In this document: piece after piece, positions 1 through 44,917 of the stretch
Layout of the letters: every line of letters starts with the position of its first letter
Numbering within the stretch: the first letter of the stretch is position 1
Source: Methylobacter sp.
GTDB lineage: Bacteria > Pseudomonadota > Gammaproteobacteria > Methylococcales > Methylomonadaceae
Length of the DNA stretch: 44,917 nt
NCBI GenBank assembly: GCA_004299305.1
Contig: SCPZ01000109.1
Coordinates: 1-44,917 of the forward strand
Direction: 5' to 3'
Notes under the pieces: model-generated
What the model saw: only the letters and a program-made list of their open reading frames with translations
Databases searched by the model: none
What the model was told of the DNA's origin: nothing
Position numbers and translations under genes: made by a program

Positions 1-164
1 GCCTCGGCAACTGCTCCATGCGTCGCCTAAAGCGCCTACTGTTGGTGCTCTACCTCCTGCATCCATGCAGTCGTTGCAGACGAACAAAAATCCTGCGCCA
101 TTTGGGTATATTTATTCTTGGCAATCGCCTTAAATGTATAACAAACTGTAGATTTCGGCTTTTT

Positions 165-216
165 TACCAATCCGTTTAAATCCGTCAAATCAGTGTCATC
201 CGTGTTCCATTGTATA
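165..216. repeat. Degenerate dispersed AT-rich repeat beside fur
   Basis: The stretch carries degenerate 'aatccgt' units. On the minus strand it contains GATTTGACGGAT, which recurs at about 11725-11736 in the sbcB upstream region. Such degenerate elements are scattered between genes in many environmental gammaproteobacteria. No gene is convincing between position 1 and the fur stop: a 62-codon minus-strand frame (36-224) is mostly the translation of this repeat. Confidence 0.45.
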
Positions 217-236
217 GTTAACATCTGCCGAATAGT

Positions 237-656
237 TCAGGATTTCCTGCATCGAGTGCAAAAACCGTATAAATAAAGGCCGTGATCGGTTAATTCGTAA
301 CCCAGTTTTTCAGCAATTTCTTTTTGCCGGGATTCAATAACATCATCGGTAAATTCATCGACTTTGCCGCATTTCATGCAGAGTATGTGATCATGATGCG
401 TGCCTTTATCAAGTTCAAAGACAGAGTTGCCGCCTTCAAAGTGGTGCCGGGTCACCAGTCCTGCCGCTTCAAATTGGGTTAAAACACGATAGACCGTAGC
501 CAAGCCGATTTCTTCATCTTCGCTCAGCAGGATTTTATAAACTTGTTCGGCGGTTAAATGACGCTCATTAACCTGGTTTTCTAAAATTTGCAGAATTTTG
601 ATCCGAGGCAAAGTCACCTTCAGGCCTGCATTCCTTAAATCATGAGTTTCCAACAT
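237..656 (-). CDS. fur: Ferric uptake regulator Fur
   Basis: A 139-residue Fur-family repressor that binds Fe2+ and controls iron uptake genes in the cytoplasm. The N-terminal winged helix (LKVTLPRIKILQIL, LATVYRVLTQFEAAGLV) is followed by the dimerisation and metal-binding half with HHDHILCMKCGKVDEF and a C-terminal CTRC pair. It closely tracks E. coli Fur through the segment ARQ/SRQxEIAxKxG and LYLYG. The start at 656 is preferred over an upstream in-frame ATG at 686 because GGAGA lies just before it and the protein then begins MLETHDLRNAGLKVT, like other Fur proteins. It is divergent from the bamE-like gene, an arrangement known in Pseudomonas and relatives. I saw no clear Fur box in the 110-bp intergenic region, so self-regulation is not supported here. 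Confidence 0.95.
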   Translation of the reverse strand: MLETHDLRNAGLKVTLPRIKILQILENQVNERHLTAEQVYKILLSEDEEIGLATVYRVLTQFEAAGLVTRHHFEGGNSVFELDKGTHHDHILCMKCGKVDEFTDDVIESRQKEIAEKLGYELTDHGLYLYGFCTRCRKS

Positions 657-711
657 TGATCTCCGTTTACGCCTTTGGGCAGGCAATTTTATAGTGAACT
701 GCGCGCATTGT

Positions 712-750
712 AGCCTTTTTTTGAGGCTATGGGCATGACAGTTTTATAGG
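712..750 (+). promoter_or_regulatory. Putative bamE promoter and small hairpin
   Basis: A TTGAGG hexamer at 721-726 and TTATAG at 744-749 are 17 bp apart and could be a sigma70 promoter for the downstream lipoprotein gene. The -35 region overlaps a 6-bp hairpin, TAGCCT/AGGCTA with a T-rich loop (712-730). Assignment is by eye only. Confidence 0.35.
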
Positions 751-766
751 ATAATCCTTTAACATC

Positions 767-1363
767 ATGTATGATTTTATATTTTCAACACATCCGCAGC
801 ATCAAATGAGAAAGCCGTTTTCTGCTTTAAACCCATCCGGCAACCGCTATACATCCTGCATTCTTGCAGTTTCGGTAAGCCTGGCGTTAGCCTCCTGCAC
901 CACCATTCTGACTAACTTACCCGGCGTCTATAGTGTAGATGTCCAGCAAGGCAATATGGTTGATCAAGCTATGATCGATCAACTCAGGCCCAGTATGAAC
1001 AAACGCCAGGTGTTATACATTATGGGCTCGCCGATGTTGATTGATTTTTTTCACCAGAAACGTTGGGACTACCTTTATTCGGCGCAAGTTGACGGCGGCG
1101 ACAGGCAACAAAAAAGAATTTCATTATTCTTTGATGGCGACCAGCTTATAGGGGTTCAAGGCGATTTTAAACCCAGCACCGTTCCGGTCATTAAAACATC
1201 GGATGAAACCACGGTAGATGTACCCAAGCGTGATCTTGAGAAAACGCTGTGGGAAATGATTACCGGTTTGTTCGGTTATGATGGCATTGATGACTCGCCT
1301 AAAACTGACAAAGCGGATTCAAAATCGGCGCCGGGCTCATCGGCAGATCAACTGCCGCTTTAA
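767..1363 (+). CDS. bamE: Outer-membrane assembly lipoprotein BamE-like (SmpA/OmlA)
   Basis: A lipoprotein of the BamE/SmpA/OmlA family, an accessory subunit of the BAM complex that inserts beta-barrel proteins into the outer membrane. A hydrophobic signal ([12 protein letters not shown]) ends at lipobox Cys44, followed by the conserved core: [25 protein letters not shown], then the GSP motif ([19 protein letters not shown]) and [14 protein letters not shown]. The core ends near residue 140. A hydrophilic tail of about 55 residues rich in D, K and S is an extension beyond the E. coli protein. An alternative start at 806 (MRKPFSALN) gives a more typical signal peptide length; neither start has a strong ribosome site. 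The position divergent from fur matches other gammaproteobacteria. Confidence 0.88.
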
Positions 1364-1445
1364 ACGATGCGGGAGGCGTGTTCCCTGTCTATACGCAAGT
1401 CTCTCAAGATTGTTGTTTTGAATGAAGGTTGGCTGATGTAGCCTG

Positions 1446-1470
1446 GTAGGGCGTGCCGTGCGCGCCCTAC
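1446..1470. repeat. Dispersed palindrome (copy 1)
   Basis: An imperfect palindrome built from GTAGGGCG, GCCGTGC and CGCCCTAC lies in the 150-bp gap between the convergent bamE-like and cheB/cheR genes. A near-identical copy (about two differences) sits inside an NRPS coding region at 32279-32302. It may also help terminate both genes, but there is no clear T tract. Confidence 0.6.
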
Positions 1471-1516
1471 AGGTTTTCAATCTGACTGTAGACTATCTGG
1501 TATGTGAGAACTAAGT

Positions 1517-4420
1517 CTATAGTCTGTTGGTGACATCATCCATCGCCAGCAGGATCAATTGCGGTTCGCCGGTCTGTCCTATGATGCTGCGGGCGTTGAG
1601 CAGTATTTTGCGGTGACCGATGATAGGAAAATCATGCTCCACCTGATAGTCATCAAGAGTCTGGCTGTGCGGCAGTATGGTCTCCAGTAGGTCGCGTAAG
1701 GCAGGGATGTCCCATTGACCGTCGCCCAGTTCGTAGATCGGGCGATTCACTGTTGCTTCTTCTGTCACCCGAAAACTTTGATAAAACGAGCGGCTGGCTG
1801 TGACGACTGTCAAGTCGGCAGTGAGTACAAGTAGCGGTTCGCGGACTGTATTGACGATACCTTCGGCCAATAGCCCCGCTTCCTGTGTCGCTATAGCCCG
1901 TGTGCGCTCGGTGATGTTGGTGAAGGTCAGTACTACGCCGTCGATCATGTTTTCCTGCGTGCGGTAGGGTTGGATGCGTGCCAGATACCAGTTGCCGTTC
2001 AATGTTTTTACTTCACGTTCGATGGGTACCAGGTTATCGAGTACCGCATGGGCTGCATCCAGCAGGTCTTCGCCCTCCAGTTCGGGCTTAATGTCGCTCA
2101 GCGCGCGGCCCACATCCGAGGCAACCAGGCGATAGAGTTGCGTTGCTTCGCGGGTGAAACGCCGGATGATAAGCTGTTGATCTAGGAAGATGGTGCCGAT
2201 GTGGATGTTGTCGAGCAAGTTCTTCATGTCGTTTTGCATGTCGGCCAGTTGCATAATTTTGGCCTGTAGCTCGGAGTTTACGGTGACCAGTTCTTCATTG
2301 ATGGATTGCAGTTCCTCCTTGGAGGTCTCCAGCTCTTCATTGGTTGATTGCAACTCTTCGTTAGTGGATTGCATCTCTTCGTTGGTGCATTTAAGCTCCT
2401 CGTTGGAGGCATATTGTTCCTCAATGGTGGTCTGTAGGTTCTCCTTGGTGTAAGCCAACTCATTTTCCAGTTCCTCAATATGGCGCAATTCATTCGATTT
2501 GGAGCTGCGCTTAGTGCGCGTTGATTTGCCGGATGTCGGGTGCGTTAATTCTTGAAAACTTATCAGTAGCAGGTTTTGCTGGCCATTCGGGTTCGCCAGG
2601 GTGCGTATGTAGAGCGCTACCGGATGAAAAACGCCATTGGTCTTGATCGACAGTTCCCGGCTCAGTGTCTGAGTGCCTTGGGCGGCGGCTGAAATAGCTG
2701 AGCGTAGTTCCAATTGCAGGCTTTCCCGCGCCATGTCGATTATATTGAGGGTGGCGTGGCCGGGCGCGGGGCGCAGGTATTTACCGGTTTCGCCATAGAC
2801 GTAGAGAATGTTGCCCCTGATGTCCGTCATTACCGATGTGGGAGCGTAGAATTGGAGCAGCATACGGCGGGTCAGTTCGGCCAAGTTGGTCTCCTTGGCA
2901 TTTTTTATGATCTCCTCAGGCGTTTTGTGAGCCGGTTCGGCAGACCAATTCAAATTGCTGGTCAATATAGTGCGGGCTGAGGCGGTGGTGGGAGTGGCGC
3001 GGTAGAACTTCCATTTGCGATTGAGCGGCGTAAACAGCTCGGTATGGTTGCCGATGCCCTCAGACGGCGATAGAAACAGTATTCCGCCCGGCTTGAGAGC
3101 GTAGTGAAAGGCTGGGATCAGGCGGTTTTGCAGTTCCGGTTCCAGGTAAATCATCAGGTTGCGGCAACTGAGCAGGTCGAGCTTGGTAAACGGCGGGTCC
3201 TTGATGACGTTCTGAATGGCGAATACCACCATCTCGCGAATTTCCTTTTTGACCCGATAGCCGCCATCTTCTTTGATAAAGAAGCGGCGTAGTCGTTCGG
3301 GTGTCACATCCGGGACGATGTTGGGGGGATAGAAACCGGCGCGGGCGCTGGTAATGGTGTCATCGGCAAGGTCGGTGCTGTAAATCTGTACTTTAAACGT
3401 AGCGCGATTCTCATCCATTAATTCGCGCAATATCATGGCAATGGAGTAGGCTTCCTCACCTGTGGCGCAACCTGCCACCCAGACACGGAAAACGTAGCCG
3501 TCCTGTTTGTCTGAGAGCAGGGTCGGCAGGATATCCTGTTTCAGCGCCACGAAAGCCTCGGGATCGCGAAAGAAGCTGGTGACATTGATCAGCAGCTCCT
3601 TGAACAGCGATGCTATTTCGGATGGATGATCCTTCAGGTAGCGGGCGTATGTTTCGGTGCTGTCGATGTCGTTTTGCGACATGCGTCGCTGAATGCGACG
3701 GGTGATGGTGCTTTTTTTGTAAAGAGAGAAATCGTGACCGGTGCTGGTGCGTAATTGCAGCAGGATACGGTTGATACCGCTTAATGCAATCTGGGGTGCG
3801 GGTGTTTGTTGGGCTAGTTTATGCAGGCCGGATAGCAATATTTCAGGCATTTTTTCCACCGGTAAAACATGGTTGACATAGCCTGCTTGGATAGCGCTGA
3901 CCGGCATCCCGTCGAATTTTGCGCTAGTCGGCTCCTGCGCCAGGGTGATGCCGCCGGCGCCGAAAATGGCGCGCAATCCCAGTGTGCCGTCGGTGCCTGT
4001 GCCGGACAGAATAATACCGATAGCCTTTTCGGCTTGATCCTCAGCCAGGGAGCGCAGGAATGCGTCAATGGGCATGCGCTGGCCGCGTTGCACTGTCGGG
4101 ATGCTTAGTTGCAACGCGCTGTGGAAAATACTCATGTCGCGGTTAGGGGGGATTACATAGACGCAGTTAGGCCTAACCTGCATTTGATCTTGAGCTTCAA
4201 CTACCGGCATGGTCGTGATGCGTTGCAGGATTTCGGTCAGGATGCTGGCGTGGCTGGGATCAAGGTGCGAGATCAGTACGAAGGCCATGCCGCTATCGGC
4301 GGGAACATAGCGGAAGAACTGTTCGAAGGCTTCCAGTCCTCCGGCGGAAGCGCCTAAGCCGACAATGGGGAAGTCGTTGTCTTGTAGGGGTCGATTTGAC
4401 GGGATTTTGTTCTGGGTCAT
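1517..4420 (-). CDS. CheB-CheR-coiled coil-PAS chemotaxis-type fusion protein
   Basis: A 967-residue cytoplasmic signalling protein. Residues about 15-200 are a CheB-type methylesterase with its catalytic elements (GASAGG Ser, SHLDPSH His, SGTGTDG Asp). Residues about 215-480 are a CheR-type methyltransferase with the SAM site VAGCATGEEAYS and LLSCRNLMIYL. A PAS-like segment follows, then a long Glu/Asn heptad coiled coil (NEELQSTNEELE repeats) and two further PAS domains ending at DDVTNRL. Homologues often continue into a histidine kinase; this one stops after the last PAS, so it lacks a kinase and any receiver domain. No other chemotaxis genes are nearby, so its partner is unknown. It may modify receptors or act as a sensor scaffold. 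The start ATG at 4420 has only a weak ribosome site. Confidence 0.9.
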   Translation of the reverse strand: MTQNKIPSNRPLQDNDFPIVGLGASAGGLEAFEQFFRYVPADSGMAFVLISHLDPSHASILTEILQRITTMPVVEAQDQMQVRPNCVYVIPPNRDMSIFHSALQLSIPTVQRGQRMPIDAFLRSLAEDQAEKAIGIILSGTGTDGTLGLRAIFGAGGITLAQEPTSAKFDGMPVSAIQAGYVNHVLPVEKMPEILLSGLHKLAQQTPAPQIALSGINRILLQLRTSTGHDFSLYKKSTITRRIQRRMSQNDIDSTETYARYLKDHPSEIASLFKELLINVTSFFRDPEAFVALKQDILPTLLSDKQDGYVFRVWVAGCATGEEAYSIAMILRELMDENRATFKVQIYSTDLADDTITSARAGFYPPNIVPDVTPERLRRFFIKEDGGYRVKKEIREMVVFAIQNVIKDPPFTKLDLLSCRNLMIYLEPELQNRLIPAFHYALKPGGILFLSPSEGIGNHTELFTPLNRKWKFYRATPTTASARTILTSNLNWSAEPAHKTPEEIIKNAKETNLAELTRRMLLQFYAPTSVMTDIRGNILYVYGETGKYLRPAPGHATLNIIDMARESLQLELRSAISAAAQGTQTLSRELSIKTNGVFHPVALYIRTLANPNGQQNLLLISFQELTHPTSGKSTRTKRSSKSNELRHIEELENELAYTKENLQTTIEEQYASNEELKCTNEEMQSTNEELQSTNEELETSKEELQSINEELVTVNSELQAKIMQLADMQNDMKNLLDNIHIGTIFLDQQLIIRRFTREATQLYRLVASDVGRALSDIKPELEGEDLLDAAHAVLDNLVPIEREVKTLNGNWYLARIQPYRTQENMIDGVVLTFTNITERTRAIATQEAGLLAEGIVNTVREPLLVLTADLTVVTASRSFYQSFRVTEEATVNRPIYELGDGQWDIPALRDLLETILPHSQTLDDYQVEHDFPIIGHRKILLNARSIIGQTGEPQLILLAMDDVTNRL

Positions 4421-4743
4421 TACGAGATGCTCTATTGGCGCGGCACTGATGCGGCGGGGTATGTGGTTTTTTAGAGTTGAGCGTTTTATTTGGGGATGAA
4501 AATCAACTCATTTGCTGTAATGTGTTGAATTATCCGTCATCCGATTCTGTTTGCGAAGTAAATTAGGTGCTCGATTATTTGGTTTGACTGTAGGCGGTTA
4601 CTAAAAAAGCTAACAAATTAGTCGCGCATAATTATCAACTGCCAATCGACTGCTGGTTCGCGCATTGTTACGGTTTGCCTGTCATAGGGAGGGCCGGATG
4701 GAAATCTGCGGTTAAAAGACTTTCCTGCTAAGCCTCGCCGCAG

Positions 4744-4772
4744 TTGAGAATGACTGGCTTTTGTGGTTTAAT
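4744..4772 (+). promoter_or_regulatory. Putative nqr operon promoter
   Basis: TTGAGA (4744-4749) and TTTAAT (4767-4772) are separated by 17 bp, a good sigma70 match about 105 bp upstream of nqrA. The rest of the 456-bp gap 4421-4876 shows no gene and no other clear structure. Confidence 0.4.
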
Positions 4773-4825
4773 GCCACCGTTTTACGTCTTAATGCGCCTC
4801 TTGTTTTATTTGCTGTTTGAAATGA

Positions 4826-6225
<1,400 letters not shown>

Positions 6226-6226
<1 letters not shown>

Positions 6227-7428
6227 TGTCGCCTAGAGAAATTTTAGACAGCATGGAGCCGCATTTCACCAAGGGTGGGCGGTTCGAAAAGTATTACGGT
6301 CTCTACGAGATGGTCGATACTTTCATTTATACACCGGCCGATGTAACGCGCGGCACCACGCATGTTCGTGATGGCAATGACCTGAAGCGGACCATGACCT
6401 TCGTCGTGATAGCTACGTTTTTTTGTATTTTGATGGCCTTGTATAACACCGGCTATCAGGCAAACTTGGCTATGGCAACCATGGGCTTGGAGCAGGCTCA
6501 GGATTGGCGTCGTATTCCGATGATGGTCTTCGGCTATAGCACGATGAATCCGTTTTCCAACCTGGTTCACGGTGCGCTGTATTTCCTACCTATTTATATA
6601 GTCACATTGGCTGTTGGTGGTGTATGGGAAGTATTGTTCGCAACCGTTCGCGGCCATGAAGTCAATGAAGGCTTTTTGGTCTCTTCAATGTTGTATACAT
6701 TGATTATGCCGCCCGATATGCCTTTATGGCAGGTGGCTTTGGGTATTTCTTTCGGTATTGTTATCGGTAAGGAAGTATTCGGCGGCACTGGTAAAAACTT
6801 CTTGAATCCTGCGTTGACCGGGCGGGCGTTTTTGTATTTCGCATATCCTGCGTCTATTTCAGGCGATTCCGTTTGGGTCGCGGTTGACGGTTTTACTGCT
6901 GCGACGCCTTTAGGTTTGGCGGCAAATGGCGGTCTTGAGGCTGTTTACGCGGCTAATTACAGCTGGATGCAAACTTTTTTCGGTTTTGAACCGGGCTGTC
7001 TTGGTGAAACTTCAACACTGGCTATCTTAATTGGCGCGGCATTCTTGTTGTACACTAAAGTTGCATCGTACCGCGTTATGGGTGGTGTATTTGCAGGCAT
7101 GGTAGTGACCTCTTTGATGTTCAATATGATAGGTAGTGACACCAACCACATGTTTGCGTTGCCTTGGTACTGGCATCTGACGATGGGCGGTTTTGCTTTC
7201 GGTATGGTTTATATGGCGACCGATCCTGTTAGCGCAGCAATGACCGATACCGGTCGTTGGGTGTTCGGTGGGCTAGTCGGAACTATGACGGTATTGATCA
7301 GGGTTGTTAATCCGGCGTTCCCGGAAGGTATTATGCTGGCAATTCTATTTTCCAACATGTTCGCGCCTACGATTGATTATTTTGTCATTCAGGCCAATAT
7401 CAGAAGAAGGATGAAACGTCATGCTTAA
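6226..7428 (+). CDS. nqrB: Na+-translocating NADH:quinone reductase subunit B
   Basis: A 400-residue multispanning membrane subunit related to RnfD that carries covalent FMN and takes part in sodium translocation and quinone reduction. Hydrophobic segments alternate with loops from about residue 55 to 390. The flavin acceptor region reads VDGFTAATPLG (around residue 225): the acceptor Thr is present, but the usual Gly of the S/T-G-A-T motif is Ala. NMFAPTIDYFV near the C terminus is typical of the family. It overlaps nqrA by one base and nqrC by eight. Maturation needs an ApbE-type flavin transferase, and no apbE gene is in the window. Confidence 0.96.
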
Positions 7429-8344
7429 ATGCGAACAATTCAATAAAATTTGCGCGGCATTGGATAAATGCGAGCATTACCAAAAATTCAAAGTCTACAA
7501 GGACAAAATTCTTGCCTTAGGTAATGATAGTTTGGAAAAAACTATCGCTATTGCAGTTGCGCTTTGCTTGGTTTGTGCGGTTCTGGTTTCTTTTTCAGCG
7601 GTTGCCTTAAAACCTCTTCAGGTCAATAACAAAGAGCTGGACATGAAGAAGAATATTCTTGATGTGGCGGGCTTGCTTCAAGAAGGCGGCGATATTGACA
7701 AGGCGTTTAATGACAAGATCGAAGCTAAAATCGTTAACCTGGAAACAGGCGACTATGTTGAGGATATGAATCCTGCTGAATACGATCAGCGTAAGGCGGC
7801 AAAAGATCCTGCTTTAAGCGTCGCCATTCCGAAGGATAAAGATATTGCCCACATCAGGATAAAGGCTAAATACGCGAAGGTCTTTTTGGTAAAAGAAGCT
7901 GGCGCGATTAAGTCGATTATTCTTCCTATTAACGGTTACGGTTTATGGTCAACCTTATACGGTTTCTTGTCGTTAGATGCTGACGGGCAAACCGTACAAA
8001 GCATCAACTTTTACGATCAAGCGGAAACTCCGGGGCTGGGTGGTGAAGTCGTTAACCCGAACTGGCGTGCGTTATGGAAAGGCAAAAAAGTCTATGCCGA
8101 AAGCGAGCAAGCCGGGTCGGAAAAAGGCCTAATAGAGGCTGCCGAGATTGGCGAGCCTGCGTTAGCCCTGATTAAAGGTGTCGTCGATAACAGCAAGCCG
8201 GGTTCTCAATATCAAGTTGATGGTCTGGCGGGCGCGTCATTAACCAGTACCGGTGTCACTAACCTAGTCAGATACTGGATGAGCAAAGAAGGTTTTGCCC
8301 CGTATATAGCTAAAGTAAGAACGGTTAAAGGAGTTAAGTCATGA
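7421..8344 (+). CDS. nqrC: Na+-translocating NADH:quinone reductase subunit C
   Basis: A 307-residue subunit with one membrane helix (about residues 40-62, [20 protein letters not shown]) and a periplasmic FMN-binding domain carrying covalent FMN. Conserved blocks include [30 protein letters not shown] and ETPGLGGEV. The acceptor motif is [12 protein letters not shown]: Ser stands where the Vibrio protein has its FMN-bearing Thr (SGAT). The N terminus is about 32 residues longer than Vibrio NqrC and contains Cys4, Cys11 and Cys17. The ATG at 7421 overlaps the end of nqrB, which supports it, but a TTG near SLEKT would give a normal length. Its TGA overlaps the nqrD ATG (ATGA). Confidence 0.95.
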
Positions 8345-9021
8345 ATGAAATTTTAAATGATGAAACCAAAAAAGTGCTGATAGAGCCGTTGGTTGACAAT
8401 AACCCGATTACTTTACAAGTTCTGGGTATTTGTTCGGCGCTGGCGGTTACCTCGCAAATGTCGACCTCGCTGATTATGGCGTTGGCGTTGACTATGGTGA
8501 CGGCGTGTTCGAGTGCGGCTATCAGTGCTATCAGGAATCATATTCCCGGCAGTATTCGTATTATCGTGCAGATGACCATTATTGCATCCTTGGTTATCGT
8601 GGTTGACCAGATATTGAAGGCTTTTGCTTATGAAATCAGCAAGCAATTGTCGGTATTCGTGGGTTTGATCATTACCAACTGTATCGTGATGGGGCGCGCC
8701 GAAGGTTATGCGATGAAAAATCCGCCTTTAGCCAGCTTTATGGACGGTATCGGTAACGGTTTGGGTTACAGCTTGATTTTGATTACTGTGTCTTTTATCA
8801 GGGAATCATTGGGTTCAGGTAAATTACTGGGTATTGAAGTCTTCAAGCTCACCAAAGACGGCGGTTGGTATGATCCAAATGGCTTGATGCTGTTGCCGCC
8901 AAGCGCATTTTTTATCATCGGTTTGATTATCTGGGGTGTCCGTCAATGGAAGCCGAAACAAGCTGAAACAGCGGATTTCAAAATCATGTCGATTGCTCAT
9001 GGTGAAGGAGGGCATCACTAA
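8341..9021 (+). CDS. nqrD: Na+-translocating NADH:quinone reductase subunit D
   Basis: A 226-residue integral membrane subunit of the RnfE/NqrD family with about six helices. The two family cysteines that help hold the intramembrane iron or iron-sulfur centre shared with NqrE are visible in GICSALAVT (about residue 31) and [10 protein letters not shown] (about residue 113). The start overlaps the nqrC stop as ATGA, and the stop overlaps the nqrE start as TAATG. Confidence 0.96.
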
Positions 9022-9629
9022 TGGAAGCTTATATTAGTCTTTTCATAAAGGCTGTCTTTATCGAAAACTTGGCGCTGTCCTTCTTTTTGGGCATGTGTAC
9101 TTTTATCGCGGTGTCCAAGAAAATCTCGACCGCGATGGGTTTAGGTATTGCGGTCATGATGGTGCAAATCATCACCGTACCGGCCAACAACTTTATTTAT
9201 CACGCCTTGTTAAAGGAAGATGCCTTATCCTGGATGGGCATTAAAGGCGTTGATTTAAGCTTTTTGGCGCTGTTAAGTTGTATCGGCGTTATTGCGGCGT
9301 TGGTGCAAATCCTGGAAATGATTTTAGATAAATTTTTTCCTGCCTTGTACCATGCGTTAGGAATCTTCCTGCCTTTGATTACAGTGAACTGTGCGATTCT
9401 GGCCGGCAGTTTGTTTATGATCGAACGTGATTACAACCTGCCTGAAAGTGTTGTCTACGGCGTAGGCAGCGGCTTCGGCTGGGCGTTGGCTATCACCGTC
9501 ATGGCCGGGGTGCGCGAAAAACTCAAATACAGTGATATACCTGCTGGTTTACAAGGTCTGGGTATTACCTTCATAACTGCGGGTCTGATGTCGCTTGGCT
9601 TCATGGCTTTCTCTGGAATCCAACTTTAA
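9021..9629 (+). CDS. nqrE: Na+-translocating NADH:quinone reductase subunit E
   Basis: A 202-residue integral membrane subunit of the RnfA/NqrE family, a topologically inverted partner of NqrD. Conserved [18 protein letters not shown] and [12 protein letters not shown] carry the metal-ligand cysteines (about residues 26 and 120). Length and sequence match the family throughout. AAGGAGGG sits upstream of its ATG inside nqrD. Confidence 0.96.
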
Positions 9630-9638
9630 GGGTGCGAC

Positions 9639-10859
9639 ATGCTTGAAATTCTATTAGGGATTATTATTTTCACGGCTTTTGTGATTGCGCTGGTCTTCGT
9701 GATTATCGGTGCGAAAAGCAAACTGGTCGCTGAAGGGGATGTGGAGATTCTGATCAATGATGAAAAGAAAATTCATGTGCCGGTAGGGTCTAAATTATTA
9801 ACTGCGTTGGCTGATAACGGTTTGTTCGTTTCATCGGCTTGCGGCGGCGGCGGTACTTGCGGACAATGCAAGGTGAAAGTCAATTCGGGCGGCGGCGAAA
9901 TTTTAGCCACTGAATTAAGCCATATCAGCAAACGCGAAGCGGCTCACGGCGAGCGTCTTGCTTGTCAGGTTTCGATTAAGCACAACATGAACATTGAAGT
10001 CGAAGACAGTGTTTTCGGCGTTAAAAAATGGGAATGTACGGTTAAATCGAATGATAACGTTGCTACCTTTATTAAGGCGTTGGTGCTGGAGTTGCCTGCT
10101 GGTGAAGAAATCAAGTACCGGGCTGGCGGTTACATTCAGATTGAATGCCCTGCGCACGTTTCCAGTTACAGTGATTTCGATGTCGCAGAAAGATTCCGCG
10201 ACGATTGGAATAAGTTTAACTTGTGGCGTTATGTCTCTACGGTAAAAGAGCCTGCGTTGCGCGCTTATTCGATGGCAAGTTATCCTGAAGAAAAAGAAAT
10301 TATGCTGAACGTGCGTATTGCGACACCGCCTCCAGGCGCTCCTGATAGCGTACCGCCGGGCATTATGTCTTCTTTTATCTTTAACTTGAAACCAGGCGAT
10401 AAATGTATTGTTTCCGGTCCTTATGGTGAATTTTTCGCTAAAGATACCCAGAATGAAATGGTCTTTATCGGCGGCGGTGCAGGTATGGCACCGATGCGTT
10501 CGCATATTTTCGATCAATTACGCAGGCTGAAATCCAAGCGTAAAATGAGCTTCTGGTATGGTGCGCGTAGTAAGCGCGAAATGTTCTATGTAGAAGATTT
10601 CGATATGCTGGCCAAGGAAAACGATAATTTCGAATGGCATGTTGCGCTGTCCGATCCGTTGCCTGAAGATAACTGGACTGGCTATACCGGCTTTATTCAT
10701 AATGTTCTTTTCGAAGAGTATATTAAGAACCATCCGGCTCCGGAAGATTGCGAATTTTACATGTGCGGTCCTCCAATGATGAACTCGGCGGTGATCAAGA
10801 TGCTGTTGGATAATGGCGTAGAGCCTGAAAATATCCTGCTGGATGATTTTGGCGGGTAG
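9639..10859 (+). CDS. nqrF: Na+-translocating NADH:quinone reductase subunit F
   Basis: The 406-residue NADH-oxidising subunit that feeds electrons into the complex. It has an N-terminal membrane anchor ([19 protein letters not shown]), a plant-type [2Fe-2S] ferredoxin domain ([14 protein letters not shown] with the fourth Cys in LACQ), an FAD domain ([11 protein letters not shown]) and an NADH-binding domain ([26 protein letters not shown]). It starts nine bases after nqrE with AAGGGTG as ribosome site and is the last structural gene before a strong terminator. Confidence 0.97.
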
Positions 10860-10897
10860 GGGCGGTCCTTGTGGTTGCTCGTAAAGGGTGATCATCC

Positions 10898-10917
10898 CCT
10901 CTTTGTTAATAAAGAGG
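10898..10917 (+). other. Small hairpin after nqrF
   Basis: CCTCTTT/AAAGAGG with a 6-base loop lies between the nqrF stop and the main terminator. It could stabilise the 3' end of the nqr mRNA. Confidence 0.4.
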
Positions 10918-10930
10918 AGTAGCATCAAGC

Positions 10931-10969
10931 AAAACGAGGAGTGTGGCTAGTCCCACTCCTCGTTTTTTT
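10931..10969 (+). terminator. Rho-independent terminator after nqrF
   Basis: A 13-bp perfect stem (AAAACGAGGAGTG paired with CACTCCTCGTTTT) with a 10-base loop runs into seven T residues. It separates nqrABCDEF from nqrM, so nqrM is either expressed by readthrough or has its own promoter. Confidence 0.85.
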
Positions 10970-11005
10970 ATTGTAGGCCTTTATAAATTTTACGAGGTGA
11001 TACCC

Positions 11006-11200
11006 ATGACTTATTTTCTAGTTACTTTTGTGTTCATGGCTGTTGTTATTGCTATTATGGCGATAGGCGTTATTTTTGGCAGGCGCGCTATTAAGGGGTC
11101 ATGTGGCGGTGCGGCAAACAATGCGGATTGTGTTTGTGTGGAAAAATGTGATAAAAGAAAGAAGCTGGAAGCGGAAGCGCGTTTAAATCAAGGATCATAG
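11006..11200 (+). CDS. nqrM: Na+-NQR maturation factor NqrM
   Basis: A 64-residue protein of the NqrM (DUF539) family, needed for assembly of Na+-NQR, probably by supplying iron to the NqrD/NqrE site. It has one N-terminal membrane helix (YFLVTFVFMAVVIAIMAIGVIF) and four cysteines in GSCGGAANNADCVCVEKC. The ATG at 11006 follows GAGGTG at good spacing; the longer frame from 10943 would start inside the terminator and is rejected. The usual neighbour apbE is missing between nqrF and nqrM. Confidence 0.92.
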   Translation: MTYFLVTFVFMAVVIAIMAIGVIFGRRAIKGSCGGAANNADCVCVEKCDKRKKLEAEARLNQGS

Positions 11201-11239
11201 GTTGGTTTTTATAAGAATAACGACGAGTAGGGGTTTATT

Positions 11240-11635
11240 ATGCTGACGAAAATTACTGTTGCAGATTATATGTCGAAGAGATTGGTTACGCTTGCTAAGG
11301 ATACCGATGTGGTCGATGCTGTAAATAAATTGCTGGATCATAAAATCACCAGCGCTCCTGTTGTTGACCAGCTGGGCCATTTGCTGGGCATGTTTTCTGA
11401 AAAGGATGTTATGAGTATTGTTTTGGAGGCGGCCTATAACCAAAGTATGAGCGGTAAAGTCGGTGACTATATGACTACGGAGATTATGAGCGTTGATGCC
11501 GACTCCAGTATTGTGGATTTGGCTGAGAAATTCCAGCAATCTTCGATTAGAAGTTATCCGGTTTTTCAGGATAATGAACTAGTTGGAATTGTCAGTCGCA
11601 CGGATGTTTTGAGGGCCTTGGCTTCAAATAATTAG
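11240..11635 (+). CDS. Two-CBS-domain protein
   Basis: A 131-residue soluble protein consisting only of two CBS domains (about residues 5-60, VADYMSKRLVTLAKDTDVVDA..., and 75-130, VGDYMTTEIMSVDADSSIVDL...). Paired CBS domains form a Bateman module that binds adenine nucleotides or related ligands; this one has no effector domain attached. It starts 39 bases after nqrM with TAGGGG upstream and may be cotranscribed with it. A link to Na+-NQR or energy sensing is only a guess from position. Confidence 0.85.
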   Translation: MLTKITVADYMSKRLVTLAKDTDVVDAVNKLLDHKITSAPVVDQLGHLLGMFSEKDVMSIVLEAAYNQSMSGKVGDYMTTEIMSVDADSSIVDLAEKFQQSSIRSYPVFQDNELVGIVSRTDVLRALASNN

Positions 11636-11720
11636 TTGATATGCGTAAAGGCTGAGAGTTTTTGCTGCGAAGATTATGAAGATAATCTAAATGTAGTTAT
11701 TTAATAGCTACAAAAATCGA

Positions 11721-11830
11721 ATGCGGATTTGACGGATAAGCACTGGTAAAAATGATTGATCAAAGCCTATAACGAACTTTGTTTCGGCTTTAAAAATCAG
11801 TGTAAATCCGCTTAGTCCGCGTATCCGTTC
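11721..11830. repeat. Dispersed inverted repeat upstream of sbcB
   Basis: The left arm GCGGATTTGACGGATAAGCA (11723-11742) and the right arm around CAGTGTAAATCCGCTTAGTC (11799-11818) are imperfect reverse complements. They share the GATTTGACGGAT core with the repeat near fur. This explains most of the 248-bp gap before sbcB. Confidence 0.5.
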
Positions 11831-11883
11831 TATTTCAGGCTTCGTGGCTGGAGTCGCCTTATTGTCCTTAGCTGAAGAATCTG

Positions 11884-13332
11884 ATGAGCGGTATGCAAAC
11901 CTTTTATTGGCACGATTACGAAACATTCGGTACTGATCCTAGAAGAGACAGGCCCGTTCAATTTGCCGGAATTCGTACCGATTCCGATTTCAATATTGTA
12001 GATGATCCCTTGGTTGTTTACTGCAAGCCTGCAGCAGACTGTCTTCCTCATCCCGAGGCTTGTTTAATTACCGGGATTACCCCGCAACTGGCTGAGCAAA
12101 AAGGCGTTTGCGAGGCTGAATTTATTCGCCAGATTCATCAGCAGCTAGCTGAGCCCGGTACCTGCACCCTTGGTTACAACAGTCTTCGTTTTGATGACGA
12201 GGTTACTCGCAATTGCCTCTACCGCAATTTCTATGATCCCTATGCTAGGGAATGGCAAAATGGCAATTCCCGTTGGGATTTAATCGATGTGGTCAGGGCG
12301 GCTAGAGCCTTGCGTCCTGAGGGTGTCGTTTGGCCAGTTAACGATGAGGGCTGTCCCAGTTTCAGGTTGGATCAACTCACGCAGGCCAACAAAATTGCCC
12401 ATGAAGCAGCGCATGATGCACTTTCGGATGTCTATGCAACTATTGCGATCGCCAAGTTGGTCAAGCAAGCCCAGCCTAGGCTCTACCAGTTTTTGTTACA
12501 ACATCGGGTTAAGGCTGAGGCGCTTGGCTTACTTCAGTTCGGTAGTTTTAAGCCTGTGGTGCATGTTTCGGGTAAATATCCTGCCGTAAAAAATTGCTTA
12601 GCCATTGTGCTTCCTGTTTGCAAGCATCCTACTAATACTAACGGTATGATCGTCTATGACCTGTCGGTTGATCCCGAGCCGATGCTTAGTTTGTCTGTGG
12701 CGGAAATTCAAAAAAGAATTTTCACTGCAACAGCCGATTTGCCGGAAGGCGTGTCAAGAATCCCGTTAAAAACCGTGCATATCAATAAATGCCCTATTCT
12801 AGCGCCCGTGTCTGTTATTAGGCCGGAAGATGCGCAACGGCTGGAAATCGACTTGGAATTATGTCAAGCCAATATCGACAAAATTAAATCCTCTGTCGGT
12901 TTGGCTGAAAAGGTAGCGGCAGTGTTTGATGGTCAGGGCTATGCCGAGCAAGATTCTGATCCCGACCTGGAAATTTACAGTGGCGGTTTTTTTTCTGAAA
13001 ATGATAAAAAACAAATGATCAACATCAGGGGAATGTCACCTGAACAATTAGTTAAGTCAGTATTTAAGTTTACCGACAGACGATTGCCGGAAATGTTATT
13101 TAGGTATCGTGCCCGAAATTACCCGGAAACTTTGAGTGTTGATGAGTTACAAAGGTGGAAGGAGTTTTGCGTTAATCGCTTAACTGGTCGTCAGGCGGGA
13201 GGGGGGATTTTACTTGACGATTATTTCAATCGATTGGATATACTGAGTCAAGATGAAAATGTGAATGTTGATATTATCAGCGCCTTGGATGCCTATGCAC
13301 GAGAAAAAATGCAGTCGCTTGGTGTTCAATAA
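11884..13332 (+). CDS. sbcB: Exodeoxyribonuclease I
   Basis: A 482-residue 3'-5' exonuclease specific for single-stranded DNA, acting in mismatch repair and recombination. The DEDDh exonuclease core is visible: WHDYETFG (first Asp and Glu), SLRFDDEVTRN (second Asp) and EAAHDALSDVYAT (His and Asp). The order NSRWDLIDVVRA, SFRLDQLTQAN matches E. coli ExoI nearly word for word. The SH3-like and C-terminal helical domains follow, with the family's RYRARNYPE block around residue 410. An internal ATG at 11893 (MQTFYWHDYE) is an equally good start, with GAGCGG close upstream. Confidence 0.95.
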   Translation: MSGMQTFYWHDYETFGTDPRRDRPVQFAGIRTDSDFNIVDDPLVVYCKPAADCLPHPEACLITGITPQLAEQKGVCEAEFIRQIHQQLAEPGTCTLGYNSLRFDDEVTRNCLYRNFYDPYAREWQNGNSRWDLIDVVRAARALRPEGVVWPVNDEGCPSFRLDQLTQANKIAHEAAHDALSDVYATIAIAKLVKQAQPRLYQFLLQHRVKAEALGLLQFGSFKPVVHVSGKYPAVKNCLAIVLPVCKHPTNTNGMIVYDLSVDPEPMLSLSVAEIQKRIFTATADLPEGVSRIPLKTVHINKCPILAPVSVIRPEDAQRLEIDLELCQANIDKIKSSVGLAEKVAAVFDGQGYAEQDSDPDLEIYSGGFFSENDKKQMINIRGMSPEQLVKSVFKFTDRRLPEMLFRYRARNYPETLSVDELQRWKEFCVNRLTGRQAGGGILLDDYFNRLDILSQDENVNVDIISALDAYAREKMQSLGVQ

Positions 13333-13363
13333 GTCTTTGTAGAATTAGTTATTGAAATATAAG

Positions 13364-13391
13364 TTGCTAAATATTAAAAATGCCCTATAAT
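13364..13391 (+). promoter_or_regulatory. Promoter of the tRNA-fMet/rimP-nusA-infB region
   Basis: TTGCTA (13364-13369) and a perfect TATAAT (13386-13391) are 16 bp apart, ending 12 bases before the tRNA. This is a strong sigma70 candidate for the tRNA and, by readthrough, the downstream operon. Confidence 0.75.
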
Positions 13392-13403
13392 GCACAAATC
13401 AAT

Positions 13404-13480
<77 letters not shown>

Positions 13481-13533
13481 TATATAACTGCATGGATGCA
13501 GGTGTTAAAGTGACGTAAGGATCGGTTGCTGAG

Positions 13534-13557
13534 AACCCCATTTTGGGGTTTTTTATT
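13534..13557 (+). terminator. Terminator after tRNA-fMet
   Basis: AACCCCA/TGGGGTT with a 3-base loop, followed by a T-rich run. It probably ends the short tRNA transcript, with partial readthrough into rimP. Confidence 0.75.
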
Positions 13558-13601
13558 TTCTGGGCTTTGGGTATTTAAAAGCTCACAGTTGATTGTTAAT
13601 G

Positions 13602-13626
13602 GAAGAGCCGTCGGCTCTTTTTTTTT
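13602..13626 (+). terminator. Attenuator-like hairpin in the rimP leader
   Basis: AAGAGCC/GGCTCTT with a 3-base loop followed by nine T residues, 24 bases before the rimP start. Its position just before the operon suggests attenuation of rimP-nusA-infB; NusA-dependent feedback is known for the E. coli operon but is not demonstrated here. Confidence 0.7.
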
Positions 13627-13649
13627 GTGCGAAAGTAAGTGAGGAAAAA

Positions 13650-14135
13650 ATGAAACAGGCTCCTGAGCATTTGGTTAATCTAATTGAGCCAATTGTTGAA
13701 GGTTTGGGTTATGAATGCGTAGGCATTGAATATAATCCGCACCCTAAAAACGGTCTGTTAAGAATCTATATTGATAGTGAGAACGGAATTTTGGTTGATG
13801 ACTGTTCTAAGGTTAGTCATCAAATCAGCGGGGTCATGGATGTAGAGGATCCTATTCAAGGCAACTATCAGTTGGAGATTTCTTCACCGGGTGCGGACAG
13901 GCCCTTTTTTAAAGTGAGCCAGTTCGAGCGGTATATTGGCAGTGTGGTTTTGGCGAACTTATTTAAAGCCATCAATGGTCGTAGAAAAATTACCGGCCTG
14001 ATAAAAAAAGTTGAAGACGATGTTATTACGCTTCAGGAAGGCGATCAGGTTTTTGAGGTTCCATTTAGCGCGATGAGCAAAGCGCGATTGGTCCCTGAGT
14101 ATTTAATTGAAAAAGGAGGGCGCAGTGGCAAATAA
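13650..14135 (+). CDS. rimP: Ribosome maturation factor RimP
   Basis: A 161-residue protein that assists late assembly of the 30S subunit. Family blocks are clear: [47 protein letters not shown] and [15 protein letters not shown]. The start at 13650 follows GAGG at good spacing and begins [14 protein letters not shown]; an in-frame ATG at 13593 lies upstream of the terminator hairpin and is rejected. The stop overlaps the start of nusA by 11 bases. Confidence 0.95.
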
Positions 14136-15642
14136 AGAGATTTTGTTGGTAGTAGATGTTTTTTCTAATGAAAAGGATATTGAAAAAGAGGTGGTTTTCC
14201 AAGCCATAGAGTCAGCATTAGAAGCAGCTACAATCAAACGTCACGCGAATCAAATTAAAGCTCGTGTTAGTATTAACAGGAAAACCGGCGACTATGTTAC
14301 TTATAGAGGCTGGGAAGTGGTTGATGCCAATAGTCAAATTGATGGTGATGTAGAGTTTCCTGAAACGCAAGTGCTATTGGAAGTTGCAAGGTTTGATAAT
14401 CCTGATGTCCAGATCGGTGATTTGGTGGAAGAAGAAATTGAGTCTGTCGACTTCGGGCGTATTGCTGCACAGACTGCTAAGCAGGTTATCATTCACAAAG
14501 TCAGGGAAGCTGAGCGCAAGAAAATTGTTGACGCCTATAAGAGTCGAATAGGGGAACTGATTACCGGCATCGTAAAACGTATTGAAAAAGGCAGTGTCTA
14601 CCTGGATTTGGGTGGACATGTAGAAGCTTATATTGCCAAAGAAGACATGATTCCCCGTGAAGCTATTCGCATCGGCGACAGAATCAGGGGGTATTTGAAG
14701 GATGTGCGTTTAGAGCCTCGCGGTCCTCAATTGTTCGTCAGCCGGACAGCGCCGGAATTGTTGATTGCATTGTTTCGCCTTGAGGTTCCTGAAGTAGGTG
14801 AGGGCTTGATCGAAGTCAAGGGTGCTGCGCGTGATCCAGGCTCCAGGGCAAAGATTGCGGTCAAAGGCAATGATCCCAGATTGGACCCGGTGGGTGCTTG
14901 TGTCGGCATGAGGGGGTCGAGAGTGCAGTCGGTTTCAAATGAACTGGCTGGAGAGCGCGTCGATATTATTCTTTGGAATCCAAGCGATGCCCAATTCGTG
15001 ATCAATGCGATGTCACCGGCTGAAATCCAGTCCATCGTTGTCGACGAAGACAAGCACAGTATGGATTTAGCGGTAAGCTCGGATAATTTGTCCCAGGCTA
15101 TAGGTCGTGGCGGACAAAATGTACGTCTTGCAACACAGTTAACGGGTTGGGAGTTGAATGTTATTGATGCTTCTAAAGCGGAACAAAACAGTGAGGCCGA
15201 GGCGGATAAGATAAAGCAGATGTTTATCGAGCAACTCGATGTCGATGAAGAGATTGCATCGATTCTGGTTGAAGAGGGCTTTAATACGGTTGAAGAAATC
15301 GCATACGTTCCAGTCAGTGAAATGCTGGAAATTGAAGGTGTTGATGAAGAGCTTGTTAATGCGCTTAGAAGCCGAGCTAAAGATGCCTTGTTGATTAGCG
15401 CTATTGCGGCTGAAGAGAAGATAGAAACAGCCGAACCGGCACAGGATTTATTGGAAATGGACGGAATGGACAGGGATTTGGCTTATGATATGGCAAGTCA
15501 GGGTATTATTACTATGGATGATTTGGCGGAACAATCGGTGGATGATTTGTTGAATTTTCCAGGAATAAATGAAGATCGGGCGGCAAAGTTGATTATGAAG
15601 GCGCGTGAGCCTTGGTTTGCTGAGGAACAGGCGAGTAGGTAA
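14125..15642 (+). CDS. nusA: Transcription termination/antitermination protein NusA
   Basis: A 505-residue RNA polymerase-binding factor acting in pausing, termination and rRNA antitermination. It has the N-terminal RNAP-binding domain, S1 (about 135-200, [19 protein letters not shown]), two KH domains ([12 protein letters not shown] and [12 protein letters not shown]) and two acidic C-terminal helix-hairpin-helix repeats (around residues 365-425 and 440-495), as in gammaproteobacteria. The start is a GTG at 14125, five bases after AGGAGGG, giving M-A-N-K-E-I-L; a TTG upstream is rejected. The overlap with rimP implies translational coupling. Confidence 0.97.
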
Positions 15643-15652
15643 GGGGTATGAA

Positions 15653-18283
15653 ATGAGCAATAAAACAGTACGGCAATTAGCTGAGGTGGTAAAAATACCT
15701 CTGGAACGATTATTAGAGCAGCTGAAGGAAGCGGGATTATCTGCGAGTACCCCTGATGATGTCATTAATGAAGATGAAAAAATGCAGCTGCTTGCGCATT
15801 TGCGCAAACGCCATGGTAAGGATGATGGTGCGGTCGAAGGTTCATTGAAACGGGTGACTTTAAAGCGCAGAACGGTCAGTGAGCTTAAGCAGGCGAGTGT
15901 GCCCGGCAGTACGACTAAAACGATCAGTGTTGAAGTTCGCAAACAGAAAACCTATATAAAACGCAGTGAAGTTGCCGATTCCGACGAGCAAAGAAATTTG
16001 GATATGGCCAAGCTTGCTCTTAAAGAGCAAGTTGCCAAGCAAGCTGAAAATATTCCGGTAATTGAAGAGCCGGTAAAGGTAGAAGACGTCGTTTTGGCGC
16101 AAAAAGAAGTCGAAGCTGTTATTAAGCCGGAAGTTAAACCAGCTGTTGAAACAGTTGAGGTCGAAGTTGTTATTGCGCCTAAAGTCGAAGAAAAGATTGA
16201 AGAAACAATTGATGTCTTGTCGGATAGTGATGAAATGGAAATCGATCATGAAAAACCGGTTAAAGCCAAAGAATCCGCAGAAGCCAGAAAAAAACAGCAG
16301 GAAAAAGATCTTCGACTCGAAGAGTCCATCAAAAGAAATGCTGATAAAGTAAGGCAACAGGCAGCAGGCAAACAAGAAATATTGCATAGAAAAAAACAGG
16401 AAGAAGGATCGCGTGCGGGCGCGGGTAGGGACAGTAAAAAAGCCAAGAAAAAAGGCAAGAAGACTGAGCGCGTTACTGTAAAGTCCGATAGCAAACATCA
16501 ATTTGAAATGCCGGTTGAGCCCATCGTAAAAGATGTCACCATACCGGAAATGATTATGGTGTCCGACCTTGCTCAAAAAATGAGCGTTAAAGCCGCGATG
16601 GTGATCAAGCACCTGATGAAGCTTGGCATTATGGCGACTATCAATCAAAGCATAGACCAGGAAACAGCAGCCATTTTGGTTGAAGAAATGGGTCACAAAG
16701 CTATTATGCAGAGTGATGACGATCTTGAACAGGAAATGCTGGCCGAGGCGCAAGAAGAAGACAACCGTGTGGAATTGCCGAGAGCACCTATTGTTACCAT
16801 TATGGGACATGTCGATCACGGTAAAACCTCGCTGTTGGATTATATTCGCAAAACCCGTGTTGCCGCCGGTGAAGCGGGCGGTATTACCCAGCATATCGGC
16901 GCCTATCAGGTGAAAACCGATCACGGTTCGGTAACCTTTTTGGATACCCCAGGTCACGCAGCCTTTACCGCGATGCGCGCCAGAGGCGCGGACGTTACCG
17001 ATGTGGTGATTGTCGTGGTTGCAGCCGATGACGGCGTTATGCCGCAAACCAAGGAAGCAGTCGAACATGCCCGGGCGGCCAATGTGCCGATTATTGTGGC
17101 AATCAACAAGATCGATAAGCCCGACGCCAATCCTGACAAAGTAATGCAGGAGCTATCTACCATCAACGTGCTTGCTGAAGAGTGGGGCGGCGATGTGCAG
17201 TTCTTGAAAATTTCAGCAAAGACCGGTGCTGGCATCGATGACTTAATCGAAGCATTGATCGTTCAGACTGAAATTCTTGAATTGAAAGCGCCTGTCGAAG
17301 GTGCGGCATCAGGTATTGTTATTGAATCAAGGCTTGATAAAGGCCGTGGTGTTGTGGCAACGGTTCTGATTCAAAAAGGCACTCTGGAAAGCGGTCAAAT
17401 GGTGTTGTGCGGTCATGAATACGGTCGTGTCAGGGCTATGTTCAATGAGAACGGTGTAACCATCAAGGAAGCAGGGCCTTGTGCTCCGGTCGAGATTCTA
17501 GGGCTTTCGGGTACGCCGAATGCCGGTGATGAGTTCCTGGTGGTGCAAAACGAACGTATTGCCAAAGATTTAGCTAAACATCGAGAAGATCGCAAAAAAC
17601 TGTCCCGTCATGCAGTGCAACAGGCCTCCAAGCTGGACGAAGTATTCTCCAGAATGACCACCGGCGAAATTGCCAGTGTCAATTTGGTGCTCAAAACTGA
17701 TGTTCAGGGCAGTTTGGAAGCCTTGCGTAGTTCTTTGGTCGGCTTGTCGAATGACGAAGTCGAAGTCAAAGTCGTTTTCGGCGGCGTGGGCGGTATCAAT
17801 GAAGGCGACGCGAATTTGGCATTGGCTTCCGGTGCGATTCTGATGGGCTTTAATGTCAGAGCTGACGCGACGGCGCGAAGGCTGATTGAAGAAAAAGGCA
17901 TTGATCTGCATTACTACAGCATCATTTATGAAGCGATTGATGAGGTCAAAAAAGCCATCAGCGGTATGTTGGCGCCGGAAATTAAAGAGCAGATTGTCGG
18001 TCTTGCTGAAGTGCGCGATGTATTCAGGTCGCCGAAATTCGGTGCGATTGCCGGTTGTATGGTCGTTGACGGTTATGTGAAGAGAAATCTGCCTATACGA
18101 GTCCTGCGCAATAACGTAGTGATTTATGAAGGACAGTTGGAATCTTTACGCCGATTCAAAGACGATGTGGCTGAAGTCAAGATGGGCATGGAGTGCGGTA
18201 TCGGCGTAAAAAATTACAACGACGTACAGCCCGGCGACCAGATCGAAGTATTTGAACGCATCGAAGTTAAACGGGAACTATAA
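15653..18283 (+). CDS. infB: Translation initiation factor IF-2
   Basis: An 876-residue GTPase that brings fMet-tRNA to the 30S subunit. An N-terminal IF2N domain ([19 protein letters not shown]) is followed by a long charged Lys/Glu linker, a second IF2N-like region, and the G domain with GHVDHGKT (about residue 385), DTPGHAAF and NKID. Domains II-IV reach [10 protein letters not shown] at the C terminus. The start ATG at 15653 follows AAGGGG and leaves 10 bases after nusA; an upstream alternative inside nusA is rejected. Purine-rich linker sequence produces long spurious antisense frames. Confidence 0.97.
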
Positions 18284-18288
18284 ATCTT

Positions 18289-18675
18289 ATGGCAAGAGAA
18301 TTCGGTCGTAATGCCCGTGTTTCATCACAGATGCAAAAAGAGCTTTCTTTGATCTTGCAACGTGATATTGACGATTCCAGGCTGGGCTTTATTACTATCA
18401 ATGAAGTTGAGGTTACTAAAGACCTGGCCGTTGCCAAAGTGTATGTCACTGTATTGAATGTTGATGAGCAAGGCAAAAAAGCCAATGTTAAATTGCTGAA
18501 CGAGTTGGCGCCCGTTATTCGTCATCAATTAGCCAAAAGGATGCGTTTGCGGCACATCTCTGAATTGCGTTTTCATTATGACGATTCATTTGATACCGGC
18601 ATGAGAGTGTCGGAACTGTTAAGTGGTTTGGACAAATCTCCAGACCCCGCTCAGGACGAATGCGGCGAAGGTTAG
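18289..18675 (+). CDS. rbfA: 30S ribosome-binding factor RbfA
   Basis: A 128-residue KH-fold factor required for 16S rRNA 5' maturation and cold growth. Recognised by the N terminus (MAREFGRNARVSSQMQKELS), VTKDLAVAKVYVTVL and the C-terminal block RHISELRFHYDDSFDTGMRV. It lies five bases after infB with no independent ribosome site of note, so coupled translation is likely. Confidence 0.95.
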   Translation: MAREFGRNARVSSQMQKELSLILQRDIDDSRLGFITINEVEVTKDLAVAKVYVTVLNVDEQGKKANVKLLNELAPVIRHQLAKRMRLRHISELRFHYDDSFDTGMRVSELLSGLDKSPDPAQDECGEG

Positions 18676-18681
18676 TGCTGC

Positions 18682-19644
18682 ATGAGTAAACGCAAGTCAG
18701 GGTGTAATATTCACGGCATATTACTGCTAGATAAGCGCCTGGGCGTATCTTCAAACAAAGCCTTGCAGGAAGTCAGGCGCTTGTTTAATGCCAATAAAGC
18801 CGGGCACACCGGCAGTCTTGATCCTCTGGCTACCGGATTGTTGCCGCTTTGTTTTGGTGAAGCGACCAAAGTATCAGCGCTGATGCTGGATGACAATAAA
18901 CGTTATCGGGTGGTTGTTCAACTTGGGGTTATGACCGATACCGGCGATGCCGAAGGTGCTGTTATAGAGACCAAGCCCGTGCCTAAGCTATCCGTTGATG
19001 ACATCCTAGCCTGTCTGGAAAAATTTACCGGCGAAATCGATCAAGTCCCTCCCATGTATTCGGCTTTAAAACTTAACGGTAAAAAGCTTTATGAATTGGC
19101 GCGGGAAGGCAAAACAGTCGAGCGCAAAGCCAGACGTATCAGTATATTTGAACTGAAGCTGCTGACCGATTCCCAAGCGCTCGTCTTGGAACCGGATCAG
19201 TTGATGCTGGAGGTGTTTTGTTCAAAAGGCACTTATATCCGCTCACTGGCCGAAGACATCGGACATTATTTGGGTTGCGGCGGAACTGTAAAAGAATTAC
19301 GCCGACTGGAATCGGGGCAATTCTGTATTGAAAATGCCAAAACCATAGAGCAGTTGACGGCAATGGATGAGCAAAGTTTGTTTCAATGCCTGATTAATGT
19401 CGATAAGCCTCTGGAAAATTTACCTTCTGTACAATTATCCGATGAACAAACGATTCGCATAAAATACGGCCAGCCGATCAATCTTATGCTCCTTGATGAG
19501 TTGAAGGATAATGCAAGCCCGGAAACGAGGCAGGTTACGGTGCGCATGTACAATGATGCGGCATTTTTAGGCTTGGGAGAAATGCGTTTGGATGGTAAAC
19601 TAGCGCCGAAAAAATTGTTTAATATGAACAACGAATTGACCTGA
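18682..19644 (+). CDS. truB: tRNA pseudouridine(55) synthase TruB
   Basis: A 320-residue enzyme that converts U55 in the T loop of tRNAs to pseudouridine. The catalytic Asp lies in GHTGSLDPLATGLLPLCFGEATK. Further family blocks are QVPPMYSALKLNGKKLYELAREG and CSKGTYIRSLAEDIG. A C-terminal PUA-like domain with EMRLDGKLAPKKLF closes the protein. It starts six bases after rbfA behind GAAGG, in the standard operon order. Confidence 0.96.
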   Translation: MSKRKSGCNIHGILLLDKRLGVSSNKALQEVRRLFNANKAGHTGSLDPLATGLLPLCFGEATKVSALMLDDNKRYRVVVQLGVMTDTGDAEGAVIETKPVPKLSVDDILACLEKFTGEIDQVPPMYSALKLNGKKLYELAREGKTVERKARRISIFELKLLTDSQALVLEPDQLMLEVFCSKGTYIRSLAEDIGHYLGCGGTVKELRRLESGQFCIENAKTIEQLTAMDEQSLFQCLINVDKPLENLPSVQLSDEQTIRIKYGQPINLMLLDELKDNASPETRQVTVRMYNDAAFLGLGEMRLDGKLAPKKLFNMNNELT

Positions 19645-19655
19645 GCCGACAAGTT

Positions 19656-19706
19656 CAGGTGAAAAGAATACACCTGTTCCTACACCCTATCGTGGAAACA
19701 GTGTAG
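19656..19706 (+). promoter_or_regulatory. Structured rpsO leader
   Basis: Two hairpins lie between truB and rpsO: CAGGTG/CACCTG (19656-19676) and CTACAC/GTGTAG (19680-19706). S15 represses its own mRNA in several bacteria by binding a leader structure, so these are candidates for that role. The fold itself cannot be tested by eye. Confidence 0.4.
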
Positions 19707-19767
19707 TTAAGGAGTCGTCAATGATGGCGGCTTTATTTTTAATTTTTAATCTAAATAGGGATTACAA

Positions 19768-20037
19768 ATGCCATTTACAGCAGAACAAAAAAAAGCGGTT
19801 GTCGAAGCCTATCGTCAGTCGGAAACCGATACCGGTTCACCTGAAGTACAGATTGCTTTATTGACAGCGCATATCACTCATTTAACGCCGCACTTTGCAG
19901 AACACAAAAAAGACAATCACTCGCGTCGTGGACTGTTGCGCATGGTTAATCAGCGTCGTAAGCTGCTTGATTATCTAAGAAATAAAGATGTAAATCGTTA
20001 TCGCACCTTGATTGAACGCCTCGGTTTACGTAAGTAA
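19768..20037 (+). CDS. rpsO: 30S ribosomal protein S15
   Basis: An 89-residue primary 16S rRNA-binding protein. Family residues are clear: [48 protein letters not shown] and LIERLGLRK. The length is exactly that of E. coli S15 with its initiator Met. TAGGGA precedes the ATG. Order truB-rpsO-pnp is conserved. Confidence 0.97.
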
Positions 20038-20050
20038 CAGCACAAAGAAA

Positions 20051-20075
20051 CGGCACAACCTCGGTGCCGTTTTTG
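20051..20075 (+). terminator. Terminator between rpsO and pnp
   Basis: CGGCAC/GTGCCG with a 7-base loop followed by five T residues, 14 bases after the rpsO stop. It corresponds in position to the rpsO-pnp terminator of E. coli, where partial readthrough occurs. Confidence 0.75.
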
Positions 20076-20083
20076 TTGTAGGT

Positions 20084-20107
20084 CGGGTTGCCGTGTTGCG
20101 CAACCCG
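20084..20107 (+). repeat. Hairpin in the pnp leader
   Basis: CGGGTTG/CAACCCG around a 10-base loop, 41 bases before the pnp start. It resembles a dispersed intergenic repeat, but in E. coli the pnp leader hairpin is the RNase III site for PNPase autoregulation, so it may serve that role here. Confidence 0.5.
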
Positions 20108-20147
20108 GCAATCACTCTTTAAACCAACCTCGCAAAGGAACCTTATA

Positions 20148-22226
20148 GTGAATCCTATCAGGAAAGAATTTCAATACGGCGATCGACTCGTTAAATTAGA
20201 AACTGGTGAAATAGCGCGTCAAGCAGACGGCGCTGTTATGATCGATGTAGATGGTACAACGCTGTTGGTCACCGTTGTCGGTAAAAAGCAGCCCAATGGC
20301 GGCGACTTTTTTCCATTGACTGTAAACTATCAAGAAAAAGCTTACGCAGCCGGTAAAATACCGGGCGGCTTTTTTAAAAGAGAAGGCCGTCCTAGTGAGC
20401 AAGAGACCTTAACATCTCGTTTGATTGACCGTCCTATTCGTCCTCTGTTCCCGGAGGGCTATACCAACGAAGTTCAGATCATTGCGACAGTCGTATCATT
20501 GAATCCTGAAGTTAATCCCGAAATTCCTGCTTTATTGGGCGCTTCTGCTGCCTTGGCAGTTTCAGGTTTGCCTTTTAACGGCCCGGTAGGCGCAGCCACT
20601 GTGGGTTATAAAGACGGCGAATACCTATTAAATCCAAGTCCTGATGCATTGAAAGAATCGCAACTGGAATTGGTCGTTGCCGGAACTGCACACGCCGTAT
20701 TAATGGTTGAATCCGAAGCCGACAACCTGTCGGAAGAAGTAATGCTGGGTGCGGTTTTATTCGGCCACCAGCAAATGCAGGTTGCCATCAACGCCATTAA
20801 CGAATTTGCAAATGCCGCAGGTGCAGGTGTTGTCGAGTGGGTAGCGCCTGAAGTTAATGTCGAACTTAAAACACTGGTCACCGACGAAGTTGAAGAGGGC
20901 ATTAAAGCCGCTTATCAAATCGCTGAAAAACTGGTTAGACAAGAAAAACTGAAAGAAATCAGGGATGCCGTCGTTGAAAAACTGGTCGCCAATGGTGAGT
21001 ATGCAGAAAGCGACATACGCGGCATTATCGAACATCTGGAATACCGTATCGTCCGCAACGCTATTCTTAACGAAAGCAAACGCATTGACGGTCGCGAACT
21101 GGACAAAATCAGGCCGATTACGGTTAGAACCGGCGTATTGCCAAGAACTCACGGATCGGCATTATTTACCCGTGGTGAAACTCAAGCCTTAGTCGTTGCA
21201 ACACTGGGTACGCAACGCGATGCGCAAATCATCGATGCATTGGCCGGCGAGTACAAAGAGCCGTTCATGCTGCACTACAACTTCCCTCCGTACAGCGTCG
21301 GCGAAACCGGTTTTGTAGGCTCGCCAAAACGTCGCGAGATTGGTCATGGCCGCTTGGCGAAACGCGGCGTTGCCGCCGTATTGCCTAATATGGACGAATT
21401 CCCGTACACCATTCGCGTGGTTTCTGAAATCACCGAATCCAACGGCTCAAGCTCCATGGCTTCGGTTTGCGGCAGCAGCTTGGCGTTAATGGATGCCGGT
21501 GTGCCCATTACATCACCAGTTGCCGGTATCGCGATGGGCCTGATTAAAGAAGGCGACAGCTTTGCGGTATTGTCCGACATCATGGGTGATGAGGATCATC
21601 TGGGCGATATGGACTTTAAGGTTGCCGGTTCAGTAGACGGCATTACCGCGCTGCAAATGGACATCAAAATAGATGGCATTACCGCAGAAATCATGAAGAC
21701 GGCTTTGGATCAAGCAAAGCATGGTCGTCTGCATATCCTGGGCGAAATGAACAAAGCCTTGTCCAGCACCCGCGAAGAAATGTCCGATTTCGCACCGCGT
21801 ATCATCACCTTTAAAATTGATCCTGCTAAAATCCGCGAAGTTATCGGTAAAGGCGGCGCAACCATACGCAGCATTACCGAGCAGACTGGCGCCAGCGTTG
21901 ATTTGACCGATGACGGTATCGTTAAAGTGGCATCTGTCGATAAAGCGGCTGGCGAAGAAGCGCGCCGCCTGATCGAAGAAATCACTGCTGAAGTTGAAGT
22001 CGGTAAAACCTACGAAGGCAAAGTGGTCAGGTTAATGGACTTCGGCGCATTTGTTACTATTCTTCCCGGTAAAGACGGCTTGGTTCATATCTCGCAAATT
22101 TCTGATGAGCGCGTTGATAAGGTCAGCGACAGATTGAATGAAGGCGATGTGGTCAAAGTCAAAGTGCTTGAAATAGACCGTCAAGGCAGAGTCAGATTGA
22201 GTATGAAAGAAGTCGAAATAGAATAA
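20148..22226 (+). CDS. pnp: Polyribonucleotide nucleotidyltransferase (PNPase)
   Basis: A 692-residue phosphorolytic 3'-5' exoribonuclease of the RNA degradosome. Two RNase PH domains are present; the second holds the catalytic acidic cluster [20 protein letters not shown]. The KH domain ([20 protein letters not shown]) and S1 domain ([26 protein letters not shown]) complete it. Translation starts at GTG 20148 ([12 protein letters not shown], matching the E. coli N terminus) behind AAAGGAA; an upstream TTG at 20088 is rejected. Confidence 0.97.
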
Positions 22227-22272
22227 ACCCAGGCTTGTTTGCTGCTCTTAGCTCAAGGGCGGTTTAAGGATT

Positions 22273-22309
22273 AAAAAAAGGGATTGTGTTTGACACAATC
22301 CCTTTTTTT
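22273..22309 (+). terminator. Rho-independent terminator after pnp
   Basis: A 17-bp stem (A7-GGGATTGTGT paired with ACACAATCCC-T7) with a 3-base loop. The A and T tracts make it usable in both directions. It ends the rimP-to-pnp block. Confidence 0.92.
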
Positions 22310-22406
22310 GTTTTTGTGTCTTTACAAAGGCGTGGTTTGCATGCAATAAAAGACTCCAGCTTGTGCTGATAGCGATTTAATTTAACCAAAAATAATGAGG
22401 TTAGCC

Positions 22407-23120
22407 ATGAAGATTCGTACGATCATAATGTTTTTAATGCTGTTGAATTGTTTGATTTCGCCTAAGGTTTTTGCCGAAGAGGCGAGTGAAAATGCGTTTA
22501 AAATAAGCAACGACTCGAAAGCCGTTATCGCGGGTAACGGATTCGATCAACAGGGCTACTACACTTTTCGACCGGACTTGCGGAAGTGTCTTTCGCCGTT
22601 ATGTGGCGGATTTTTTGTCAAAGCAGTCAATCAAACGCTGACTCGTTGTGCAAACGGCAGCCGACAAGCGGAATGCTATGTAGCCTCCTTAAATAACAGG
22701 AAAAACTTCGACATTAATTCGGCGGCGCTTCTTCAAGGCCTTATAAAACCCAAAATCTATGGGGAGTTTGGTAATCTCGGCATCTTTGCGGTAAAAGCGG
22801 CTTTTAGTTCGTCTACGGATACCGTTGGAGCCGGACTCTTTGTCGGTCTTGAAAATAACGGTATCGTCTGTATAACTACGCCTTGTTTTTCGGCTGACCA
22901 GTATTTATTGAATAGAAGCAAGATCCGGGCTATTTCCGGCATTGATCTGGGAAAAGTCGGCGCTTCAGACCTACTATTAAACGAGGCCTTATCTATTATG
23001 GCGAAAGGCGAGGTATTGATAGCTTCCGGCGTCAATATACAGACCGAAGAAGTCGCCGGAAAAGGCATTACCTTTGTTGCCGACCAGTTTTATTTACCGA
23101 TTGAATCCAACTCCCAGTGA
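22407..23120 (+). CDS. Secreted protein of unknown function, DUF6748-like
   Basis: A 237-residue protein with a clear Sec signal peptide (KIRTIIMFLMLLNCLISPKVFA, cleavage before EEASEN), so probably periplasmic or secreted. The mature N-terminal part has YYTFRPDLRKCLSPLCGGFFVKAVN, which I recall as the hallmark of a small family labelled DUF6748; the name should be checked. Six cysteines after the signal could form disulfides. The start at 22407 follows GAGG at good spacing; an ATG at 22395 is possible but weaker. The gene stands alone after the pnp terminator. No function can be given. Confidence 0.75.
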   Translation: MKIRTIIMFLMLLNCLISPKVFAEEASENAFKISNDSKAVIAGNGFDQQGYYTFRPDLRKCLSPLCGGFFVKAVNQTLTRCANGSRQAECYVASLNNRKNFDINSAALLQGLIKPKIYGEFGNLGIFAVKAAFSSSTDTVGAGLFVGLENNGIVCITTPCFSADQYLLNRSKIRAISGIDLGKVGASDLLLNEALSIMAKGEVLIASGVNIQTEEVAGKGITFVADQFYLPIESNSQ

Positions 23121-23142
23121 GTAGGCCGACCTGTATAATTTG

Positions 23143-23180
23143 TCTCCCTCTTTCTTCGGGAGAGGGGTGGGATGAGGGGA
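23143..23180. repeat. Dispersed CTCCCTC...GGGAGAGGGG repeat
   Basis: TCTCCCTCTTTCTTCGGGAG followed by AGGGGTGGGATGAGGGG has the form of a very common dispersed intergenic repeat of proteobacteria. It lies 23 bases after the preceding gene and marks the start of the accessory region. Confidence 0.6.
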
Positions 23181-23210
23181 TTCAAAAAAGCGCAAATCGT
23201 AACCGCTCGC

Positions 23211-23369
23211 AGTATATTACCTGACCCCGGACGGTAGTTATCATTTATTCAAGTATCGGCTGCTTTGGCGGTTGATGGAAAATGCGTGGTTCGTTACGAC
23301 AATGAGGCAGGCAAAAGTGATCGTAAGCATATAAGTTCAGTTGAAATGGGTCTACCCCTTCGTACATAG
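23211..23369 (+). pseudogene. Frameshifted relic resembling a TumE-type (DUF6516) toxin
   Basis: One frame gives YYLTPDGSYHLFKYRLL and the next gives AVDGKCVVRYDNEAGKSDRKHI, ending at a TAG at 23367-23369. Together they resemble the RYDNExGKGDHxH signature of small TumE/DUF6516 toxins of toxin-antitoxin systems. The reading frame changes near 23255, the N terminus is missing, and the C-terminal half is lost exactly where the intron-like sequence begins. No antitoxin gene is seen. The family name rests on memory of the motif. Confidence 0.5.
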
Positions 23370-23590
23370 GGTCGAGTAGACCGGTTTCTTTCAATAAAGT
23401 CTGCTCTACTCATCTACTAATACTTTTTTTTGTACGCCTCACCGCACGCGGCTACTACGTGATCGTAAACAGTTTCGCTGTGCATCATCAATTGTCCTCA
23501 AGCCCCTCACAGAACCGTGCTTGCGCTATTTACGTACACGGCTCCTCTCATGAGCGCTTCAAAGCGTTGTTTTGACGTCCAATCGTAATA
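23370..23590 (-). mobile_element. Group II intron 3'-end remnant (domains V and VI)
   Basis: On the minus strand, 23544 to 23512 reads GAGCCGTGTAC... ...GCACGGTTC, the closing helix of group II intron domain V (GAGCCGTG pairs with CACGGTTC). Downstream, 23410-23373 folds as a domain VI-like hairpin (GAGTAGA/TCTACTC plus CTTT/AAAG), and the sequence then ends in CTACTCGACC, a usual type of intron 3' end. The upper helix of domain V pairs poorly, and no reverse transcriptase or 5' end is present, so it is a dead fragment. The 5' boundary near 23590 is approximate. Confidence 0.6.
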
Positions 23591-23617
23591 GTTCATCCTT
23601 CCCACCTATGCCAGCCA

Positions 23618-24061
23618 ATCGGATGAGCAAAAGCCTGCCTCAACTACAAGCCTTCCATGACTGGCTGATACAGACCCGTGTCGACACCGCTGACGGCGGC
23701 GCTTCCGCCACTATACCCTAAAGCGCTGGCCTGCTTTGATCCGCTATGCAGAAACAGGGCATCTGCCGATAGACAATAACCCGGTGGAAAACTGCATTCG
23801 CCCCATTGCGCTGGGCAAAAAGAACTGGCTATTTACAGGTTCGGAGCGTGCAGGTATTCGTGCTGCCGCTATACAGACACTCTTTCACACTGCCAAGCTG
23901 AATGGTTTGAATCCGGCTGCATGGTTAAAAGAAACACTGGAAAAATTACCGATCAGGCCTAACAGTCGCATTGATGAATTACTGCCTTTGGCCCCAGATC
24001 AGATCGAAGCGATAAAACAGAAGCTGTCAGAAAGGCCAATGTGGCAGGGTTAGACGCTTAC
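23618..24061 (+). pseudogene. IS66-family transposase (TnpC) 3' remnant with terminal repeat
   Basis: The C-terminal part of the IS66 transposase is recognisable: SLPQLQAFHDWLIQTRVDTA in one frame, then from 23736 MIRYAETGHLPIDNNPVENCIRP, GKKNWLFTGSERAGIRAAAIQT and RIDELLPLAPDQ. A frameshift near 23715 places a TAA between the two parts; the LKRWPALIRYA segment continues only in the second frame. The fragment ends at GTAAGCG (minus strand, 24055-24061), the canonical IS66 terminal repeat end. The other end, tnpA, tnpB and most of tnpC are missing, so the element cannot move. Confidence 0.85.
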
Positions 24062-24257
24062 GATTGAAACATGCCGCGTTCGCCAAATTTATTTGGCTAC
24101 GGTAATTCGCCAAAGGCGGGCGGCGTTTTCTGTGCCGAGGCTTCCTTCAAGCTAAGGGGGCTGAATAACTACGTTTTGAAGTCTTAATGAATCTACCCCA
24201 TTCCAGGCATTTATAGTCGTTTCTCCGCTAGATCGATTACATCGAAAACAGCTATGA

Positions 24258-24329
24258 GGAGAAAATCACAGTCAATCGTCCACTCTGTGCTGGAGCAATT
24301 TAGTCTTCAGTCCGACATTGATTTTCTCC
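24258..24329. repeat. 11-bp inverted repeat upstream of the ankyrin gene
   Basis: GGAGAAAATCA (24258-24268) and TGATTTTCTCC (24319-24329) are perfect reverse complements separated by 50 bp, ending 22 bases before the ankyrin gene. It could be an operator, an element end or an mRNA structure. The rest of 24062-24257 shows nothing recognisable. Confidence 0.4.
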
Positions 24330-24351
24330 GCATATTTATAAGGAACGGTTT

Positions 24352-24894
24352 ATGAATGAATCACAGCTGATCGACGCCGCGAAAGCAGGCGACGTTAATC
24401 GGGTGCAAGCCTTGATTGAAGCCGGTGAGGACTTGGAACAAAAAGACGATTACGGTTGGACTGCATTGAATTGGGCAGCCGGTCATGGAGACCCGGTTAT
24501 TGTCCTGCTTTTGCTCGAAGCCGGAGCTAATGCAGCCAATAGCGGCCGCGATCTCAGGACGCCTTATCAAATCGCGTTGGCGGCCGGGCAGGTGGAAATC
24601 GCAACGCTGTTACAACAAGCAGAACAACGTAGCGGTCTTCGTTCGTATTGCAAGGCTTATCCCGTTAAAGCCTTCGACTACAACCAGGCCGACTGGAAAG
24701 CGTTGCTGGTGGACGACGCTGTAGTCTTCCTGCATCAGGATTTTAGCGTCACTGCGTCGATGTGGCATGGGGAGGATGTTTTATTTGACCGGGTTTCGGA
24801 GGATTGGCGAAGTTATTGCCGGGAACAGTTGGATTTTCATGTGCCGACCGATTTGGAACTTGCTGCCGATTATCGGCAACGTAGGCAGGAATAA
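24352..24894 (+). CDS. Ankyrin-repeat protein
   Basis: A 180-residue soluble protein. Residues about 1-95 form two to three ankyrin repeats (LIDAAKAGDVNRVQALIEAGEDLEQ, DDYGWTALNWAAGHGDPVIVLLLLEAGAN, LRTPYQIALAAGQVEIATLL). The C-terminal 80 residues are a separate acidic, Trp-rich domain (FDYNQADWKALLVDDAVVFLHQD, MWHGEDVLFDRVSEDWRSYC) that I do not recognise. AAGGAAC precedes the ATG. It lies between the IS66 scar and the NRPS cluster on the same strand; a role in the pathway is not supported by anything other than position. Protein-protein binding is the generic expectation for ankyrin repeats. Confidence 0.8.
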   Translation: MNESQLIDAAKAGDVNRVQALIEAGEDLEQKDDYGWTALNWAAGHGDPVIVLLLLEAGANAANSGRDLRTPYQIALAAGQVEIATLLQQAEQRSGLRSYCKAYPVKAFDYNQADWKALLVDDAVVFLHQDFSVTASMWHGEDVLFDRVSEDWRSYCREQLDFHVPTDLELAADYRQRRQE

Positions 24895-24936
24895 GACATC
24901 CTGTCCTAAGGAATGAGCATGGAATAACTTAGGATC

Positions 24937-24980
24937 GGAGTGCAGGCTTCGCTTGCATGTGCAAGCAGAGCCTGCACTCC
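24937..24980. repeat. Long hairpin repeat upstream of the NRPS genes
   Basis: GGAGTGCAGGCT-TC-GCTTGC pairs with GCAAGC-AG-AGCCTGCACTCC around a 4-base loop, an 18-bp stem with one 2x2 internal loop. There is no T tract. It looks like another dispersed hairpin repeat and could act on the 3' end of the ankyrin transcript. It fills part of the 265-bp gap before the first NRPS gene. Confidence 0.6.
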
Positions 24981-25159
24981 CACTGCTGCACACAGTTATT
25001 CAGTTTATTTCATGCAAGCGTGGGACAAATGTTCGCTCCACGGTAGGTTAAGACTCGCACAGTGCGCCGGGCCCCATGTTTTGCCGCCGCTCAAACCGGC
25101 TTATTACGGGGCTGCAATTCAACAGACGATTTCATTAGAAGATAGAGGGTGGAGCAGAT

Positions 25160-28100
25160 ATGTTAAATAAACAACATTGTTTTGACAGCGAAGATGCACT
25201 GATAGACAACGTCGCATCCCTGGTTGCTTTATTGCGGCAGCGGGCGGAGCGGCAAGCGCATCGCACCGCCTATACGTTTCTGGAAAACGGCGAACGGGCT
25301 CTCAGGTCGATGACCTACGGCGAACTGGATTTGCAGGCCAGACAGCTGGCCGCGCAGTTACAGGCGGCGGGTATGCAGGGCGAGCGCGCTATTTTACTCT
25401 ACCCGCCGGAACTGGATTATATCGTGGCGTTTTTTGCCTGCCTTTACGCCGGTACGATTGCGGTGCCTGCTTATCCGCCGAGCAATGGCCGACATATGCC
25501 GCGCTTGCAGGCCATCATCGATGACAGTCGGGCGGCAGTGATACTCAGCAGCCAAAGCGTCGCCAAGGCGGTGCAGCAACTTGCAGTCGGCAGCGCCGGG
25601 TTGCTAGATAAACGTTGGCTGATTACCGACGACTTTGCCGCCGCCGATGCAAGCGCTTGGCGTCTTCCTGTGTTGCGCGATCATGAACCGGCTTTTTTGC
25701 AATATACCTCGGGTTCCACCGGCAATGCCAAAGGGGTGATGGTCAGTCATGCCAATTTGATGGCGAATCAGCAACTGATCAAGCGGCGCTTCGGCCACAA
25801 TGCGCAGTCGACAGTGGTCGGCTGGTTGCCGCTGTATCATGACATGGGTTTGATCGGCAACGTGATTCAGCCTTTATATTGCGGAACCAGCGCGGTTTTA
25901 ATGTCGCCGATGGCGTTTTTGGAAAAGCCGATCCGCTGGTTGCAAGCGATCAGCGATTATCGCGCCCATACCAGCGGCGGGCCGAATTTTGCGTTCGAGC
26001 TGTGCGCCAGGAAAATTTCGGATGAAGACAAAGCCGGGTTGGATCTTAGCCCTTGGCGCTTGGCCTTTAACGGCGCGGAGCCGATTAATCCCGACACCAT
26101 GAATCGTTTTGCCGACGCTTTTGCAGAATGCGGATTTAGCAGGCAAGCTTTTTATCCCTGTTACGGCTTGGCGGAAGCCACGTTGCTGGCTACCGGCGGC
26201 GATAAAAATAACCAGCCTACGGTGGCGGCTTTTTACAAGACCGGTCTGGAACAAGGTCGGGTGCGTCCGGCCTTGGACGGCGACGACAATATCCGCCATC
26301 TGGTCGGCTGCGGCGGCATCGATGTTGACGCCGGTCAAGGGATTCGTATTGCCGATCCCTTGACCGGCGAGCCGTGTAAGGACGATCAAATCGGCGAAAT
26401 TCAACTTAGCGGCCCCAGCATCAGTCTAGGCTATTGGCAAAATTCCTCGGCTACCGGGCAGGCCTTTATCGGCGATACAGGCGATAAAAACCGTTGGCTG
26501 CGCACCGGCGATTTGGGTTTTATTGCGGGCGGCGAATTGTTTGTTTCAGGACGGCTTAAAGATCTAATCATCATTCGCGGCCGCAATTATTATCCGCACG
26601 ATCTGGAATACGCAACCGAGGCGGCGACGGATGCGTTAAGCTCCGGCTGTGCGGTCGCCTTTGCGGTGAACGGAGACGACGGCGAAAAACTGGTTGTGCT
26701 GGCTGAACTGAAACGCAATCGCTTAAGACAGTCCGACTATCGGGCCGAGTTTGCCGCGATACGCGCTCGGTTGGTCGAGGAGTGCGGCATACAGGCCGAT
26801 ACCGTTATGCTGTTGAAACCGGGAGCTATCTTAAAAACCAGCAGCGGCAAAATCAGGCGTTCGGCTTGTAGGCTGGCTTTCGAACAGCAGCAACTTAAAA
26901 TTGTCGCAGTCGATGGACTGAATGGCGAAAGCCGCATAGCTACCGCTAGTTCCCAAGCTCAAGCTGTTATAGGTCCCCAATCTGGAGATTGGGAACCAGC
27001 ACAAAGGCTGTCGACCAGCCTGGAGCAAGTCCTGGCTGGAAAAGTGGCGGTCTTGTCCGGCTTGGCGGCCGAAGCTATCGATCTATCGCAATCCTTGTCC
27101 AGTTTAGGCTTGGATTCGCTGAAAGCGGTGGAATTGAAATATTTTATCGATGAATTGCTGACTATCGATTTTCCGGTGGCGCAGTTGCTCGGCAATCATT
27201 CCCTGAGTGTATGCGCGGAACAGGCGCTGACGTTGGCGAAAGCCGGGCAAACTTCAATAGCGCCGACAGAGTCTAGCCATGAAGAAGGCGAGCAGCCCTT
27301 ATCGTTCGGGCAACAGGCATTGTGGACCGTTAATCGGATAGAAAAAGACAGCTCGCTGTACAACATGCCGGTTGCAATGCAGATCAGCGGCAAGCTCGAT
27401 ACAGCGGCGCTGTATGACGCATTATCTGGGCTCTTGGATCGCCATGCGCAATTACGCAGCGGTTTTCGGCTTAACCGGCATACCCGGACGGTACGTATCC
27501 CGCTGGCGGGGGTTAGTCCGCAACTGGACAGAGCGACTTGCGTCGACGAGCGGCAACGCAGGGAAAATATCGCCGCGTTCATGCGCAAACCGTTCGATTT
27601 GGAGCGCGAACCGTTACTCCGAGCCGCCTTGTTCAGCTGTGCCGACGACGATCATGTGCTGGCATTTTGTGCGCATCACATCGTCGTCGATTTCCGCTCG
27701 TTATCGATTCTGCTGGAAGAGTTCAAGGCGCTTTATCGCGCACAGATAGCCGGTCATGATCCTGATTTACCCAGGGTTGCGTCAGGTTATGCCGATTATG
27801 TGGCTTGGCAGTCGGCTTATCTGGCAGGCCAGCACGCCGAGCAGGACTGGCAATACTGGCGGGAGCAGTTGTCCGGTGAGTTGCCGAAATTGGCCCTGCC
27901 CGGCGAACGGCAAACCGCCCCATCATGCCGGGGCCGGGCGGAAACACTGAATATCGAACCGGATACCCTGCAAAAGCTTAAGCGACTGGCCGCCGAGAAG
28001 CACTCGACCTTGTATACGCTGTTGCTGACGGCATTCAAAACCCTGCTTTACCGCTACAGCGGTCAACATGACATCATCGTTGGTTCGCCGACGCTGGGCA

Positions 28101-30463
28101 GGCCGAAGCGGGAGTTTGCAGATACCGTCGGTTATTTCGTCAACCCGGTGGCGCTGCGCTCGCGTCCCGCCGCCGGGCAGCGTTTTAGCGATTATTTGGC
28201 AGAGGTCAACGCTATTGTGCTGGAAGCTTTGGAGCATCAATATTACCCGTTTTCGCTGCTGGTCGAAAAATTGCAGCCCGAACGGGAGCAGGGGCCGTCG
28301 GCGTTTTACCGGGTCTGGTTTGGCTTGCAAAGCGGCGCATCCGGTGAATCCGCCGCAGCCGAGCTGGCGTTGGGCATCCCTGGCATATCGCTGGATTGGG
28401 CGGGTTTGCCGGGCGAAACTTATGCACATGAGGATGTCGCCGTGCAATTCGATATTGCCTTGCTGATGGCGGAAACTAGGCAGGGTCTGTCGGCCTCGTT
28501 TCAGTACCGTAGCGACTTGTTGCCCCGTACCACGGTATTAAGATTTATCGCTCATTTCCAATGTTTGCTGCACGGCATCCTCGCCAATCCGATAAGCCCT
28601 TTATCGGAATTGCCGCTATTGACCGCGCCTGAGCGCAAACAGCTGGCGGCATGGAATGAGACCGGCGTTGATTACCCGCGCGCTAATACAATACACGGCG
28701 TTTTCGAAGCCGTTGTCCGGCAACAGCCGCAAGCTGTTGCGCTGCTTTACCAGGAACGGAGCTTTAGCTATACCGAACTTAATGCGCAGGCCAATCGTCT
28801 GGCGCAGTGGTTATTGGAGCAAGGCGCTGGGCCGGAAAAACGCGTCGCCTTATGTATTTCGCGCTGCCCGGAATTGGTCGTAGGGATATTGGCGATACTT
28901 AAAGCCGGTGCGGTTTATGTGCCTGTCGATCCCGCTTATCCCAAGGATCGGCAAGCTTATTTGATGCAGGATGCCGGTTGCGAGTGGCTGTTGACCTGTA
29001 GCGCCCTACTGTCCAGCTTGGACTTAGCTGCTGTGAGAACAATTTGCGTCGATGATGTTGACGCCTATGCCGCTTACGCCGGCGATAACCCGGAAATACC
29101 GTTGCATGATTATCATGCGGCTTATGTTATTTACACTTCGGGTTCGACCGGCCAACCTAAAGGCGTGGTAGTTAGCCACAGCAACCTGATGCATTCCACT
29201 TGGTCCAGAAATGCCTATTACCAGGAGCCGGTAGGCTGCTATCTGCTGCTGTCGTCGTTTGCGTTCGACAGTTCGGTGGCGGGGATTTTTTGGACCTTGA
29301 GCCAGGGCGGTTGTTTATGTCTGCCGGAGGATAGTCAAGTTAAGGACCCGGCAGCGTTGGGCGTATTGATCAAACGGCGGCGGGTAACGCATCTGCTCGC
29401 GTTGCCGTCGCTTTATGAGTTGCTGTTGGAGCATGTGCCGACGGTCGAGCTGAAAACCTTGAAGACCGTCATCGTGGCCGGAGAAGCCTGTAGCAATCCG
29501 GTGACGCGGCTGCATTTCAAACGTTTTCCGGATACGGTTTTGTTTAACGAATACGGTCCTACCGAAGCCACGGTATGGAGCAGCGTTTACGCGGTGACCC
29601 AGCCGCAAGACCAAGACGCGGTGCCGATAGGCAAACCGATCGGCAATATGCGCATTTATGTGGCGGACGACGCAGTGCAACTTTTGCCGGTCGGCGTTGC
29701 CGGAGAATTGCTGATCGGCGGCGCAGGCGTCAGCCGCGGTTATCTTGACCAAGCCGACTTAACTGCGGAGAGGTTTATCCCTGATCCGTTCGGTACGGAC
29801 GGCGGCAGGTTGTATAAAACCGGCGACTTGGCGCGTTATATGGCCGACGGCAATATCGAGTTTCTAGGCCGTCTCGATCAACAGGTCAAAATCAGGGGGT
29901 ACCGGATCGAGTTGGGTGAAATCGAAGCCTGTCTACTGCGCCAGCCATCGATAAAAGCGGCGGCTGTGATGGTTCGCGAGGATGTGCCGGGCAATAAACG
30001 CCTGACCGCTTATCTGGTCGGGGAATCCGGTATGACGGTTGATTTGGAGGATTTAAAAACGCAGCTCAAGCATTGTTTGCCTGAGTACATGTTGCCGTCG
30101 GCTTGGCTATGGATGGACGCGATGCCGCTGAACGCAAACGGCAAGCTGGATCGCAATGCGCTGAGGGCATTATCCAGCCAAGCCGACAACGGGCAGCCCT
30201 TCGTTGCACCGCGCGATGAGGCGGAACAAGCCGTAGCCGATATTTGGCAGGAAGTGTTGGGCGTCCGGCAACTGAGCGTTCATGACGATTTTTTCGATTT
30301 GGGCGGCCATTCGCTATCCGGCGTACAGGTGACGGTAAAAGTGCAGGAACTGTTCAATATCGAGATGCCGGTCAAGATTTTGTTTGAAACCAAGACCGTC
30401 GCCAAGTTCGTCGACCGGATGGCGGAATATCAGGCCGCAGAGTTGCTTGAGATTGTGCAATAA
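25160..30463 (+). CDS. NRPS loading/first module: FAAL-ACP-C-A-PCP
   Basis: A 1767-residue synthetase that starts the lipopeptide. Residues about 15-590 are a fatty acyl-AMP ligase (YTSGSTGNAKGVMVSH, GWLPLYHDMGLIGNV, FYPCYGLAEATLL), which activates a fatty acid without CoA. An acyl carrier follows (GLDSLKAVELK, Ser near 652). A condensation domain (about 709-1140) has HHIVVDF near 838, as in starter C domains that acylate the first residue. The A domain (about 1155-1650; core YTSGSTGQPKG) has pocket residues read as D-S-A-L-I-A-E-V-W with Lys from the NGKLDR loop; I cannot assign a substrate. The PCP Ser is in LGGHSLSG. There is no thioesterase. A GGGTGGAG ribosome site precedes the ATG. A hairpin repeat is embedded in the FAAL-ACP linker. 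Confidence 0.95.
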   Translation: MLNKQHCFDSEDALIDNVASLVALLRQRAERQAHRTAYTFLENGERALRSMTYGELDLQARQLAAQLQAAGMQGERAILLYPPELDYIVAFFACLYAGTIAVPAYPPSNGRHMPRLQAIIDDSRAAVILSSQSVAKAVQQLAVGSAGLLDKRWLITDDFAAADASAWRLPVLRDHEPAFLQYTSGSTGNAKGVMVSHANLMANQQLIKRRFGHNAQSTVVGWLPLYHDMGLIGNVIQPLYCGTSAVLMSPMAFLEKPIRWLQAISDYRAHTSGGPNFAFELCARKISDEDKAGLDLSPWRLAFNGAEPINPDTMNRFADAFAECGFSRQAFYPCYGLAEATLLATGGDKNNQPTVAAFYKTGLEQGRVRPALDGDDNIRHLVGCGGIDVDAGQGIRIADPLTGEPCKDDQIGEIQLSGPSISLGYWQNSSATGQAFIGDTGDKNRWLRTGDLGFIAGGELFVSGRLKDLIIIRGRNYYPHDLEYATEAATDALSSGCAVAFAVNGDDGEKLVVLAELKRNRLRQSDYRAEFAAIRARLVEECGIQADTVMLLKPGAILKTSSGKIRRSACRLAFEQQQLKIVAVDGLNGESRIATASSQAQAVIGPQSGDWEPAQRLSTSLEQVLAGKVAVLSGLAAEAIDLSQSLSSLGLDSLKAVELKYFIDELLTIDFPVAQLLGNHSLSVCAEQALTLAKAGQTSIAPTESSHEEGEQPLSFGQQALWTVNRIEKDSSLYNMPVAMQISGKLDTAALYDALSGLLDRHAQLRSGFRLNRHTRTVRIPLAGVSPQLDRATCVDERQRRENIAAFMRKPFDLEREPLLRAALFSCADDDHVLAFCAHHIVVDFRSLSILLEEFKALYRAQIAGHDPDLPRVASGYADYVAWQSAYLAGQHAEQDWQYWREQLSGELPKLALPGERQTAPSCRGRAETLNIEPDTLQKLKRLAAEKHSTLYTLLLTAFKTLLYRYSGQHDIIVGSPTLGRPKREFADTVGYFVNPVALRSRPAAGQRFSDYLAEVNAIVLEALEHQYYPFSLLVEKLQPEREQGPSAFYRVWFGLQSGASGESAAAELALGIPGISLDWAGLPGETYAHEDVAVQFDIALLMAETRQGLSASFQYRSDLLPRTTVLRFIAHFQCLLHGILANPISPLSELPLLTAPERKQLAAWNETGVDYPRANTIHGVFEAVVRQQPQAVALLYQERSFSYTELNAQANRLAQWLLEQGAGPEKRVALCISRCPELVVGILAILKAGAVYVPVDPAYPKDRQAYLMQDAGCEWLLTCSALLSSLDLAAVRTICVDDVDAYAAYAGDNPEIPLHDYHAAYVIYTSGSTGQPKGVVVSHSNLMHSTWSRNAYYQEPVGCYLLLSSFAFDSSVAGIFWTLSQGGCLCLPEDSQVKDPAALGVLIKRRRVTHLLALPSLYELLLEHVPTVELKTLKTVIVAGEACSNPVTRLHFKRFPDTVLFNEYGPTEATVWSSVYAVTQPQDQDAVPIGKPIGNMRIYVADDAVQLLPVGVAGELLIGGAGVSRGYLDQADLTAERFIPDPFGTDGGRLYKTGDLARYMADGNIEFLGRLDQQVKIRGYRIELGEIEACLLRQPSIKAAAVMVREDVPGNKRLTAYLVGESGMTVDLEDLKTQLKHCLPEYMLPSAWLWMDAMPLNANGKLDRNALRALSSQADNGQPFVAPRDEAEQAVADIWQEVLGVRQLSVHDDFFDLGGHSLSGVQVTVKVQELFNIEMPVKILFETKTVAKFVDRMAEYQAAELLEIVQ
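26945..27000. repeat. REP-like repeat inside the NRPS coding sequence (FAAL-ACP linker)
   Basis: GCTAGTTCCCAAGCTC (26945-26960) is identical to 30495-30510. The hairpin GGTCCCCAATC/GATTGGGAACC (26972-26997) matches the intergenic hairpin at 30577-30602 at 22 of 26 positions. The element is read in frame as SSQAQAVIGPQSGDWEPA, residues about 596-614, between the ligase and its carrier domain. Confidence 0.8.
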
Positions 30464-30498
30464 AAACAACGACAAAATCGGCTTCCCGGTTTGTGCTA

Positions 30499-30740
30499 GT
30501 TCCCAAGCTCCCGCTTGGGAATTCAGTATGGGAAGCTCCAGCTTCCCGGCTCGCAAAGCTAGAGCTTTGCTCACTGGGTTCCCAAGCAGGAGCTTGGGAA
30601 CCAGCGTAAGTACGCCTCGTTCCCACGTGCTACGTGGGAATGCAGTGCAGGACGCGCTGCGTCCCGTATACGCGACGTTGCCCGTAACTCGCGGCGCAGC
30701 GCGCCTTGACTGCATTCCCACGCGGCGCGTGGGAACGAGG
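30499..30740. repeat. Cluster of REP/BIME-like hairpins between the first two NRPS genes
   Basis: At least six hairpins lie in tandem: 30500-30521, 30530-30547, 30553-30570, 30577-30602, 30620-30640 and 30715-30735, each a 7-11 bp stem with a short loop. The fifth and sixth belong to one larger inverted element: the ends at 30617 and 30740 read CCTCGTTCCCACG and CGTGGGAACGAGG. The arms then turn inward through a shared TGCATTCCCACG/CGTGGGAATGCA. This fills the 357-bp gap and contains no gene. Confidence 0.8.
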
Positions 30741-30820
30741 AGGAATGGCGATGTCTCGCAGACACTTGTGTATAAAGATGAGCGCGCCGCGTGGGCACTA
30801 GGATAAAAGGTAAACAAATT

Positions 30821-33800
30821 ATGACCGACACAACACTACAAGTCGAACAACAGCAAGCCAATCGCGCGCAGCTTATTGCCAGACTCAGGAAAACCGACAG
30901 CCCGGTCGGCGGCGTGATCGGCAAACGCAACGCCGACCAGGTGATACCGTTATCGTATTCGCAAGAGCGCTTATGGATCATGTCGCAGCTGGAACCGGAC
31001 AATCCTATCTACAACGTCGCCGGAGCCGTGCAATTCGACGGCTTGCTGAATACGCAAGCTTTGCGGCAAAGCCTGGACGAAGTGGCAAGACGCCACGAAA
31101 TTCTGCGCAGCCGGTTTACCGCCGAGTGTCGGCAGCGGGTATTGTCTAACAGTGAAGTGCCTATAGCCTATCTGGATCTTGCCCAATTCGACCAGGAACA
31201 AGCCATGGAACTGTTCCAACAGCGTTCCGGCGATTTTATCCGCCATCCGTTCCTGCTTTCCGAACAGCCGCCGCTACAGGCGCTGTTGGCGGTATTGGGG
31301 AAACGGCGGCATATTCTGCTGTTAACCTTGCATCATATCGTCTCGGATCGTTGGTCGGTCGGCGTGTTGATGCGGGAAGTCGCCGCATTGTATGGCGCAT
31401 ACAGTAGCGGCAAACCCTCGGCCTTGCCGGAATTGCCGATTCAATACGGCGATTATTGCGTATGGCAACGCGGGCGGCAGGAAGAATGGGCCAAGCATCT
31501 GGATTATTGGCAACAAAAACTGACTGGCGCTCCGCCATTGCTGGAATTGCCGACCGACCGTCCGAGACCGCCGACGCCCAGCTACCGGGGCGACATGCAC
31601 GGTTTCGAATTTTCCTTTGAGTTGAGCCGGGCGGTGAAAGAATTAGGCAAACAATACAATGTCACGCTGTTCATGGTGATAGCGGCCGCGTTTAACACGC
31701 TGCTATATCGCTATACCGGCAGCAAGGATAACTGTATCGGCTATCCGGTGGCCGGGCGCAGTCAAAGCCAAACGATGGCTTTAATCGGCTTTTTTGTAAA
31801 TACGCTGGTGCTGCGTTGCCGCTTGGCAGCGGATATGCCGTTCTCCGAACTGCTGCTGCAACTGCGCGAGCAGGCCTTGCAGGACCAGAGTCATCAGGAA
31901 CTTTCCTTCGGCCAATTGCTGGAGACGCTGAATCCTGTGCGCAACACCAGTCATACGCCTTTATTCCAGGTGATGCTGGCGGTGCAGAATGTGCCTATGG
32001 CGGATTTTCGGATACAGGATGTTTCGGCTGTGCCGTTGGCGATGAACAACCGCATCGCCCAATTCGACCTGACCTTGTTTATCGATGAACAGGGCGGCAA
32101 GTTGTTAGGCAATTTCGAATACAGCAGCGATTTATTCGACGCCGGGACTATCGCCAGAATGGCCGGGCATTTGCAAACGCTGTTGGCAGGCGCGGCCTGC
32201 AATCCCGATCTGCTGTTGAAGCAGTTGCCTTTGTTGCCTGAAGCGGAAAACAGACTGTTGCTTGACGACTGGAGCGGCGTAGGGCGCGCCGTGCGCGCCT
32301 TAGATCTTACGGATGCCTTATTAATTCACCGGCTTTTTGAACAGCAAGCGCAAACAAGGCCGGATAAAACGGCGCTGGTTTTTGCCGGTCAACGCATCAG
32401 TTACGGCGAACTTAACAATCGCGCAGAACTATGGGCGGAACGGTTGCAGGATTTGGGGCTAGGCCCGGAATGCCGGGTTGGCGTTTGTGCCGAGCGTTCC
32501 GTAGAGCTGATTGTCGGTTTGCTGGCCGTGCTTAAAGCCGGGGCGGCTTACGTTCCGTTGGACCCGAGCTATCCCGACGAGCGTTTGGATTATATGCTGA
32601 ACGATGCCGGTATCGGCTTGTTGCTGATCCAAAGCGCGTTAGCCGATAAGTTTCAGCATAAAGACCTTAACATGCTTTATCTGGATAAAGCTCCGTCCGA
32701 AGTCCAGACAAGGCGCGCCTCGTCTCGTCAGGTATCGCCGGACAATACCGCCTATATCATCTATACCTCGGGTTCCACCGGACAGCCTAAAGGCGTCGCG
32801 GTCAGCCATCGCAATTTGCTGCACTCGACATTGGCCAGAGTTGATTATTACCTCGAGCCGCTGGAATGCTTTCTGTTGCTGTCTTCGTTTGCCTTCGACA
32901 GTTCGGTTGCCGGGATATTTTGGACCTTAAGCCAAGGCGGATGCTTATGTCTGCCACAACAGGACGACTTGACCGATACCGCAGCCCTGACCGGACTGGT
33001 TAAGCAACACCGGGTCAGTCATCTGCTGGCCCTGCCTTCGTTTTATACGGCGATTATCAGCGACATGAACCTGACAAAGTTAAATACGCTGCAAGCGGTT
33101 ATCGTCGCAGGGGAGGCTTGTTCGGGCGACATCGCCGCGGAGCATTACCGCAAGCTGCCCGAGGTTTCTTTTTACAATGAATACGGCCCTACGGAGGGCA
33201 CGGTTTGGAGCAGCGTTTATCGCAGCAAAAAATCTGATTCCGGCGTTACGCTGCCGATAGGCCGGGCTATCGATAAAGTGCGGATTTATATTCTCGACCG
33301 GCAATGCCAACCGGTGCCGATAGGCGTTAGCGGTGAGTTGTGCATAGGCGGGGCCGGTTTGGCGCAAGGCTATGTGAACCAAGCTGGGCTGACTGCGGAA
33401 AAATTCATTCCCAATCCGTTCAGTTCGAATGGTGAGCGGCTTTACAAAACCGGCGACCTGACGCGCTTTCGGGCCGATGGCGAAATTGAATTTCTGGGCC
33501 GTATAGACAAGCAAGTCAAAGTTCGCGGCTACCGGATCGAGTTGGGCGAAATCGAACAGCGCCTGCAACAACATCCCGCCATTAAGGATGCCGCCGTTCT
33601 GGTAACAGAGGAAGCGTCCGGCAATAAAAGGCTGCTTGCCTATCTGGTTGCCGGACAATCCGATGCGATGCCGGAACCTTCTGCTTTGCAGGCCTATCTT
33701 AAACAAACGCTGCCGGATTATATGCTGCCGTCGAATTATGTCGGTTTGGACGAATTGCCGTTAATGCCGAACGGTAAGCGGGATCGTCTTGCACTGTTGA

Positions 33801-34162
33801 AGATCGAACATCCGGCTACGCAAGCGCGGGAATTCAAATCGGCATCGAATTGGATAGAAGCCGATCTGGCGGATATTTGGCGTGAGGTGTTGGGCCTTGA
33901 GGCAGTCGGCGTCGATACCGATTTTTTCGAACTGGGCGGGCATTCGTTGGCGGCCATTCAGGTCAAATCCCGCATTCAATGCATTTTCAATATCGATGTT
34001 CCAGCGAAGATGCTGTTCGAATCGCCGACCGTTGAATTACAGGCCGCAGCAATAGCCCGTCTGCAAATTCAACAGCACGATGATCGTTCTTTGGACGAGT
34101 TGTTGCAAGAACTCGAACAGCTTTCAGACGCAGAAGTTAAGCAGTTGCTTGCGACTGAGTAA
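30821..34162 (+). CDS. NRPS second module: C-A-PCP
   Basis: A 1113-residue single module. The C domain (about residues 40-470) has LSYSQERLWIM and HHIVSDR near residue 171; Arg follows the catalytic Asp where Gly is usual. The A domain (about 480-1000) contains YTSGSTGQPKG near 647 and pocket residues read as D-S-A-L-I-A-E-V-W, identical to the first module. The PCP Ser is in LGGHSLAA near 1042. The C-terminal tail (LDELLQELEQLSDAEVKQLL) may be a docking helix. The start at 30821 (MTDTTLQVEQ) has AAAAGG upstream; an ATG at 30791 would add ten residues. The C-A linker holds a palindromic repeat (32279-32302). Confidence 0.94.
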   Translation: MTDTTLQVEQQQANRAQLIARLRKTDSPVGGVIGKRNADQVIPLSYSQERLWIMSQLEPDNPIYNVAGAVQFDGLLNTQALRQSLDEVARRHEILRSRFTAECRQRVLSNSEVPIAYLDLAQFDQEQAMELFQQRSGDFIRHPFLLSEQPPLQALLAVLGKRRHILLLTLHHIVSDRWSVGVLMREVAALYGAYSSGKPSALPELPIQYGDYCVWQRGRQEEWAKHLDYWQQKLTGAPPLLELPTDRPRPPTPSYRGDMHGFEFSFELSRAVKELGKQYNVTLFMVIAAAFNTLLYRYTGSKDNCIGYPVAGRSQSQTMALIGFFVNTLVLRCRLAADMPFSELLLQLREQALQDQSHQELSFGQLLETLNPVRNTSHTPLFQVMLAVQNVPMADFRIQDVSAVPLAMNNRIAQFDLTLFIDEQGGKLLGNFEYSSDLFDAGTIARMAGHLQTLLAGAACNPDLLLKQLPLLPEAENRLLLDDWSGVGRAVRALDLTDALLIHRLFEQQAQTRPDKTALVFAGQRISYGELNNRAELWAERLQDLGLGPECRVGVCAERSVELIVGLLAVLKAGAAYVPLDPSYPDERLDYMLNDAGIGLLLIQSALADKFQHKDLNMLYLDKAPSEVQTRRASSRQVSPDNTAYIIYTSGSTGQPKGVAVSHRNLLHSTLARVDYYLEPLECFLLLSSFAFDSSVAGIFWTLSQGGCLCLPQQDDLTDTAALTGLVKQHRVSHLLALPSFYTAIISDMNLTKLNTLQAVIVAGEACSGDIAAEHYRKLPEVSFYNEYGPTEGTVWSSVYRSKKSDSGVTLPIGRAIDKVRIYILDRQCQPVPIGVSGELCIGGAGLAQGYVNQAGLTAEKFIPNPFSSNGERLYKTGDLTRFRADGEIEFLGRIDKQVKVRGYRIELGEIEQRLQQHPAIKDAAVLVTEEASGNKRLLAYLVAGQSDAMPEPSALQAYLKQTLPDYMLPSNYVGLDELPLMPNGKRDRLALLKIEHPATQAREFKSASNWIEADLADIWREVLGLEAVGVDTDFFELGGHSLAAIQVKSRIQCIFNIDVPAKMLFESPTVELQAAAIARLQIQQHDDRSLDELLQELEQLSDAEVKQLLATE
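32279..32302. repeat. Dispersed palindrome inside the NRPS C-A linker (copy 2)
   Basis: GTAGGGCGCGCCGTGCGCGC (32279-32298) plus CTTA matches the intergenic palindrome at 1446-1470 with about two differences. It is translated as VGRAVRAL in the linker DDWSGVGRAVRALDLTDALL, which is six or seven residues longer than the same linker in the first module. Confidence 0.7.
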
Positions 34163-34204
34163 TAGATTACACAAGACCACCTCGATAATCAGGAATTTTT
34201 AAAT

Positions 34205-37200
34205 ATGTCTAGCCATACCGCCAGAATCGCCGACCTTTCCAAAGAAAAGCAAGCCCTGCTGTTGAAACGCATCAAGGAAAGAACGGCGCCGGTCAGTCAG
34301 GCTATTAATCAACGAGCCGATTTTTCGCCGTGCCCGTTATCGTTTGCGCAGGAAAGGTTATGGTTTTTGGCGCAAATGGAACCGGATAACCCGTTTTATA
34401 ACATGGCCGGGGTGGTGCAATTACACGGCAAGTTGAATAGTCCGGTATTGGAACAGGCGCTGAACGAAGTCGTCCGTCGGCACCAAGCCTTAAGGACTTC
34501 GTTTCGGATTATAGAAAACGAGGCCCGCCAAGTCATTGATGCCCCGGCTGCAATCGCCATTACCTCTATCGATTTAACGGCGCTGAACGAACTTCAACAG
34601 GAAAGCGTCGTCAAGGTTATTGAAGAGCAGGAAGCGCATCGTGTTTTCGATCTTCAGCAAACGCCGTTGTTAAGAGCAGCCTTGCTCAAGCTGGATGACG
34701 AACGCTATGTATTGCTGATGACGTTGCATCATATCGTTGCCGATGAATGGTCGCTAAGGCTGCTTATCAACGAGGCCGGAACTTATTACGAAATCTTTAA
34801 AAACGGCAATCCGTCATTAGAACCTGAGTTGCCGATTCAATATGCCGACTTTGCCGTTTGGCAACGCAAACGCCTGCAAGGCGAACTGTATGACAGGCAA
34901 ATCGCTTATTGGAAACAATACCTGGAGGCTGCGCCGACAGTGCTGGAGTTGCCGACGGATCGGTCAAGACCTTCGGTCATGTCGTATCGCGGCGCAAACC
35001 ATGAGTTCGAGCTGAGTCGCGAAACGTCAGTCGCGCTGATTGGCTTAAGCCGCCAAGCCGATACGACCTTGTTTGCGGTGATGATGGCCGTATTCACGGT
35101 TTTATTATCGCGTTATTCCGGGCAAGACGATATTTGTATCGGTTATCCGATAGCCAATCGAAATCGGCAGGACATCGAAAACCTGATCGGTTTTTTCGTC
35201 AATACCCAGGTCTTGAGAAGCGACTTATCCGGCAATCCGACCTTTATCGAGCTGCTGGATCGGGTCAGGAAAAATAGCCTCGATGCGCAAAACAACCAGG
35301 ACTTGCCGTTCGAGCGGCTGGTCGAGGAATTGAAACTGGAACGGGAATTGAACCGTACGCAGTTGTTCCAGGCGATGCTGGTTTATCAGAATGCGCCGAT
35401 GGATGGGCTAAATGTTTCGGATCTGCATTTCCAGGTGACCGATGCAAAAATGAATTCCGCCAAGTTCGATTTGACGCTGACTGTCTTGAGGTCGGAAAAC
35501 CAGTTGCGTTGCGGGTTTAATTACAGCACCGATTTGTTTGATGGATCGACTATCGTCAGAATGGTGAAGCACTTGCAAAATTTATTGGTCGGCATTGTGA
35601 GACAGCCGGAAGCCAGGGTTTTGGATTTGCCGATGTTGAGTGCAAGCGAACGGCAGCAAATACTGGTCGAATCGAGTAATACGCCTGCCGGGTATCCGCA
35701 ACATCTGTGCATACACCAGCTATTTGAAGAGCAGGTTAAGAAAACGCCCGATGCGATTGCTGCGGTTTTTGAAGACAAAATCTTGAGCTACAGCGACCTC
35801 AATTGTCAGGCTAACCGGGTTGCTCACTATCTGTTGGCGCTGGGCATACGCCCTGACGAGCGGGTGGCGATTTGCGTGGAGCGCGGTTTGGACATGATTG
35901 TGGGGTTGCTGGGCATACTTAAGGCAGGAGGCGCTTATGTGCCGCTGGACCCGAATTATCCGGCCGAGCGCTTGGCTTATATGCTCAGTGACAGTGCGCC
36001 GACAGCATTACTGACTCAATCCGCATTGCAAAGCAATTTGTCTGATCTGATTTCTTCAGCGTTACCGATATTGCTGTTGGATGCGGCTTCCGAGACAAGG
36101 TCAGAATTTGCGCATTACCCGGCATGTAACCCCGACCCTAAGGCGCTTGGACTTAGCGCTGGGCATCTCGCTTATATAATTTATACCTCGGGTTCAACCG
36201 GATTGCCCAAGGGGGTGATGGTTGAGCATGAGCAGGTAGTCAGGCTTTTTGCCGCGACTCAGGACAAGTTCCATTTTGACGGCGCTGATGTCTGGACATT
36301 GTTCCATTCGTTTGCGTTTGATTTTTCGGTGTGGGAATTGTGGGGCGCGCTATTCTACGGCGGACGCCTGGTTTTGGTGAGTTACGATACGTCCCGCTCG
36401 CCGGATGCGTTTTATGCTTTGTTGTGCCGGGAGGGCGTTACCGTCCTCAATCAAACGCCCTCCGCGTTTCGTCAATTGATTGCAGCCCAGACCCACAACC
36501 CGGAGCCTCATGTCTTGCGCTGCATCGTTTTCGGCGGCGAAGCGCTGGAGTTTCACAGCCTCGCTCCCTGGGTCGAACGTAACGACCTGGAACATACGCA
36601 ACTGATTAATATGTACGGCATTACTGAAATTACCGTACATGCCACATATTACCGAATCTTGCGCTCGGACATCGACGCGCAACGGGGCAGTTTAATCGGC
36701 AGGCATCTTGCTGATTTAAGCTTTTATATTCTCGATGCGCAAATGCAGCCGGTGCCGCTGGGGGTAACGGGGGAGATTTATATCGGCGGAGCCGGAGTTG
36801 CCCGAGGTTACCTGAATCGCCCCGAGCTCAGCGCGGAACGTTTTATCAGCGATCCTTTCAGCATGAACATCGAAAGCGCCGACCGGCTTTATAGAACCGG
36901 GGATCTCGGTCGCCGCTTGCCCGACGGTAATGTTGAATACATCGGGCGCAATGATTTTCAAGTCAAGATACGCGGTTTTCGCATTGAATTGGGCGAGATT
37001 GAAGAGCAGCTTGCCGCCTGTCATGGTGTGCAGGATGCGGTGGTAATTGCCCGCGAAGACAGTCCGGGCGACAAACGCCTGGTCGCCTACCTGATTGAGA
37101 AAGACGGCAGCGAACTGTCCGCAGTCGAGTTGCGCGCGCAACTTGCAACGGTCTTGGCTGACTATATGCTGCCCAGTGCATTTGTTACGCTGACTGCGTT

Positions 37201-37603
37201 CCCGCTCACGGCGAACGGCAAGCTGGATCGTCATGCACTTCCGGAGCCGGACGGTAGGTCTTTTATTTCACGACATTATGAAGCGCCGCAAGGAGCCGTT
37301 GAAAATGCGCTTGCTGATGTCTGGCGGGAACTTCTACGCGTCGAACAAGTCGGACGGCATGATAATTTCTTCGAGTTAGGCGGTCATTCGCTGATCTTGG
37401 TCGGCCTGATAGAACGGCTTCGTCAGCTGGGCTTGATGGCTAATATCCGTATGCTATTTGCAGCGCCTACGCTTGCCGCGATGGCACAGGCCGTAAGCCA
37501 TGTTGACAAGCAAACGGCAGCTTTTGCCGTGCCGCCCAATTTGATACCTGATGCTTTTGCCCAATCACATATACACAGTATTACCGAGGAATTCCGGCTA
37601 TGA
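34205..37603 (+). CDS. NRPS third module: C-A(Thr)-PCP
   Basis: An 1132-residue module predicted to add threonine. The C domain (about residues 40-470) has LSFAQERLWFL and HHIVADE near residue 174. In the A domain (core YTSGSTGLPKG near 659) the pocket reads D-F-W-N-V-G-M-V-H-K (FDFSVWELW, LNQTPSAF, VFGGEA, NMYGITEITVHATYY), differing from the well-known Thr code DFWNIGMVHK at one place. The PCP Ser is in LGGHSLIL near 1061. AGGA precedes the ATG after a 42-bp gap. The stop overlaps the next start as ATGA, so the two are coupled. Confidence 0.94.
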   Translation: MSSHTARIADLSKEKQALLLKRIKERTAPVSQAINQRADFSPCPLSFAQERLWFLAQMEPDNPFYNMAGVVQLHGKLNSPVLEQALNEVVRRHQALRTSFRIIENEARQVIDAPAAIAITSIDLTALNELQQESVVKVIEEQEAHRVFDLQQTPLLRAALLKLDDERYVLLMTLHHIVADEWSLRLLINEAGTYYEIFKNGNPSLEPELPIQYADFAVWQRKRLQGELYDRQIAYWKQYLEAAPTVLELPTDRSRPSVMSYRGANHEFELSRETSVALIGLSRQADTTLFAVMMAVFTVLLSRYSGQDDICIGYPIANRNRQDIENLIGFFVNTQVLRSDLSGNPTFIELLDRVRKNSLDAQNNQDLPFERLVEELKLERELNRTQLFQAMLVYQNAPMDGLNVSDLHFQVTDAKMNSAKFDLTLTVLRSENQLRCGFNYSTDLFDGSTIVRMVKHLQNLLVGIVRQPEARVLDLPMLSASERQQILVESSNTPAGYPQHLCIHQLFEEQVKKTPDAIAAVFEDKILSYSDLNCQANRVAHYLLALGIRPDERVAICVERGLDMIVGLLGILKAGGAYVPLDPNYPAERLAYMLSDSAPTALLTQSALQSNLSDLISSALPILLLDAASETRSEFAHYPACNPDPKALGLSAGHLAYIIYTSGSTGLPKGVMVEHEQVVRLFAATQDKFHFDGADVWTLFHSFAFDFSVWELWGALFYGGRLVLVSYDTSRSPDAFYALLCREGVTVLNQTPSAFRQLIAAQTHNPEPHVLRCIVFGGEALEFHSLAPWVERNDLEHTQLINMYGITEITVHATYYRILRSDIDAQRGSLIGRHLADLSFYILDAQMQPVPLGVTGEIYIGGAGVARGYLNRPELSAERFISDPFSMNIESADRLYRTGDLGRRLPDGNVEYIGRNDFQVKIRGFRIELGEIEEQLAACHGVQDAVVIAREDSPGDKRLVAYLIEKDGSELSAVELRAQLATVLADYMLPSAFVTLTAFPLTANGKLDRHALPEPDGRSFISRHYEAPQGAVENALADVWRELLRVEQVGRHDNFFELGGHSLILVGLIERLRQLGLMANIRMLFAAPTLAAMAQAVSHVDKQTAAFAVPPNLIPDAFAQSHIHSITEEFRL

Positions 37604-40600
37604 ATATGCAAGAGCTGCTTGCTCACCTGAAACAGAAAAATATAGCGATTGCCTCGGATAACGGGGAATTGGTGATTCATGCCGCTAAAGGCGTGATGGA
37701 TTCGGAAACACTGGCGCTGTTAAAACAGCATAAAGAGGCATTATTAAGTGCGGCCCGACAGGAAGATTCAGCCGGGTTTGCGTCGGCTCCGATTAACATT
37801 AGCCCGGACATGCTGCCGCTGGTCAGCCTTAGCCAGGACGAGATTAACCTGATCGTAGGCAAGGTCCCGCAAGGGGCGGCCAATATCCAGGATATTTACC
37901 CGCTAGCCCCGATGCAGGAAGGCATATTGTTTCATCACTTGCTGGAAGCCGGGGGCGATGCCTATTTATTACGGTCGGTCATTGTTTTTGACGGCCGCGA
38001 ACGCTTGGACGCTTTCCTGAACGCGTTGCAAGCCGTGATTGACCGTCACGACGTCCTGCGCAGCGCGATTTACTGGGAGGGCTTGAGCCAACCTGTGCAA
38101 GTGGTGCATAGGACGGCAAAACTGCCGGTTGAGAAAATCGTCCTGAGGCCGGAAGCCGATGCGTTGCAACAACTCTATGCTCAAACCGATCCGCGCATTG
38201 TGCGCCTGAACCTGCAACAAGCGCCGTTATTTAAAGCCTGTATTGGGGCTGATCCGCATTCGGGTGAATGGCTGCTGGCGCTGCTGAACCATCATCTGGT
38301 TTGCGACCATGTTACCTTGGCCTTAACCCTGGCCGAGATTCGAATGCTGCTTCAAGGGCAGGGCGGCCGTCTGCCGCCGCCTGTACCTTACCGTAATTTT
38401 ATTGCCCAAGCGCTTGCCGTTCCGCCTTCCGAACATGAAGCCTATTTTATAAGTCGGCTTGGCGATGTCGATGAGCCTACCGCGCCGTTCGGCATAGTTA
38501 ATATTCAAGGCACCGGCGAACATGTAAGCGAGGCGACTTTGCCTTTGAGCGATGAACTGGCGCTACGCATCCGCGATTGTGCCAGGCAGCAGGGCGTCAC
38601 TGCCGCTGTGCTGTTTCATGTCGCTTGGGCGCTGGTTTTAGCGCGATGCACAGGCCGCCGTGATGCAGTTTTCGGCACCGTGTTGTTGGGCAGGCTTCAA
38701 GGTTCGACCGGGGCGGATCGATCCTTGGGAATGTTCATCAACACCTTGCCGATACGCATTCCGCTGGCAAATGCCAATGTGCGTGAAACCGTCGGCGATA
38801 CTTACCGGAATCTGAGCGAATTACTCAACCATGAACAGGCTTCGCTGGCGCTGGCTCAGCGTTGCAGCTCAGTGCCGAACGGAATGCCGTTGTTTACTAG
38901 CTTGTTCAACTATAGGCATAGCGACGATTCCCTTACTCCGTTTGATTGGGAAGGTATGCGCATTCTCGGCAGCGAGGAAAGGACTAACTACCCGGTCACG
39001 TTGTCTGTGAATGATAGCGGCAAAGGCTTCGGCTTAACGGCGCAATGCGTCGAAGGAATTGATCCGGTTCGGATTGCGGCTTATCTGAAGACCGCGATAG
39101 AAGAATTGGTTGGGGCAGAGCCCATGCAAGCGATCGAAAGCCTGAATATTCTGCCGACAGAAGAGCTACAGCAATTATTATTCGAGTTTAATGATCCCGT
39201 CGTTCCCACACGGAGCGACCGTTTGATGCATCGGCTATTTGAAGACCAGGTGGAAAAAACGCCGGATGCGCTGGCAGTCGTTTACGAAAAGCAGGGTTTA
39301 ACTTACGCTGAGCTTAACCGGCGCGCCAATCAGCTGGCGCATCATCTGTCGGATATCGGCATCCGGCCCGACGACCGGGTAGCCATTTGCTTGGAGCGCA
39401 GCCTGGAAATGGTGGTAGGCTTGTTAGGCATAGTCAAAGCCGGGGGCGCTTACGTGCCGCTCGACCCCGGCTATCCGCAAGACCGGCTGGACTTTATGCT
39501 GCGCGATGTTGGAGCGCAGATTGTGCTTAGCCAAGAAGCTTGTCGGGGAAAACTGGCGGTCTCTACTGCGGCGGTTTTGTGCCTGGATAGCGATTGGGAG
39601 CTTATAGCGCAAGCCGAAGATAGCAATCCCGACATCTCGGTGATCCCGGAAAACCTGGCCTATTGCATCTATACCTCCGGTTCCACCGGACAACCTAAAG
39701 CCGCCTGCGTGCCGCATCAGGGCATAGTCAACCGGCTGCAATGGATGCAGCAACAATACCGGCTGAATGCCGACGATGCTGTATTGCAAAAAACGCCGTA
39801 CAGCTTCGACGTCTCGGTTTGGGAATTCTTCTGGCCGTTGATGAACGGCGCTCGGCTGGTCGTTGTCCGGCCGGACGCGCACAAGGACGGTTCGGCGCTG
39901 ATCGATATTATCAACAGCGAACACATCACCACTGTGCATTTCGTGCCGTCGATGCTGCAAGCCTTTATCGACACGCCGGGCGTGGAAAACTGCTTGTCGC
40001 TAAAACGCGTCATCTGTAGCGGCGAAGCTTTGCCGGCCGATTTGGTCGCACGTTTCCAGCAAAAATTACCGGCCGAACTGCATAATCTTTACGGCCCAAC
40101 CGAAGCTTCGGTAGACGTCAGTTATTGGGCTTGTTTGCGAGGTAGAGCCGAAACCGCGATTCCGATAGGCCGTCCGATAGCCAACATTAGGCTTTATATC
40201 CTTGACCGGCAGCTCAATCCGGCGCCACTCGGCACGTCGGGTGAATTGCATATCGGCGGCGTCGGTTTGGCGCGCGGCTACCTTAATCGCCCCGAACTGA
40301 CTGCGGAAAAATTCATCCCCAATCCTTTCGCTGAACAGGGCGAAAGACTCTACAAAACCGGCGATTGGGTACGTTACCGGCCAGACGGCAATATTGATTA
40401 TCTGGGCCGTATCGATCATCAAGTCAAAATCAGGGGATTCAGGATAGAGTTGGGCGAAATCGAGGCCCGATTGCTGGAGCACCCGGACATCAAAGAAGCG
40501 GTGGTCCTTGCCCGTGAAGACCAACCGGGAGACAAGCGGCTGGTCGCCTATCTGGTTGCCGCCGCCAAGGATGCGTTTGATGTCGACACCGTAAAACTCC

Positions 40601-41040
40601 AGCTTAAAAATACATTGCCGGAATACATGGTTCCCGGCGTTTTCGTGCTGCTGGACAGGATGCCGCTCAACGCCAACGGCAAGCTGGAACGCAAGCGCTT
40701 GCCGCAACCGGACATCGGCGCGATGTCGGCAAAACACTATGTCGCGCCGCGCACCGCAACCGAGGACATCCTGGCCGGAATCTGGGCTGAGGTTTTGGGC
40801 GTCGAACAAGTCGGCGTCGAGGATAACTTCTTCGAACTGGGCGGACATTCGTTGTTAGCGACTCAGCTGGTATCCAGGATTTGTCTTCGTTTCAACATTA
40901 ATTTGCAGTTGAAAACCCTGTTTGATACGACCAGCGTCGCCCAGCTGGCCGCCAAAGTCGACCTGTTGGCTTGGGCCAAAGATCAGCGGGAGGCAGTGCA
41001 ATATAGCGCCGAACTTGAGCTTGAGGACATTGAGCTATGA
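37600..41040 (+). CDS. NRPS fourth module: docking-C-A(Ser)-PCP
   Basis: An 1146-residue module predicted to add serine. Residues 1-58 resemble the TubC N-terminal docking domain (MQELLAHLKQKNIAIASDNG, KEALLSAA). The C domain differs from the others: it opens YPLAPMQEGILFHHLLEAGG and its active site is NHHLVCDHVTL near residue 230. The A domain (core YTSGSTGQPKA near 690) has pocket D-V-W-H-I-S-L-V-D-K (FDVSVWEFF, VHFVPSML, ICSGEA, NLYGPTEASVDVSYW), matching Ser codes. The PCP Ser is in LGGHSLLATQL near 1084. It overlaps its neighbours by ATGA on both sides. Confidence 0.94.
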   Translation: MNMQELLAHLKQKNIAIASDNGELVIHAAKGVMDSETLALLKQHKEALLSAARQEDSAGFASAPINISPDMLPLVSLSQDEINLIVGKVPQGAANIQDIYPLAPMQEGILFHHLLEAGGDAYLLRSVIVFDGRERLDAFLNALQAVIDRHDVLRSAIYWEGLSQPVQVVHRTAKLPVEKIVLRPEADALQQLYAQTDPRIVRLNLQQAPLFKACIGADPHSGEWLLALLNHHLVCDHVTLALTLAEIRMLLQGQGGRLPPPVPYRNFIAQALAVPPSEHEAYFISRLGDVDEPTAPFGIVNIQGTGEHVSEATLPLSDELALRIRDCARQQGVTAAVLFHVAWALVLARCTGRRDAVFGTVLLGRLQGSTGADRSLGMFINTLPIRIPLANANVRETVGDTYRNLSELLNHEQASLALAQRCSSVPNGMPLFTSLFNYRHSDDSLTPFDWEGMRILGSEERTNYPVTLSVNDSGKGFGLTAQCVEGIDPVRIAAYLKTAIEELVGAEPMQAIESLNILPTEELQQLLFEFNDPVVPTRSDRLMHRLFEDQVEKTPDALAVVYEKQGLTYAELNRRANQLAHHLSDIGIRPDDRVAICLERSLEMVVGLLGIVKAGGAYVPLDPGYPQDRLDFMLRDVGAQIVLSQEACRGKLAVSTAAVLCLDSDWELIAQAEDSNPDISVIPENLAYCIYTSGSTGQPKAACVPHQGIVNRLQWMQQQYRLNADDAVLQKTPYSFDVSVWEFFWPLMNGARLVVVRPDAHKDGSALIDIINSEHITTVHFVPSMLQAFIDTPGVENCLSLKRVICSGEALPADLVARFQQKLPAELHNLYGPTEASVDVSYWACLRGRAETAIPIGRPIANIRLYILDRQLNPAPLGTSGELHIGGVGLARGYLNRPELTAEKFIPNPFAEQGERLYKTGDWVRYRPDGNIDYLGRIDHQVKIRGFRIELGEIEARLLEHPDIKEAVVLAREDQPGDKRLVAYLVAAAKDAFDVDTVKLQLKNTLPEYMVPGVFVLLDRMPLNANGKLERKRLPQPDIGAMSAKHYVAPRTATEDILAGIWAEVLGVEQVGVEDNFFELGGHSLLATQLVSRICLRFNINLQLKTLFDTTSVAQLAAKVDLLAWAKDQREAVQYSAELELEDIEL

Positions 41041-44000
41041 ATCAACTGCTCGCAACTCTGCGCAATTTGAATGTGCATCTTTATGTCGAACAAGGCAACT
41101 TAAAATGCAAAGCGCCGAAAGATGCGTTGAGCGAAGAGCTCAAGTTTCAGCTTAAATCCAGAAAAGCGGAGTTAATCGAAGCGCTTTCTGAATCCGGGCA
41201 GGAATTCTCAGCGATAATGCCAGGTCAACGCATAGAACCGCTGCCGCTGTCTTACGCCCAGCAGCGCTTATGGTTCCTGGACCGCTTGGAACCGGACAGC
41301 TCGCTGTATAACATGCCCTATGCGTTCAGCTTGGCCGGGTATTTGAATGTAGCGGCATTGGCGCAAAGCTTCAACGAGATAGTAAGGCGGCATGAGAATT
41401 TGCGTACTGTTTTCGCTACCGGGGGCATTGCTGGGAACGTTACTGGGAACATTACTAGGAACAAGGCGCCGACTCAGGAAATTTCGCCCGAATTAGCGTT
41501 GTCCATTACTAACGTAGATTTAACGGGATTACCTGAACAGGCCTGCCGGGCTGTGCTGGCGAAGCTGTGTCGGCAGGAGGCGGCAAAGCCGTTTTGTTTA
41601 GCGGTCGGTCCCTTGATACGGATAACTCTGATTGCCTTGTCAGGAGAAAATAGGCTGCTGGTGACCTTGCACCATATCATTTCCGACGGCTGGTCGTCGG
41701 CGATTTTGATGCGCGAATTCGCAGCGCTTTATCAGGCGTTTAGCCGGGGCGAACAATCGCCGTTAGCGGAGCTGCCGGTTCAATACGCCGATTTTGCCTG
41801 CTGGCAACGCGACAGGCTCGTCGGCGATGTGTTGCGGCAACAGATCGATTATTGGCGAAACAAACTGGATGGCGCGCCCAGCTTGCTGGAATTGCCGACC
41901 GACCGCCCAAGACCGGCCGTGATGAGTCATTGCGGAGCACTGCATCGCTTTGAAATGACGGCGGCCTTAGCGGAGCAAATCCATAAATTGGGCCGACGAT
42001 ACGATGCGACCTTATTCATGCTGTTGTTGACGGCGTTCAAAATCCTGCTGTTTCGCTACAGCCACCAGCAGGATATTTGCGTCGGCACGCCGATTGCCAA
42101 CCGCAACCGCCTGGAAATAGAAGGCTTGATCGGTTTCTTTGTCAACACCCTGATATTGCGCTCCGACCTGTCGGGCAATCCGCAATTCGATGCGTTGTTG
42201 ACCCAGGTTAGGAATACCGTTTTAGACGCGCAAAACCATCAGGATTTACCGTTCGAACAACTGGTCGAAGCGTTGCATCCCGAGCGTAACTTGAGCTACA
42301 GCCCCTTGTTCCAGGTTATGTTTGTGTTGCAAAACCAGGCCGGTCAAGCGCTGAAACTGCCGGATTTGGAAATCTGCGCCATCGACGATGACAGCAAGGT
42401 TTCCAAATTCGACCTGACTTTGCATATCCACGAAGATCAAGGGACGCTTAGCGGCAGTTTCGAATATAACACCGAGTTATTCGACCCAGGCACGATAGCG
42501 CGTTTTGCAGGGCACTATGCGGCTTTGCTGCAAGGCATGGTCGACGCACCGCAAACCCGTCTTTACCAATTGCCGTTGTTGGCTTTGGATGAGCGGAGGC
42601 AAATCCTGGTTGATTGGAATGCCACGCAAGCCGACTTTCCGTCGGATCAATGCCTGTATCAATTATTCGAAGCGCAAGTGGATAAAACGCCGAATGCCGA
42701 TGCGCTGGCGTTTGCAGGACGAAGCTTAAGCTACGCCGAACTCAACGCCAAAGCCAATCAGCTGGCCCATTATCTGCGCTGCAAAGGCGTCGGGCCTAAT
42801 GTATTGGTCGGCCTTTGCGTTGAGCGCTCGCTGGAGATGGTGATCGGCATGTTGGGCATTATGAAGGCGGGCGGCGCTTATGTGCCTATCGATCCTCATT
42901 ATCCCGAACAGCGCATCGAATTTATGCTTAACGATGCGCGGATTGACGTATTGCTTACCCGGCAAGCGTTGGCTGCGACATTGCCGCACAGCGTGAAGGA
43001 CACGATTTGTCTGGATAGCGATTGGCAGATTATTGCCCAATGTCCTTCGGATAATCCGGCGCAATGTAATCACCCGCTTGATCCGGCCTATATCATCTAC
43101 ACCTCCGGATCCACAGGACAGCCCAAAGGCGTGATGGTTTCGCACCGCAATGCCGTGCATTCGACAAACGCGCGGTTTGTCAGCTATCGGGAAGAAGTAA
43201 GCGCTTATCAATTGCTGTCTTCGTTTGCTTTCGACAGTTCCGTGGCCGGATTGTTCTGGACGCTGGGGCAGGGCGGTTGTCTGTGCTTGCCGACCGACGA
43301 CGAAGCTAAAGATCCGGCGGCATTGGTTGAAATTATTGCGAATCGCAGGGTATCGCATCTGCTGGCGTTGCCGTCCTTTTACGCGTTGCTGCTTAAACAA
43401 ACGGGAACCAAACTGAAAACCTTGAAAACAGCCATCGTTGCCGGAGAAACCTGTTCAACCGAAGTCGTCAGGCAACATTACGCGGTATTGCCGAATGTGC
43501 CGCTATACAACGAATACGGCCCGACCGAAGGCTCGGTGTGGAGCAGTGTTTATTTGGCGGGTCGGGACGATTATGACAGGCCGTTATCGATAGGGCGGCC
43601 TATCAGCAATGTACGGCTGTATATCCTGGATCGCAACGGCAACCCGGTTCCGGTCGGCGTAGCGGGCGAACTGCATATCGGCGGTGCGGGCGTGGCGCAC
43701 GGCTATTGGAATCGCCCTGAATTGACCGCAGAAAAATTCATCCCCGATCCGTTCCAAAACGACGGCGGCAGGCTGTATAAAACCGGCGACCTGGCGCGTT
43801 ACCGCCCGGACGGCGCTATCGAGTTTTCAGGCCGTATCGACGATCAGGTGAAAATACGCGGCTTCAGGATTGAGTTGGGGGAAATCGAGGCCAGGCTTAT
43901 CGAGCAGTCCGGTGTCGAGGAGGCGGCCGTTTTGGTCAGGGAAAAGCGGCCCGGAAATAAGCAATTGGTCGCTTATGTTGTCGGCAGAGGCACGCTTACG

Positions 44001-44917
44001 GCGGAGTTGTTAAGGGCAAATCTTAAAGCTTCGTTGCCGGATTATATGTTGCCGGGCGCTGTTGTGTTTCTGGAGCGGATGCCGTTGACCGCAAACGGCA
44101 AAATCGACCGCAAGGCGTTGCCGGAACCGGATATGACGGAATCTGCAAAAAACCGCTACGTAGCGCCTGCGACTGAGACGGAAACAGCGTTGGCGGCGAT
44201 TTGGCGCGAGCTACTCGGTATTGAACTGGTCGGCAGGCATGACGATTTTTTCAGTTTGGGCGGGCATTCGTTGCTGGCGGTTCAGTTGCCGGTTGCGGTG
44301 CAAAAACAATTCAATATCGAATTACCGCTCAAGCGCTTTTTCGAGCTGCCGACTGTTGCGGCGCAAGCGCGGTTAATCGATACCGGCGAGAGCGGGGAAG
44401 ACCCGGTCGACCTTGAAGCCGAAGCCGTACTCGATGCGGCGATTGTTCCTTTGTCGTCTGCACCTGTCAACGTAGCGGCAGCGCAGGGAGTGTTCCTGAC
44501 CGGCGCAACCGGATTTCTGGGGGTGTTTTTGTTGGCCGAGTTGCTGGAGCAAACCTACGCCAAAATCTATTGCCTGGTCAGGGCAAGCAATGAGCAACAA
44601 GCGCTGGCTCGATTGCAAGGCCAAATCGCTTATTACGAGCTGCAAGACGGTATCGATTGGAGCCGTATTATTGTCGTGTGCGGCGATTTGTCGGAACCCC
44701 GGCTTGGGCTGTCCGAACTGCGCTACGAAGAAATTGCCGAACAGGTTGAAGTCATTTATCACAATGGGGCTCAGGTCAACTTTATCCAGCCTTATAAGGC
44801 ACTAAAAGACGCCAATGTTTTGGGGACCGAAGCGGTGTTGCGTCTCGCCTGTTATCGCACAGCCAAAGCGATTCACTATGTTTCGACCTTGTCGGTGTTT
44901 AGCGAAGCATCCGCTAA
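41037..44917 (+). CDS. NRPS fifth module: docking-C-A-PCP-terminal reductase (partial at window end)
   Basis: An open frame of 1293 residues that runs off the window. Residues 1-50 form a TubC-like docking domain (MNQLLATLRNLNVHLYVEQG). The C domain carries LSYAQQRLWFL and HHIISDG near residue 212. The A domain (core YTSGSTGQPKG near 688) has the pocket D-S-A-L-I-A-E-V-W again. The PCP Ser is in LGGHSLLAVQL near 1077. From about 1150 a thioester reductase begins (GVFLTGATGFLGVFLLAELL, then YHNGAQVNFIQPYKALKDANV and IHYVSTLSVF), an NAD(P)H-dependent SDR fold that releases the chain as aldehyde or alcohol. The catalytic Tyr/Lys lie beyond the edge. ATGA overlap with the preceding gene. A 12-bp tandem repeat expands the C domain. 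Confidence 0.93.
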   Translation, partial: MNQLLATLRNLNVHLYVEQGNLKCKAPKDALSEELKFQLKSRKAELIEALSESGQEFSAIMPGQRIEPLPLSYAQQRLWFLDRLEPDSSLYNMPYAFSLAGYLNVAALAQSFNEIVRRHENLRTVFATGGIAGNVTGNITRNKAPTQEISPELALSITNVDLTGLPEQACRAVLAKLCRQEAAKPFCLAVGPLIRITLIALSGENRLLVTLHHIISDGWSSAILMREFAALYQAFSRGEQSPLAELPVQYADFACWQRDRLVGDVLRQQIDYWRNKLDGAPSLLELPTDRPRPAVMSHCGALHRFEMTAALAEQIHKLGRRYDATLFMLLLTAFKILLFRYSHQQDICVGTPIANRNRLEIEGLIGFFVNTLILRSDLSGNPQFDALLTQVRNTVLDAQNHQDLPFEQLVEALHPERNLSYSPLFQVMFVLQNQAGQALKLPDLEICAIDDDSKVSKFDLTLHIHEDQGTLSGSFEYNTELFDPGTIARFAGHYAALLQGMVDAPQTRLYQLPLLALDERRQILVDWNATQADFPSDQCLYQLFEAQVDKTPNADALAFAGRSLSYAELNAKANQLAHYLRCKGVGPNVLVGLCVERSLEMVIGMLGIMKAGGAYVPIDPHYPEQRIEFMLNDARIDVLLTRQALAATLPHSVKDTICLDSDWQIIAQCPSDNPAQCNHPLDPAYIIYTSGSTGQPKGVMVSHRNAVHSTNARFVSYREEVSAYQLLSSFAFDSSVAGLFWTLGQGGCLCLPTDDEAKDPAALVEIIANRRVSHLLALPSFYALLLKQTGTKLKTLKTAIVAGETCSTEVVRQHYAVLPNVPLYNEYGPTEGSVWSSVYLAGRDDYDRPLSIGRPISNVRLYILDRNGNPVPVGVAGELHIGGAGVAHGYWNRPELTAEKFIPDPFQNDGGRLYKTGDLARYRPDGAIEFSGRIDDQVKIRGFRIELGEIEARLIEQSGVEEAAVLVREKRPGNKQLVAYVVGRGTLTAELLRANLKASLPDYMLPGAVVFLERMPLTANGKIDRKALPEPDMTESAKNRYVAPATETETALAAIWRELLGIELVGRHDDFFSLGGHSLLAVQLPVAVQKQFNIELPLKRFFELPTVAAQARLIDTGESGEDPVDLEAEAVLDAAIVPLSSAPVNVAAAQGVFLTGATGFLGVFLLAELLEQTYAKIYCLVRASNEQQALARLQGQIAYYELQDGIDWSRIIVVCGDLSEPRLGLSELRYEEIAEQVEVIYHNGAQVNFIQPYKALKDANVLGTEAVLRLACYRTAKAIHYVSTLSVFSEASA
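41431..41466 (+). repeat. 12-bp tandem repeat within the C domain of the fifth module
   Basis: CTGGGAACGTTA, CTGGGAACATTA and CTAGGAACAAGG follow each other and encode AGNVTGNITRNK. The block inserts about a dozen residues into a surface stretch of the C domain (around residue 133) compared with the sister modules. Confidence 0.75.

Follow-up and report, generated by a model that had tools for sequence, protein, structure and literature searches.

The window analysed here, a stretch of 44,917 nucleotides of Methylobacter sp. DNA, carries a FAAL-ACP and five C-A-PCP modules on five same-strand genes, an assembly line that we confirm as real and that we consider likely to belong to a metallophore pathway reaching about contig position 69165. 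The product would probably scavenge a scarce metal rather than inhibit proteases, and its acyl tail is probably temporary, being removed during maturation. We favor a metallophore with a removed tail because genes for a receptor, a PepSY reductase, an ECF sigma factor and FecR, a PvdE-like exporter, and an acylase lie nearby. A first-pass annotation of the window had taken the N-acyl peptide to be the finished product, with a possible role as a protease inhibitor, a proposal left unsupported by these adjoining genes. No earlier description of the cluster was found in a literature search of open-licence papers. The genes and the domains of g1 are as follows:

25160..30463, forward strand: g1, FAAL-ACP-C-A (DSALIAEVWK, predicted His)-PCP (Pfam, NCBIfam, code)
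about 25214-26899, forward strand: g1 FAAL (NCBIfam FAAL models)
27011-27220, forward strand: g1 ACP (Pfam)
27284-28645, forward strand: g1 C domain (Pfam)
28703-30145, forward strand: g1 A domain, code DSALIAEVWK, predicted His (Pfam and published code)
30227-30418, forward strand: g1 PCP (Pfam)
30791..34162, forward strand: g2, C-A (DSALIAEVWK, predicted His)-PCP (Pfam and code)
34205..37603, forward strand: g3, C-A (DFWNVGMVHK, predicted Thr)-PCP (Pfam and code)
37600..41040, forward strand: g4, N-terminal TubC docking-C (dual E/C motifs)-A (DVWHISLVDK, predicted Ser)-PCP (Pfam, code, motifs)
41037..44917 in the window, on to 45599 of the contig, forward strand: g5, TubC docking-C-A (DSALIAEVWK, predicted His)-PCP-thioester reductase (Pfam, code, motifs)

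Condensation domains scored 168-384 bits against a Pfam cut-off of 30.6, and AMP-binding domains at least 294 bits against 29.9. The FAAL assignment is based on the best NCBIfam FAAL model for g1, which reached 530 bits and lies under its own cut-off of 775; residues 19-1760 of g1 also match positions 9-1711 (of 4334) of NF004282 at 1438 bits, under the 4090 cut-off. Terminal reductases are recognized by cofactor and YxxxK motifs, and the g5 reductase retains both intact (TGATGFLG and YAQSK). The gene adjacency, domains, and order given in the first-pass annotation were thus borne out by the Pfam and NCBIfam scans, and its proposal of FAAL loading, five collinear modules, and reductive release is supported. 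That annotation had also raised the possibility of extra modules beyond the reductase. On the parent contig (C130, 119,243 bases), g5 stops at 45599 with a length of 1520 amino acids, ends in one complete NAD_binding_4 (thioester reductase) domain, and is followed by nothing further of this kind.

The codes of g3 and g4 agree with the earlier placement of Thr at position 3 and Ser at position 4. The remaining three residues had been left blank, yet they are predictable, given that modules 1, 2, and 5 share the identical code DSALIAEVWK. In the available part of a study that gives four codes for 14 His A domains, this is one of the four, and it is also described as accepting beta-OH-His (PMC12283262). 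Modules 1, 2, and 5 are therefore predicted to load His, and the predicted chain, acyl-His-His-Thr-Ser-His, would leave as an aldehyde or an alcohol, two- and four-electron reduction being inseparable by sequence. A separate epimerization domain is indeed absent, as had been stated, but the g4 C domain carries the dual epimerase/condensation motifs HHLLEAGGD and HHLVCDH, so the Thr residue probably has the D configuration. DSALIAEVWK occurred in 22 of 85 extracted A-domain stretches (a set that takes in partials and FAAL pieces), three of them in the window's cluster and all others from relatives' clusters or contig fragments. It was absent from the NRPS genes on contigs C75 and C60 of this genome, from contigs C18 of G011 and C105 of G001, and from the second NRPS region of G019.

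The first-pass annotation saw no transporter or regulator in the window, and a scan of ten other window proteins likewise showed none for this pathway, but such genes are present on the contig just beyond it. Downstream lie genes for a TonB receptor, a PepSY reductase, a sulfotransferase, glycosyltransferases, a carbamoyltransferase, an RND pump, an ECF sigma factor, a PvdE-like exporter, a penicillin-acylase-type acylase, and FecR, with the FecR and ECF sigma genes both located in the cluster. The TonB-dependent siderophore receptor (TIGR01783, 346 bits against a 223.5 cut-off) has an STN domain, and its best PDB matches are FoxA/CntO, the enantio-pyochelin receptor, and the ferripyoverdine receptor. 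The sole PDB match of the PepSY reductase is 7abw, a PepSY-domain protein that is presumably FoxB. The exporter matches TIGR01194 (cyclic-peptide export ABC protein, PvdE type) at 477 bits against 286, and the acylase matches Pfam Penicil_amidase at 557 bits against 21.3, with PDB beta chains, including that of PvdQ, starting at query residue 267. The acylase is not PvdQ proper (63 bits with the PvdQ model NF051460 against 950), and its best PDB match is D-succinylase within the wider penicillin-acylase superfamily; its substrate is consequently a guess. Among the tailoring enzymes, the carbamoyltransferase aligns over residues 1-662 of its 666 with GdmN and with the novobiocin enzyme, a glycosyltransferase falls in a macrolide-type family, and the sulfotransferase, which bears an SCP2 lipid-binding-type domain, matches characterized proteins weakly, with 30 bits for the NoeE model (cut-off 500) and about 40 bits for the highest-scoring PDB entry.

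Gene order, domains, codes, motifs, and the recurrence of partner genes were seen directly, and from them we infer the chemistry of every step, the tailoring order, the tail removal, and the metal binding. A fatty acid would be activated by the FAAL and put on the ACP, after which the five modules would append His, His, Thr, Ser, and His in turn, with the Thr probably epimerized to D by the dual domain in g4. Release by the reductase would leave an aldehyde or alcohol at the C terminus. The lipidated chain would probably be sulfated, glycosylated, and O-carbamoylated in the cytosol, on hydroxyls of Thr, Ser, or a sugar. The PvdE-like exporter would then carry it to the periplasm, where the penicillin-acylase-type Ntn hydrolase would probably strip the acyl tail, as PvdQ does on pyoverdine, and the RND pump would secrete the deacylated product. 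The metal complex would re-enter via the STN-bearing receptor, which would signal by way of FecR and the ECF sigma factor, and the PepSY reductase would let the metal go after import.

In Pseudomonas, the pyoverdine pathway employs PvdL, PvdE, PvdQ, FpvA, FpvR/FpvI, and FpvG. The cluster shares with it a FAAL-ACP-C-A-PCP start, a cyclic-peptide exporter, an Ntn acylase, an STN-bearing receptor, ECF sigma/FecR-type signaling, and a PepSY reductase. Unlike pyoverdine, it would encode a His/Thr/Ser peptide with reductive release; it also has sulfotransferase, glycosyltransferase, and carbamoyltransferase genes and an acylase that is only distantly PvdQ-like, and no chromophore genes (PvdP, PvdN, PvdO, PvdM) were seen among the cluster genes annotated.

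The metal may be iron, copper, or a lanthanide, and all three readings are forms of the metallophore explanation. Corrugatin and histicorrugatin are lipopeptide siderophores containing beta-hydroxyhistidine, and corrugatin-type siderophores bind Fe(III) via beta-hydroxylated His. The cluster resembles these systems in its lipid start and in a His code described as accepting beta-OH-His (PMC12283262, available part) and differs from them in its reductase release, its extra tailoring genes, and the lack of a detectable TauD-type hydroxylase. An iron siderophore of this kind, with His hydroxylated by an enzyme not recognized here and by Cupin_8 proteins in relatives, is a plausible reading that we hold to be short of probable. 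The dedicated uptake set (TBDR, PepSY_TM, ECF sigma, FecR) is of the iron-siderophore type, and a Cupin_8 gene, with JMJD5 proteins as its nearest solved relatives, occurs in five of the 25 stretches compared. On the other hand, searches of the Cupin_8 and TauD families found no His beta-hydroxylase in the cluster: the genome has no Cupin_8 match, so that family was dropped here as a universal His hydroxylase, and its single TauD match is weak (35.5 bits) and lies on another contig. Nor was a Fur box found at the operon start. With a 19-mer consensus and 400-base tiles of the contig as background, neither g1 nor the receptor gene had an upstream site better than 11 of 19 positions, the score that tiles most often reach, and sites upstream of FAAL genes in five relatives (10-12 of 19) did not exceed background tiles. 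One 14/19 site lies at 65586, between the exporter and acylase genes, and six of 235 tiles reached 14.

Three imidazoles and no hydroxylase found would, on general chemistry, suit copper better than Fe(III), and an AmoA/PmoA-family gene is present in this genome and in those of both ammonia-oxidizer loci. A chalkophore that holds copper for methane monooxygenase through its unmodified imidazoles and a deacylated N-terminal His-His nevertheless seems unlikely to us, since the uptake parts fall in families named for iron systems and the AMO/pMMO link may mirror taxonomic range alone. The available text of PMC3621798 reports sulfotransferases in some methanobactin operons, several methanotrophs without such an operon, and that any chalkophore of the latter must be unrelated to methanobactin. 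Two MbnB/TglH/ChrH-family genes lie on other contigs of this genome, so the present host may or may not be methanobactin-less. Methanobactins and the cluster have in common a methanotroph metal carrier (predicted here), a TonB receptor, and, in some methanobactin operons, a sulfotransferase, whereas methanobactins are ribosomal and Cys-derived and the cluster peptide would be nonribosomal and His-based. A more specific version, distinctly unlikely as a whole, is that the product is a nonribosomal chalkophore used by oxidizers of methane and ammonia, the copper carrier long suspected in methanobactin-less methanotrophs. The fatty acid would cap the peptide only until the periplasmic acylase cleaves it off. 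The exposed amino end with its His-His pair would then form the copper site, and the C-terminal histidinal could react with the amine to give a cyclic imine, so that the inactive precursor would turn into a metal-binding macrocycle only after leaving the cytoplasm. A lanthanide carrier for XoxF methanol dehydrogenases is highly improbable, as His is a poor lanthanide ligand on general chemistry.

Bleomycin biosynthesis combines a His module with glycosyl- and carbamoyltransferases, and these three elements recur in the cluster, which lacks bleomycin's polyketide, bithiazole, and DNA-binding parts. Reductive release, the macrolide-type glycosyltransferase family, the carbamoyltransferase, and the efflux pump would be consistent with an antibiotic or protease-inhibiting lipopeptide aldehyde, as first suggested, with self-resistance through the RND pump; we think this very unlikely, as it leaves the recurrent set of receptor, PepSY reductase, FecR, exporter, and acylase unexplained. 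In Schlegelella brevitalea, glidonins are nonribosomal lipopeptides deacylated by a PvdQ-like acylase; they carry a putrescine terminus, and the available part of that report gives no link to metal uptake (PMC10587159).

Little is known of metal acquisition by gammaproteobacterial methanotrophs, and the accessible text of one report calls methanotroph iron uptake poorly characterized (PMC13274454). Genome mining has used known chelator pathways as markers (PMC12971057, available part). Such mining would probably miss the window's own cluster, because no recognized chelator gene was found in it.

Related clusters that combine His modules with the partner set, complete or partial, are found in other Methylococcales and in two ammonia-oxidizer genomes that bear AMO. 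Across the 25 stretches compared (many incomplete, two from one cluster), TBDR and exporter genes were each present in 18, the acylase in 16 (some of the nine without it being incomplete), PepSY_TM in 14, and FecR in 12. The family is present in the cultured strains M. tundripaludum SV96 and M. buryatense 5G, so the question raised by a His-rich nonribosomal peptide family with its own receptor and sulfotransferase is open to testing. The NRPS of SV96 is separated by about 1.3 Mb of the same record from the exporter-acylase-FecR block, which may therefore serve other products. G008 has the receptor, PepSY proteins, exporter, acylase, and FecR, with no sulfotransferase and no His code among its readable Thr and Ser modules. 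With the sulfotransferase profile, the window's own genome alone matched at E <= 1e-60 among 398 genomes of the phylum, and 251 genomes of the order gave 25 matches at E <= 1e-30. Two Pyrinomonadaceae MAG loci have a sulfotransferase, an exporter, and a FAAL, with no His code in the stretch examined and no AMO match in their genomes, which argues against a strict link between this sulfotransferase and either metal uptake or copper oxidizers. Doubled C domains in relatives were considered as interface domains, a reading ruled out by their E-type RTVGWF motif. Two further loci, L073 and L080, come from MAGs named Ignavibacteriales and Bacteroidia whose genomes gave no AMO match; their layouts resemble those of Methylomonas and Methylobacter loci, and they are perhaps mis-binned.

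The first-pass annotation gave the right domain order for the five genes g1 to g5 (25160 to 45599): FAAL, ACP, then five C-A-PCP modules, with a thioester reductase last. The complete g5, ending at 45599, has zero domains beyond the reductase and adds no modules; the assembly line is real and complete. A-domain codes were extracted by scripted alignment, and codes from the same script in other NRPS genes, which we recognised as those for Pro, Gly and Ala, serve as a column check. Module 3 has DFWNVGMVHK and module 4 DVWHISLVDK, which we take to be near the standard Thr and Ser codes, respectively, while modules 1, 2 and 5 share DSALIAEVWK. In a survey of 2051 A domains, four codes occur among 14 His domains, and DSALIAEVWK is named as a His code accepting beta-hydroxylation (PMC12283262). 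From the codes of modules 1-5, the predicted chain is acyl-His-His-Thr-Ser-His; the Thr and Ser of the earlier acyl-X-X-Thr-Ser-X are retained, and X becomes His.

The window indeed has no epimerisation domain, but the g4 C domain, with the lowest Pfam score of the five (168 bits), carries HHLLEAGGD, a fit to the dual E/C motif HH(I/L)xxxxGD, and HHLVCDH. Of 50 ORFs that contain C domains, 7 have the first motif, 4 of them together with the second. The nearest solved relatives of this domain are the McyB C domain and one PvdL C domain, both of which we take to accept D-configured donors. Because of these motifs and relatives, Thr is probably epimerised.

Genes right of the window (coordinates continue the window's):
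45764-48220, NRPS strand: TonB receptor
48251-49489, NRPS strand: PepSY_TM
49471-50766, NRPS strand: sulfotransferase with SCP2
50798-52165, NRPS strand: first glycosyltransferase
52287-54287, NRPS strand: carbamoyltransferase
54370-59868, NRPS strand: RND adaptor, permease and outer-membrane channel
from 60356, NRPS strand: second glycosyltransferase
62406-62909, opposite strand: ECF sigma factor
63790-65448, NRPS strand: exporter
65635-68052, NRPS strand: acylase
68185-69165, NRPS strand: FecR
70496-72297: HlyD and ABC pair, candidate cluster members

Two small adjoining ORFs directly past FecR (stretch L019, 8612-8872 and 9102-9347) look toxin-antitoxin-like by eye.

In the pyoverdine layout, an exporter-acylase-FecR block adjoins a FAAL-started NRPS and an STN receptor, all of which the cluster here shares. 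Because the layout is pyoverdine-type, the acyl tail is expected, by analogy, to be temporary. The acylase falls below NCBI's PvdQ cut-off and hence is not PvdQ by that model; in M. tundripaludum SV96 the exporter-acylase-FecR block lies apart from the NRPS. PvdQ-type enzymes take part in siderophore maturation by cutting off acyl chains, and they also deacylate glidonins (PMC10587159). We infer the substrate of the acylase, the sequence in which sulfation, glycosylation and carbamoylation take place, and the identity of the metal. The cluster is probably of the NRP metallophore type, and the protease-inhibitor function suggested earlier is unlikely.

Relatives of g5 are 77% identical in M. 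tundripaludum OWC-G53F and 78% identical in genome G011, there interrupted by a contig end. Predicted chains are His-His-(E)-Ser-Thr-Ser-His-reductase in OWC-G53F, His-His-Ser-(E)-Ser-Ser-His-NMeSer-thioesterase in SV96 (its first His assigned from DSALVAEVWK, a near code) and His-(E)-Ser-His-(E)-Ser-reductase in G009. G020 has residues identical to those of SV96, and G046, from another family of the same order, has Ser, Dab and a His-reductase module. Since release type differs among relatives, reductive release is not constant in the family. DSALIAEVWK occurs in 22 of 85 A stretches extracted, one being a G007 fragment without partner genes in view; no sulfotransferase match was found in the G007 genome. 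Elsewhere, a FAAL-NRPS gene (L043, G001 C68, 1064-6479) is broken across two frames, either genuinely or through faulty assembly, and SV96 has another NRPS in an 8591 aa open frame (C2:741287-767059) with a reductase-like domain at its end.

An alignment of nine cluster sulfotransferases was scanned against an 84,980-species collection, reaching only places that match two short peptide patterns, and gave 21 loci. These (13 as fetched, L068 as the second OWC-G53F contig, seven via longer stretches of the same contigs), with the window's genome, OWC-G53F C16, G046 and G008, make up 25 stretches. The stretches are non-independent draws, because several span little sequence, the sulfotransferase was the selection criterion for, or is also present in, 23 of 25, and some entered its alignment; among them are TonB-dependent receptor (18/25), exporter (18/25), acylase (16/25), PepSY_TM (14/25), FecR (12/25) and Cupin_8 (5/25). 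Three loci absent from the alignment, L084 (Methylococcaceae UBA4132), L086 (Nitrosomonas) and L075 (Burkholderiales H5_AOB4), have His code, acylase and exporter; no receptor was found within the available stretch of L075 or L086. The sulfotransferase marker is narrow: within the order, 25 of 251 genomes have it, and a phylum sample of 398 genomes yielded it only in the window's own. MAG contigs L073 (Ignavibacteriales label) and L080 (Bacteroidia label) have a Methylomonas/Methylobacter-like gene layout, possibly through mis-binning. Pyrinomonadaceae MAG contigs L076 and L081 combine the same sulfotransferase family and exporter with a FAAL-bearing NRPS without His code.

Within the metallophore reading, the families of the receptor, reductase and signalling pair favour iron, although the operon start yielded no Fur site. 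Two points favour copper. The chain has three imidazoles, and the hydroxylase searches turned up nothing more than a single weak TauD match. In host range, the AMO family is present in 5 of 10 genomes tested, both ammonia oxidisers included; the five negatives are MAGs without exception, among them two from Pyrinomonadaceae in whose clusters no His code was seen. The evidence for either metal is not decisive. A Cupin_8 (JMJD5-like) gene at L046:7671-8504, also seen in L070, L072, L073 and L074, may be a His beta-hydroxylase of a family other than TauD.

The window's genome (4.49 Mb, 144 contigs; window at C130:1-44917) belongs to the same genus as SV96. Because an AMO-family (AmoA/PmoA) gene is present, on another contig, the host is most likely a methanotroph. 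The cluster offers a testable tie to metal supply in methane oxidisers. Two MbnB/TglH/ChrH family genes lie at C131:1708-2493 and C116:12885-13673. Two more NRPS clusters, on C75 (L020, L021) and C60 (L022), lack the His code; their codes resemble those we take to be for Tyr, Ile/Val, Thr, Ala and Asn. Across the NRPS genes (window 24001-44917), G+C is 50-56%, versus 43-53% (mostly <50%) ahead of them.
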